NCBI GenBank assembly: GCA_037447655.1 | Contig: JBBHKE010001969.1 | Coordinates: 493,841-557,840 of the forward strand | DNA length: 64,000 bases | Reading direction: 5' to 3' | Origin: Zygnema cylindricum | Taxonomy: Eukaryota > Streptophyta > Zygnematophyceae > Zygnematales > Zygnemataceae | Shown: positions 1-64,000 of the stretch, piece by piece | How the letters are laid out: each line of letters begins with the position of its first letter | How positions within the stretch are numbered: position 1 is the stretch's first letter | Translations under genes and position numbers: made by a program | The notes under the pieces: model-generated | The model's database searches: none | What the model was told of the DNA's origin: nothing | Seen by the model: only the letters and a program-made list of their open reading frames with translations

Positions 1-920
1 ATTGTCGATGTGTTTTAAGATAAAGTTTGAAGATGACTTTTCTTCACGTGGCCGTGGGTCGAAAAACACAAGACGATAACATGTAGTACATTCTAAGTTT
101 GACGATGACACAAATTATACTTCTACTTTTTCAAGTTCTTCGTACGGTCGTAACTTTAGCAGTACGATGCTAAGTTTTTGAGGAAAATGACAAAAAAAAA
201 CCTTTACTTTGGCACATGAGGACATGGCCTTAAAGTGAAAGTGTCAACACAATTAGTGGCAGTCGGATTGATACTGAGGCTTCATGCGGGGTTTCCATCA
301 ATAGGGGTATCAATAATTGTATGGACACATGTACTTGTTGTTTTCGAGACCATCAAGTTGCCATCAAGTGGTGCCCCCGAACTACAGTAGCTCTTTCGTA
401 CGTGTTTTGTTTAGTGTGGTACCACATAGTCTAAAGTTTTAATATTGAATATCGTCAAAGATTTTACAAACTTGTGCAATCTGAACGTAAATTTTTTACT
501 TCACACTATGTCGCTGCAAAAATAATGTGTACTGATAATGTGTACTATACTATTGAACCCCATCGCCTTTGTTTTTTTGAACGTTTTTCATCGAGAGTTA
601 CAAGATATCTTCCGACAATTTTTTGTTGTTGTATTTTGGTAGATTCACGCCCACTTTGCCATAAGGCTCATGGCCTTTGCAACGTGTAAATGCCTCATTG
701 GTAGGTCTTCGTGGCATAAATCTATATCATCTAGGTGTAGCTACTATGCACACTCTATCTTGGTGTGATCTCTTTTAAAGATGTTAAAATTAAAAAACAA
801 TACAGTTTAGGTTCGTTAAACGTTTCCCTGGTGTGGTGTACCTTGGGTATCCTCATTTCACCGTTCGAAATGCGCCGTAAGTTCACCACTGGGAAGCCTA
901 CCGGGTATCTGGTTAGGGTT
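1..920. other. unassigned AT-rich sequence
   Basis: No coding frame here has recognisable protein motifs, and no splice-site series could be followed. Short open frames around 474-983 look like chance openings. No terminal repeats or target duplications were found, so the stretch is left unassigned. Confidence 0.5.
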
Positions 921-1003
921 TATGTGTTTAGGGTTTTCTATTCTGTGTTTTTATTTATAATATATAAACAAAAACACAAATAATATAAAACCCTAAACAC
1001 ATA
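921..1003. repeat. 83-bp near-palindrome (fold-back)
   Basis: The arm TATGTGTTTAGGGTTTT at 921-937 is perfectly complemented by 987-1003, and the inner bases pair imperfectly almost to the centre. It includes one TTTAGGG and its complement, but there is no tandem telomere array. It may be a tiny fold-back element or the relic of two inverted copies. Confidence 0.7.
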
Positions 1004-1378
1004 TATACATATATACGGGCGCGCGGTGCGGCGCGTGGCGGCGCGTCGTAAAACCAAATGATGACAAGGGGGCAAACGTGGATCTCTCACAATGCACGAA
1101 ACCAACCTCGCAAGTTCACAGAGCCCGAAAAACGCAAGATTCAGTACAAGACTAAAAGTCTTGTACCTAAAACTTAACTCGCACGAAATGAAACAAAGCA
1201 AACCTTGTACACGAAAATAAAAGTACATGCGGATGTAATACCAATGAACATAAAGGAAACAAAATGTGCAACGTGACGCCTGACTATATTGAACCACATT
1301 ACCTGAGAAGCAACATTATTACATTGCCATTGACATTAATTCACACGTTGCAAATTCTAAAACATTATTCTTTCTCCA

Positions 1379-1600
1379 AAAAATGTCAAGAGGGCAAAAT
1401 ATGAAAGGAAAAAAAGTTAAAAAATATAACGAAAAGTGAAGGTGAGGGAATTGAAAGGGAGAATGAACAGATATGAAGAAAATGAATAGAAGTTTAAATT
1501 GTTTTGACAGAGGGCAGAAAGAAAATTGAAAGGGAGAAAGGACAAAACTATAAAAATATAAAGAAAAGTAAGAGAATTGAAAGAGAGAAAGGACAGACAT
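1379..1600 (+). repeat. purine-rich degenerate tandem repeat
   Basis: The plus strand repeats variants of GAATTGAAAGGGAGAA and AAGGACAGA with irregular spacing. It is low-complexity A/G-rich DNA. The long minus-strand frames here, rich in Phe, Ser and Leu, are translations of the repeat and not a gene. Confidence 0.6.
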
Positions 1601-1919
1601 TCAAAGAAATGTTCAAAAAAATTGATTTTTAACATTTGTCACACCGCAAATTTATTGACAACATAATTTAGATTGTCTTAACATAGTAAATGATATAAAG
1701 TATGTATATAGTATTACATATAATTATTAATCATAATGTCATGATTATATTGTTGCATAGATACATGTAATATAGGGATTGTCTGGTCAACTATTTCCTA
1801 TTGATAAGATTATTGACTTATGTTTGGTTGCTGATGGTTGATGTCTTTTATACACAGTTGAGGGATTTCCTGGAGTATTATCGAGTGAGATTTAGTGTGG
1901 ATTTCTTCTATTTATACAG

Positions 1920-3614
1920 TTGGGCCAAGTTTCACGACACACACATAGTCATTGATGAAGAAACTATAGAACCTTATGTGAAAGCAAAAATGGCTTCAGT
2001 TACAAGCATTCGAGGATTCAGCATACATGAAATAAAACTTCATGCACAGGTTTGACTTTTGTTGACTTTTTCCTTATTACGACAGATTTGACATTTTTTG
2101 ACTTTTTTGACTTTTTGTCCATTTTGACGGGTTTGACTTTTGTTGGAACTTTTTCCATTATGACAGGTTTGACTGATATTGACTTTTTCCCCATTACGAC
2201 GGTTTTGACTTTTCTTGACTTTTTCCCATTTTGATAGGTTTGTCTGAATCCCAAGAAAATTTCAGCAAAGCTTGTTAGCAAGTTGTAACTTTTAAAGTAA
2301 AGGGCAGATTTATGCTATAGAACTTGAAAAAAAAAACATTAACTTAAAAAGAAGAAAGAGAAAAAAACACCTTCATCTTTTTAAAGCACAAGGCTCTACT
2401 TGGTTCACCAATCGGCACAACGTAATTTTTTTTTAAACATTTGAATAAAAAAAGAACATGCACATCGACCAAGTATCCAACTATTCCATTTAACTGAATT
2501 CCGATATTATCTCAATTATAGATTTGTTCAATTGACTTCTATTTCGACATAGGCAGAAAAACTCTCACAGTTTTATGTTTTTTTGTGAGAGAAAATGCCT
2601 AAAGTAATTATTGAAATAAAATAAGATTTATATAAATATTATAATCAATTCAAATTTTCTTTTTCCAGCTTTTGACCATATCTCATCAATGAGGTAAAAA
2701 TAAAATTAGATTCCCTGGAATGGCATTCCATCTCCTTACTTGGACAAAATGAGACAAAAATTTTCTTGAAATGGAGGGGGAGGGGGGGGGGAGGGGAGGG
2801 GGAGGGGGGGGGAGGGGGGAGGGGGTGAGGGGGGCGGGGGAGGGGAAGGGGCAAGAGGGAGAGAGCGAGGGGAGGGAGAGAGTGAGAGAGGAGAGAGGAG
2901 AGAGCATAAAGCGTGGCCGGTGTTTCAGAAATTTTAAAAAGAAAGGGAGAGGGTTTTCTACAGGTTTTGTCCATTGCCGATTGTACTTATCGATCACGAC
3001 TGGAATCAAAATGGATTTTATTCGGCGATATAGATGAGTAATAATTCCCAAAACATAAAATTTCAACTCCCTCTTCCCTTCTTCTCATCTCTCTCTCCCT
3101 CTCTCTCCCTCTCTCCCTCCCTCCCTCTCTCCCTAGTTCCACGTTCTCCCTCCCTCGCGCTCTCGCTCTCTCCCTCACTCTTCCTCTCTCTCCCTCTCTT
3201 CCTCTCTCTCCCTCTCTCTCTCTCTCCCTCTCCCTCTCCCCCCCTCTCTCTCCCTCTCTCTCCCTCTCCCTCTCCCCCCCTCTCTCTCTTTGTCTCCTCT
3301 CTCCCTCCCTCTCCCTCTCTCCCCCACTGTCTCCCTCTCTCCCTCTCTCTCCCTCTCTCCCTTTCTCTCCCTCTCTCTCTCTCTCCATCTCTTCCTTTCT
3401 TATAAAATATGGATTCGACAAATTTCTTAAGTCAAATTTGATTTCACGATTTGTTATATTGGAAAATAAGCTATTAAAAAACCCTCAAAAGTTAACTTTA
3501 AGTGGAGATGGAAGTTTTTCACATAATTTAGTGGTTATAATTCTTATAAAGTGTTAATGCCAGTATTTCACTAACTTTGATAAAGATGGGCGGTATAGTT
3601 GTATAACAAACAGA

Positions 3615-3653
<39 letters not shown>

Positions 3654-5381
3654 CAAGTAATAACAAGGTTATGGCTCTTGAAAAATGGAATTGTCACTTA
3701 CAAATTATGATCGTTCTTACATTTTTCAAGCATTACATGATTCAAAAATATTTCTAACAGGGCAAATAAGTTCAGAAAAAATAAAATATCAACATATTTT
3801 TATGACGTGTGGTCCCGAAAACAAAATGTATCTTGACAAATAAATGTTTTTGATAGTGTTGGACCTTGTATACTAAAAACTTACACGTGGATACCAGTTC
3901 TTACAATTTTCCATACATACTTTTGAAGTTAGAGCAAAAGTCCGTAGTATCCACAATATATAGGCTTTTAGATATTTTTGGCCTATTCCCATTTCTTATG
4001 TAAAAAACAAGCTTATAAGCAATCTTATATATATTTTTTATGTACCAATCATGCATGTCCTAAAGAATCTAAACCAAAGTCTTAATTCTCTCCTCCTCTC
4101 TCCTCTCATCCTCAGTACTAAGCCTTAAGTTCTCTCTTCTCCTCTCTTCCCTCTCCTCTATATACTAAACCTTAATTCTCTCCCTTCTTCTCTCCTTCCT
4201 TCTCTCTCCTCTCATTTTCTCCTCATTCTCTTCTCTCTATCCTAACTCCCATCTCTTTCTCCCTGCTCTGTCTCTCCTCTTTCCTTCATTCTCTTGCCTT
4301 GTCTCTCCTCTCTCCTTCTTGTCTCTCCTCTCTCCTTCATCCTTCTCTCCTCCCAGGTACTTTGACCCTGTTCCTCCCAACACACTAGAAAGTTTGTTAT
4401 CCAAGTATTCAAACCAAGCTTGGTTAAGCCATCAAGCCTATCAATGGAATATTACTATGTGCACATCTGGACCCAATGACTTTATTGTAGGGAGAATGAT
4501 TGTTCGAGATAAGAGTCCATTCGGGAGATCACTTAAATTGGGAGGAAGAGGACATCGAAAAATTTTTGTGAATCCACGAATGGTACGTGTTTTTAAAAAA
4601 GAGGGAGGGTTTTTTAGGGTTTTGCAGGCTTTTTAAGGTTTTTTAGTGCTTCTTGATTCACCAGATGAGGTCGTTTATACACTGCTTTACTCCAAAGTAG
4701 GTACATTTTTCAACGGCAAATACTATGATAGAGAAATTTAGTCCAAGTTAATTTCCAATTGTTGTACTCTTTACCGTAAATAGTGTGGAATGTGTTGACA
4801 ATTTAATCTGAATAATCATTGCTTATGAGGAATTTATGTTCTAAACTGTGAACTATATGATCTAAACATTATGCATTATGTACTGAAGTTTTTAACAAGC
4901 CGTTTTATTTTATTTATTTCCTAAATAGTGTAGACTAACAGCGTTAAAGGATTTAGGTTTTATCTTCCGGTATTTCTTTCCACGTACATTCCTTGATGTA
5001 TCTGAACTCATACTTCAACAAGTGATGGTGATGGTTTTTTTATGGTTTTTTCAGAGTTTTTTATATATGTATGTATATGTATATGTATGTATATGTATAT
5101 GTATATATATGTATATATATGTATAAATATGTATATATATGTGTATATATATGTATATATATGTATATATGTGTATATATATGTATATATATATGTATAT
5201 ATATATGTATATATATATGTATATATATGAATATATGTATATATATGTGTATATATGTATATATGTATATATATATATAAAATGAATCTATGTGCAATAC
5301 ATATATATTATACATCTATCCATGCATATACATGTACTGAATATTATATATATATGTATAATACATGTATATGTATACATA

Positions 5382-5433
<52 letters not shown>

Positions 5434-7538
5434 TAGATATTATAATGTGTTATGTGTGTTATTTCATAGGGTATTACTAAGGTTTTCTTAAGGGTTATAA
5501 GAGTTCTTTAGGGTTTTCAGGGTTTCATTATGTATATCTTTATATATATTATTGCACGTTTTTAGATTTTAGATTTTTGTTATTTTTATTTGTGTATATA
5601 GACACACACACATATGTATGTTATACATATACTAACTTTTTTACTTTTATATATGTTTGTGTGGGAAGGTGGACTTCCCTAGTATTCATGGAGTGTTCCA
5701 TGGGCCGAAAGGAATAGATCTCAATCCGTTCCACGAAGCTCGACACAACCATTATCACGGCTTGGGAGCGATGAAGTTTGATAAAGAAGTCTGTAAATTC
5801 GTTGCAAACAGAAAAAGGAAAAATGAAATGTTGGATACAAGAATGAGCGACATTATACGCCTTGTTAGAAAATGTCCTTTGGGGAGTCCAAAGGTATGCG
5901 ATTCCTTTTTTTTCTTTGTTTGTTCATACGTTTGTTTCCTTTTTCGTTCAACCGATTCGATTTGGAAAGTAACATTGTAACCTCACCATTATTAGTGTGG
6001 GTTATGTGTGTAGACTTTTGGGACGGTGTTACTGTTGCTAATCCACACTATTATCGATACGGGTTTTATCGTAGCCGTCCCACTTCGGTGAATTTTTGAA
6101 AAAAGAAAAACGGGATTTTTTTTTGGAACTTTTGAATCGAATTTCGAATATTTGAATATTCAAATTGAAAGTTGAATATAATAACTAGTGTTGGGTATCG
6201 GGTAAAATCATATTGCGATATTCTCGATATTCGATGTATTGAATATCGATCGGTCAGACTTCTCGATATATCATACCGAGACCAATATAAATTATCGCAA
6301 TATATTTCGCGATATATAGTTCTTTTTAAATTTAATATTTCATATAATATGTTATTTTATCGAAAACTAAAAATTGTCTGATACCGTGATGCGCCACGTA
6401 CAACGTGAATTTTGTTCCGTTACTTCAAGGTTGACGCCGCAAAATGTAACCAAAGAAAAAATACTAATTCATATAGTTACTTATTTAGTACGTACAAAAG
6501 TTCACGTACGAAAAGTTCACGTACGAAAAGTTCACACTAATTTAGTCAAGAGATGATCTGATAAAAAAAAAGTTGCAGACTGTTTGTTTCAGCCAAGAAT
6601 TATATAGTTTTTTTGAAGTGTAAAAAATGTGAATTTATATTATTATTGTTGTATGATTAGTGGTGTAATTTGGAATAGCACTAGCTAGTACTACCAGCAG
6701 CAGTAGCACTAGTACTGGCTGCAGCGGTATCTAGTACTACCAGCAGCAGTAGCACTAGTACTGGCTGCAGCGGTAGCTAGTACTACCACTTGCAGTAGCA
6801 CTAGTACTGGCAGCAGCAGTAGCTAGTACTACCAGCTGCAGTAGCACAAGTACTGGCTGCAGCAGTAGCTAGTATTACCAGCTGCAGTAGCACTAGTACT
6901 GGCAGCAGCAGTAGCTAGTATTACCAGCTGCAACACCACTAGTACTAGCAGCAGCACTAGTACTAGCAGCAGTAGCAAGAATAGTTATAAAAATACATAA
7001 AAAGACCTTTGATATATCGGCGATGTATCGGCCAAATATCGCGATATTTAGCTTTTCGATATATTGAAGCGATGTATCGATTACCGGGTACCTAGAATTC
7101 GATACATATCAAATATCGGCAAGTGGTCCTCGATACCCAACACTAATAATAACAATGCAAAGTGGAATACTCGCGTTATTTGGTATTGATCACCTTTTCG
7201 GAATTTGCATCCATAAATTAGTGATGGGATGAATGTGAAATGTTCCCACGACACAACGAACTGATAAAATGTAAAATGATAATTTTTCTTTAGTACTTTC
7301 TTGGTTTCAAACAACATTGTACGATAAATGACTTTCATATCTTATAAATAATGCATTTAAATGTTTATTATATTTGTTATGTAACAATTGGTGTCGAGTT
7401 CCAAGATTTGCCTTTTATTTTGATAGTGTGTGTTTTTCAAATCCTCTATCCTGACTTTTATTTTTGAATCCACTCTTGATTTTCTTGATTCAGGATTGTT
7501 TTAAGAGGCAATTGGAATTGGCCGGAGGACACCTGTAA
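1920..7538 (+). CDS. candidate five-exon host gene, unknown function (5' end not found)
   Basis: Five exons join with GT-AG borders and one open frame. Exon 1 is about 1920-2049 (acceptor TATACAG, donor CAG/GTTTGA). Exon 2 is 2238-2281, exon 3 is 4357-4582 (donor ATG/GTACGT), exon 4 is 5669-5893 (donor AAG/GTATGC), and exon 5 is 7494-7538, ending in TAA. All four junction phases agree: a split AAG codon between exons 2 and 3, phase 0 elsewhere. Readable landmarks are [13 protein letters not shown] in exon 1, [12 protein letters not shown] and [13 protein letters not shown] in exon 3, and [13 protein letters not shown] plus a Lys/Arg-rich NRKRKNEM segment in exon 4. I do not recognise the family. 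No transmembrane segment is evident. The start codon and upstream exons are not identified; the open frame before 1920 could be coding or intron. The introns hold microsatellites and, in intron 4, a MITE. Exon 2 is short and its donor (AA/GTTGTA) is weak, so it is the least secure part. Confidence 0.5.
2050..2237 (+). repeat. 36-bp minisatellite forming an entire short intron
   Basis: About five units of roughly 36 bp (one expanded) run from GTTTGACTTTTG to TTTTGATAG. Units begin with variants of GTTTGACTTT and end in GACAG, GACGG or GATAG, so several unit junctions recreate AG/GT. The proposed intron begins at the first unit and ends with the last. Confidence 0.65.
2773..2906 (+). repeat. 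G-run tract with G-quadruplex potential
   Basis: Repeated runs of four to ten G separated by single A bases, grading into GAGAGA. The plus strand has many possible G-quadruplex registers. It lies inside intron 2 of the candidate host gene. Gly/Glu/Arg and Pro/Ser frames across it are artefacts of composition. Confidence 0.85.
3064..3400 (+). repeat. CTCTCC polypyrimidine tract
   Basis: About 340 bp of CTCTCC, CCCTCT and similar, almost pure pyrimidine on the plus strand. With the G-rich tract upstream, intron 2 carries purine- and pyrimidine-rich blocks on opposite strands that could pair in RNA or form triplex DNA. Confidence 0.9.
3621..3649. repeat. (AT)n microsatellite
   Basis: A pure AT dinucleotide run following an A-tract, in intron 2 of the candidate host gene. 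Confidence 0.9.
4084..4350 (+). repeat. CTCTCT/CTTCTC-rich polypyrimidine tract
   Basis: Imperfect CT-rich repeats that run directly into the exon 3 acceptor CTCCCAG at 4350-4356, acting as an exceptionally long polypyrimidine tract for that splice site. Confidence 0.8.
5062..5431. repeat. TATATG / (AT)n microsatellite cluster
   Basis: Long TATATG and TATGTA runs to about 5280, then a pure AT run at about 5376-5431, separated by a mixed stretch. It lies in intron 3 of the candidate host gene. Met/Tyr/Ile frames over it are spurious. Confidence 0.9.
6186..7145. mobile_element. hAT-type non-autonomous element (family A, copy 1)
   Basis: Ends are TAGTGTTGGGTATCG and its exact complement, flanked by an identical 8-bp duplication ATAATAAC (6178-6185 and 7146-7153). 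The TAGTG terminus and 8-bp duplication are hAT hallmarks. The 960 bp have no transposase. Subterminal DNA is dense in TATCG/CGATA motifs in both orientations, as is usual for transposase binding regions. It lies in intron 4 of the candidate host gene. Confidence 0.9.
6676..6972 (+). repeat. GCAGCAGTAGCACTAGTACT minisatellite inside family A element
   Basis: About five tandem units of roughly 57 bp built from AGCAGCAGTAGC, ACTAGTACTGG and CTAGTACTACCAG. Related fragments (TACTGCTGCTGCCAGCTGG) occur in the family A copy at 12,151, so the array is ancestral to the family and has expanded here. Confidence 0.85.
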
Positions 7539-7939
7539 ATCCTACTTAATTTTAATTCATTTTATTTTATTTTAGAACACACATTGCGACCTTTTTCTGT
7601 CCGACAATAATAAGAATGGAGTTTTATAGCAATTGTAAAACAGTTTATAACAATTTTAGTTTACGTTAAGCAAATCTAGAACAGTTTAGAGCAATTTTAG
7701 GAAAATCAACCTTCGTTAGATTTTCTGTTAGGTCGGGATTAGTCCTTACCACAAATTATTGAATTTTGTACAAGTACCAAACAAAGACTTTGAACATTTT
7801 TCTTTCATTTGTAAAACTGTTTTTTCAGGTTGACATTTTATCAAAGCAAAATAGGTTTTAGGTCAAATCCCGTCGCTTCCATTACACACGCTCGTAATCC
7901 AATCATTGAGCTTTTCCGGGTCTATATTTTACTTGTACA

Positions 7940-8340
7940 CCGTGGTATCGCTATTAGTGTTAATGTTTTTTATGCCACTCAAAACATCATTTTCCGTACA
8001 CGCTTGTTAGATTGTGGATCTGACGGTTGCAATTGAAAGCCAAGTTTCTCACCTTATTGACGCTCTCCGTGTGAAAAATCGCACAAGTGTGTACATAGAA
8101 AAGATGTCTTAGGTGTCTTAAAAATTATTAACACTAATAGCGATGCACTGTTGTATACCGTGTACGGCTATTAGTGTTCATATATTTTTCGCCATTTAAA
8201 ACAACTTCTTTTTTGTAAGCACTTTTCAACCAGTTTCGTTTGGAAGTTAGACCACTCTTCTTCGAAATCAAAAATTGGACAGGTGTGCACAGAGAAAATA
8301 TGTTATAAGCGGTGAAAGGGTTTTTTAAAAACCTGTTTTT
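7940..8340. repeat. two tandem copies of a dispersed repeat (family E)
   Basis: Two diverged direct copies share GTAYACCGTG, then GCTATTAGTGTT, then TTTTTNNGCC and, later, a GTGTNCAYAGA motif. The first copy is bounded by ATCGCTATTAGTGTTAAT (from 7947) and its complement ending at 8144, so it also has MITE-like inverted ends. A third copy lies near 55,609. No target duplication was found. Confidence 0.6.
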
Positions 8341-8512
8341 CTTGTTTTTTTTTTCATTTTGTTGGTATTCGCCACACGGCTTGTTATATGTGGATAAAAG
8401 AATGGCCTCAGTCATCCGTACAAGTCATCTCGCGAATCTACTATCAAACGAGCCACTTTGCGGCCCAATGGGCCGAAACCCTATGGACTGACCCCCGTCA
8501 GGTCCAAAATAC

Positions 8513-8775
8513 TGGTGTTGTGTATCAGTAATTTCCAATCGCGATTTTTCCGATTTTATCGGATATCGGACAGTAAACGGGGTCGACAAATCACTTCAGG
8601 ACCAACAAATAATTTAGCGATATACCGGGGAGTAGGGGTTTTCAAAAGTTTTTTCACAATCCATTCTGTACAATAATACGTACAAAAATGAAGGATGGAA
8701 CAAGTGTGAAGTTATCGAGATAATTATCGTTATCTGTAATCCATAACGATATATCGGTTATGCATCACGATGATT
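8513..8775. mobile_element. truncated family A' hAT-type element
   Basis: The left end TGGTGTTGTGTATCAGTAA matches the complete element at 9,879, followed by the same ATCGG/CGATA-rich interior. A clean right terminus and target duplication are missing, so the boundaries are approximate. Confidence 0.5.
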
Positions 8776-8817
8776 TCTTTACCACTATAGCAAATTAATT
8801 TATTGACTATTGGTAGA

Positions 8818-8990
8818 CAGAGGTCGCAAACTGTTATCCAAAACCGTAACCGACCGTTAGCCGACCGCCCGCGTCGGATCCGGAACGGATTCGTGTGCCA
8901 AATTTGGGGGGCCGGGCGGATTCAGGCGGGTAATTCACAAAAAAAAAAAAAAAATCGGTTACGGTCGGGTTAGCAAAAAACGAAAAAAAA
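8818..8990 (+). repeat. family B repeat (CAGAGGTCGCAAA end)
   Basis: Starts with CAGAGGTCGCAAACTG and contains GTCGGATCCGGAACGGATTC and CCAAATTTGGGG, then a poly-A run. The complement occurs at 13,655-13,876. The CAGAG terminus suggests a DNA transposon end, but no matching opposite end or target duplication is visible. Confidence 0.55.
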
Positions 8991-9108
8991 ATGAAGGTTC
9001 TGTACTGTCCATACTATCCAGCATTATTGCACATAGTACTCTCGATATTGTGGAAGTACGTGACGTCATGATTAGCGTCACATTTCGATTCTGTACTTGT
9101 TCGGATAT

Positions 9109-9411
9109 GGGCGGGAATGGTTAGTCGCGGGGAATCGAGTTTCGGTTAAACTTTGATTTTTGTAAAAGCTTATCGGGTAACAGGTAACATTTTAGGAGCG
9201 TGACATAACCCAGTCAATCGTCAGGCAGAGGTCGCAAAAGTCAAAATTTTAGATAACCGAAACCGACCTTTTTTTTTTTCAAAATCTGAGTACCCCACGC
9301 CCGACTGCGTTATGTCACGCTCCAAAATTGTTAACCGTTACCCGAAACCCGTTTACAATAAAAAAAGTTAACCGAAACTCGATATCTCGCGACTACCCGT
9401 ACTTGCCTGTA
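9109..9411. repeat. large inverted repeat enclosing a family B end
   Basis: The arm at about 9109-9219 (with AATCGAGTTTCGGTTAA and AGCGTGACATAAC) is complemented by about 9307-9411. The roughly 90-bp loop starts with CAGAGGTCGCAAAAGTC at 9226 and ends in GTACCCCACGCCC. This could be a fold-back transposon or two B-type elements inserted head to head. Confidence 0.65.
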
Positions 9412-9878
9412 CCTGAAAAAGTACAAAATTACAACACTCATTGTTATTAGCGGTAAGCATTTATTAGTGTTAATGAAAAATTATGATTAATAATACTATT
9501 TAATACAAGGAGACGTGGCAGGTTGTAGTCCAAGTCCTTAAATAATGTTGTTAACTCTATTTTGTGATTTTTGGCTATAAATAGTAGCGACTTGTTTACA
9601 CAAATAACAATGAGCGGTGAAGTGGTACATCTCCCTTTGCAAAAAAACAGTTTGTGTACCTCTTCTTTTTACTATTTTGTCCTTTTGCAATCTGTCTTGA
9701 CGAACATTTTTTTTCCTCAACAGTCACCTTACTCAAGAGATTTTTTCCTAATTTTGCGTGTAACTCTCAGATTAATGTTTAAGCTCTTATTTTATTGTTT
9801 ATTCTCTCCCAAATCTAAATTTTTCGCTACATTTTTGGTCGGTTTTTCTTTCGACTATGATACTATGTTATGAAGTAT

Positions 9879-10748
9879 TAGTGTTGTGTATCAGTAAAAA
9901 ACTTATCGCGATAACACCGATACCGATAGTTATCCGTTATCGAACGGTTACCGATATATCGGTCCGAGGCCAACAAATTCCATATCGGCGATAACTATAA
10001 AAATATATAGTACGCATACTATAGTACCTTATTAAATACCGTATTATACTATTTACATTATATAGCGTGTCATGCCACGTGTACGATTCTGTTCCGTAAC
10101 TATTAACTGAAAATTATTACGGACAACGCAGCACAGAAAACGTTGGCCGGTTAACTGTACAAAAAAAATTTACGGCGACGTACGGAATTTACAGACAAAC
10201 TGGTGAACATGGAACGAAAAAAGGACGGCGGACACAAAGTACAACAGACGCAAAATAATATTCTGCGAGCCGCCGGAATCGAACGGACGACTTGGAATGA
10301 AAAAGTACGAGCGGACGGCCAGCGTGAGCCCGGAATGGCTCTTTTAGCAACTTATGCCAAATAAGCTGACAGATTGACACGTGGCAGGTGTATAGTAGAT
10401 CCCAAGGAATAAGGGACAAAGCCATGGCGTCGGATGTGAAAGGTACATCGTTTATATTGGATCCGTACCAAAACCGTACAGACGTCATGGCGACTATTGT
10501 ACTTTCTGCACGTCCGGGGAATAAGACGTACAGCTGAGTGTACATACCGTACATTTATCTGTACGGCCCGTACATTTATCTCCGATAGTTATCATTATCG
10601 GTGTTATCGCCGAAAAGTACCTGATATTATCGGTTACTTATCGGCGATAAGACCGATAGCGATATATCGAGCCAATATATCGATTATCGGGAACCCGAAA
10701 AAAGGTCCATATCGGTTATCGGTAAATGCTTACCGATACACAACACTA
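9879..10748. mobile_element. hAT-type non-autonomous element (family A')
   Basis: Ends TAGTGTTGTGTATCAG and the near-complement TACCGATACACAACACTA, flanked by TGAAGTAT (9871-9878) and TGAATTAT (10749-10756), an 8-bp duplication with one mismatch. The 870-bp interior is rich in TATCGG/CCGATA. Open frames inside show no transposase motifs. A related but distinct family from A. Confidence 0.85.
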
Positions 10749-10756
10749 TGAATTAT

Positions 10757-11180
10757 GCAAAAAAAGTAAAGTTTTTATTATGTATGCTTAAAAAAACATC
10801 TTAGTTTTTCACATGGAAAAAATCAATTAGCAAAAAACACATTCTGATAGGCAAAAAAAAAAAAAAACAAATTTGTAATAACAAATATAGAAATAAACAA
10901 ATCACATCAAAGAAATCCTCGTCCTATTTTCGGCTATATTATACAAATTCTCAACCTCAAACTTAAAAATTACACAAAATCTATAAATCTAAATTTGGTA
11001 TAAATACTACGTTTTTAAAAGTAAGCATTCAGGTTTAAAAAAAAAAAGATAAACACTACAAATATTGTGAAATACAACAAAAATTTCAAAGAAGAAAAAA
11101 ACAATATAACTAATACTAAAAAAAAACAATAACTAGAAAACAAAACAAAACAAGAAACTATGCGTTTAAAATATCTTGGT
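10757..11180. other. A-rich unassigned sequence
   Basis: Strongly A-rich plus strand (runs of AAAAAACA). It lies directly 3' of the hAT transposase remnant on the minus strand and may be that element's decayed 3' region. No gene or repeat end was seen. Confidence 0.4.
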
Positions 11181-11181
11181 T

Positions 11182-11885
11182 GGATCAAACACACAAAAGA
11201 TCACTAACAATTGAAGTCGCTAGTGAGCTCCTCTTCTTTATGATCGTGTTTCCGGCATCCAAAAAATTGAATTCAGACATTGAGCAATAAGCCGGAATAG
11301 CTAGAACGGATCTAGCTTGTGTCGCTAGAATAGGAAATCCTACATCTTTCGCACATACACTTGATATTTTTTTCCACCATCCAAGTATGTTAAAGTTCAA
11401 TCTTTTGTCGTTGGTTATTTTTAAAACAAAATAACATTTCGATTCGACATTAACGAGCTTTTTTTTGTCGGTGGTAATAAGAACCTAATTTTCATCATCG
11501 CTCTCCCCAAGAAAATTGTGCAAACTGTCTATACTTTGCGATGTTTTTCGTTTTTTTATATAAATTGAGGACTACCGAAATTAACGTCATCACCGAGGTC
11601 GTTTACGAATTCTCGAAGTTTGACCCTCGCGCTTTCAATATCCGTTTTCGATACCCCACTTACTCAAACCTTTGTTTTTTGTCAGAGATCTGAGAGAGCC
11701 ACGACAATATGATACTCGTGAAGGCCCCACTTTGGTGGGGCAAATATCATAAAATGTTCTTTCAATTTTTGCAAGTTTGGGGAATCGGCAGGGAATTCTT
11801 TGAGTAATTTCACCATTTTTTAATTTTTGAAGTTCGTTTTGGATTTTAGTTTTAAGAGAAGCGAGGATGTTTTTCTCCATTTTGG
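11182..11885 (-). pseudogene. hAT transposase remnant (C-terminal dimerisation region)
   Basis: The minus-strand translation at 11,185-11,400 has the hAT C-terminal signature in order: ILGWWKKISS, then FPILATQARSVLAIPA, then SEFNFLDAG and a KRSSLA segment, corresponding to the usual LxWWK, FPxLAxxARxxLxIPAS and SERxFSxAG blocks. Upstream in the same direction, HNFLGESDDEN followed by an in-frame stop matches the spacer before this domain, and 11,635-11,880 may hold more of the transposase, less clearly. Normal hAT transposases are 600 or more residues; here only the tail can be read, and the usual SER-FS block has drifted. It is plausibly the decayed source of one of the neighbouring 8-bp-duplication MITEs, but no shared terminal repeats tie them together. 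Confidence 0.75.
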
Positions 11886-12150
11886 TGTATGACTAGGTTC
11901 TGGTTGAATTGTGGTCGAGTTTCTCTAACTTAAATGGCAGTTCAGTTTGTTGATTTATTGTTTGAAACACGTAAGCCAATAATTACGATTTGTCGTGGGA
12001 AATTGACGTAATAATTTGATTTCCACTGATTCAATAACTAATATGTGCACGTCGCATGAAATTGACAAAAAAATATGAGATATTTGTGGAAACACCGTAT
12101 TGAATACATAATTAGCAATTTGCAATAATGTACGACGTGTGAGTACTTAC

Positions 12151-12528
12151 TAGTATAGAGGACCATTTGCCGATATTCGATATGTATCGAATTTCAGGTA
12201 CCCGATAATCGATAAACCGCTTCGATATATCGAAAAGCTAATTTTGCAAAATATCGCAGATATATCGTATCGCCGATATATCGAGGCTTTTTTTTGTAAT
12301 ACTACTACAACTGGTGGTACAAGCTACTGCTGCTGCCAGCTGGTAGTATTAGCTACTGGGTAGTACTCTCTACTGCTGCTGCCACTGTTGTTCCCAGTAC
12401 TATGCGATATATGTCGATGGCTTGTGTTGGTCTCGGTGCAATATATGGAGCAGTCTGCTCGATCGATATTTAATATATATCGAATATCGATATTATTGCG
12501 ATATGAATTTAACCGATAGCCAACACTA
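12151..12528. mobile_element. family A hAT-type MITE, copy 2 (deleted)
   Basis: Right end CCGATAGCCAACACTA matches family A; the left end TAGTATAGAGGACC has lost part of the terminal repeat. It keeps the subterminal GGACCATTTGCCGATATTCG block and a short piece of the GCTGCTGCCAGC array. Flanks GTACTTAC and TTAATTAC agree at six of eight positions. At 378 bp it is an internally deleted derivative. Confidence 0.7.
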
Positions 12529-12547
12529 TTAATTACAACCTGTCCCG

Positions 12548-13414
12548 CATAGATGTCTCATTCGTACTGATTTTGACATTTTTACGAAATTTCGTTATTT
12601 TTTCTAGATTTTGAACCTTTCGCTAAATGAGTATACTTTTCAAACGGATAAAACGTACGAATATTGTGTACTGAAATCTAAAAAAAAATACGTTTTATTT
12701 CCGCGCACGAAGTTTGAAATAAATTTGTACGGTTCATCATTACAACGAAGCCGCCATAGAATCCGCCATTGAAGGCTCGATTGACGCCACACTTGAAGCT
12801 TCCACGAACCTCTTCACAGGCATCCATGTCTTCCTTGGCCTCGAGGAGCAGAGTGGGAGCATGTTAAGGCTCCAAAGGGATATGATGGATTTTTTTTTTC
12901 AATTATGATTTTGTCATTACCCAATCTGAACTACAAAAATGGTTATTTTTTGCTTCAATTTTGAATTTTATCATTATTATTAAATGTTGACATATAGAAA
13001 TGGATATATTTTTTTTAATTGTGATTTTGTCATTACTCAATTTTGACATTCAAAAATGGTTATTTTTTGCTTAAATTGTAAATTTGTGAATGGTGACATG
13101 TTGTAATAGGGGCAAGCGCGGGAATGGCGTTGACAGGGCACCAGCGCTGCCTTGGCTCTGGCGACAAGTCTAGTCTGATCGCTGGTCGCAGGTCAAGCGT
13201 CCAACGAATTGTCTTTGGTTTTCGTTTAAAACTTTTGAAATTTTGATAAAGTTGTCATCGTATTTTTCGTTATCAATTAAATGTTTTAATATTTTTTTTA
13301 ATTTTTATTTTTAGTATGGAGTCAAAGTCGGTCAACGTATTTATAATTTTCGAACTTTGTTTCATGCGCATATTAGTTATTTTTTTGGTGTTTCATGCGT
13401 GCATTTTATGCGTT
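12548..13414. mobile_element. family C element, copy 1 (right end missing)
   Basis: Begins CATAGATGTCTCATTCGTAC and runs parallel to the complete copy at 17,798 through the AACGAAGCCGCCATAGAATC region and the CATGCGTGCATTTTATGCG region, but lacks the last 15 bp of terminal repeat, so no target duplication can be scored. Confidence 0.75.
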
Positions 13415-13654
13415 AATAATTTGACATATTTCTCGAAACACCATATAAAGTGCATAATCAAAACACTTTACAATAGAGTACGATTTGGGGCCCTATAACT
13501 TCCAGTAAGATTTGAGAAATGAATAGTGTTGGTACCGTGTCAGGTTTGCGATGCTAATTATGATGTCGCGTCCTTTCAGGATACCAAGAGTATAAATTAC
13601 AATAATGTTAGATAGTATGGACAGCACAAAACCTTCATTATTTTTCGTTTTTTG

Positions 13655-13950
13655 CTTAACCGACTGTAACCGATTTTTTTTTTTTTGTGAATCACCTGCC
13701 GGAATCTGCCCGTCCCCCCAAATTTGGCAACCGAATCCGTTCCGGATCCGACACAGTCGGTCTGTTAACGGTATTCGCCCGACCCCCCAAATTTGGCAAC
13801 CGAATCCGTTCCGGATCCGACACGGGCGGTCTGTTAACGGTCGGTTACAGCTTTAGTTAACCGTGTGCGACCTCTGGCGTCGGGTACTCAGATTTAAAAA
13901 AAAAAAATGTTGGTTTCGGTTATCTAAAATTTTGTCTTTTGCGACCTCTG
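13655..13950 (-). repeat. two adjoining family B repeats, minus orientation
   Basis: Read on the minus strand, 13,950-13,877 matches the B segment at 9,226 and continues at 13,876 into the B segment of 8,818, each starting CAGAGGTCGCA. Within the second there is a tandem duplication of about 67 bp (CCCCAAATTTGGCAACCG repeated near 13,715 and 13,782). Confidence 0.65.
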
Positions 13951-14487
13951 TGGGTAAATAAAAAAAAGGTACAAATTGGTTATTGGTGAGAAGTTACCGA
14001 TACCACAAAACCACAAAATACCCGATTTTTGGTCAGAATCGCGATTTTAGTGCGATGACCCAAAAAACGAGTCCATTGCAGGAGCGGGCTCAACATTTTG
14101 ACCATTCGCAGTCCACCGCGTCGTAATGGAAACATATAGGAAGAAACAAAAAATAGAAAAAACGGGGAAAGAACGAAAATGTGACCGTGGCAAATTTTTG
14201 TTTGGACCATTTAAATTTCCATTTTGCGACGGTTGAAGAATAGTCGACGACGATTCGACGATTTTTACGAGCACATGAAATATTTTCGGGTTTAAATTTT
14301 CTATAACAGAGAAGACACGCGTAATCATTTAACAGGTTTTCTAAGGTCAGCGCGACTGTGCATATTATTGAACATTGTACGGCTATTTTTGTCGATCATC
14401 GCTACAGTACTGTACTTTTCACTATTGAATTTTAATTTTTTGTTTTGCCCTCTGGACAAAGCTTTGTCCTAGCGCTTGTATTTTTTG
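13951..14487. other. unassigned sequence between repeats
   Basis: Minus-strand frames of 76 and 93 codons overlap here in different phases but share no motif with any family I know. No terminal repeats or splice series were found. Confidence 0.4.
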
Positions 14488-14885
14488 TGGTGTTAGGTAT
14501 CGAGGACCTATTGCCGATATTCGATATATGTTGAATTTTAAGTACCCGAAAATCAATATATCGCATCCATGTACCGAGAACCTAAATATCCGGATATTTA
14601 TGCGATAATTTTATTTTTTTTCCGATTATTTTTTCAACCCCCCCCCCCCCCCCCCCCCCCGTGCGGACACTCAGTGGTGGGGGAGGGGGGAAGAGCTGGG
14701 GATTGCGTACAATTTTTTGTACAATTTTCCGTACTTTACCTGTACGGACACCCATTTTTTACGATATATATCGCGATGCTTTATGTTGGTCTCGGAACGA
14801 TATATCGAGGACTTTGCTCAATCGATATTCGATATATCGAATATCGAAATTATCGCGATATGAAATTACCCGATACCCAACACTA
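14488..14885. mobile_element. family A hAT-type MITE, copy 3
   Basis: Ends TGGTGTTAGGTATCGAGG and CCCGATACCCAACACTA, flanked by a perfect 8-bp duplication ATTTTTTG (14,480-14,487 and 14,886-14,893). It is 398 bp long. The middle holds a run of about twenty C bases and then GTGGTGGGGGAGGGG, which makes assembly and length here uncertain. Confidence 0.9.
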
Positions 14886-15019
14886 ATTTTTTGGGTTACG
14901 GTAATTATTATGTACCCCAATGTGTGTAGTATTATTGTCGTTTTCCTGTTGTCAGTCATTTTCACCATTTTTACATCGTGTTTTTTGGCCGACTTTTGTA
15001 TGTATTGGTTAATCTCATA

Positions 15020-15720
15020 GTTGTCCCGTGCGCATAATACGCACGAAACAAACGCGCGAAACTACGCACGATACGCATTTAACGATGAAAAAAATGTTAT
15101 TAAATGCGTACCTGACTATGTAACCGTACATTTTCGTACATTTGCGTACTTTTTTTGTACATTTCAGTACTTTTAGGGGGTTTGAGGAATTTTGGGGTAC
15201 ATTCTCGTGCCTTCTCAAATATTTATGTTAAACAACCAACTATTATTCGTACATTTACGTACAGTGTCCTTATTTTTTGGTACTTTTTACGGTTATTATT
15301 TTGATATTTTTATGGTACATTTTCGTACTTTTTCGTATATTTGAGTTATACAGACTTACATTTTCGTACATATACGTACGACATCCGTATATTTCAATAC
15401 TTTTAGGGTTAGTGATGGGGGGATTTTAGGGTGTTTAGGGTACTTCCCGTGCATTTCGTACATTCCGGTAAATTACAGTAAAGCTGCCTTTCATTATCCG
15501 TACTCCTTGGTTTTTTAGGGCACACATGTCGTACAACGACGTACATTTCCGTATGTTTTCCGTACGTTTTTAGGATTTTTTAAGGATTTTTTAGGGCTAA
15601 GGGGACGGTTTCCGTACGTTTTCGTACATCGTACAGCGAAAATAACGAACGGTATGAAAGTAACGAATACTACGTAGTTTTCGAAAAAAAGTTGAAATCT
15701 GTACGAATAGGACAACTATG
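15020..15720. repeat. GTAC-dense sequence
   Basis: GTACATTTTCGTAC, CGTACATTTACGTAC and similar motifs recur every 20-40 bp with varying spacing. There is no fixed unit and no coding potential. It could be decayed LTR or MITE interior, since the LTRs in this window are also GTAC-rich. Confidence 0.5.
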
Positions 15721-15910
15721 GTTAATCTTTTTTTGGAAGCCATGTATATTTTTTTTTCATTTTCCATGATCACCATTCGTACGGGTTACTAAGTGGTGCC
15801 GAACTACACACCCGACGAAACTTGTAATGAACCTAACCTGTACTATACAGTATAGTAGTACTGTAGCAATACAGTACATGCAATACAAACAAAGATTGTT
15901 TCCTTCGATC

Positions 15911-16447
15911 CAATAAATAAAGGGAATTGCTAATCGCAGAGACGATTTTGCTGCGCGCAGGTTGTTGTCTGAAATTGTACATTAGTACAGTTTCGTACAA
16001 GCTACGTACCTTTAAGGTCAGATTTGACGGTCAATCTGTCGAACAACTTTGACTGGCGGAATATTGTAACGGTGGTTAAAAAGTGTCGCGCTTGCAAACG
16101 TTGACCGTCATAAAAATAAAAACAATTAACACGGCCGGCGCAAGGTTTACTGTAACAAAACTTCGGCAGCCACATATAAATATAGGGAATTGATCATGAC
16201 AGTGACTGTTTTGGCTGCGCACAGTCACTTACGTCATTGTGTCAAAAGACGTACGTTTGAAGTACACATTGGTACAAATAAAGTACCGTTGAGTATAAAT
16301 TTGACGGTCAATCGGATGGACATCTTTGACTTTCATAATATTGTTTCGACCGCTTAAAATTTTGCCGCGCTTGCGAACGTCGACCGTCATAATAAAATTA
16401 GCAATTCACACGGCCGGCGAGCGTTTACGGTAACAAAACTACATGTA
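15911..16447 (+). repeat. tandem duplication of a ~268-bp unit
   Basis: Two diverged direct copies, about 15,911-16,178 and 16,179-16,447. Shared landmarks are AGGGAATTG at the start, TTTTGCTGCGC / TTTTGGCTGCGC, GACGGTCAATC, GCGCTTGC-AACGT, GACCGTCATAA, CACGGCCGGCG and GTAACAAAACT. No coding signal. Confidence 0.75.
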
Positions 16448-17071
16448 AATAAAATGGTTGCAGACAGTAACTTTTTGTCGTTATGTGAGCTCCACGGTGA
16501 GAGCCCTTAGCCGCAAAATTGAAGTTGAATCGTCTAAGTGTTACATTGAACTTAGACGCAAAGTGAAACGAAACCTATTGAAACTGAAAGTACTATAAGT
16601 CTCGTACGGAAATATTATAACGCACGAAACGAAATAAACTTTTATAATAAAACAAACCGGCGTAAAAATATCATTTGAAATTAAATGAAAAAAATGAGCG
16701 TCGTCACGCGCGACGAAATCGAGCCACGCTATTTAGGAATCAACATACTTACATTGACAAGATCGTAGCAGGATCGGCCGTACAAAGGTATTGCCGCTTT
16801 GTCGTACACATAAATTACTTCCGCGGACGAAAAAATCGCGTCACGCTTCGCGAACCAACATTTCCTCGCAATCGACCAGCGTGCGACTCGAACAAATGAA
16901 TACCGGTCGGCGCTCGCACCAAACCGAACCGACACAAAAGTACAGTACCGAACGAAACAAAACATAACTGACGCGAACCGAAAAAAATTAAACTGCACGA
17001 TTTCGGCCGACGCCGATTCGCCCAATATCCTAACATTTCGCTGTCAATGTAAGGATGTTGATTCATAAATA
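16448..17071. other. unassigned sequence up to assembly gap
   Basis: Several short frames on both strands, none with recognisable motifs, in CG-containing unique-looking DNA. It ends at the run of Ns. Confidence 0.4.
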
Positions 17072-17081
17072 NNNNNNNNNN
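17072..17081. other. assembly gap (10 N)
   Basis: Ten N bases. The true distance across the gap is unknown, so linkage between the left and right parts depends on the scaffolding. Confidence 0.98.
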
Positions 17082-17242
17082 AACTTCTTCGTCCCCCGGT
17101 ATCAGATAGTGTTACCTTTGATTCTAAAGGAGAGGTAGTTCCGTCTGAGCAGTCAACGGTTTTCCTTCTAAAACCGTCATAACAGAAAAGATATTCTTTA
17201 CTACGATGATCTATAGCATCTTGTAAAAACAGAAAACACTCA

Positions 17243-17556
17243 AAGCAGCTGCCTCAGCCCTTCCAGCCAAGCTTGAGATAGGAAAACTGCTTCCTATCAG
17301 GATTGTCCCACCTCTCACAAAAGACAAAAATGTTCTACGATATCTAGTAGCATCATTTCTTATAGAAAAGACAATACTGCCAAAATCTTCCTTTTGGCAA
17401 CTGACGAGTCTGCCTTGATGGAGAGGAAATCTTAGTTTCCATTGTGATAGACTATGGCCCCCTGCTTCTTCAAAGACATTTATTGAAAAGTCTAGTTTTG
17501 ACTTTAAGTAAGAATTGCATTGAAGGCGAGGGAAAGCCTTCGGAGGCTTATTACAT
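17243..17556 (-). pseudogene. partial copy of the exon at 62,431-62,822
   Basis: The minus-strand translation runs CNKPPKAFPRLQCN, LDFSINVFEEAGGH, RFPLHQGRL, SCQKEDFGSIVFS and ISSLAGRAE, nearly the same residues as the exon at 62,431-62,822. Similarity starts abruptly at TGTAATAAGCC (about 17,556) and stops before the exon's splice donor; the donor and the following exons are not found here. The frame is open for 133 codons including non-homologous ends. It is a displaced exon fragment, probably without function, of a host gene I cannot name. Confidence 0.75.
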
Positions 17557-17797
17557 TTCCCTTTTATGTCCGGGCAATATATGAAGCTTTTGGCTTGTGA
17601 TATGGTTTCCATGCTGTAGATGCAATTATCTGCAGTCTTAAATGATACTTTGGTGTTGAATGTTTGTTGCTCTATGGGAAACAGCTCACAAAAAGACGAA
17701 ACGTCTCACTGTTCACAATTCAGGGAGGTCGGATTTGACACTACACTGGCCAAAAACACTGGCCATATGCTAATTAGGGTTAAGGATTTATTAGGGT

Positions 17798-18679
17798 CAT
17801 AGATGTCTCATTCGTACGGATTTTGACATTTTTACGAAATTTCGTTATTTTTTCTAGATTTTGAATCTTTCGTTAAATGCGTATACTTTTCGTACGGATA
17901 AAACGTACGAATATTATGTACGGAAATTTCAAAAAAGAGACGTTTTATTTCCGCGCACGAAGTTTGAAAGAAATTTGTACGGTTCATCATTACAACGACG
18001 CCGCCATTGAATCCGCCATTGAAGGCTCGATTGAAGCCACACTAAAAGCTTCCACGAACCTCTTCACAGGCAGCCATGTCTAGGCCTCGAGGAGCAGAGT
18101 GAGAGCATGTTAGCTGTTAAGGCTCCAAAGGGACATGATGGATTTTTTTTGTTTCAATTATGATTTTGTCATTACCCAATTTGAAATACAAAAATAGTTA
18201 TTTTTTGTTTCAATTTTGAATTTATCATTACTAAATGTTGACATATAGAAATGGATACTTTTCTTTCAATTGTGATTTTGTCATTATTCAATTTTGACAT
18301 TCAAAAATTGTGATTTTTTGCTTCGAGTGTAAATTTGTGCGACATGTTGTAATAGGGGCAAGCGCCCGCATGGCGCCGACAGGGCGCCGGCGATGAGCCC
18401 AGCGCCGAGGCAGTCTGGTCGCTGGCAACGTGACAGTTTGATCGCTGGTTGCAGGTTCAGCGTCCAGCGAATCGTCGTTGGTGGTCGTTTAGAACTTTTG
18501 AAATTTTGATAAAGTTGTCATCGTACTTTTCGTTATCGATTAAATGTTTTAATATTTATTTTTAGTATGGAGTCAAAGTCGGTCAACGCATTTTATAATT
18601 TTTGAACTTAGTTTCATGCGCATATTCGTTATATTTTTGGCGTTTCATGCGTGCGTTTTATGCGCATGAGACATCTATG
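17798..18679. mobile_element. family C MITE-like element, complete
   Basis: Terminal inverted repeats CATAGATGTCTCAT and ATGAGACATCTATG, flanked by a perfect 8-bp duplication ATTAGGGT (17,790-17,797 and 18,680-18,687). It is 882 bp with no transposase. The interior includes a stretch near 17,985-18,085 (GCCGCCATTGAATCCGCC) and AT-rich blocks with repeated ATTTTGTCATTA. Duplication length suggests hAT; the CATAG ends are less typical. Confidence 0.92.
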
Positions 18680-18717
18680 ATTAGGGTTAATGCCACGCCC
18701 TTCAACATGGTTGTTAA

Positions 18718-19352
18718 CATAGTTCAAAAGTAGGCGTTTTTATGGAAGGCCTTTGGTAGGCGCACAAAACTTGGCACTAAACTTGCATAGAGTAGGCATA
18801 CTGTATGTGTGTGCGTTGTGCACACTCTTGTACGAACGTACGAATGTGACGTATGACTATAGTGCAGCGCACGCCGCCAAAAGAATTTTTTAAGCGAACT
18901 GACACGGCGTAGGATGACATTCCGCGAGAAAGAAAACCGCTAGATTTTTTTTTTTATCGTCCCATACTACCTGGTTGGTCAATTTGAGGCTTTATTTAGT
19001 GTGGCCTTCGAAATTGCAGACACTAATATGACAGATAGTCTTATCGTAAGTTGTGTTGTGGGCTTTTCATGTGATCTTCTTAGATCACTACTTTGATCGA
19101 AGACCGTCCGATCGTCCAAATCTGACGGTCTAAATAAAAAATACATCAAAACTCACAGATTTTTTTTTGTCCGAATGTTTTTCAAAATTTAGACATGGCA
19201 TTTAATTCTCTATCGATCGATGTGCAACTCAACCCTGTAACTATTTTTTTTCATTTTGCGACCAATACAATATGGGTTTTTAGGTCATATTGTATGTTTT
19301 ACATACAATGGGCATATTGTATGGGCCTACTTTCACCTACTTTTGAACTATG
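18718..19352. mobile_element. family D MITE-like element, complete
   Basis: Ends CATAGTTCAAAAGTAGG and CCTACTTTTGAACTATG, flanked by a perfect 8-bp duplication GTTGTTAA (18,710-18,717 and 19,353-19,360). It is 635 bp and non-coding. The right part carries CATATTGTATG/CATACAATATG palindromes. A second copy, in reverse orientation, enters the window end at 63,604. Confidence 0.92.
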
Positions 19353-19360
19353 GTTGTTAA

Positions 19361-19997
19361 CACTTTTTTGTGATTTTTGGCCGAAAGAAGCTTTGACCAA
19401 ATTGGTATTATTAACTCTAATGGTAGTGGGCCGGTGATAGTGGTTCTATGTGACAAATTTAGTTAGTGTCAGAAAACAAATGAGGAAAAATATTATGCAA
19501 GTACAAACATCCAATCAAATAGAATTCTCAGTGATAGCATCCAACAGGTTAGCCGGTTCAAAGAGGTTTAAAGATATAAATTTCAATCTGGAAGGAATTA
19601 TAAGCTGACATGTGGCATAAAAAGTCAATAAAGTTGCAAATCTTTTCTGGCTAGTGCTTTGCAGTCCATAAACAACAACCATTTACAGTAAGGGCAGACT
19701 TCTATTAGGGAAAAAATGGGGTTTTTTACAGTTTCGTACAGGTTCGTACATCTTTTTTTCCAAGGAAAACAACATTACAAAAAAATGTCTAAGGTTTTAG
19801 GCGTAAATTCGGACCGTCGGATTCTATTACACTTTTTACCCGAGACGCCACGTCACCAACCCTACAGTTTGTTAAAACCATGCACAGGGAGGACAGTTCT
19901 CGAATACAAAACGTGTAAAAATAGTCCGTGTGGAAAAGGTTAAAAAAATCCACGAGGAGCGCGCGCACAGTTGCGTACACATCGCATGGGCCATGTG
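19361..19997. other. unassigned sequence
   Basis: Between a MITE and a solo LTR. Frames at 19,716-19,943 (plus) and 19,789-19,980 (minus) have no supporting motifs. Nothing else recognised. Confidence 0.4.
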
Positions 19998-20002
19998 CCT
20001 TC

Positions 20003-21177
20003 TGTTGATATTTGACTATTTTTTAGGTCTTTATAGAAAAAGATCAAAGGCAGTCTGTCCCTGACTCCCTTCTCCAAGCCCCCACATTTGTTGTAGTCAC
20101 TGAAGGCTTGATGGGGAGCTAGAGCCATGGCTGCCTAAGCTCACTAGAGAAGACAGGGGGTGGATTAGGTTTATTTACCAAAAGGTATTTGACGGACCCA
20201 GGAATTGATCCTGGTACCTGCTATACGTCATGTCACGGTAGACGTTAGCCCTAACCGTTAAGTCTAGGACTAATATTACGATATGTAGGGTTTGATAAAT
20301 ATATAAAGTATTGCACGCAGATTAAATCGTTTAACGGAGAATAGATACTTAGTGCATAGACACAGTTTAATTGAGTACGGAGTACGGTATTGGGACGAAA
20401 CGGATACCGCGCATTTGTTTCGATATCGAAACAAATACCGCGCACCAATTTTCGACGGCTTAAATTGAATGCCGATTTAAATCGGACGGCCGCGATAAAT
20501 GTCGAGATCGCGGAATAGGTTTTTTGGCGTTTTACGGTCACCGCCACGTCAATTGACACGTGGCAGGATAACATTGGATTTCGGGATCTCCGGGGATTAG
20601 AGGAACTAATCCGGATATGCCATGTGTCGACCTTTTGGCCATGTCGTACGATGGCCGTACAAGAGGTACACCGGCATCTGTACCTTTATATACGTTACAC
20701 TATTCCTATTGGTTCGTACCTCATCACTAGGGGGCTTAGAGAGGGGTTTTGGGACTTAGAATATTTCTGGTAGGTAGTTGCCTCTCCCCAGAGAGCACCT
20801 TGTATAAATGGCAAACTTTGGCCAGCCATAACTATCAATTTACTTGACCATTTTCAGTGATTCTTTTTGGTGCAGACTCAAGGGAGTCCACGCTACACAG
20901 GAGTGTAGTCAGTCAGAGTCTTTGCGTGCCAGGGTGGCTGCATTTCTAAGGGAAAGTCAAAGTGGGTGAATGTGTCCAAATCTCATATTCTAACTTTGCA
21001 TTCTGTGGTGGAACTGAGCACACACAAAGTGTTATTTCACAGGGGTGAATATATATTGGGGTTCTGACTGTCAAGGGGCCAGTCACTTGGGTTTATATCA
21101 ACTTGGAGTCGGCACTATCTAGATTAGCTTCTTTGGATCTGCATACTCTGAGGGCCAATGGAGGTCTCGGAGTTTCA
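20003..21177 (+). mobile_element. solo LTR, copia-type lineage (element sense = plus)
   Basis: Begins TGTTGATATTTG, ends GGTCTCGGAGTTTCA, and is flanked by CCTTC (19,998-20,002 and 21,178-21,182). In element sense it contains, in order, the conserved stem-loop (about 20,070-20,120), the antisense tRNA-like module (20,180-20,262), a GTAC-rich block (about 20,630-20,700), a TATA box TGTATAAATG at 20,801 and a U5-end hairpin (ACTCTGAG and CTCGGAGT). No internal domain follows, so it is a solo LTR left by LTR-LTR recombination. Confidence 0.9.
20180..20262 (-). other. tRNA-like module in LTR
   Basis: On the minus strand: A-box-like CTTAACGGTTAGGGCTAAC, B-box-like GGATCAATTCC (complement of 20,201-20,211), then TTTT (complement of 20,180-20,183). 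Same order and spacing as the other LTR copies. Confidence 0.6.
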
Positions 21178-21686
21178 CCTTCCGCCAGGGTGGTTGCGAA
21201 TCCGCCGAAATTGTCCCGTCACGCTCCCACCATCGAAATTTACTGCCTCCTTTTTGTCGTTGCAATTTGAAATTTTGGGTAGTACATTTAATGCCCTCTG
21301 TACGAGTCATTAATTACCTCTAGTGGTATAGATATTATCTTCGCCAGTACAAATATCACCTCCGTTTGTACAAATATTGCGTTCTGACATTGCATTCAAA
21401 GATTCTTTCAAGATTTTAAGCATCTAATATTAACCTACGTGTTACCAATCATATTGAGCCACGCAGATAAAAAGTGGTTCACTGACGCAACCTAATGGAA
21501 GGCACGCCATTCGGTAAAATATTCCGTACAAATACTGAGATGGCTAATGGAAGTCCACCCTAAATCGATTACTAAATGGGGAAGTTAGAATCTCCACGTG
21601 GATTCCAACTAGGAGGCTAATGGTTGTTTTTGCAATTTCGTGTCCTCCATTGGACTACAAAATTAAGGAAGCCTCTAGGTAATTTT

Positions 21687-22635
21687 TAACTAACCCACTT
21701 TCAACTCCCACCACTGTTGCCCAAACAAACAAGTTGATAATCCGACTGCACCCTTGTGCACTGTGGACTCCCTTGAGTTTGTAGGAAAAAAAATCATTGA
21801 AAACGGCCAACCAGCCGATTAGTTATGGGATGGCAAAGATGCCCATTTATACAAACTCTCAAAGAGAGAGGTGACTATCGACCACAATTTCCTAAGTCAT
21901 TATTCCCTCTCACAACCTTTACCTACTGAAAGTACGAACCAATCATATAACTGTGCAGTACAGAAAAGTACTATTGCCAGTGTATTTTATGTACGGCCTA
22001 TGTACGACAAGGCCATTAAGTGGACGCGTGTCCACTTTTTACTTGTCCTTATGTTTTTCGAAATTCTCGCGACCGAATGTTATCTCTCCACGTGGCGCCA
22101 GGTCATGCCACGTCACAAAATGCCAAAGTGACCATTCCGGGATCTCGGCGGTGATATGTGCCGTTGGATAGAAACTGACATTTAATTTTAGCCGTCGAAA
22201 CAAATGACCGATTCATTTGCTTCGTGTGGGATCATGTTCGCACTGTATTTAAATAGTTCTATATTTTTTCATTCGTAATTCTGGTAATTGGAGTTAAGGT
22301 TGTATCACAATTTAAGTATTTATCAAACTCTATGTATCTTAAAGAACTTCTATGACAGACCGGTTGGAGGTGACGGCTCCGCCTCGCTCTGCCGGTCGGA
22401 GGTTCGAGTCTTGCCGGACTCAACCTTTTGTTAAGAGTGACTTAAGTCACTCTTTAGTCCTGCTTAGTGGAGATGAGGCAGCCATGGCTCCACTACTCTC
22501 TCTCTCCTTCAGTGACTACAACAAGTATGGGGGATAGAGAAAAGAGGTGGAGGCAGGTTGCCTGTGCTTTTATTTCTTTTTCCTACTCAGCTATTCGGAC
22601 TTAGAAAATACTCTATAAATCTATTGATTTCAACA
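21687..22635 (-). mobile_element. solo LTR, copia-type lineage (element sense = minus)
   Basis: Flanked by ATTTT (21,682-21,686 and 22,636-22,640) and ending TTGATTTCAACA. The left terminus reads TAACTAACC where TG would be expected, so it is mutated or slightly shortened. Interior landmarks match the other LTRs: GTAC block at about 21,930-22,005, tRNA-like module at 22,353-22,429, GCCATGGCTCC, and the stem-loop with loop TTCAGTGACTACAACAAG. Confidence 0.75.
22353..22429 (+). other. tRNA-like module in LTR
   Basis: GACCGGTTGGAGGTGACGGC (D-arm/A-box-like), then B box GGTTCGAGTC at 22,401 and TTTT at 22,426. Its B box is the closest in the window to a genuine tRNA T-loop. No full cloverleaf with a seven-pair acceptor stem could be drawn. 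Confidence 0.6.
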
Positions 22636-22654
22636 ATTTTGCCTTTGTTTATAG

Positions 22655-22779
22655 ATAATGGTGGCATTCCATCAGAAAATTCTGTAATCAAACGGCGAAC
22701 ATTACAGGATGCTACATTTTGGACGATGTTCTATCGCGCAGACTCTGTAATCCACGTGCTCAAAATTGAATGGTACCAC
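22655..22779 (+). CDS. candidate internal host exon, unknown product
   Basis: A 125-bp segment bounded by acceptor GTTTATAG and donor CAC/GTAAGA, open in one frame: NGGIPSENSVIKRRTLQD, then FWTMFYRADSVIHVLKIEWYH. It starts with two bases of a split codon and ends in phase 0. Composition and splice signals look host-like. The flanks are filled with solo LTRs, so neighbouring exons may lie far away (a possible one is at 39,170). Family not recognised. Confidence 0.45.
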
Positions 22780-23189
22780 GTAAGATAAGACCGTGTATTG
22801 AAAATCCTCAAATGTTTTTCTTACCGACCAGCTTCAAATTGAAGTCTTTATTTGCGTACCATGTACGTGTGGACTAGGTAATCGTACGCGTTAAATTTTA
22901 CACTCTTTGTAGACGCCTTGTCAGTTACCAACTCAATTTTTTCGGGTTTCTAACTTTTATGTTTTTTCACGTGACGAATGAGCGTTGCCACAAATAGTGT
23001 GACGAATGGGCGCTAAAATATAGCGTGATGAAAGTTCGTTACGAGATTATTTTTCTGATTTCGGTTAGGATTTTTGAATAGATTTATCATGTGCAAAATT
23101 TTTAGATTTCCGTTGGTTTCCGGCTTGACACGTATGCTCATTATCCAGCGTATCGTGGCTCAAAATTTTATATAAATGGTGATGTATCT

Positions 23190-24466
23190 TGCAATTCTAT
23201 AGGCTCCATTGCCACACTGAAATCACAGTCCAAAGAAGCTTATCTGGATAGTGCCAACTTCAAGTTGATACAAACCCAAATGACTAACACCTTGACAGTC
23301 ACAACCCTGATACATATTCACCCCTGTGAAAACAAGACCTCCATTCTGCTCAGTTCCACCACAGAATGCAAAGCTTGAACATGTGATTTGGACAATATAT
23401 TCCACTTTGACTTTTTCTTAGAAATAATGCCATCCTGGCAGGCAAAACTCTGATCGACTACACTCCTATGTAGCTTGGACTCCTTTGAGTCCGCAACAAA
23501 AAGAATCACTGAATTTGCTCCCCTGAGCAATAAGTTAAGGTTGGTCAAAGTTGACCTTTATAGTTACAAGCTCTCTTACAGAGATTTACCTACATTTCAC
23601 TGAGACTTCGTCTACCTACTCACGATTACGTACTACTAAACCCTAGTCTATTAGGAACACAATAAATTACAAGAAGGTACAATTGGCAATGTACTTATTG
23701 TACGACCATTGTACGACATGGCCTACAAGGTGGCGCCTGTCAAATCGGGAGCCATGGTTTCTCCTCCCATCTTCTCCGCTATCCAATAATGTGGCGCCAT
23801 GTGGAACCGCGTCACGCTATGTTTTTGAATGCCGCCAAAAGCTCACTTCAAGTGGCGACTGCAACGATGGCCGTCTGATCAAATATATTTTACACTGTTC
23901 AGATTCGCGTACGTGCATCAATTGTTCCTTGCCGTTAGTTTGGTGTTAATTAGCCGTTGCGTTAATGTTTATATTGTTTTCATACCAATTAAATGTATCG
24001 TCTTGTTAACACCTTAGTGGATAAGGCATACGACTACAGAAAGGTCCACAGACCAAGGTTCAAATCCGGCCTAGAGCAATATTTTGGTTATTTGTCAGTT
24101 TGTCTAGGAATTCTCTACGTATACACTTTTAATTACCTATTGTTCCCTATATATCTCTGCGTTGATTCTAGTCTATAGGTTAAAGCTATCGGCTAACAAC
24201 TTCTTTAAGGGATGGCAAGTAGTAGGATCAGATCCTGGTGGTAGTCTCTTTTTGGTACAAAGTAAGAATTAGCCTATTATCTGTCTCCATGGACAGTATA
24301 GACAGCCATGGCTCAAACTCTCTCTCCGGTCTTCAGCTCTCTCTCCGGTCTTCAGTGACTGCAACTAGTATGGGCACTGGAGAGTTGAGCGAGAAGTAGG
24401 CTGCCTCTGCTGACTTAGTCTATTTATTTTTCCATTACAGACATAGAAAATACAAAAAATTCATCA
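23190..24466 (-). mobile_element. solo LTR, copia-type lineage (element sense = minus)
   Basis: Runs from TGCAATTCTATAGG to AATTCATCA, flanked by TATCT and TACCT (four of five match). It shares the U5-side block (CACCCCTGTGAAAAC, CAGTTCCACCACAG), the GTAC block at about 23,655-23,720, the tRNA-like module at 24,011-24,085 and the stem-loop at about 24,320-24,385 with the other LTRs. Confidence 0.75.
24011..24085 (+). other. tRNA-like module in LTR
   Basis: ACCTTAGTGGATAAGGC (A-box-like), then GGTTCAAATCC at 24,057-24,067 (B box consensus), then TTTT at 24,082. It resembles the D- and T-arm sequences of tRNAs, but the stems flanking the anticodon and acceptor do not pair well. Confidence 0.6.
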
Positions 24467-24497
24467 TACCTAGTCAAGGTACCTCACCATTATAGAT

Positions 24498-24720
24498 ACT
24501 TCGAAGAGAATGTTTCTCGAAAACAAATCTCAAAGTCATTGTTACCTCCCAGACCTTTGGAGAATTTTGGCAAGATTATCTTTAATGTTGTTCACGCTCA
24601 TCACAATTTACAGAAACTTTCGAAGCTAATGCTTTGTGAAAAACAAATCCAACGGTCATTGTTACCTCCCAGACCTTCATAGAATTTTGGCAAGATTTTG
24701 TGTAATGTTGTTTGCGCATA
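24498..24720. repeat. tandem duplication of a ~115-bp host segment
   Basis: Two direct copies sharing GTCATTGTTACCTCCCAGAC, GAATTTTGGCAAGATT and AATGTTGTT. On the minus strand each has GTCTGGGAG/GTAACA, which could be a splice donor after a short open segment (NLAKIL), so this may be a duplicated small exon. No family recognised. Confidence 0.5.
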
Positions 24721-24775
24721 AAAACAAAATAAACGATACAGACTGGTATGGATAGGCGCAGATTTATGTAAACTA

Positions 24776-25842
24776 TGCAATTGTGAGACCTCCATAAGTC
24801 CTCAGAATGGACATCTTCAAAGAAGCCTCTATGATAACCCTGACCCCTTTGTGTTTCAGCAAGAACAACTGCCACCCTAGCTGACAAAAACTCTCACCAC
24901 CTTCACCCTTGTGAAGGCAAGACTCCCCTGAGTCTATAGCAAAAAGAATCTCTGAATTTGCTCCCCTGAGCAGTTAGTTATGGAGGGTCAAAGTTGACTT
25001 TTTGTACAAAAGTTTTTTGGGAGAGAGGGTCCTATCTACCAATTTTTCTAAGTCCTATATCTCTCACAAACTCTATCTACTGATGTACGAAACCAATCAT
25101 ATTACACTTCCGTACACAAAAGTACAGCTGTCGATGTACTTTCTGTACGGATACTGTACGACATGGCCTAAAAGTTGACACATGTCATATCCGGATTCGG
25201 TCTAGTAATCCCCGGAGATGCCGCGATCCAAGGTAATTTCGCCACGTGTCATCCGATGTGGCGATGACCACAAACCGCCGAGATTCTCTTCCGCGATCTC
25301 AGCTTTCTTCCCGGCCGTCCGATTGAATGTAGATTTCAATCGTAGCCGTCATAAATACTTGCGCGATATTTATTTCGTTAAAGAAACCAATGCGCGATAC
25401 TCGTTTCTTATACATACCGTAATCCGTACTTTTACATAACAGGATCTATGTATCCTGTAAACAGTTTCAGTTAAATGAATTATCCTAAGTGGCAATTTTA
25501 AAATAAATAACAAACCCTAGAACATGTATCACTAGTCCTCGACTTAACGGATAAGTCTACCGGCTACCGGCTGCTTTACGTTCGGTAGGTACCAAGATCA
25601 AATCCTGGTTCCGACATCTACCCTTTTAGTAAAAAAACTACCTATCGGTAAATCAACTATTCTAATTCCCGTAAACCTCTGGATAGCCTAGGTAGCCATG
25701 GCTCTAGCTTCCTCTCTAACTCCTTAGTGACTGTGACAAGTGTGGGAGTTGGAGAGAGAAGTTAGAGATAGACTGCCTCGGCTTTTTTCTGTATTTCTAT
25801 TTAGACCTAGAAAATACTTAAAAAGGACCATCAATTTCTACA
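24776..25842 (-). repeat. 3' LTR of copia element 1
   Basis: A 1,067-bp LTR ending CAATTTCTACA, directly followed by the polypurine tract (complement of CTCCCCTTATTT). It contains a GTAC block (25,082-25,170), tRNA-like module (25,543-25,627) and stem-loop (25,713-25,757). Confidence 0.85.
25543..25627 (+). other. tRNA-like module in LTR
   Basis: CTTAACGGATAAGTCTACC (A-box-like), GATCAAATCC at 25,596-25,605 (B-box-like), TTTT at 25,624. It is antisense to the pol genes and points into the 3' end of pol. Confidence 0.6.
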
Positions 25843-25855
25843 CTCCCCTTATTTT

Positions 25856-28620
25856 CTAGTCAATCTTTAATTTTAGACCACACTTCTCCCTACAAAAAAT
25901 TAGCTTATGGGAAGGCACAGGTTTGGTCATCATATCTGCTACCATCTCGCTATCTAGTTGGTACACTAAACTGATTATTTTATTTTCTACTTTCTCTCTA
26001 ACAAAGCTGAGTCTAATGTCCATATGTTTGGCTTTGAAATGATGTTTAAGATTGGCAGAAATAGCGATTGCTGCCTGATTATCACAAAATATTTTCTGCA
26101 CACCACTCTTAAGGTGACGAAGCTCACCAAGCAAAGAATTGACCCAAATCAATTCTTTTATAGCAGAGCAAGAGGCCATATACTCAACCTCCATGGTGGA
26201 CTGAGCAATAACCTTTTCTTGTTTGCTACTCCAACAGCAAGCCCCATCACCCACATATAATACATATCCAGAAGTACATCTCCTCATCGGAGCATCACCA
26301 TAACTGGCATCACTCCAAGTAGTGATGTCAATATTCTCCCCACCCAAATGCAACCATAGATCCCTATTTCCTATCAAATATCTAAGGATTCTCTTAGCTC
26401 CCTCCGAATCCCTCTTAGTGGGAGCATTTAGACTTCTACTCAGCACTCCTACAGCTGCAGCTAAATCCGGCCGAGTACAATTCATAAAATAGATTAGACT
26501 TCCCACTACTTGCCTGTAAGGAATAGTCTGCATGAACTTCTGTTCTTTAGGAGACAATTCCTCGTCTAAGACTATGACTCCTTATTCCTCACTCCCCTCA
26601 ATTCCTTTCTTTAACTCCATTGGAGTTGTACAACTATTAGCTTTATCCATCTGAAATTTTTTATGCATGTTCCCTATTGCCTCCCTTTGAGTCAATCTTA
26701 TAATCTTTCTTTTTCGGTCTCTTTCTACTTGAATTCCCAAAATATATCTTGCTTCTCCCATATCCTTCATTTCAAATCTCCCCTTAAGATCGGTTTTCAG
26801 TTTATTAATTTTTTCCATTGATTTACTTAAAACAAGCAAATCATCAACATAAATTGCAATAAATATAACACCTTCATCATCTTCAAAACCATAGATTGAT
26901 TGATCTGAGCTGATCCGGATATATCCCAGACCGATAAGAAACTCATCAAGCTTCTTATTCCACTGTCGAGGCGCTTGTTTTCAAACCATAAAGAGAATTA
27001 ATCAACCGACATACTTTTCTCTCCTCTCCTTCCTCCACAAATCCTTCGGGTTGTCGCATGAAGATCTCCTCTTCCAATTCTCCATGCAAGAAGGCTATCT
27101 TGATGTCCATCTGGTGCACCTCCATGTCATCCGCTTCTGCTAGACTGAGAAGTATGCGGACGGAGGGAAATCTAACGACCAGGGCAAAGATTTCCTCGTA
27201 GTCAATTCCCTCCTTTTGTGAAAAATCCCTTTGCCACTAATCGGGCCTTGTACCGCTCAATTATGTTATCTGGGTTCAGTTTTAATTTGAAAACCCACTT
27301 ACAACCAATTAGTTTTTGGTTAAGTGGACAATCCACCAGCTCCCAAGTATCGACTGCCATAATTGAGGCCAACTCCTCATTGATGGCTTTCTTCCACCGG
27401 TTTCTTTCTGGACAAGTCATCGCCTCTCCATAAGTCTAAGGTTCATCTTGATGAGATAGTTTTATTACCTTGTTATTAACCTGTTTTTCTTGCAATCGTT
27501 TGCTACTTCTCCTCCCCCCCTCAAAATCTGAGGCCGGAATAGATGTTTCTCGTGGATTCTTTCGAACTATCTCACTTCTCCCCTATCCCTTGATTCTGAA
27601 TCAATTTCCACCACGTCTTCCGCTTCGGGTAGAGTTGTCACTAGAGTTTTCGCAGCCGAGTCCTTTTCAGTCTGATTTGTACCTGCAAGGATGTCATCTT
27701 CTCTAAAACCTGGATAGTTAGGAAGCTCAAAGTCATCGGATTTTTCTGACTCAAATCTGATTTTTACTAACTTTGTATACTTGAAGGGATCCACACACTT
27801 TCCTTCATCCATAACTACTAGATGCTTTACTAAGATTATATCTTCCCTTTTTAGATCATAAACTCTATATCCTTTAACATCCTCATCATATCCTAATAAG
27901 TATCGCGGTTTTCCTTTAGGATCTAGCTTCCAATTAGACCGATCTGTATCTAGACTCAATACTTGACTGTTGAAAACCTTTAAGTGAGATATGTCTAGTT
28001 TCCAGCCTGCCCATCTCTCATAAGGTGTTTGATCTTTTATAGCTGAAGTAAGAACTCTATTCTTGAGGTAATTAGCACAATTCATTGCTTCTGCCCAAAA
28101 CCTTTTTCCTATCTTTTTATCTGACAACATACTTCTGGCACTATCACTTAGTGTTCTATTTAACCTTTCAGCCACCCCATTCTGTTCCAGGTTTTCTGGA
28201 ACTGTCTTTTGGTGTTGGACTCCATCTTCCCTCAAAAAATCCTCAAACTGGTTAGAAGTAAACTCTCCACCATTGTCACTGCTTACTCTCTTGATTGGAG
28301 TTTCATGGAGTTTTTGGCTCTATGCTTTAGGATTGTCTAAAACAATCCTAAACTTCTGACTTGTTTTTCAAAAAATACACCCTGGAATACCGAGACCAAT
28401 CATCAGTGATAGTCATCATAAATCTCTTCCCCCTCGGTGAGGGAAATTTAGCCGGTCCCCAAATATCTGTGTGTACTAAATCTAGAATTTTTTCTCCCTT
28501 ATAGGTGGTTGTTTTGGGAAAGGGTAATCTGTGTGCTTTACCTTGAGCGCATCCACTAGAATCACTCATAATCCCTTCCACCACTCCCATCTTTTTCATC
28601 TCTCTTAACTTATCTAGATT
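25856..28620 (-). pseudogene. copia pol remnant of element 1 (integrase, RT, RNase H)
   Basis: From right to left on the minus strand: integrase core with DLVHTDIWGP and TDDWSRYSRVYFLKN (28,348-28,620), its end with EQNGVAERLNRTLSD (27,567-28,235), RT start with WKKAINEELASIM and GCKWVFKLKLNPDN (27,202-27,420), the RT catalytic IAIYVDDLLVLSK near 26,810-26,850, and an RNase H domain with TWSDASYGDAPMRR and IFCDNQAAIAIS (25,856-26,557, open to the natural stop). Frameshifts and stops separate these blocks, so no intact polyprotein remains. The catalytic YVDD and RNase H acidic residues are still readable. Confidence 0.9.
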
Positions 28621-28625
28621 CACAT

Positions 28626-29954
28626 TGTTGTTCTTTGGTCTAAAATAGACCGCAGAAGCGACCCAAACTATCACGCAAAAAGCTAAGCAAAAGTAGGTCG
28701 ACCAACAATCATATGAAATGCATCCTCCATATGCGTACACAGACGCAACAAACAACATTTAGGGTTTCATGGAATAATCAACATAAATAAACCCTATGAC
28801 AACATCTAAGGTTTGATGGAATAATCGACATAAACAAACCCTAGGACAAATGCATAAACAATGCATATCAAACATATATAAAATAACATAAATAAATAAT
28901 AAAAACACATACATCACACATAAACAAGAGTATAATCAAAGTATAATCAAATAATCATTATATCATTCAAAGAGCATGACCTAATCGACAACCCTAAAAT
29001 ACTACATCTTTGGTCCCCACTTTACTAACCAGCATTGATGATTCATTCCTAACAAAGCTCATTCCTATATACAGTATACACTTGTGAGCTGTCAAATAAT
29101 CACTAAGTGTCATAAATTACGTTACTGTCACTAAATCCTATTTACGTATAATAACCTTTTAGTAAGAGTAAACTAATCGTAAGCGTACACCTGAAAGACA
29201 AGCAATCGTAAGCGTACACTTGTCTGCAAATACGACACATAAAGACACACAATTAAACTGTCGATATCCTCATTGATCACCTAAAATATAACTATTTTAA
29301 TCAACACTAAATCATTAATTCAAATAAGACAAAACATTGATGCTTCAAAAATTTACACCGACGCATCCAAAAATCCGCGTCATAAGTGACAACTTGCTTA
29401 GTCACTTGTCGATAAGTCCACGCAGCAAGCCGATGTCACATACTTACGGCCCACTTGATCATACATTCTCAAAATAGTGTGATCCATCAAAAAGCGGTGG
29501 ACGCCGTCTGCCTTCGAAGTACAATACAATCCACTGGTTGAAATAATACGGTACCATCAAAATCTTGTCCGTACCGAAAACCGCGTACTTCGTCATAAAT
29601 GCCGCACGTCAAAATTGAAGTATACTTATCCAAAAAGATTCTTTTGTACCATCGCGTACTTTCCATAATTGTCGCCCGTCACATTAGATTTCGTACGGCC
29701 GGCGTACAATTTAAATATTTCAAACATTTCATATCGGATCGCGAAGCGATCCGCCGTCCATTTCCATTTTGTATTCCGTATTATTCGTACGCTTCTTCGC
29801 GTCACTCAATTTGTAATTTACGTCACTTTAAATTCATTCGTACAATTTCCCCCCAAACTACAAATCCATTCGAACCACCATATTACATTTGGTTACTAAG
29901 TATGCGAACATGCGAGCGCACGCATGTACGAAAATGAATCTTCCAAAAACAACA
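28626..29954. mobile_element. solo LTR of a second family inside element 1
   Basis: Ends TGTTGTTCTTTGG and CCAAAAACAACA, flanked by CACAT (28,621-28,625 and 29,955-29,959), and interrupting the integrase region of element 1; the copia sequence resumes exactly at 29,955. TG/CA ends and a 5-bp duplication identify an LTR with no internal domain. The 1,329 bp contain AAACCCTA repeats on the left and GTACG-rich DNA on the right. It lacks the tRNA-like module and stem-loop of the other LTRs. Confidence 0.88.
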
Positions 29955-30171
29955 CACATGCCCAAGCCTCTTATGCCACATCATAATATCATGAACACCA
30001 GCATACTAAAGTTTCTTTGTTTCATTACTTAAAATCGGCCTAAACATCCCTTAGCTACCTTTCTCAGCAATGAAATAGACCTCCTCCTTAAAACTAGCAG
30101 TAAAGACTCCTTCCTTAGTGCTAGTAAAAAAACCCTTATCATCTAATACAGATGTAAAGATGAGGTTTTTG
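29955..30171 (-). pseudogene. copia element 1, protease/pre-integrase fragment
   Basis: Continuation of element 1 after the solo LTR. It matches the pre-integrase region of element 3 (complement of CATGCCCAAGCCTCTTATGC onward). It stops at 30,171, where element 2's LTR begins. Confidence 0.85.
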
Positions 30172-31219
30172 TGAAACTCTGAGACCTCCATAAGTCCTCA
30201 GAGTAGACAGCTTCCAAGAAGCCTCTAGGATAATCCTGACCCCTTTGTGTTTCAGCAAAAATAACTGCCACCGTGGCAAACAAAAACCCTAACCACCTGC
30301 AACCTTGTGAAGGCAACACTCCCCTGAGTTGATAGCAAAAAGAATCTCTGAATTTGCTCCCCTGAGCAGTAAGTTATGGAGGGTCAAAGTTGACCTTTTG
30401 TACAGAAGCTCTCTGGGAGAAAGGGTCCTATCTTCTAAAGTTTTCTAAGTCCTATCTCTCTCACAAACTTTATCTACTGATGTACGGAACCAATCAGAAT
30501 AGTTCCGTACGCAAAAGTACAGCTGCCGGTGTACTTTAGGTACGGACATTGTACGACATGGCTTAAATGTCGACACATGTCATATCCGGATTCGGTGCCA
30601 TAATCTCCGGAGATTCCACGATCCAACGTAATTTCGCCACGCGTCATCCGATGTGGGGATGGCCACAAACCGCCGAAATCTTCCTCCGCGATCTCGGCGC
30701 TAATTGCGGCCGTCCGATTAGAATGTAATTTAATCGTAGCCGTAATAAATACATGCGCGGTATTTGTTTCATTTACGAAACAAATGCGCGGTATTGAGTT
30801 TTAGTCCGTACCGTAATCCGTACTTTATATATTACCGGATCTATGTATCCCGTAATCTATTATAGTTAAATGAATTATCGTACGTATACATATTTAATTA
30901 ATTATCAAACTATATACTACGTAACATTAATCCTAGACTTAACGGCTAAAGCTACCGGCTATTTCTTGTCTGCCGGCCGGTAGGTACAAGGATCAATTCC
31001 TGTCGCCGGCACATACATTTTAAATAAATAAACCTTAACTAATATAAATTTCTCGTAAACCTCAGGATAGCCTAGGTAGCCATGGCTCTAGCTTCCTCTC
31101 CAATTTCTCAGTGACTGCGACAAGTTTGAGAGTTGGAGAGAGAAGTTAGAGATAGACTGCCTCGACTTCTTTATTTCTTTTCAGACCTAGAAAATACTTT
31201 AAAACCATTAATTTCTACA
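30172..31219 (-). repeat. 3' LTR of copia element 2
   Basis: TGAAACTCTGAGACC to ATTTCTACA, 1,048 bp. Closest to the LTRs of element 3. Contains a GTAC block (30,480-30,560), tRNA-like module and stem-loop (31,097-31,140). It begins with a hairpin, ACTCTGAG pairing with CTCAGAGT. Confidence 0.88.
30938..31021 (+). other. tRNA-like module in LTR
   Basis: CTTAACGGCTAAAGCTACC, then GATCAATTCC at 30,991-31,000, then TTTT at 31,018-31,021. Same architecture as the copies at 25,543 and 41,199. Confidence 0.6.
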
Positions 31220-31363
31220 CTCCCCTTATTTTCTAGTCAATCTTTAATTTCAGACCACACTTCTCCTTGCAGAAAATTAGCTTAGGGGAAGGCACAGGTT
31301 TGGTCATCATATCTGCTACCATCTCACTATCTGGTCGGTACTCTAAACTGATTATTTTATTTT

Positions 31364-34300
31364 CTACTTTCTCTCTACAAAGCTGAGTCTAATGTCCATA
31401 TGTTTGGCTTTAAAATGATGTTTAGGATTGGCAGAAATAGCAATTGCTGCCTGATTATCACAAAATATTTTCTGCACAACACTCTTAAGATGACCAAGTT
31501 CACCAAGTAAAGACTTGACCCACATCAATTCTTTTACAGCAAAGCAAGAGGCCATATACTCAGCCTCCATGGTGGACTGAGCAATAACCTTTTGCTGTTT
31601 GCTATTCCAACAGCAAGCCCCATCACCCACATATAATACATATCCAGAAGTGCATCTCCTCATCGGAGCATCACCATAACTGGAATCACTCCAAGTAGTG
31701 ATGTTAGTATTCTCCCCACCCAAATGCAACCATAGATCCCTAGTTCCTACCAAATATCTAAGGACTCTCTTAGCTGCCTCCCAATCCTTCTTAGTGGGAG
31801 CATTTAGACTTCTACTCAGCACTCCTACAGCTGCAGCTAAATCCGGCTGGGTACAATTCATAAAATAGATTAGACTTCCCACTACTTGCCTGTAAGGAAT
31901 AGTCTACATGAACTTCTGTTCATCAGGAGATAATTCCTCGTCTAAGACTATGACTCCTTCTTCCTCACTCCCCTCACTTCCCTTCTTCAACTCCATTGGA
32001 GTTGTACAACTATTAGCTTTATCCATTTGAAATTTTTCAAGCATGTTCCCTATTGCTTCCTTTTGAGTCAGTTTTATAATTTCCTTTTTCGGTCTCTCTC
32101 TACTTGAATTCCCAAAATATATCTTGCTTCTCCCATATCCTTCATTTCAAATCTCCCCTTAAGATCGGTTTTCAGTTTGTTAATTTTTTCCATTGATTTA
32201 CTTAAAACAAGCAAATCATTAACATAAATTGACATAAATATAAAACCTTCCTCATCTTCAAAAACTTAGATTGAGTGATCTGAGCTGATCCGAATATATC
32301 CCAGACCGGTAAGAAACTCATCAAGCTTCTTATTCCATTGTCGAGGTGCCTGTTTCAAACCATAAATAGATTTAATCAGCCGGCATACCTTACTCTCCTC
32401 TCCTTCCTCCAAAAAACCTTCGGGTTGTCGCATGAAGATCTCCTCTTCCAATTCTCCATGCAAAAAGGCTGTCTTGATGTCCATCTGATGCACTTCCATG
32501 TCTTCCGCCGCTGCTAAACTGAGAAGTATGCGGACGGAGGGAAATCTGACCACCAGGGCAAAGGTTTCCTCGTAGTCAATTCCTTCCTTTTGTGTAAATC
32601 CCTTTGCCACTAATCTGGCCTTGTAGCGCTCGATTGTGTTATCTGGGTTTAGTTTAAATTTGAAAACCCACTTACAACCGATTGGTTTTCGGTTAGGTGG
32701 ACAATCCACCAGCTCCCAAGTATTGGCTGCCATGATTGAAACCATCTCCTCATTGATGGCTGTCTTCCACCGATTTCTTTCTGGATAAGTCATCGCCTCT
32801 CTATAAGTTTGAGGTTCATCTTGATGAGATAGTTTAGGTACCTTGTTATTAACCTTTTTTTCTTGCAGTCTTTTGCTACTTCTCCTCCCCCCCTCAAAAT
32901 CTGAGGCCGGAATAGATGGTTCTCGTGGATTCTTTCGAACAAACTCAACTTCTCCCCTATCCCTTGATTTCGAATCAATTTCCACCACGTCTTCTGCTTC
33001 GGGTAGAGTTGTCACTAGAGTTTCCACAGCCGAGTCCTTTTCGGTCTGATTTTTACCTGCAAGAATGTCATCTTCTCTAAAACCCGGATAGTTAGGAAGC
33101 TCAAAGTCATCGGAATTTTTCTGACTCAAATCTGATTTTTACTGACTTTGTATATTTGAAGGGATCCACAGACTTTCCTTCATCCATAACTACTAGATGC
33201 TTTACTAAGATTATATCTTCCCTTTTTAGATCATAAACTCTATATCCTTTAACATCTTCATCATATCCTAATAAGTATCGCGGTTTTCCTTTAGGATCTA
33301 GCTTCCAATTGGACCGATCAGTATCTAGGCTGAACACTTGACTGCCGAAAACCTTTGAGTGAGATATGTCTGGTTTTCGGCCTGTCCATCTCTCATAAGG
33401 TGTTTGATCTTTTATAGCTGAAGTAAGAACTCTATTTTTGAGGTAATTAGCACAGTTCATTGCATCTGCCCAAAACCTTTTTCCTATCTTTTTATCTGAC
33501 AACATACTTTGTAGCACTATCACTTAGTGTTCTATTTAACCTTTCAGCTACCCCATTCTGTTCCGGATTTCAGGAACTGTCTTTTGGTGTTCAACCCCAT
33601 CTTCCCTCAGAAAATCCTCAAACTGGTTAGAAGTATACTCTCAACCATTGTCACTCCTTACTCTCTTGATTGGAGTTTCATGGAGTTTTTCGCTCCATGC
33701 TTTATATTGTCTAAAACAATCCTCAACTTCGGACTTGTTTTTCAAAAAATATACCCGCGAATACCGAGACCAATCATCAGTTATAGTCATCATAAATCTA
33801 TTCCCCCCCCGGTGAGGGCACTTTAGCCGGTCCCCAAATATCTGTGTGTACTAGATCTAGAATTTTTTCTCCCTTATAGGTGGCTGATTTAGGAAAGGGT
33901 AATCTGTGTGCTTTACCTTGAGCACATCCACTACAATCACTTATATCATCACTTTCACTGAACTGAATCCCTTCCACCACTCCCATCTTTTTCATCTCTC
34001 TTAACTTATCTAGATTCACATGCCCAAGCCTCTTATGCCACATCATAATATCATGAACACCAGCATAATAAAGTTTCTTCTTTTCATTACTTAAGATCAG
34101 CCTAAACATCCCATGGCTACCTTTCTCAGCAATGAAATTGACATCCTCCTCAAAACTAGCAGTAAAGACTCCTTCCCTAGTGCTAGTGAAAAAACCCTTA
34201 TCATCTAATACTGATGTAGAGATAAGATTTTTGTTCAGCTCCGGAATAAACAATACATCGGAGAATGTTAATATGGATGTCTTTCCTTCTACTAACACTT

Positions 34301-34880
34301 TCAGATCTACCGAACCTACAAGAGTAGTAGTGACTATCCTCCCATCCCCGTACTCTATCTCTACGGTGGGAATCTTTCTTATCTTGGTGAACAAGTGCTT
34401 ATCCTTACACATGTGCATGGAGGCACCTGAATCTATAATCCAGCCAGCTTCACCTTTCAATCCACCGTAAGCACATTTCTGCCTTCGTGGAATTTCGACC
34501 TCGTTTTTTGCCTCCAACTCTTTATCCAATAAGAGCTCATCGTCCTTGTCCTCGAATTCCGCCTCATGTACCTATGTCACAAGGGCCTTTTTCTTTCCTA
34601 TCGGGATTCCACCGGTCTACCCCTCCTTTAACCAAAGTTCGGTTAGCTTAGTGCACTCTGCCATATTGTGCCCCGATTTCTTACAAAAATGACATAAACC
34701 TTTGGGAGCCCTTGTTCCGAACTCGTCAGTCTGATTTTTCTGCTCCCTCCCCCCATAGTTTCCGACCGGTTTCCGAGGATCCTTGTTCCTCCAATTGGTC
34801 GCAGCTGGCAGGGATTGCCCACTCTTTCCTCCCATTCGGATCTCAATCGTATTCTCCCGAACGAGAATCATCCCTACCAC
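31364..34880 (-). pseudogene. copia gag-pol remnant of element 2
   Basis: Minus-strand blocks, high to low coordinate: gag zinc knuckle CHFCKKSGHNMAEC (34,617-34,880); protease WIIDSGASMHMC and pre-integrase MMWHKRLGHVNLDKL with CSGCAQGKAHR (33,798-34,529); integrase end YERWTGRKPDISH (33,107-33,523); RT with GCKWVFKFKLNPDN, ARLVAKGFTQKEGIDYEETF and IYGLKQAPRQWNKKLDEF (32,266-33,129); RNase H with TWSDSSYGDAPMRR and IFCDNQAAIAIS (31,364-31,882). Frameshifts and stops lie between blocks, and the gag start lies beyond the nested LTRs at 37,447 onward. Confidence 0.9.
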
Positions 34881-35838
34881 TGAGTTCTATATCCACCTTG
34901 AGTGCGGCAAGTCCTGCATGAAACAGTGAGACCTCCATTGGCCCTCAGAGTAAGCAGATCCAAAAGAAGCTTATCTAGATAGTGCCGACTCCAAATTGAT
35001 ATAAACCCAAATGACTGACCCCTTGACAGTCAGAACCCCAATATAGATTCACCCCTGTGAAATAAGACTTTCTGTGTGCTCAGTTCTACCACAGAATGCA
35101 AAGTTAGAATACGAGTTTTGGACACATTCAACCACTTTGAATTTCCCTTATAAATGCAGCCACCCCGACAGGCATAAACTTTGACCAAATACACCCCTGT
35201 GTAGGTTGGACTCCCCTGAGTCGGCAACAAAAAGAATCACTGAAAATGGTCAAGTAAATTGATAGTTATGGCTGGCCAAAGTTTGCCATTTATACAAGAT
35301 GCTCTCTGGGAGAGGCGACTACCTTGTGAAAAATTATAAGTCCTATTCTCACTCTAAGATCCTATCTATTGACGTACGACACCAATCACTTTACAGTACT
35401 GTACAGATAAGTACAGGTGCCGGTGTACTTTATGTACGACAATCGTACGATATGGTTGAAATGTCGACACATGTCATATATCTATTTGTTCCCGTAATCT
35501 CCGGTGGCGCCGCAATCCAATGTTGACGTGCCACGTGTCATCCTATGTGGTGATGACCGTAAACCGCCAAAAGTACATATCCCGTGATCACGGCGCCTAC
35601 CGTGGTCTTCCGATCAAATCTGGCTACATTTCTAGCCGTTGGAAATAGTCGCGCGGTATTTGTTTCGCGGACGAACCAAATGCGCGGTATCCGTTTCAAT
35701 AAAGAAATCCGTACTCCGTACTATCTATAACTGTATCTATGCCATGCGTATATATTTCCAGTTAAATGAACTAGTCTACGTGAAACTATTTTAATATTTA
35801 TCAAACCTCTTACGTGGTAACGTTAGCTCTAGTCTAAA

Positions 35839-37138
35839 TGTTGATATTTGAGTATTTTCTAGGTCTATTTTAGGATAGGAAAATAGCAGAGGCAGTCTGC
35901 CTCTAACTTCTTCTCCTAGCCCCCACACTTGTTGTAGTCACTGGAGGCTGAAAAGGAAGCCAGAGCCATGGCTGCCAAAGCTGTCTAGAGAGACAGGTAG
36001 TAGAATCTGAGTAGATTTACCAAAAGGTATGACGGCCCCAGGATTTGATCCTGGAACCTGCCGTCCGTCATAATAGCCGTTAGCCTGAACCGTTTAGTGT
36101 AGGACTTGTGCTAAGTGATATAGGGTTTGATATTTATTTAAACCGGTAGACGTAGGTTTTCCCATTTAACAGATTACGGTCTATAGGACATAGAAACCGT
36201 TGTACTATTAGTACCGGACGAAACAAATAGTACAGACATTTGTTTCGACGGTTCGTATTTAATACCTACATCAATCGGACGGCTGTGGTTAGCGCCGGTC
36301 TCGCGAAAAGGACAATTTGGCGGTTTTCGGACTCCGCCACTCTGGATGACACGTGGCAACAACGTACGGGATTACAGAATTTCCGGAACGGCAGAAAACA
36401 AATCCGGAAGTGACAAATGTCGCACTATGGCGACATCGTACAATGTACGTACAGAAAGTACTCCGGCACTTGTACTTTCTTGTACGGTACTCATTTACTG
36501 ACGCGGCATGACCTGGCGCCACGTGGAGAGATAAGATTTGGAGGCAGGAATTTCGGAGATTATAAGAGCGAATCCGAATAAAACATGTGTTTACTTTTGA
36601 GCCGTGTCGTACATTAACCGTACAAAAGGTACACTGACATCTGTACCTTTATGTACTATACAGTAATGCGATTGGTTTGTACCTCAGTACTAGAGGGTTT
36701 AGAGAGGGGTTTAGGACTTAGAATATTTCTGGTAAGTAGCTGCCTCTCCCAGAGAGCACCTTGTATAAATGGCAAACTTTGGCCAGCCATAACTATCAAT
36801 TCAGTTGACCAATTCCAGTAATTCTTTTTGCTGCGGACTCAGGAGAGTCCAGGCTACACAAGGGTGTAGTCGGTCAGACTATTTGCCTTCCAGGGTGGCT
36901 GCATTTCTAGGGGAAAGTTAAAGTGGGTGAATGTGTCCAAAACTCATATTCTAACTTTGCATTCTGTGGTGGAACTGAGCACACAGAAAGTCTTATTTCA
37001 CAGGGGTGAAGCTCTAATGGGGTTCTGATTGTCAAGGGGTCAATCATTTGGGTTTATATCAAGTTGGAGTCGGCACTATCTAGATTAGCTTCTTTTGATC
37101 TGCGAATTCTGTGTGGCAATGGAGCCCATAAAATTTCA
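35839..37138 (+). mobile_element. inner solo LTR (element sense = plus)
   Basis: TGTTGATATTTGAG to CCCATAAAATTTCA, 1,300 bp, flanked by a perfect CTAAA duplication (35,834-35,838 and 37,139-37,143). It contains the stem-loop (about 35,910-35,960), the antisense tRNA-like module (36,022-36,100), a GTAC block (about 36,425-36,490), a second GTAC/TGTACC block near 36,610-36,650, and TTGTATAAATGG near 36,762 as TATA box. It is inserted at the 5' edge of the outer LTR's tRNA-like module. Confidence 0.92.
36022..36100 (-). other. tRNA-like module in LTR
   Basis: Minus strand: TAAACGGTTCAGGCTAACGG, then GGATCAAATCC (complement of 36,041-36,051), then TTTT (complement of 36,022-36,025). Confidence 0.6.
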
Positions 37139-37222
37139 CTAAACGGCTAAAGTCACCTGCTTAGGGCAGATTGACGGACGGTAGGTACCAGGATCAATCC
37201 TTCGATCCGTCAAGTACCTTTT
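37139..37222 (+). other. tRNA-like module in LTR (interrupted 5' edge)
   Basis: CTAAACGGCTAAAGTCACC, then GGATCAATCC at 37,191-37,200, then TTTT at 37,219. The first five bases are the target duplication of the inner LTR; the original upstream flank is at 35,838. Confidence 0.55.
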
Positions 37223-37446
37223 GGTAAGTCTTACTAATTTACCCCCTGTCTTCTCTAGAGAGCATAGGCAGCCATGGCTCTAGCTCCCTATCCAGCCTTC
37301 AGTGACTACAACAAGTATGGGGGCTTGGAGAGGGGAGTTAGAGACAAACTGCCTCTGCCTTTTTCTATCCTTTTTACAGACCTAGAAAATACACAAATAT
37401 CAACACTATACACGGTTGACTATGTTCTCGAACTCATCGGGTAACT

Positions 37447-37981
37447 TCAACAGTAAACGATATCCTTTTCTTTTTCACTAAAATCTTTTCCCGCACTCTC
37501 TAGCTCCATGAAAAGTGTAGCAAGCTCATTGCAAAAATCCAACATCTTACCCCCTTTGTATACATACTCCTTAATTTTCTGATCAGCCAACTGTTGTTGC
37601 TGAATCGTACCGCTTCGGTACATCTCTATGAGAGCTATCCAAAGATCGGATTCCCTTTCTACCTGCAAATGAGGACATGCAATCCCTTGAATAAGATGGC
37701 GGAGGATGAAGTGCTTTGCCGCCATATTGTTGAAGTCCCAAGTTTCAGTATCATTCTCCTCGTTCCTCGGAATAGGTGAGATGAATGCTGAACCAATTGC
37801 TATTGGTGTGGTCATCTCCTTCTCCGTTCTTTTGTCCACCACCTCTCTTTCCTTTGTCTCCTCCGTTGAAGATGGATCTGCTTTCCTTGTGAATCTGCTT
37901 CCTCCAAACCCTGGAGGGATTCAAAGACTTGATGGACGCCCCACTCGTCCATTCACTATCCCCCAAAACCTTGTCTCGCAT
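37447..37981 (-). pseudogene. copia gag N-terminal remnant (element 1/2 chimera)
   Basis: Minus-strand translation has TETWDFNNMAAKHFILRHLI, LWIALIEMYRSGTIQQQQLA and KEYVYKGGKMLDFCNELATL, matching the gag of element 3 at 45,200-45,760. The reading frame is open for 131 codons and then broken upstream. It belongs to element 1, element 2 or a recombinant of both. Confidence 0.8.
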
Positions 37982-38051
37982 AGAGCCCCTATCATCATAG
38001 TGGTCAGAATATTTGTGTGCCTGGGCGGCGCTTATTCAGCGGGAAAGTAGA

Positions 38052-38140
38052 AGGGGCAAATATTATCCTAGAGGCTTTACATAGGCTGCTCATTCTGTGG
38101 GTCAATGGAGACCACAGAATTTCAAAGCCTCTAGGATAAC
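38052..38140. repeat. fold-back at the inner edge of element 1's 5' LTR
   Basis: TTATCCTAGAGGCTTT (about 38,052-38,068) is complemented by AAAGCCTCTAGGATAA (about 38,121-38,136), enclosing ATTCTGTGG and CCACAGAAT, themselves inverted. The first LTR bases are thus present as an inverted copy joined head to head to the LTR, not in the normal order. Confidence 0.7.
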
Positions 38141-39144
38141 CCTGACTCCTTTGTGTTTCAGCAAGATCAACTACCACTCTGGCAAACAAAAACTCTCACT
38201 ACCTTCACCTCTGTTAAGGCAAGACTCCCTTGAGTCGATAGCAAAAAGAATCTCTGAATTTGCTCCCTTGAGTAGTAAGTTATGGAGGGTCAAAGTTGAC
38301 TTTTTGTACAAAAGCTCTCTGGGAGAGAGGGTCCTATCTACCAATTTTTCTAAGTCCTATCTCTCTCACAAACTCTATCTACTAATGTACGGAACCAATC
38401 ATATTACACTTCCGTACACAAAAGTACAGCTGTCGATGTACTTTCTGTATGGATACTATACGACATGGCCTTAAAGTTGACACATGTCATATCCGGATTC
38501 GGTCCCGTAATCCCCGGAGATGCCGCGATCCAACGTAATTTCGCCACGTGTCATCCGATGTGGCCATGACCACAAACCGCCGAGATTCTCTTCCGCGATC
38601 TCGACTTTCTTCCCGGCCGTCCGATTGAATGCAAATATCAATCGTAGCCGTCATAAATACTTGCGCGATATTTGTCTCGTTAAAGAAACCAATGCGTGGT
38701 ACTCGTTTCTTATACATACCGTAATCCGTACTTTTACATAACTGGATCTATGTATCCCGTAACCAGTTTTAGTTAAATGAATTATCCTACGTGGTATTAT
38801 TTAAATAAATAACAAACCTTATAGCATGTATCACTAGTCCTAGACTTAACGAATAAGTCTACCGGCTACCGACTGCTTTACGTTCGGTAGGTACCAAGAT
38901 CAAATCCAGGTTCCGACATCTATCCTTTTTGTAAGTAAACTACCTATCGGTAAATCAACTATTCTATTTCCCGTAAACCTCTGAATAGCCTAGGTAACCA
39001 TGGCTCTAGCTTCCTCTCTAACTTCTCAGTGACTGCGACAAGGGTGGGAGTTGGAGAGAAAAGTTAGAGATAGATTGCCTCGGCTTCTTTCTGTATTTCT
39101 ATTTAGACCTAGAAAATACTTAAAAAGGACCATCAATTTTCACA
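38100..39144 (-). repeat. 5' LTR of copia element 1 (inner edge rearranged)
   Basis: Pairs with the LTR at 24,776-25,842 by sequence and shares its AACTA duplication. It contains a GTAC block (38,387-38,470), tRNA-like module (38,845-38,930) and stem-loop (39,013-39,058). Its U5 edge is altered by the fold-back. Confidence 0.8.
38845..38930 (+). other. tRNA-like module in LTR
   Basis: CTTAACGAATAAGTCTACC, then GATCAAATCC at 38,898-38,907, then TTTTT at 38,926. One A-box base differs from the partner LTR. Confidence 0.6.
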
Positions 39145-39169
39145 AACTACCTCAATTTTTGTTTTACAG

Positions 39170-39221
39170 GATGCCACCCTAACTCATCATCTTATGCTAG
39201 CGTTAAAAAAATGCTTGAAAA
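39170..39221 (+). CDS. candidate small host exon, unknown product
   Basis: A 52-bp segment between acceptor TTTTGTTTTACAG and donor AAA/GTAAGTT, both close to consensus, translating DATLTHHLMLALKKCLK. Copia element 1 ends 25 bp upstream, in the pyrimidine-rich end of what would be the preceding intron. It could belong with the exon at 22,655 (same strand), with the element in the intron between, but that exon ends in phase 0 and nothing else links them. Confidence 0.35.
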
Positions 39222-39865
39222 GTAAGTTAAAAGCGTTAATTAGCAATACTCCAGGTCGTTATACAAGAATTAGTAGCGTTGCGAGCACAAGTTTTTTGGT
39301 ATGTGATTGCCAAGGGTATCGATGTAGGTCCGGTACGGAGTGGGAATACCCCCGATACGGCGGTACAAGTCCGTATTTATTTTTAGTGTAAACCTGATCG
39401 CTGGAAACATCATTGCCTGTCGTGGCAATAACATGATTGTTTCGTGCAAACGAACCTCAAAGGTATTTGCACAGGTAATTAACTGAAAGGACCACAAACA
39501 ACGAGCTAAAAGTAAATTGTAGAAAACATCCAAACCATAAGATAGGTTGTTAGGTGTGCTGTGGGTTGAACAGAGGTCGACATGCAAGTATTCATGACCC
39601 AAGGCGAGAAAAAAAAAAGTACCAAAATACCGGCATCACCTGACCTTTAGAATTGGGTTAAAACCAAACCGCAAAATAAATCGGATGGTAATTGGTATAG
39701 TGTGCACCACATAGAAATAGGACATTTTTGAACTACAAGTTGTATAAAGACGGGGAGAAAGAGGAATAATAGCATTGACCTTTTTTACAGAAAAAAATCA
39801 ACGTTTGGGTTCGCATTTGTTAGGCACACAACATTGTACGCCATGTCATGCCCCATCGTGTCGGC

Positions 39866-40080
39866 TGCTCGCGCGCACGATATCATGCCCGCACGCACGA
39901 TATTCGGCAAGCGCGCACGATATAACACACGTATGCGCGATGTTATAAATGCATGCGCGGTATTTCTCACGCACGCGCGGTATTGTACATGCACGCACGG
40001 TTAAAGGCACGCGCGCGCGGTTTTATGTATGCACGCGCGATTTTATGCATGCACGTACGATTTGATGCACGCACGTCTAT
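39866..40080 (+). repeat. CG-rich tandem repeat in 5' LTR
   Basis: About nine degenerate units of 22-26 bp built from ATGCATGCACGCGCGATTTT and relatives. Alternating purine-pyrimidine (CGCGCGCG, GCATGCAC) dominates. Confidence 0.85.
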
Positions 40081-41198
40081 CTTTTTCGTTCGCACGTGTG
40101 AAATTTTGAGTTTGTTCATTTATTTATATGTTTGTTCAACCGTACTTGTTTCGTGCTAGACGTTTCGTTTCGTGCGCAGGTACACACTTTTTGAGTATTT
40201 CGTGCGATACCTTTTATTTCGTGCGTAGGTACTACGAATTTAAAGTATGGACGTGGAGTATCGTGTGGAGGCGAATAGCAATTTCCGGGCGACGCTTCGA
40301 TACACCATTCATTTATTTATTTAAGTCACGAACCCATGTAGGTTCGCGCGCACATGTAGTTAGGGAGGGTTTTTACCCTCAGACGGTGGATTTTGTCAGG
40401 CGTACGTCAAACGACGTTGGCCGCCTATTTGAAACTCTGAGACCTCCATAAGTCCTCAGAGTAGACAGCTTCCAAGAAGCCTCTAGGATAATCCTGACCC
40501 CTTTGTGTTCCAACAAAAATAACTGCCACCCTGGCAGACAAAAACCCTGACCACCTGCACCCCTGTGAAGGCAAGACTCCCCTGAGTCGATAGCAAAAAG
40601 AATCTCTGAATTTGCTCCCCTGAGCAGTAAGTTATGGAGGGTCAAAGTTGACCTTTTGTACAGAAGCTCTCTGGGAGAGAGGGTCCTATTTTCTAAATTT
40701 TTCTAAGTCCTATCTCTCTCACAGACTCTATCTACTGATGTACGGAACCAATAAGAATTGAGTTCCGTACGCAAAAGTACAGTTGTTGGTGTACTTTAGG
40801 TACGGACAGTGTACGACATGGCCTAAATGTCGACATATGTCATATCCGGATTCGGTACCATAATCTCCGGAGATTCCTCGATCCAACGGAATTTCGCCAC
40901 GCGTCATCCGATGTGGCGATGGCCACAAACCGCCGAAATCTTCCTCCGCGATCTCGACGCTAATCCCGGCCGTCCGATTAAATTCGGATTTAATCGTAGC
41001 CGTAATAAATACATGCGCGATATTTGTGTCACTTACGAAACAAATGCGCGGTATTGATTTCGAGTCCGTACCGTAATCCGTACTCTATATATTTTTGGAT
41101 CTATGTATCCCGTAATGTGTTATAGTTAAATGAATTATCGTACAAATACTCATATAATTAATTATCAAACTATATAGTACGTAATACTACTGCTAGAC

Positions 41199-41281
41199 CT
41201 AACGGCTAAGGCTACCGGCTATTTCCTGTCTGCCGGCCGGTAGGTACAGGGATCAAATCCTGCCGCCGGCGCATAACTTTT
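41199..41281 (+). other. tRNA-like module in LTR
   Basis: CCTAACGGCTAAGGCTACC, then GATCAAATCC at 41,251-41,260 in a CAGG/CCTG stem, then TTTT at 41,278-41,281. It lies in the 3' LTR, pointing antisense into pol. Confidence 0.6.
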
Positions 41282-41493
41282 AATTAAATAAATAAACCCT
41301 AATATTAAATTCCCGTAAACCTCAGGATAGCCAAGGTAGCCATGGCTCTAGCTTCCTTTCCAACTTTTTAGTGACTGCGACAAGTTTGAGAGTTGGAGAG
41401 AGAAGTTAGAGATAGACTGCCTCGACTTTTATATTTCTTTTCATACCTAGAAAATACTAATAAAACCATTAGTTTCTACACTCCCCTTATTTT

Positions 41494-44400
41494 CTAGTCA
41501 ATCTTTAATTTCAGACCACACTTCTCCCTGCAAAAAATTAGCTTAGGGGAAGGCACAGGTTTGGTCATCATATCTGCTACCATCTCACTATCTGGTCTGT
41601 ACTCTAAACTGATTATTTTGTTTTCTACTTTCTCTCTAAAAAAGCTGAGTCTGATATCCATGTGTTTGGCTTTAAAATGGTGTTTAAGATTGGCAGAAAT
41701 AGCGATTGCTGCCTGATTATCACAAAATATTTTCTGCACACCACTCTTAAGGTGACCAAGCTCACCAAGCAAAGACTTGACCCACATCAATTCTTTTACA
41801 GCAGAGCAAGAGGCCATATACTCAGCCTCCATGGTGGACTGAGCAATAACCTTTTGCTGTTTGCTACTCCAACAGCAAGCCCCATCACCCACATATAATA
41901 CATATCCAGAAGTACATCTCCTCATCGGAGCATCACCATAACTGGCATCACTCCAAGTAGTGATGTCAGTATTCTCCCCACCCAAAGGCAACCATAGATC
42001 TCTAGTTCCTACCAAATATCTAAGGACTCTCTTAGCTGCCTCCCAATCCTTCTTAGTGGGAGCATTTAGACTTCTACTCAGCACTCTTACAGCTGCAGCT
42101 AAATCCGGCCGGGTACAATTCATAAAATAGATTAGACTTCCCACTACTTGCCTGTAAGGAATAGTCTGCATGAACTTCTGTTCATCAGGAGATAATTCCT
42201 CGTCTAAGACTATGACTCCTTCTTCCTCACTCCCCTCACTTCCCTTCTTCAACTCCATTGGAGTTGTACAACTATTAGCTTTATCTATTTGAAATTTTTC
42301 AAGCATGTTCCCTATTGCTTCCTTTTGAGTCAGTTTTATAATTTTCCTTTTTCGGTCTCTCTCTACTTGAATTCCCAAAATATATCTTGCTTCTCCCATA
42401 TCCTTCATTTCAAATCTCCCCTTAAGATCGGTTTTCAGTTTGTTAATTTTTTCCATTGATTTACTTAATACAAGCAAATCATCAACATAAATTGCAATAA
42501 ATATCAAAACTTCCTCATCTTCAAAGACATAGATTGAGTGATCTGAGCTGATCCGAATATATCCCTGACCAGTAAGAAACTCATCAAGCTTCTTATTCCA
42601 TTGTCGAGGTGCCTGTTTCAAACCATAAAGAGATTTAATCAGCCGACATACCTTACTCTCCTCTCCTTCCTCCACAAAACCTTCGGGTTGTCACATGAAG
42701 ATCTCCTCTTCCAATTCTCCATGCAAAAAGACTGTCTTGATGTCCATCTGATGCACTTTTAATGTCTTCCGCCGCTGCTAAACTGAGAAGTATGCGGACG
42801 GAGGGAAATCTGACCATCGGGGCAAAGGTTTCCTCGTAGTCAATTCCTTCCTTTTGTGTAAATCCCTTTACCACTAATCTGGCCTTGTAGCGCTCGATTG
42901 TGTTATCTGGGTTCAGTTTTAGTTTGAAAACCCACTTACAACCGATTCGTTTTCGGTTAGGTGGACAGTCCACCAGCTCCCAAGTATCGCCTGCCATGAT
43001 TGAAGCCATCTCGTCATTGATGGCTGTCTTCCACCGATTTCTTTCTGGACAAGTCATCGCCTCTCTATAAGTTTGAGGTTCATCTTGATGAGATAGTTTA
43101 GGTACCTTGTTATTAACCTTTTTTTCTTGCAGTCTTTTGCTACTTCTCCTCCCCCCCTCAAAATCTGAGGCCGGAATAGATGGTTCTCGTGGATTCTTTC
43201 GAACAAACTTGGCTTCTCCCTTATCCCTTGATTCCGAATCAATTTCCACCACGTCTTCCGCTTCGAGTAGAGTTGTCACTGGAGTTTCCACAGCCGAGTC
43301 CTTCTTGGTCTGATTTGTTCCTGCAAGAATGTCATCTTCTCTAAAACCTGGATAGTTAGGAAGCTCAAAGTCATCGGAATTTTCTGACTCAAATCTGATT
43401 TTTACTGACTTCGTATATTTGAAGGGATCCACAGACTTTCTTTCATCCATAACTACTAGATGCTTTACTTAGATTATATCTTCCCTTTTTAGATCATAAA
43501 CTCTATATCCTTTAACATCTTTATCATATCCTAATAAATATCCCGGTTTTCCTTTAGGATCTAGCTTCCAATTGGACCGATCAGTATCTAGACTGAACAC
43601 GTGACTGCCGAAAACCTTTAAGTGAGATCTGTCTGGTTTCCGGCCTGTCCATCTCTCATAAGGTGTTTGATCTTTTATAGCTGAAGTAAGAACTCTATTC
43701 TTCGGGTAATTAGCAGAGTTCATTGCTTCTGCCCAAAACCTTTTTCCTATCTTTTTATCTGACAACATACTTCTAGCACTATCACTTAGTGTTCTATTTA
43801 ACCTTTCAGCTACCCCATTCTGTTCCGGATTTTCTAAAACTGTCTTTTGGTGTTGAACCCCATCTTCCCTCAGAAAATCCTCAAACTGGTTAGAAGTATA
43901 CTCTCCACCATTGTCACTCCTTACTCTCTTGATTGGAGTTTCATGGAGTTTTTTGCTCCATGCTTTATATTGTCTAAAACAGTCCTCAGCTTCGGACTTG
44001 TTTTTCAAAAAATATACCCGGGAATACCGAGACCAATCATCAGTTATAGTCATCATAAATCTCTTCCCCCCCGGTGAGGGCACTTTAGCCGGTCCCCAAA
44101 TATCTGTGTGTACTAGATCTAGAATTTTTTTCTCCCTTATAGGTGGCTGATTTAGGAAAGGGTAATCTGTGTGCTTTACCTTGAGCACATCACTTATATC
44201 ATCACTCTCACTGAACTGAATCCCTTCCACCACTCTCATCTTTTTCATCTCTCTTAACTTATCTAGATTCACATGCCCAAGCCTCTTATGCCACATCATA
44301 ATATCATGAACACCAGCATAATAAAGTTTCTTCTTTTCATTACTTAAGATGAGCCTAAACATCCCATGGCTACCTTTCTCAGCAATGAAATAAACATCAT

Positions 44401-45760
44401 CCTCAAAACTAGCAGTAAAGACTCCTTCCCTAGTGCTAGAAAAAAAACCCTTATCATCTAATACTGATGTAGAGATAAGATTTTTGTTCAGCTCCAGAAT
44501 AAACAATACATCGGAGAATGTTAATATGGATTTCTTTCCTTCTACTAACACTTTTAGATCTTCCGATCCTACAAGAGTAGTGGTGACTATCCTCCCATCC
44601 CCGTACTCTATCTCTACGATGGGAATCTTTCTTATCTTAGTGAACAGGTGTCTATCCTTACACATGTGCATGGAGGCACCTGAATCTACAATCCAGCCTG
44701 CTTCACCTTTCAATCCACCGTAAGCACATTTCTGCCTTCGTGGAATTTCGACCTCATTTTTCGCCTCCAACTCCTCATCCAAAAGGAGCTCATCTTCCTC
44801 GTCCTCGGATTCAGCCTCAAGTACCTGTGTGACAAGGGCCTTTTTTTTTCCTCTCAGGGTACCACCGGTCTGCCCCTCCTTTAACCGAAGCTCGTTTAGC
44901 TTAGTGCACTCTGCCATATAGTGCCCCGGTTTCTTACAAAAGTGACATAGACCTTTGGGAGCCCTTGGTTCGAACTCATCGGCTTGTTTTTTCTGCTCCC
45001 TACCCCCATAGTTTCCGACCGGTTTTCGGGGATCCTTGTTCCTCCAATCAGTCGCTGTTGCCAAGGCTTGTCCACTCTTTCCTCCCCTTCGGATTTCAAT
45101 TGTATTCTCTTGAACGAGAATCATCCCTACCACTGAGTTCCATATCCACCTTGAGTCAGGCAAGTCCTGCACACGGTAAACTATGTTCACGAACTCATCA
45201 GGTAACTTCATCAGTAAACAATTAACCTTTTCTTTTTCACTAAAATCTTTTCCCGCACTCTGTAGCTCCATGAAGAGTGTAGCAAGCTCATTGCAAAAAT
45301 CAAACATATTTCCCCCTTTGTATACATACTACTTAACTTTCTGATCAGCCAACTGTTGTTGCTGAATCGTACCACTTCGGTACATCTCTATGAGAGCCAT
45401 CCAAAGATCGGATGCCCTTTCTCCCTGCAAATGAGGACATGCAAGTCCTTGAGTGAGATGGCGTAGGATGAAGTGCTTTGCCGCCATATTGTTGAAGTCC
45501 CAAGTTTCAGTATCATTCTCCTCATTCCTCGGAATAGGTGACATAATTGTCGAACCAGTTGCTATTGGTGTGGTCGTCTCCTTCTCCTTTCCTTTGTCCA
45601 CCACCTCTCCTTCTTTTGTTTCCTCCGTTGAAGGTGGATCCTCTTTCCTGGTAAATTTGGTTCCTCCAAACCCTGGAGGAATTCCAAGACTTGATGGACG
45701 CCCCAACCGTCCACTCACTATCCCCCAAAACCTTTTTTCGCATAGAGCTCCTATCATCAT
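41494..45760 (-). pseudogene. copia gag-pol polyprotein, broken by two stops and a frameshift
   Basis: Gag with a knuckle CHFCKKPGHYMAEC; protease WIVDSGASMHMC; pre-integrase MMWHKRLGHVNLDKLREM; integrase with LVHTDIWGP, RSDNGGEYTSNQFEDFL and EQNGVAERLNRTLSD (DD-E acids present); RT with IGCKWVFKLKLNPDNTIE and IAIYVDDLLVLSK; RNase H with TWSDASYGDAPMRRC, MEAEYMASCSA and FCDNQAAIAIS. Breaks: an in-frame stop in gag at about 45,326 where element 2 has Glu, a stop at about 43,467 where the other elements have Leu, and a one-base insertion near 42,757 in RT. A net 9-bp loss near 44,130-44,195 restores frame but removes the CxxC half of the integrase zinc-binding motif. Each part is otherwise close to element 1 and 2. 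Confidence 0.92.
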
Positions 45761-46593
45761 ACTTTCCTAGTATATGAAGCCAGTTCCATTAAAGATTGGT
45801 ACCCTAGAGGGTGGGCCCATAACCTGAAACTCTGAGACCTCCATAAGTCCTCAGAGTAGACAGCTTTCAAGAAGCCTCTAGGATAATCTTGACCCCTTTG
45901 TGTTTCAGCAAAAATAACTGCCACCCTGGCAAACAAAAACCCTATCCACCTGCACCCCTGTGAATGCAAGACTCCAGTGAGTTGATAGCAAAAAGAATCT
46001 CTGAATTTGCTCCCCTGAGCAGTAAGTTATAGAGGGTCAAAGTTGACCTTTTGTACAGAAGCTCTCTGGGAGAGAGGGTCCTATTTTCTAAATTTTTCTA
46101 AGTCCTATCTCTCTCACAGACTCTATCTACTGATGTACGGAACCAATAAGAATTGAGTTCCGTACGCAAAAGTACAGTTGTTGGTGTACTTTAGGTACGG
46201 ACAGTGTACGACATGGCCTAAATGTCGACATATGTCATATCCGGATTCGGTACCATAATCTCCGGAGATTCCTCGATCCAACGGAATTTCGCCACGCGTC
46301 ATCCGATGTGGCGATGGCCACAAACCGCCGAAATCTTCCTCCGCGATCTCGACGCTAATCCCGGCCGTCTGATTAAATTCGGATTTAATCGTAGCCGTAA
46401 TAAATACATACGCGATATTTGTTTCACTTACGAAACAAATGCGCGGTATTGATTTCGAGTCCGTACCGTAATCCGTACTCTATATATTACTGGATCTATG
46501 TATCCCGTAATGTGTTATAGTTAAATGAATTATCGTACAAATACTCATATAATTAATTATCAAACTATATAGTACGTAATACTACTGCTAGAC

Positions 46594-46676
46594 CTAACGG
46601 CTAAGGCTACCGGCTATTTCCTGTCTGCCGGCCGGTAGGTACAGGGATCAAATCCTGCCGCCGGCGCATAACTTTT
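46594..46676 (+). other. tRNA-like module in LTR
   Basis: Same sequence as the 41,199 module in the partner LTR: CCTAACGGCTAAGGCTACC, GATCAAATCC at 46,646-46,655, TTTT at 46,673. In this 5' LTR it points out toward flanking DNA. Confidence 0.6.
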
Positions 46677-46750
46677 AATTAAATAAATAAACCCTAATAT
46701 TAAATTCCCGTAAACCTCAGGATAGCCAAGGTAGCCATGGCTCTAGCTTC

Positions 46751-46795
46751 CTCTCCAACTTCTCAGTGACTGCGACAAGTTTGAGAGTTGGAGAG
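46751..46795. other. conserved LTR stem-loop (type example)
   Basis: CTCTCCAACTT pairs with AGTTGGAGAG across a loop containing CAGTGACTGCGACAAGT. Equivalents lie at 25,713, 31,097, 39,013 and 41,356, and in the solo LTRs near 20,070, 22,485, 24,320, 35,910 and 37,285. Confidence 0.75.
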
Positions 46796-47455
46796 AGAAG
46801 TTAGAGATAGACTGCCTCGACTTCTATATTTCTTTTCATACCTAGAAAATACTAATAAAACCATTAGTTTCTACACTATTGGCCAACATCTTAAGTAGTT
46901 TTATGCATGTAAAGTAGACTAGACGTAGGCTAATTTTGCTTAGGCATAGCGTAGCTCTTACTTAGCCTAATTTTCAGACTTAGAGAATTTAGCTTTTGGA
47001 CAAGAATTTTCTCTTGGCACTGGAGCTTTTCTCTTGCTCTCTCTCTCAGCGAGTGCCCATGCTTTCTCTTTCTTATTGCCAACTAGCTACAGTGGCTGGA
47101 TAGGTTAAAAATATTTGCCTTTGTTTTTGCCTCGTTTTTAATCCACACGGCTTCGGCCAAGTCCGGAAGGTTTCCCTCAAAACTTGTCTTTGTGGCGATT
47201 GGTGGAGTGGAGGCTTGAGGTGTGGCATCTTCTGTCATGCTGCGCCGTTCTCTAGACAGCTGGACGTTTTTCTTGCGTGTATTTATGTGTGTGGCATTTC
47301 TGTTTTCTTGGAAAAGTGTCATTTTTGCCTAAATCCGATTTTCTTCGTTTTGGTTAGAAGTGATTATTTTGCTTCGTTGCTTTCCTTTGAGATAACTCTT
47401 GTAAAGAATACGTGGAAGACCCGAGAGCCTAGTGGCTACCTCGCGGCTTAGTATT

Positions 47456-49211
47456 CTTGTCCAAAAGCTCATTTCCAAAAGACTTAGCCTTTCAAAAGCT
47501 TTAATTTTTCAAAAGCTTTTATCTGAATTAAATTATTAAAAATATCAAATTTATTTTATAAAGAAAAAAAATATCACCTTTCATTTCAGTTTTGGCTCTT
47601 AGTTTGGTCTCTTCTATTTCTTTCCAGTTTACATTTCATTTTCAGTTTTGCTTTGAAATAAAAATATTACAAAAATAATTAATTTTATAAATTTTATTTT
47701 ATAAATAATAAAAAAACATTTTGTTTTGTTCTTTTTCTTTCTTTCTTGCAATCCTTTCTTTCTATCTTGTTGCCACTCTATTTCTAGTCTGTAGATTTAG
47801 GTCTGATTTTGTGTCAGATTTTTAGGGTTAATCTGCGGAATTAGGGTTTGGCCGCAGATTTAGGGTTTGGGCTGCAGATTTAGGGTTTGGGCGGATTTAG
47901 GGTTTATTTTTTTTTGAATTCTTAACCCTAGGTCAGCATATTACCATTCCTTGGTCGCAGATTTTTGATTTTTGCAGCGTGGTATTAGGGTTTGGGAAAC
48001 CTTTTTGCCCAATTTTGCCGTACTTTGTGTTTTATTTTGAACTTTTCTCAATATTTCTTATCTTTCTTTCCTTTAGTGCAACTTTCTTTGCTCGCTAGTT
48101 GATGTTTGGTTTGTGGTGGATTTGATATTCTCTTTCTTTATCCTTTGCCAAATTTAATCATTCATAAAACCTAGCAAAGTAAAAATATATATTCATATAT
48201 ATTAGATTTGCACAAATTATAACATATAATTATCATTGCTTTTTAGTTAGGTATAACGTGGCATAGCGCTGATACGCATACCCTAGCAGGATACTAATTG
48301 CCAAGGTGTTTAGTGGTGGTCATGGGTACGATTATTCGCAACCGAGGCGGATCACGTTCTTGAGGACTCTGCAAAATCCGACTTCCTTCAACCAAGTCCG
48401 GTTCACTTTTGGTACCCACCAGAGTATAAAAGTTGTTTGTAAGTATTCCGATGCCTTTCGGGTGCAAGAGCGTCACGATATAGTGTGGACACTCGTGTAG
48501 ACGATCAATGTGGATCGGTTCTATTACGAACCTTTCTTTTTGAGCACTTGCATTTTCCTTGCTTTCCTTGCATGCTATCTGGCCATGAGTGGCCTTGAGT
48601 TTCCCTGTGACTATCTGGAGTGGATTTTCTTCCTAGATCTTGCCGTGGGTGGCACTATTTAGACAATTTTTTTTCTGTGCCGCTGTAGGTCTGCATCCAA
48701 AGGTGCCTGGATAGTTCTCTGTTTGCTTTTATAGATCTGGCCCTTCGGCCTTGCCCCATTGTTTGTAGGGTAGAAGTTTTGGTAATTCAACTTTTTGCTA
48801 GATCTAACCACCGGGTCTTAATAGAGACTTCGTGTGTTGACTTATCTTGTGTGGTTTGGCCTTCCATTTGAAGCACCTCGATTAGGCCGCATCGTGCTTT
48901 CATAGTCGTAATCGAGGGTTCTCTCTTCGTTTATGCCCACCGATTGGGTTAACTAACGTTATCAATCCGGATCTATCCGCATCGGGACAGTTTTCCGTCC
49001 ACTGCAGTTAGATCTTTCTAGTTTCTCCGAGTCTACGGACGTACCATCTTCGGTTGCGGTCCCTGAATCTCTGTTAGTCCGATCAGTATTGACCACAGTC
49101 TCCTTATTATCATCGGTTTCCTCTAGGTCATACCTGGATAGAACTTAAAGAGACTTTTCAAAGGAAATATTTTCCTATCCTCTCACATTTCAATTTCCGG
49201 TTAATCCAAAT
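47456..49211 (+). other. leader region of the gag-protease element
   Basis: About 1.75 kb between the 5' LTR and gag. It includes AAAAGCTT-rich DNA just after the LTR (complementary to AGCTTTTGGACAAGAA inside the LTR at about 46,991), a short GCAGATTTAGGGTTTGGG repeat at 47,815-47,910, and T-rich DNA. Small frames such as 48,306-48,500 have no known motif. Confidence 0.55.
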
Positions 49212-50290
49212 TTGGAACCACCAACGCATTCTTCCTTTGACGACATGGCTTCCTCTTCAGAGGGGGGCATGGGGAAGATGCAATTTTGCTTTTTGGGAAT
49301 GAAAGACACCATGTCTTTATCCCATTTTCATATGCTTTATGATACCGAAATGCATGACTTGACATTTCGTTATCAAGACCGATTTGACCTTAGGGTCGCA
49401 TTCTCTCTCCTCGGCCGATACCTTCGGGGTTCTGCTCTCACTTTATACACACAGAAGTATGAGAGTATCTGTCAAATGACAGAGCACTCTCCACCCTTTG
49501 CAGGACTTCCACCCGTTTCTGGCCAGGTAGAAATTCCCTACCAGACAGCTGTTTCAGCAGTATTCGACATTAATGGGGATGAGCTTTATCCAGCCATCCC
49601 CGAGATTCCTCTGTTGTATGATGTGGCTGCCCGTGCGTCTGTTCCAGCTAGACCGGGAGGATTAATTCTTTTACGTGACCCGCTATCAGTCATGTTCGAT
49701 CTTCTTCAGGAAAAATACCGGATGCAAAATCCAGATCAAGTTATGGAGTTGATGAACTTCAAACGTAGGCCGGGTGAGACTGTCCCTGCCTTACGAGATC
49801 GAATGGAAACCCTTCGAGAAGCATTACCGGACCTTATGTCCGATGCAGAGGCTGTCCAAAAATTCGTGAGACAGTTTCCTCCTCAATCAAAAATATTCAT
49901 TCAGACTCATCTGAATGAAACATACGGGCTGAAATTTACCTTTGAGCAAACGGCTGAATATGCGGTTAGGTATGAGATGCAACCGTCGTGGTGGGATGCT
50001 GATGAAAATCCCGAATCTCAAGGAAACCAATATGACCAATCCCCACCACCTCGAAGGAACCCGTGGCCTTCTAATAGGCCTCCAAAAACGTCGGCGATGG
50101 GAAATCCGCCATTTAATTTCGGAGACAGATTGTGTTTCCGATTTGACACACGGGGCACGATGCCCGCTTGTGCCCAAATAAGTCGGCCATATGCACCCAT
50201 TGTCAACAAAAAGGACATTTCGTCCACCGTTGTCATGTTAAGGACCCTAATTTTTCCTATCAGAAATTAGATTCAGAACGGTGGAATTCT
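49212..50290 (+). pseudogene. gag of non-autonomous LTR element (frameshifted zinc knuckles)
   Basis: An open frame of 352 codons begins MEPPTHSSFDDMASSSEGG. The retrotransposon gag core is clear: DPLSVMFDLLQEKYRMQNPD, FKRRPGETVPALRDRM and SDAEAVQKFVRQFPPQSK, ending in a Pro/Arg-rich linker. Near 50,155 the frame breaks: the knuckle CTHCQQKGHFVHRC (C-x2-C-x4-H-x4-C) at about 50,190-50,235 is in another frame, preceded by a second, damaged knuckle (CFRF where CxxC is expected). Downstream residues return to the first frame before the protease. Gag packages element RNA into particles. This copy would make a truncated product without zinc knuckles. Confidence 0.85.
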
Positions 50291-50336
50291 TGCCCGTTCT
50301 GCCAAGCCGGTCACTCATCCTTCCGAGACAGAGAAA

Positions 50337-51441
50337 GTGGCGACTCCGCCTAAGATCTCTCAAAGAGAGAGGGAAAAGGCCGAGTTACAAGTCATGATGG
50401 CCGCCATGATGAAAGAGCAATTCGTTGCCTTCATGGCCGAAATGAAACCCCAGTTCACGGTGATGGCATGGACAGTCGTCCACACGCCATCGTTGGTTGG
50501 TCGAATCCTCCGAGATTCCACTATCCAACAACGGGCAGCCACTTTCGATAAGGGATTCCCTAATCATAATCGGGACGGTAAATTAAAAAAATCCTGTATT
50601 CCAGTTTCTTTCGAGAAAGAATCTCTCTCTCCTCTACCAAACACAACTTCCTCTATTGTGGCGGAAGCTTTCACCATTCTCGATAGTACCATACATGATG
50701 CTCATCGAGTCAAGGAACCGCTAAGCATCCTTTCTGCCATGATTGATGAGGCCCCCAGGGGCTCTCCCTTTCCTAATGAGGTTCCCAAAGCCTCTCCCCT
50801 TGTTGATGAGTTCGCTGCAGCCGCCGCTTTGAGGGCGTTGCAGCTGAACCGTAGTCTTTCAGTTATTCAGCAGGTTACTGCGGATGAGCGCCGTGACCTT
50901 GATCCTCACATCAGTTTCCTGGACAATTCTCGAAAGTCCTTCTCCGTTAATGGTGTTGCTCCTTCTCTCCCTCTCATCGACACCGGAGCCAAACCCGTGA
51001 TCCTTGGATCCGAATTTGCGCTCAAGCTTGGTCTGACAGCAAACAAGCTCCAAGCCACGTCTGCTCGGCTTCTTACTTAGCCGGTACCACGGAGCCGGTG
51101 CTTAGAATTACCAAGGACCCGCTTGTCTTTCGATTTCACAACGGAACCGAGAGTGAGTCTGTGGAGGTTCTGTTCCAGCATTGGTCACTAAATCCAACAA
51201 CTACGAATGCTTAGTGGGACAGGATGTTATCTTCCGAATCGGTGGGGGAGTAGATATGCATGATCAGTCCTTCTCCTACCGTCCCTCTAATTTTTCGGGA
51301 CGCAAAATCTGCCTCCCTCTTGTCTCGGCTCGTAAACCATTGCCCACCATAGCACATTTGGCTTTCGCTCTCCCTGCTTTTTCCATTATCGATCTAGGGA
51401 AGACAATGGCGACTCACTTTTCTCAAAAAACATCCTTCTAG
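50337..51441 (+). pseudogene. retropepsin-like protease of the gag-protease element
   Basis: The first frame (to 51,080) has a helical Met-rich linker and then the aspartic protease active site PLIDTGAKPVILGSEF (D-T-G), followed by LGLTANKL. A TAG closes it at 51,080, but the continuation LAGTTEPVLRITKDPLVF is in another frame, and ALVTKSNNYECLVGQDVIF, the usual C-terminal protease strand with LVGxDV, is in a third (51,181 on). So at least two indels have hit the domain. No RT motif follows up to the 3' LTR. Confidence 0.8.
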
Positions 51442-51937
51442 GTACCCCACTGTTGCGAGATAGTTTAAGTGAGCCTGATTTTCTCTTCGACTCGCGTCAT
51501 CTCTTGGATACTGTCGACCCGAGGTCTTTCCACACATTCTCCATGTCGTTGATAGTGATACTAATGAATGTTGAGTTTGCAGAGGGTTTATACATGTACA
51601 GGTGGCGATCAAGGGTTCCACAGGGAGTGCCTCTCTCCTCCATTATCTTTCAACCTGGCTGACCATTGCTGCCTCCATATTTGTTCCAGGCCCTCAGCTG
51701 TGTTTACCAGCTCCTCTACAAGCTAAGGAGCTCGGGGGGGGAATTATTGGGTCCACTTCACTCTAGGGGAGTATTCTTCCCCCTTTTCTCTTTGGGTCAT
51801 TTTCACCTTTATACCTTTTCATGGTGTATTTATTTTTTGTCTTTTCATATTTATGTCCGTTTTTATATATGTGTGTGAGCATGACTTTGCTGGTTGTGAT
51901 GCATGTTTGCTTGCTTACCTCTCATGCACGACAACTG

Positions 51938-53242
51938 TCATGCCGCATCGTGTCGATTGCTCGCGCGCACGATATCATGCCGGCACGCGCGATGATCGGC
52001 GCGTGCGCACGATATGATGCACGCACGCGCGCTATTTCTTATGCACGCGTGGTATTTCTCGCGCGCGCGCAGTATTTCTCATGCACGCGGGGTAATTCTC
52101 ACGCGCGCGCAGTATTTCTCATGCACGCGCGGTTTTTTGCATGCACGCGCGGTATTCCGCATGCACGCACGGTTTTCGGCACGCGCGCGCAATTTTACGC
52201 ATGCACGCGCGATTTCATGCATGCACGCACGATTTAATGCATGCACGAACGATTTTCGCACGCATATATAAGTTTCGTTCGTACGTGCGATTTAATTCCG
52301 ATTTATATTTTCAGTTTTCGTTGGAAGGTACTAATTGCGTGCGATATGTTTCATTTCGTGCGTAGGTACACGATTTTCAAAGTTTGGACGCGAAACATCG
52401 TTTAAGCAACGTGACACGATTTCGAGTATTTCGTGCTAGACCTTTTATTTCGTGCGGTATGGTTCGATTAGTGCGTATGCGCGCGATTTCGAAGTATTGA
52501 CGTGGAGTATCGTTTGGAGCGAATCGCGATTCCCGGGCGACGCTTCGATATATCATATTTATTTAAGTCGCGAACCCATGTAGGTTCGCGCACACATGTA
52601 GTTAGGGAGGGTTTTTACCCTCAGACGGTGGATTTTGTCAGGCGTACGGCAAACGATGTTGGTCGCCTATTGGCCAACATCATAAGTAATTTCATGCATG
52701 TAAAGTAGACTAGACGTAGGCTAATTTTTCTTAGGCCTAGCGTAGCTCTTACTTAAATTCTCACACTTAGAGAAATAAGCTTTTGAACAAGAATTTTCTC
52801 TTGGCAGCGGAGCTTTTCTCTTGCTCTCTCTCTCACCGATTGCCTATGCTTTCTCTTTCTTATTGCCAGCTAGCTACAGTGGTTGGATAGGATAAGAATA
52901 TTTGCCTTTGTTTCTGCCTCGTTTTTAATCCACACGGCTTCGGCCAAGTCCGGAAGGTTTCCCTCCAAACTTGTCTTTGTGGCGATTGGTGGAGTGGAGG
53001 CTTGAGGTGTGGCATCTTCTGTCAAGGTGCGCCGTTCTCCGGACAGCTGGACGGTTTGCTTGCGTGTATTTATGTGTGTGGCATTTTGATTTTCTTGGAA
53101 AAGTGTCATTTTTGCCTTAATCCGATTTTCTTCGTTTTGGTTGGAAGTGATTATTTTGCTTCGTTGCTTTCCTTTGAGATAACTCTTGTAAAGAATACGT
53201 GGAAGACCCAAGAGCCTTGTGGCTACCTCGCGGCTTAGTATT
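51938..53242 (+). repeat. 3' LTR of the gag-protease element
   Basis: Starts TGTCATGCCGCATCG and ends CGCGGCTTAGTATT, parallel to the split 5' LTR, including the uninterrupted target CGCCTATTGGCCAAC that shows where copia element 3 went in. Longer than the 5' LTR mainly because its CG-rich tandem array is larger. Confidence 0.85.
51958..52262 (+). repeat. CG-rich tandem repeat in 3' LTR
   Basis: About twelve units of 22-26 bp related to ATGCACGCGCGGTATTTCTC, expanded relative to the 5' LTR. Strongly alternating purine-pyrimidine. Confidence 0.88.
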
Positions 53243-53248
53243 AGACTT

Positions 53249-53473
53249 ATTGGGTCCACTTCACTCTAGGGGAGTATTCTTCCCCTTCTCTCTTTCCACT
53301 TCACTCTATAGGAGTATTCTTCCCTTCTCTCTTTGGGTCATTTTCACTTTTATTCCTTCTCATGGTGTATAAATTTTTGACTTTTCATATTTATTTTCGT
53401 TGTTGTATGTGTTTGTGAGCATGAATTGGCTGATTTTGATGCATGTTCGCTTGCTTGTCTCTCATGCACGACA
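53249..53473 (+). repeat. second copy of the element's 3' internal tail
   Basis: ATTGGGTCCACTTCACTC to CATGCACGACAAC, a copy of 51,744-51,937, so the 3' LTR is bracketed by direct copies of the sequence that should only precede it. It includes its own 40-bp tandem duplication (GGGGAGTATTCTTCC / ATAGGAGTATTCTTCC). Confidence 0.75.
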
Positions 53474-53629
53474 ACCACATGAAAAGAACAAAGAATACAA
53501 AATGAATAGCCAAACAAAGTTACAAACAAGAGAACCACATGCCTAAATCGAGGGAAATGTGCATATATGAAAACTGTTCATGCACATCATAGTCATAGTT
53601 TAACTGTTTTGTATTGACTATGTCCGGAA

Positions 53630-55105
53630 GCACTTCTTTTCCCCCAAACTTCATCTCCCTTAGATGGCATTCGTGTGCTGGGTTGTCCCCTTGGTTCGGA
53701 TACTTTCGTGACAGAATTTCTTGATGATGCTCTAAAGACAGATCTAGCCAACGTGGATGACTTTCCTCACCTTCCTGATCCCCAAGTGGCTTTTGTTATG
53801 TTAACCAGGTGTTTCCCCCACTACCCTTCTTACCTTACTTGTACTTCGCCTTTCACCCCGACGTTTGTCTCCTCTCTCTCCGCCTTTGATGATCACTTGA
53901 TGGATGTTTTCCACACTTTGATAGGTCGTGGGGAATTCGATTGTGTCTCTGGGCCTAAGCATTCAAGCATCCTTCCCTGTCTCTGGGGGGGCTGGGTCGA
54001 TTATAGATTGCCCGTGTTGCTCCCGCTGCATATTTGGGAAGTGGGTGCCTTATTGCCTCCACTCTTGTTTCTCGCTTCTTGGTCGGGGACACGCCCGTTC
54101 TCGTCACTACGGTTCTTCGAGTTTACAACAGACGGTGTGTTCTTCTTCCAGCAGTTTCCGTTGGACGCGTCATGTTCTCTTCCTATTCATGCCTTGGTGG
54201 ATGCGTTGCCTTTTCCACCCTTGTTACGAAATCCGTTGAGTGTGTCCAAGAATCGATTTCCGATCGGGTTGTCGCTGCCATTAAATCAGAGCTTTTTGAG
54301 GCGCTTCCCTCTTATTCTTTGCACGCCTGTATTCTCTCTTGTGGTGGCCCAAGTTCTGGGTCTTGGCTATTCGCAACTCCTATTTTGTCCACTCTTCGAT
54401 TCTCACTTGCTTAGTTCACTACCGCCCTCCAGTTTTTCCTTGGCCTCCCCTATCCTCCTTTACTTGGCTCTCTTGTTTGTGCGTGTGGTCGTATCTTGGG
54501 GCCCGATGGTGTCCATTTGCTTCGTTGCTCCCATGGGGGAGAATTGATCCACGCGCACGACACTATTCATGACGCCGTTGCGTCTATCGCTTTGTACGGG
54601 GGATTTTCTGTGCGTCAAGAGGTTTCTCATATCATTCCCTCACTCCGGATCGATGCTGTTTTGCTCGATGGTGCCCGTTGCATCTTCGGTGATATTGTTT
54701 TGGCGAACCCTACTCCGGCTACAGTTGTTGGTCAGGCGGCTCGACATGTTGGGGTGGCAGAGCGTGATGCCGCTAAGGCGAAGAAGCTTGATTATGCCCA
54801 TCAGGACCCTATGGATGACTTTATTCTGATGGCGGTCGAGATCTTTGGTTGTTTGGGTGTTGCACTGGACAAGTTTCTCCGTATTTGTGCTCGGCGTGCT
54901 TTCGAGCGACGAGGACCTGGGAGCCCTCTTTTTTCGGTACTTACTTCTTTTTATCGTCAACGTTTATCTGTGGATTTACATCGAGTTCAAGCTTCTATTC
55001 TCCTTCGGCCGGCTATGGCGGTTATGGATCGTCGACGTGTTCCGGAACTCCCTCAACGTTCTCCCCTGGGTTGGGGGGACTTACGGGGTTGCTTTTAGTA
55101 GATAT
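53630..55105 (+). pseudogene. 5'-truncated LINE: ORF2 C-terminal region
   Basis: The reading starts within the post-RT region: DGIRVLGCPLGSDTF, FPHLPDPQVAFVMLTRCFPH and FDDHLMDVFHTLIG are typical of LINE ORF2 thumb/connection segments. After a frame change near 53,940-54,030 it continues as FLVGDTPVLVTTVLRVYNRR, an in-frame stop at about 54,415, then a C-terminal Cys-His motif (CACGRILGPDGVHLLRC) and a block with RIDAVLLDG and FGDIVLANPTPATVVGQ. The reverse transcriptase core with its FADD-type box is absent, so this is a 5'-truncated insertion. The order CxC-HxxxC then D-x-D-like strands resembles a nuclease-like C-terminal domain, which is only a suggestion. Confidence 0.75.
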
Positions 55106-56420
55106 TTAATTAAGTTGGGGTTGGGCTTGTAGTTTTGCTTTTGTTTGTTGCTGTGCTTCTCATTTTGGGTTTGGGTGCTTTATTTTACTTGCCATCTTTA
55201 TGTTTTCACGTTGCTTTCTTTGTTTTTTTTATTGCCCTACTTGTAGTTTTTCAGTTTTTGCCTTCCCGCCCCTTTTGTACCCTCGGACTCGGATAGTTTA
55301 CCATCGTGCTTTTTATTTTATCTTGTGTGTTTTGTATGCATTTTTACTATAAATACACAGTACAAAAACGGGTAAATAGTGAGTATTCAAACATCAGAAC
55401 AGTCATTCACTTAAATCTATAAACACGTTTACAAAAACAAAATATTGTTTTTTGCAAAGTAGTAACACTAAATGTAAAACAATCAAAAGTACACCAGTAT
55501 AGAGACGGTCATAGTAGAAAATGGATGTAGAGCAGACAAAAATAGACCAATTCCTTGCACAGTCATAAAAATAAAAAAAATGTGCAATAAAAGAAGACAC
55601 TACACCGCTCATCGCTATTAGTGTTAAAGATTTTTCCGCCTCTTAAAACATCTTTTCTTCGTGCATATTTGCCAGGTTGTCAATCAGATTTTTTGCTATT
55701 GGAAGGCAAAAATTCCACCTTCCTCTTAGCTCATCTTATTGTCAATCCAACAAGTGTGCACGAAGGAAGAATATTTCGAGTTGTGAAAAACGACTTTAAC
55801 ACCATTAACGATTAGTGGTGTACTCTCCATAGAGTGGTTTATTAGGAGTTTGAGGCCTTTTATGGTTTAAAAAATGGATCTAAAACAAACGAAATTACAC
55901 CGATCTCCTCACTAATATCAACAAGAAGATGTAAAAAGAACAAAAAAAACATTATTTCCATGCAGACACGACATAAAATTGGATGTAGAACAAAAAATAT
56001 ATTTTGTAAAACAAAAAAAAAAATGTACAACAAACAAAAATAGAGCCGTCGCCTTTATACAAGCCGTTTACAATGTAAACAGGCCAAAAAATGTCAGGTC
56101 ACAAATGAGCACACGACTGTACAAAACTACAATCTCTTCAGAGACCTATAATCCACTCTAAAAATGGTGTACCCAAACTCCCTTTTACGTCGACCTAAAT
56201 AAAAGCCGTCAAAAATCAACTGATAACTGTACGGAAAACAGTTAGCAGAAACTGAAACTGTGCGTTCAGATTATCCTTCAAAACAAGGATAAGAAAAAGG
56301 ATAACAAAAAAATAAGAAAAAACAAAACCCACTACTTTCCCTCTTTCAGAGGGCGAAGGATAAATCCCAACTAGAAAGTTTAAAAGAAAACCAAAAAGAA
56401 CCACTTGCAAATCCTTTCCT
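55106..56420. other. unassigned sequence, one family E repeat
   Basis: T-rich LINE 3' flank to about 55,320, then AT-rich DNA. A family E repeat starts at about 55,609 (ATCGCTATTAGTGTTAAAG) and runs to about 55,815. No host exon was found. Confidence 0.45.
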
Positions 56421-57070
56421 CTCCCTCTCCTACCTCTCCCTCTCGTCCCTCTCTCTCCTCTCCTCTCCTCTCCCTTCTCTCCGAGCTAGAAAGAAGCTCT
56501 TCAAAAAGTGGTCGAGGGAGTTTTCTTAATTAACAAAAATGGAAGTTTTTTTTCGCCGGTTTTGTTAAAACTTCGGCAATCGCAATAGCTGTACAACGAG
56601 ACGAAAAAATGAACCCTCGAAAAATTGTAAAAAGGATATGAAACCTTTTCTTCTGTCCCATTTCCACAAACATTTTATGCCTTTATCCCTTTCTCTCTCT
56701 CTCTATCTCTTTCTCTACCTCCTCTCTCTCTCTCCGTTCCCCCCTCTCTCTTTCTCTTTCTCTTTCTCTCTCTTTCTCACACCTTGGGTCCCATTCTAGA
56801 CAAAAAACAAATGCTTTTCACTCTCCTCCCACTCCCTCTCCCTCTCCCTCTCCCTCTCTTTCTATCTCTCAGTATCTCACCATCAGTTATGCTGCATCAG
56901 TTCTCTGTCTCTCCCTCTCACTTACCCTCTCCCTCCCTCTCACCACCAGTTCTGCTTTCTCCCCCTCTCCCTCACCCTCTCCTTTCCCCTCTCTCCCTCT
57001 CTCCCTCCCTTTCTCCCTCTCTCTTTCTCTCTCGTCCTCTCCCTCTCTCCCTCTCCCTCTCTACCTCACC
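56420..57070 (+). repeat. CT-rich microsatellite tracts 3' of the beta-amylase fragment
   Basis: CTCTCC/CTCCCT tracts at about 56,420-56,470, 56,690-56,780 and 56,820-57,065, ending some 25 bp from the beta-amylase stop codon. Pro/Ser/Leu-rich frames across them are artefacts. Confidence 0.85.
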
Positions 57071-57090
57071 ATCAGCTCCGCTGCGGCTGC

Positions 57091-57918
57091 CTAACTCAAC
57101 GGACCGATGGACCTAATGTGTAAATGAGAATGGTGGTGTTCTTCCTCCCACGGTTGGAAAGTCCTCCCTTCCTTCATTTGTCGAATAAAAAAGACAAAAT
57201 TGGCCCAATTTTCCGGTCGGAATAAACGCTCGTTCATTCGTAGGAATGTGAAGGCTCCCATTGGTTCGTCCTCATTCATGCCTTCGAATCTCAGCCTCGA
57301 CTGTTGAATAATCTGCAAAAAAGAGAAAAAAAATTACATCAGATTTATTCAATTCAATTTTACATCAGATTATGAGTAATTTGTCTGTTATAAGTGAACA
57401 ACAACATTATTTTTTAAGTGTAACAACAACAACAAGATTTTAATGCATGGTTTCCTGAGTTCAACGGAAAAAAAAACGCATTCTACATCAGGAAGGTTCA
57501 AGGTCGCCCTGACTACTCAATAATGTGCGAATAGAAAAAGCCCGGACATACATCAAACTTCTTTACTTTTTCCTAAATTGAATGGAAAAATCGAATTTCA
57601 AAAAGAGTTTAAACAAAACAATCCGTGACCTCTCTCCCTCTCCCTCTCCCTCTCTCTCTCTTATCGCTCTCTCCCTCTCCCTCTCTCGCTCTCTCTTTTG
57701 CTCCCTCTCCATCTCCCTCTCTCGCTCTCTTTCTCACCTGAGCATGAGCACTCGTATCGTATCTCGCTAAAGCATTTTCTCCCGAAATCCGGACTCCGGA
57801 AACTTTTGCGGCTCCCACCACCTGTTGTAAAAGACCCTTGGGACTACAACCTGCCCACATGCGTTGTTCCTGGTCTCTCATTTCAAAGCAAGAAGAGTTT
57901 AGCGTCAAAATAAAAAAA
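57091..57918 (-). CDS. beta-amylase C-terminal exons (partial gene)
   Basis: Two exons join in phase: 57,738-57,918 (donor CAG/GTGAGA) and 57,091-57,312 (acceptor TTTTTTGCAG, stop TAG at 57,091-57,093). The first reads TLNSSCFEMRDQEQ, then VSGVRISGENALARYD: this is the glycosyl hydrolase 14 region containing the GENAL glutamate, the catalytic base in plant beta-amylases. The second reads EPMGAFTFLRMNERLF, ENWANFVFFIRQMKEG and TFQPWEEEHHHSHLHIRS, the normal C-terminus. Beta-amylase releases maltose from starch ends. Only about the last 130 residues are present; the N-terminal barrel, with the catalytic acid, is not recognised upstream in the window. The intron holds a CT repeat (57,628-57,736). 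It may be a gene fragment, or the 3' end of a gene with very long introns. Confidence 0.75.
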
Positions 57919-58305
57919 CTAAGTACAAAATAGAATGTATACTACCACCATTATGATACTTTATAATAAAGGGAATTACATGAGTCCTGTAACTGGCAAA
58001 TCTGGCCCAGTAATCGAAGTAAAATTGTGCGATTTTGTAAAAGAAGTACAGTTTTTCAGTACAATTACAGTGATTACTGGCCAGTATCGCCTATAATCGA
58101 ATACATATAATTACACTATAACACCCATATGAGACTACTCAGAAAAACAAGTGATTATTTAAGAAAGCGAGGAGATCACAACAAAATTCTCACCTTATCT
58201 CTGCACTGTTTCGGGCACTCATATCGGCTGTTTCAAGAGTCGATGTTTGGTTGTAATTCGTTGATTGGGGTTTGACTGTTTGAAAAATATCCGAAACTTC
58301 AACAC

Positions 58306-61300
58306 CTGGCAATTGTGACAGTTGCTGTTGAGGACTTTGGGTCTGAGAGGGTCTCACCAGACACATATTTGTCAAAAGAACTAATAGAACAATTAGCGAC
58401 AAAAAAAAAGAAAAAATGAACAGATGCAGGGGCATCGAAATTAAAACTATATTGTTAATCGTTATTAGCATTAAGAAATAACTAACATGAGGACTGCTTT
58501 AGTGTTGATATTACAAAGACGATTCTGAACCGCTTAAAGAATGTGAAAGAAATTAACAAAGTGATAATAACACTATTTTAAGTTCCGAGGCCAGAAAAAC
58601 CGAGATCGGATTAGTGTTATTGTTGTTATTGGCGATTCACAGTATAGATAAAAAATGGAGCACAAAGGCAATAGTTCTTACATAAGTAACCAGTCTCCAT
58701 TTATCTCAAGCCCCACTCGAATATTAACAAACGCATCATTTGACGTTGCTTTGTCCAGTCCAACAAAAATATCCTTCTCTGCCAAAGGATCGTCACGAGT
58801 ATCAAGCTCCAAAAGGCGAGACAATAAAAAATCAATTTGCCTTCAAAGTGTAATATTTCCATCCACTGGTGACTGTAAATATGCCTGTAAAATAATTCCA
58901 ACTTTGGTAAAATAAGAGATAGAACAACAGGTTCTGGATAAAAAATTGAAAGACCAACCCATTCAGTTTTTCCCACGCACAAAGTTGTGAGGAAAAAGAT
59001 GAGACTGACAAGCAATAGCACATCACAGGTTAAGAGTTTTCTGATCCATCCATGATTTTGTAAACAAATTTGCACGCCTCACATTTTCAAAAACCACAAT
59101 GCGACTATCAGATGTCTGTATCAGTGTTTTCTCATATAGAAATACGACAAATTTACATGAAACTGCATGTCGGTTTAGTGTTAAAAATCTGGAAACAGTT
59201 TACCATAAGTCAAACAGGGCGATTGCTGACATTAATGATACATAAGACTTTGAAAAAAAGAGGCTTGCACAGTCAAGAGTCTTTCAAAACAATTGAGTCA
59301 TAATGTGAGTCAATCCTGATTCTCTTCTGACTCCTAACTGGCAGAAAGTGAAAAGGATTAAGCGGATTACTAAAAACGGTGCCTTAATACATTGAGAATA
59401 CTTCTTACAGGGCCCACATGCTTGAGAATGTCAAAAAGCTCCTCCTTTAATTCTAAACGCAAAAGTTCCCGGAGCACTCGCTGTGACCGGTGTTGCACTT
59501 CAGGGTCCTCCTCCCTGTTTTCCAACCACATTGTAGTTACATAAGAGTACATGAGAAAAATTATCATTGAAATCCGTAAAACAACTCATAGGTGGTGGTA
59601 ATGCTAGAGAATAAAGCGGCATAAAAAAAGTTCCAAGTGGTTATGTCCATAAGCCCCACTGAGTGTGGCAGTTACAAGAAAAAAAACGAAAACAGTTCCA
59701 AGTGGTTATGTCCATAAGCCCCACTGAATGTGGCAGTTACAAGAAAAACAACGAAAACAGTTCCAAGTGGTTATGTCCATTAATCCCCATTGAGTGTGGC
59801 AGTTACAAGAAAAACAACGAATTTCTATCACTCGTAGTTGAACATTTTTTTCTTCATAAATTACAATTGCATAAAGACAGCATTGGCTGACGTGCATTAT
59901 TATGCATGGAAAGCAGAACTACAACGGCAAAGAGCTACAAAACTAGGTTTCTTTTACTTCAGAAATGATGACAAGTACTGGCAAAACATGAAACTATCGA
60001 GAAAGTCATTAATTAACATTCTGCAGACTTTGTAGTGTCTATTTCCATGCCTCATTGGATAAGCGGATAACTACAGGGCTAAGGGCACAAAAGGACCCGT
60101 TATCTTCCTATTGGAAGATACAAGACCCGATTACTAATGTAACTGCCAAAAATCACAATAATCGTACAAAATGACGTATAGCTGTTGCTAAATTGTTACA
60201 CGAAGATGCATACAGTTTTTCAAAATGTTCAAATATCATACTTGTACAGGGCCCTATGAATAGGATAGCATGGGCTTTCAGGAGCTGAACACGCTATATG
60301 ATTATAATAGTATGGGCCCATGGGAAATAGACACGCTACAGTGACTGTGACGCATTAAGTGGTTAGAGTCCACATACCTGAAGGAGCTTTCAGAGCTTTG
60401 TTGCGACTAAGTTGTTTGACTCCGTTGTATCTTCCTAGTTTAAATGCCCAAAACAGGTACAGTCATTTGTCATATATCCACTATTCTCCTTTAAGATAAA
60501 TTTTCCATTCACAATCATGACGTGGTTAGAACATGGAAGGACGTGACTTGTCAAAACTTTAGTTCTTTCCTGAACTTAGAAACCATAACACAAATGACAC
60601 ACTTGACAAAAAATGTTTAAGGTCTGCCTGATTAAACAACTATTTTTTGATAAAAATTATCAGACGTATTAAAAACAGATCACATTAGGGTATAATTATG
60701 ATGGTTTTATCGGCTTTAAAAACAAAAGGACTCGTCATTAATGGACATGAAGCCCTCTTCAAGCTTAAAACGTAAAATAAAGCAAAATTTACCATGGCAT
60801 ATCCACTGACTTTCTTTTCGTATTCTAAATTAAAGAAATTCCATGGCCCTGGCCCCTCGCAAAGTGCACAATCAGACAAGATTTCTCAAAGAGGAAATGT
60901 ACCATGAGAATATGACTAAAATTACTAAGTCATGGATGTTTTTGCGATTCAAATGCCAAGGCAGGAGGGAAGTGAAGCCCACCACCAAACAGGAATGGCC
61001 AGTAAAGCAGTCAACAGTAGAAAGCGTTCTCCTAGGGATACATCAAAAGCTGGAATCTGCCCAAAAGAAAACACAAAGGACTTAAAAGTGTCCAAATTGA
61101 ACTGTTTCAACTGTTTCTTGCTTTCAATCAAAGATACATAGAACTATTCGTGGAGAAACAACAACCGAAAGGAGTTTGAAAAGCTCTTCGCAAAAAACAC
61201 GTCATGAAACAAAGATAAATGAAGCATACTCACTTGCGTTAATAAAAAGGTTAGGAATAATGAAAAAAAATATCAATGGCAGAAAGCTTCATATGACAGG

Positions 61301-62822
61301 TATTGCACACACGTAACAACCTCACCTGTTCTAATGCACGGTCTGCTGATTGCTGCAGAAGCTCAAATCCTCCCTTAGGTTAAGGTCTGCGAGCTGTTCC
61401 AAATCAATTGAGCACACTTGAAGTTGCAAACTTAACTTACTTCATCAAGCGCACATTATTGCAAGGAGCGTGGCAAAAGGTGAAATGGAAGGAAAGAAGC
61501 TGATAGGAGAAATCCTCGCCACACAACATGAAAAGATAGATATCATGGGCTCACCACATTAGCCATCCATGATTGGTTGTTGTCCAATATTGACTGAACC
61601 TTATCTTGAAAGTCTTTAACCGCAAGATCCTGAAAAATCATTACATTCCCTCCGCAGCATCCTCTCAGAATACAGAAAAAAAAAACTTCAAACGATAGTG
61701 AATTGACGTAAAGATATTCACATTTGACAACATCAACACAAAGCCCAACAATATTCTACACATATGCATATCGTTTCACTGTTACCCATCCACCTACTTT
61801 AGAACAAAGCAATCCTTATTCATCATGCGTAAGTTGAGATATCCGAAAATAGTTACTCTTGCCGAACATGTTTCAATCACTCTACCAACATAACTCCTTA
61901 GAAGGACAGGAAAAAGGAGCATTAATTATTGCCCATTGCTATCTTGGTCATTCAGGCTAGACCCACAACAACAAAGAATTGAGAGATGAAAGTTACAAGT
62001 TGACAAAATTAAAAATCACGAAAAGAAACAATAATAATGACCATTGCTATTTGGTTATTGGGGCTTGCAAAACTCACATATCCCAAGTAAACTGGTGGAG
62101 CTCTTGTGTTGAATGAGCTGATTGCAGTCTGTCTTATCTGTCCATATGCGAAAAATCAGAAAAAAAAGTCAGCTAGAACAAAAAGGACATTTTTTGCTGA
62201 AAATACAAAAAGCTCTCTCACCACAGTTATCGCTACAGTTCATTTCACAAGCCCCGATAGTCAAAAACACTCAAAGATCATAGATTTATCCTCACATGTG
62301 TCACCAGCAAACTGAAGAACTAACAACAAAAACATTTTTTAGGACATGAGGGTTTACCTTCTGTATAAAACCAACCAACAAACTGAAGATGAGCAACAAC
62401 AAAGGCATTTTTTAGAAAATGAGGGTTTACCTCCATGAACTCAGATAAAGCATCTTCCTCAGCCCTTCCAGCCAAGCTTGAGATAGGGGAATTGCTTTTT
62501 ATCAGAATTGTCCCACCTCTCATAAAAGACAAAAATGTTCTACGATATCTAGTAACATCAGTTCTTACAGAAAAGACAATACTGCCAAAATCTTCCTTTT
62601 GGCAACTGGCAAGTCTGCCTTGATGGAGAGGAAATCTTCGTTTCCATTGTGATAGACAATGGCCCCCTGCTTCTTCAAAGACATTTATTGAAAAGTCTAG
62701 TTTTGACTTTAAGTAGGCATTGCATTGAAGGCGAGAGAAAGCCTTGGGAGGCTTATTACATTCTATATTTTTAACAGAGTGAAAAAACATAACATTGGAC
62801 TCAAGTGTGGCTGTACCAGTAA
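58306..62822 (-). CDS. candidate multi-exon host gene, unknown function
   Basis: Minus-strand exons, 5' to 3': 62,822-62,431; 62,137-62,078; 61,629-61,555; 61,373-61,326; 61,056-60,986 (weak donor); 59,514-59,409; 58,884-58,682; 58,380-58,306. Most borders are good (GAG/GTAAAC, TAT/GTGAGT, GTG/GTGAGC, CAG/GTGAGG, CCT/GTAAGA, CTTAT/GTAAGA) and all phases are compatible, including with the beta-amylase exon at 57,918. Landmarks: VFEEAGGHCLSQWKRRFPLH, SCQKEDFGSIVFSVRTDV and ISSLAGRAEEDALSEFME (exon 1); AISSFNTRAPPVYLGY (2); FQDKVQSILDNNQSW (3); GGFELLQQSADRALEQ (4); RVLRELLRLELKEELFDIL (6); RQIDFLLSRLLELDTRDDP and FVNIRVGLEINGDWLL (7). Exon 7 has an in-frame TGA at its 14th codon. Exon 5 might instead be terminal, ending at TGA 60,949-60,951. 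The 5' end is not found and I do not recognise the family. Confidence 0.5.
59631..59825 (+). repeat. 65-bp tandem repeat, three units
   Basis: Units at 59,631-59,695, 59,696-59,760 and 59,761-59,825 beginning TTCCAAGTGGTTATGTCCAT, with only a few differences among them. It lies in the intron before exon 6 of the candidate minus-strand gene. The 75-codon plus-strand frame across it is just the repeat. Confidence 0.92.
60040..60940. other. intronic or intergenic sequence
   Basis: Nothing recognised except a short A-box-like stretch near 60,055 (GGATAAGCGGATAACTAC) without a B box. It lies between exons 5 and 6 of the candidate minus-strand gene. Confidence 0.4.
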
Positions 62823-63600
62823 CTGAAATAATATTTATGTGACAGCAGTTCATCCAACTAGTTATAGATGTCCATTAGACATATTGGTGCATTAAATACA
62901 ACGCCAACATCCAGCAAAAAGCAAAACTTTACAAATTGAAAGGATAATTCAATTTCACCAGTAAAATAAGGTAATACAGTTTCAGCAGGGAGAAATATTG
63001 AACGAATAAATAAAAATTTGTGTTTCTTTTGATAAGAACAAACCTTGTGAAGAGATGTTTGTAAATGTTCATAAACCTAGACGTCCAATAATTTTTATTT
63101 TCATAATATAAAGTATTTGCTGCTTTCTTACAAAAATATATTCGCGTTGGAGTTCATAAGCGTGGTTTTCTCGGTTGTCAATGCGACTTCAGGGATCTCT
63201 TGTGATATTATTCTACAACTGAGTTTGTTTTATTATTGGATAAGGTTATATTACCCTATCTATTTGTACCATATATCTTATTGTTGAGATTATATTACTT
63301 TATCTATTTGCTCCATTTTTCCTACTGCTAAGATTGTATTACCTCATCATTTTGTACCTTATTTTACTGGTGAAATTATATTATCCTTTCAATTTGTAAC
63401 ATTTTGCCGCTGCCGCTGGATGCTGACGTGTATTTAATACAGCAATATGTATAATGGAAGTTTGCTGACATCTATACCTGATTAGATGAATTGTTGGCAT
63501 AGAAATATCAATCCAATTACAGGTACTGCTATTCTTGAGTCCAAAGTTTTGTTTTTTCACTCTGTTAAAAATGTGGAGTGTTATAAGCATAGGTGTTTCA
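62780..63600. repeat. large inverted repeat including part of an exon
   Basis: The left arm (about 62,780-62,990) is complemented by the right arm (about 63,335-63,590). Matches include CAAATTGAAAGGATAAT/ATTATCCTTTCAATTTG, CACCAGTAAAATAAGG and its complement, and the exon stretch TTTTTTCACTCTGTTAAAAA. The spacer of about 345 bp has three tandem variants of GATTATATTACTTTATCT. Confidence 0.8.
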
Positions 63601-63603
63601 TTC
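63523..63603 (+). pseudogene. inverted partial copy of exon 62,431-62,822
   Basis: After acceptor CAATTACAG the plus strand reads TAILESKVLFFHSVKNVECY, matching TATLESNVMFFHSVKNIECN at the start of the minus-strand exon. Homology stops at about 63,590, and a family D element begins at 63,604, so the copy is incomplete. Confidence 0.75.
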
Positions 63604-64000
63604 CATAGTTCAAAAGTAGGTGAAAGTAGGCCCATACAATATGCCTATTGTATGCAAAACATACAATATGCCCTTAAGACCCATATTGTATTGGTTGAAA
63701 AATGAAAAAAAATAGTTACAGGGTTGTGTTGCACACCGATTGATAGAGAATTAAACGTCATGTCTAAATTTTGAAAAAAAATCGGACAAAAAAAATAATA
63801 TCTGTGAGTTTTGAGGTAAAACTTTTTTAAACCGTCAGATTCAGACGATCGGACGGTCTCTGATCAAAGTAGTGATCTAAGAAGATCACATGAAAAGCCC
63901 ATAACACAACTTACGAAAGGACTATCTGTCATATTAGCGTCTGCAAATTTGAACGTCCGCGTGTTTTAGTTCGCTAAAAAAATTCGTCCGTCGGCGTGCG
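63604..64000. mobile_element. family D element, reverse orientation, cut by window end
   Basis: Begins CATAGTTCAAAAGTAGG and follows the complement of 18,718-19,352 (CATACAATATGCC, GACCGTCCGATC-type block, CACATGAAAAGCCC) to the last base of the window. Its far end and target duplication are outside. Confidence 0.88.

Follow-up and report, generated by a model that had tools for sequence, protein, structure and literature searches.

The LTR elements of the locus

The window, that is, the whole 64,000-nucleotide stretch of Zygnema cylindricum DNA analyzed here, holds a region that is a nest of LTRs (Table 1). The preliminary description of this region had counted ten LTR copies, five in three copia elements and five solo, and this split holds based on LTR pairing and target site duplications (TSDs): L1 and L5 flank element A, L3 and L4 flank element C, and L2 is an LTR of the nested element B, the 5' LTR of which was not seen, while the remaining ones (L6, L7, L8, L9/L11, L10) are solo LTRs or parts of LTRs. 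The elements show the hallmarks of the copia superfamily, i.e., integrase upstream of an RVT_2 reverse transcriptase, a copia gag and a 5-bp TSD; the gag match of element C (E 1.3e-5) is slightly below the Pfam cut-off and that of an additional locus, L059, is above it. LTRs are 1051-1300 bp long and enclose an internal region of either 4.3 kb (gag-pol) or 2.0 kb (gag). A primer binding site (PBS), a polypurine tract (PPT) and the 5-bp TSD are found in the window elements, and PBS and TSD also in L059. The PBS of element C fits the anticodon region of the initiator-Met tRNA, a half-tRNA primer type. A search for homologues of a LINE-like ORF returned nothing useful.

Table 1. Positions within the window of the LTRs, the modules that they carry and the associated parts of element C.
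Feature	Positions	Strand	Remarks
L6, solo LTR	20003..21177	+	TSD CCTTC
L6 module	20180..20265	-	
L7, degraded solo LTR	21740..22635	-	left end unfixed
L7 module (divergent LTR)	22353..22429	+	B-box GGTTCGAGTCT
L8, Q-type LTR	23190..24479	-	two tandem modules; right end approximate
L8a, first module of L8	24001..24085	+	B-box 24057 GGTTCAAATCC; T-run 24082
L8b, second module of L8	24165..24256	+	B-box GGATCAGATCC, without A58
L1, 3' LTR of element A	24776..25842	-	TSD AACTA with L5
L1 module	25540..25627	+	A-box; B-box 25595 AGATCAAATCC; T-run 25624
L2, 3' LTR of nested element B	30172..31219	-	
L2 module	30935..31021	+	A-box; B-box 30990 GGATCAATTCC; T-run 31018
L9, left part of solo LTR inside element B	34919..35838	-	resumes as L11 at 37139-37405
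L10, solo LTR inside L9/L11	35839..37138	+	
L10 module	36022..36100	-	
L9/L11 module	37136..37222	+	L10 inserted at A-box, TSD CTAAA
L5, 5' LTR of element A	38078..39144	-	left end degraded; clear match starts 38120
L5 module	38842..38929	+	A-box; B-box 38897 AGATCAAATCC; T-run 38926
L3, 3' LTR of element C	40430..41480	-	element reads on - strand; TSD CTATT with L4
TATA-like block, A+T-rich	41150..41165	+	upstream of L3 A-box
L3 module	41195..41281	+	A-box 41195-41205 (A14 at 41201); B-box 41250-41260 GGATCAAATCC; T-run 41278-41281
PPT, element C	41481..41494	-	adjoins 3' LTR
gag-pol, element C	41494..45328	-	three open pieces: gag, integrase, RVT_2 reverse transcriptase
PBS, element C	45810..45824	-	GGTTATGGGCCCACC
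L4, 5' LTR of element C	45825..46875	-	98.0% identity to L3
L4 module	46590..46676	+	A-box from 46590; B-box from 46645; T-run from 46673; letters identical to L3 module

Pol III-like modules in the window

The ten modules reported previously, each with an A-box-like part, a B-box-like part and a TTTT run, read as described at their reported coordinates and strands, and the three parts fall in register when the modules are aligned. A profile built from these ten and searched against the window returned the same ten plus one more (24178-24238, E 1e-4), absent from the original list, the full unit of which is L8b in Table 1. We rejected the view of L8 as no more than a degenerate copy, since the LTR is of Q type and bears two units. 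The A-box has seven of nine scored positions in every window unit that passed the A+B+T scan, and the first three bases of the L9/L11 module belong to L10, because the latter sits inserted at that A-box.

A loose A+B+T unit is, by itself, not telling. The scan of the window gave 17 such units, the 11 LTR modules and six elsewhere, with about 6.4 per window expected by chance (100 dinucleotide shuffles, maximum 15), and we therefore rejected single box matches as evidence. Since lone units arise by chance, the argument made below rests on conservation rather than presence, and the LTRs from the host genome were selected without use of the module; copies retrieved with the module as query were rejected as proof of its conservation due to selection bias, and left unused. 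Among seven window copies, the module as a whole is no more conserved than the rest of the LTR (0.63 vs. 0.63) and is exceeded by other LTR blocks, with the T-run ranking in the top 4%, the B-box window in the top 14%, and the A-box near the middle.

Conservation in samples of the host genome

For the first module-independent set, LTRs were located through an anchor downstream, which gave 29 places (10 in the window, 19 outside); the host-genome sample included 20 spaced 10-kb stretches, all of one contig, with L038 being half N. An antisense unit was detected at p ≤ 0.05 in 24 of the 29 places, with mean scores of 17.3 on the antisense strand, 13.6 on the sense strand and 14.0 in shuffled sequences, keeping in mind that the Q anchor probes were derived from loci whose modules were already known and that the best-scoring A-box differed from the aligned one in a few rows (e.g., L048, L051_5706, 35975, 38994). 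These places were reduced to an alignment of 26 rows by dropping L051_6180 (which lacks an LTR body), L056_7778 (in which the upstream part has been replaced), L4 (duplicating L3) and L045_1901 (near copy of L045_5054), and by adding L8a. Here, the B-box is the top-conserved 11-column window among 179, and 11 of the 12 canonical Pol III columns are at least 88% conserved vs. 21 of the 177 others (7/8 when the T-run is left out). The degeneracy of the B-box itself is kept in 26/26 rows (A/T at position 54, purine at 57, pyrimidine at 60), TTTT is present in 24/26, and the spacing is that of a type 2 Pol III promoter with terminator (39-52 nt from A14 to G53 and 7-18 nt from B-box to T-run in the 26 copies).

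The second set consisted of 40 places beside gag genes, hand-picked from 111 match rows. A module-bearing LTR piece is present at 38 of the 40, a count that rests on a profile of the LTR piece with its flanks, with box scores computed separately at the module. The antisense score at the module exceeds the sense score in 38/38 copies (means of 17.3 and 12.9, respectively, and 14.2 for shuffles), 25 of them at p ≤ 0.05 and 13 not individually significant; when the entire 441-base segment is scanned, the top-scoring unit of 14/38 copies lies off the module, on the same strand. The claim that the unit is always antisense to the element is borne out by every copy assessed. After reduction of the 38 rows to 14 under 90% identity and addition of L8a (15 rows, L084 being the window's Y type), the conserved columns comprise 11 of the 12 canonical vs. 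45 of the 154 other columns (p 3e-5), with the caveats, for the column tests in general, that they overstate independence because copies are related and that the 88-90% cut-offs were set after the data were seen.

The module is found in a pol-bearing copia family, as originally proposed, but it is not confined there; a gag-only family carries it as well, and both families have a half-tRNA primer site of one kind. Some LTRs carry the unit in tandem, and we examined the second module (module b) of 15 such LTRs, which were found via the first (module a) except for L8 and included L059; the single-module copies L060, L065, L066 and L069 were left out, L064 was dropped as being like L063, and L067 has no second unit. 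This un-queried module keeps its B-box and T-run letters, the only columns in the set, in 8/9 columns vs. 110/220 other columns (p 0.02), and its A-box is poor. As to the comparison of boxes with the rest of the LTR that the preliminary description had called for, canonical columns stand out in two genome samples; the whole module does not rise above the LTR mean in the window. The statement that all three parts are kept holds for the T-run in 11/11 window modules, but it is too strong outside the window, with TTTT missing in 11/38 gag-picked modules.

Alternatively, a tRNA-derived SINE might have been inserted backwards in an ancestral LTR and carried along functionless ever since, with the boxes being merely its recognizable tRNA-like part. 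The average conservation of the whole module in the window, the missing T-runs and the decayed boxes of several copies (e.g., L044_7740, L8b) are consistent with such a relic, and SINE insertion into LTRs is proposed by Kojima (PMC10886601) as the origin of comparable TRIMs. Selective retention of canonical positions in two LTR sets chosen independently of the module argues against it, as does the presence of modules in a recent gag-only element with LTRs 99.1% identical, and we regard this explanation as unlikely. The canonical letters were mostly kept while the surrounding LTR DNA changed.

Probable tRNA origin and features of the predicted RNA

The tRNA model RF00005 matches the module on the antisense strand with 21.8, 21.4 and 20.1 bits, all below the gathering cut-off of 29; there was no Rfam tRNA match at gathering score, and ARAGORN found no tRNA with standard settings and nothing useful with lenient ones. 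Two copies, L113 and L097, both of Q type, have perfect A- and B-boxes plus TTTT. Their D-arm presumably resembles that of a tRNA-Arg. The two perfect-box copies and three sub-cut-off model matches make a tRNA origin of the module likely. The proposed tRNA-type (type 2) Pol III unit in copia LTRs is supported by the retention of box letters beyond that of adjacent columns in the two genome samples. No 5S rRNA match was obtained at gathering score in the window or at E ≤ 10 in positions 20000-47000. Public viral contigs yielded nothing useful, and a pattern search of genome contigs gave eight bacterial-titled records, seven of which were matched by the module profile in the T-arm part only.

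A T near the 3' end of the TATA-like block is located 37-38 nt from A14 in 25/26 aligned copies. The TATA-to-A-box spacing has an sd of only 0.33 among eight copies, yet an sd of ≤0.5 was found for 47% of 38-nt LTR intervals, and we therefore rejected a special spacing. A conserved RNA fold was also rejected as explanation of the module, as the consensus fold is weak and wobble pairs do not favor either strand (19 vs. 21).

The stems in the module pair about equally well on both strands, and the module is located in U3, a region expected to exert Pol II control. Both observations could also fit a function of the sense strand, with the conserved letters belonging to RNA motifs or a Pol II enhancer in the element's own U3 and the likeness to Pol III signals on the opposite strand being coincidental. 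We find this very improbable, given that the pattern reproduces the degenerate positions of the B-box (W at 54, R at 57, Y at 60), that two Q copies are at full A- and B-box consensus, and that the tRNA-model matches are antisense.

The preliminary description had the unit pointing from the 3' LTR into the 3' end of pol, which we did not confirm: the T-run lies about 200 bp inside the LTR edge (for L3, 41278-41281 vs. the LTR end at 41480), so a normally terminated RNA would stay within U3, short of pol. Due to its orientation and position in U3, such an RNA would be complementary to the 3' end of the element, and may thus pair with the genomic RNA or feed small RNA silencing, providing copy-number control. 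The T-run in all window modules and the paired changes in the stem below the T-arm (5/8 pairs) are in line with this possibility, but the RNA body and fold diverge among copies, the wobble pairs are unbiased, and the T-run is missing in some Q copies. We regard a regulatory antisense RNA as unlikely.

Proposed model

The observed position, strand and conservation pattern of the module are, in our view, best accounted for by an LTR lineage that carries an antisense, tRNA-derived type 2 Pol III promoter in its U3, usually with a T-run, and which is proposed to act in cis; we consider this probable. Under this hypothesis, the module was gained probably once and retained as the LTR split into subfamilies, in both pol-bearing and gag-only families, with one subgroup having tandem units. 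TFIIIC would bind the A- and B-boxes and bring TFIIIB together with Pol III into the vicinity of the A+T-rich block, giving rise to a short RNA of about 80-110 nt that, where the T-run persists, would end inside U3. The selected effect would most likely be exerted in cis, with occupancy by Pol III factors holding the LTR open, or fenced, beside the Pol II promoter. Our second choice would be an antisense RNA acting against the 3' end of the element itself.

It is also conceivable that Pol III complexes on old LTRs serve as a landing pad, drawing new insertions away from genes in the manner of Ty3, TRE5-A and DGLT-A. The insertion point of L10 in L9/L11 falls precisely within the A-box of the latter, the region is an LTR nest, and TRE5-A is described as inserting at A/B-box loci other than tRNA genes (PMC5391098). 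Nonetheless, this is a single A-box event, and two other LTR-in-LTR insertions (L059, L047) are about 340-360 bp off the module; we deem this reading improbable.

Relation to known systems

The nearest known systems to the promoter proposed here are the Helenus and Cassandra TRIMs, from which it differs in being antisense and in residing in long LTRs of coding elements. Helenus (TRIMp3; Kojima 2024) comprises TRIMs 311-1263 bp in length, the longest described having LTRs of about 320 bp, and production of the template RNA is ascribed to its tRNA part, for which the account implies, without stating so, a sense orientation (PMC10886601). The elements studied here share with Helenus the tRNA-derived A- and B-boxes within LTRs, as well as PBS, PPT and 5-bp TSD (the Helenus TSDs being from fungal and plant cases), and their primer site is of the type reported as dominant in fungal Helenus, the anticodon loop of initiator-Met tRNA (PMC10886601). 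In contrast, their LTRs are 1.05-1.3 kb long, the elements have gag-pol or gag and are thus not short and non-coding, and the unit is on the strand opposite to gag-pol and antisense in all 38 of the 40 gag-picked LTRs that carry it. Cassandra likewise retains a Pol III promoter within its LTRs, but this is 5S rRNA-derived and in a TRIM (PMC10886601), whereas here it is of tRNA type, antisense and in coding elements, with no 5S match in the window at the thresholds given above. Ty3, TRE5-A and DGLT-A also link Pol III factors with retroelements; these target host tRNA genes or A/B-box loci (PMC5391098; PMC8632968), while the boxes described here belong to the element itself.

In terms of gene order and of a primer site that corresponds to the central part of initiator-Met tRNA, the elements resemble Drosophila copia and yeast Ty5. 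Both are half-tRNA primed Pseudoviridae, and their LTRs are not known to contain a Pol III unit.

Pol III promoters in LTRs were previously known from short TRIMs and thought to drive template RNA, and Kojima further argues that the autonomous partners of TRIMs have to rely on Pol II and probably do not have extended LTR portions in common with them (PMC10886601). In the coding elements the unit faces the opposite way and hence cannot serve template production, which calls for another use, such as in chromatin, silencing, copy number or integration. A more far-reaching interpretation, less likely than not, is that a tRNA gene was permanently adopted by the LTR to serve as an antisense Pol III unit, common to an autonomous copia and its gag-only companion, which would either produce an element-limiting antisense RNA or retain Pol III factors at the LTR as an insulator or landing pad. 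The literature surveyed contained no description of such a self-encoded Pol III control layer in coding LTR elements. Finally, tRNA-like matches in genomes of this kind may be parts of LTRs.

Conservation of the LTR modules

The ten stretches that the preliminary description had named as carrying tRNA-like (Pol III promoter-type) modules were confirmed by reading the sequence there. Three parts recur in their alignment, namely an A-box-like and a B-box-like stretch followed by a T-run; a profile built from the ten recovered an eleventh module together with them (Table). The window has 17 loosely defined A+B+T units, of which 11 are the LTR modules, and a single unit is little evidence because 100 shuffles of the window yield such units as well (mean 6.4, maximum 15). 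In a comparison of seven window copies, conservation of the module block only equals the LTR average, with the B-box within the top 14% and the T-run within the top 4% of LTR windows by conservation. Conservation among the window copies peaks in an LTR block about 57 bp beyond the T-run, the palindrome AGCCATGGCT.

The host genome (353 Mb) was sampled in twenty stretches of 10 kb set at intervals along a single contig, one stretch being half N. Only the LTR portion downstream of the module served to detect LTRs, with probes taken from the window and four loci of a sister subfamily that turned up in the genome sample (our label, Q). This gave 10 places in the window and 19 in the genome sample; 24 of these 29 carried an antisense unit at p<=0.05, and mean unit scores were 17.3 antisense, 13.6 sense and 14.0 for shuffles. 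The five misses were an anchor match without an LTR body, an LTR with a replaced upstream part and three Q copies. The 26 aligned LTR copies show an A14-to-G53 spacing of 39-52 nt and a B-box-to-T-run spacing of 7-18 nt, and the B-box ranks first in conservation among 179 windows. Conservation of at least 88% was found in 11/12 canonical A, B and T columns vs. 21/177 others (Fisher 7e-9), and in 7/8 canonical columns when the T-run was left out (6e-6). The variable B-box letters match the known degeneracy in 26/26 copies (54, A or T; 57, purine; 60, pyrimidine).

LTRs were also picked by their position beside gag. The second gag ORF of a Q element (L059) gave more than 24,000 first-look candidates, 96 of which were scored; 40 of 111 match rows were taken, and the DNA was read at the expected LTR location. 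The LTR piece that bears the module was recognised by its profile in 38/40 places, the two misses (L088 and L114) also being without the downstream anchor. All matches were antisense, and the antisense score exceeded the sense score at the matched site in 38/38 (means 17.3 vs. 12.9; shuffles 14.2), which bears out, for the copies assessed, the earlier claim that the unit is always antisense to its element. Individual modules reached p<=0.05 in 25/38 cases, and in two copies (L113 and L097) both the A-box and the B-box reach full score and TTTT is present. For 14/38 copies the top-scoring unit of the whole segment was found outside the module, though on the same strand, so the whole-segment scores (21/40 at p<=0.05) do not all speak for the module. 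Canonical positions were kept again (11/12 vs. 45/154 columns, p 3e-5, 15 non-redundant rows); that is, the canonical columns stand out against other LTR columns, the comparison proposed in the preliminary description, in both genome samples.

The further claim that all three parts are kept holds in part: a complete TTTT is present in 24/26 aligned copies but absent from 11/38 gag-picked modules. In these Q copies (L098, L099, L101-L103, L105, L107, L110, L111, L117 and L091) the T-run reads otherwise, with no TTTT in reach, and most have, on that strand, a further site resembling a B-box about 160 bp upstream. Two consecutive units occur in many Q LTRs and in one window LTR (L8); across 15 tandem LTRs the second unit has a poor A-box and keeps its B-box and T-run letters (8/9 vs. 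110/220 columns, p 0.02).

Promoter or RNA

Neither ARAGORN nor Rfam at curated scores called a tRNA gene in the window, and Rfam gave no tRNA match at E<=10 within 20000-47000. Matches to the tRNA model were obtained for three Q modules, antisense and at the predicted place, with 21.8, 21.4 and 20.1 bits (cut-off 29 not reached; E of 5.2, 0.84 and 1.8 over 4227 families), one over the whole model and two over positions 7-64 of 71. It is probable that the modules are promoters of tRNA origin rather than tRNA genes. In the 17 non-Q modules, 5/8 pairs of a stem below the T-arm carry paired changes, and over all 19 pairs 75.2% of cells are paired vs. 71.1% shuffled, above every one of 500 shuffles. 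The consensus folds only weakly (-1.9 kcal/mol), and wobble pairs show no preference for the antisense strand (19 GU, 21 AC). Selection seems to hold promoter letters more than RNA shape.

These patterns are best read as a putative type 2 Pol III unit that lies antisense within U3 and on which selection still acts. The unit would give a short RNA, usually ending within the LTR, and its likeliest use would be in cis, by factor occupancy beside the Pol II promoter, with antisense RNA ranked second. Retention of the T-run throughout the window and in 24/26 aligned copies hints that termination may be of importance, while its loss in the Q subgroup disfavours a general role.

Kojima (PMC10886601) describes tRNA-like LTRs in Helenus, which are short TRIMs, and states that their autonomous partners must use Pol II; the words "antisense" and "reverse complement" are absent from that text. 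In the literature searched (titles and abstract starts, most subscription papers being outside its scope), none dealt with a Pol III unit placed antisense in LTRs of coding elements.

Carrier elements and surroundings

Element C, a copia element, has a polypurine tract and the primer site GGTTATGGGCCCACC, which fits initiator-Met tRNA in its middle part, as in half-tRNA priming. Because the coding domains of element C lie on the minus strand, a plus-strand module is antisense (Table). Element A (LTRs L1 and L5, TSD AACTA) contains nested element B, which is interrupted by a solo LTR (L9/L11). Another solo LTR, L10, has in turn inserted into L9/L11, precisely at the A-box of the L9/L11 module, a single event. 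Elsewhere in the genome, a Q element (L059, 221-4700) and a Z-type LTR (L047, 614-1919) are each inserted in another LTR of the same family at nearly matching sites, ~400-425 bp into the recipient.

L059 has 1237-bp LTRs (99.1% identical, TSD CGGTC), the primer site of element C and a 2.0-kb interior with a copia gag and zinc-knuckle match; no pol domain was found in the two gag-strand ORFs searched, and the interior could not accommodate a complete copia pol. L059 and the gag match list point to a gag-only copia family with many copies, in which gag frames are long and open; its LTR type and primer site are also those of the pol-bearing family.

Table. Features of the window
Feature	Position	Strand	Remarks
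Element C LTRs	40430-41480 and 45825-46875		98.0% identical; TSD CTATT
Element C gag, integrase, RVT_2 reverse transcriptase		minus	
L8, LTR with two tandem modules	23190-24479		Downstream unit without A58
Eleventh module	24178-24238		
L10, solo LTR	35839-37138 (within 34919-37405)		TSD CTAAA
Palindrome	41338-41348 and equivalents		
ORF pair	49149-51080	plus	Gag-like and protease-like (retroelement) by eye; no Pfam match
Minisatellite-like arrays	3059-3428, 5010-5485, 6631-6998, 56890-57070		8-12 bp or 46-bp units

The host is probably a streptophyte and perhaps an alga, judging from two coding sequences. One ORF has a GIL1/IRKI domain, which is plant-specific, and an intronless host-like gene matches peroxisomal dienoyl-CoA isomerases (the top match is 53% identical over 87%, and others reach 65% over roughly half), the organisms named among the 120 matches listed being plants.
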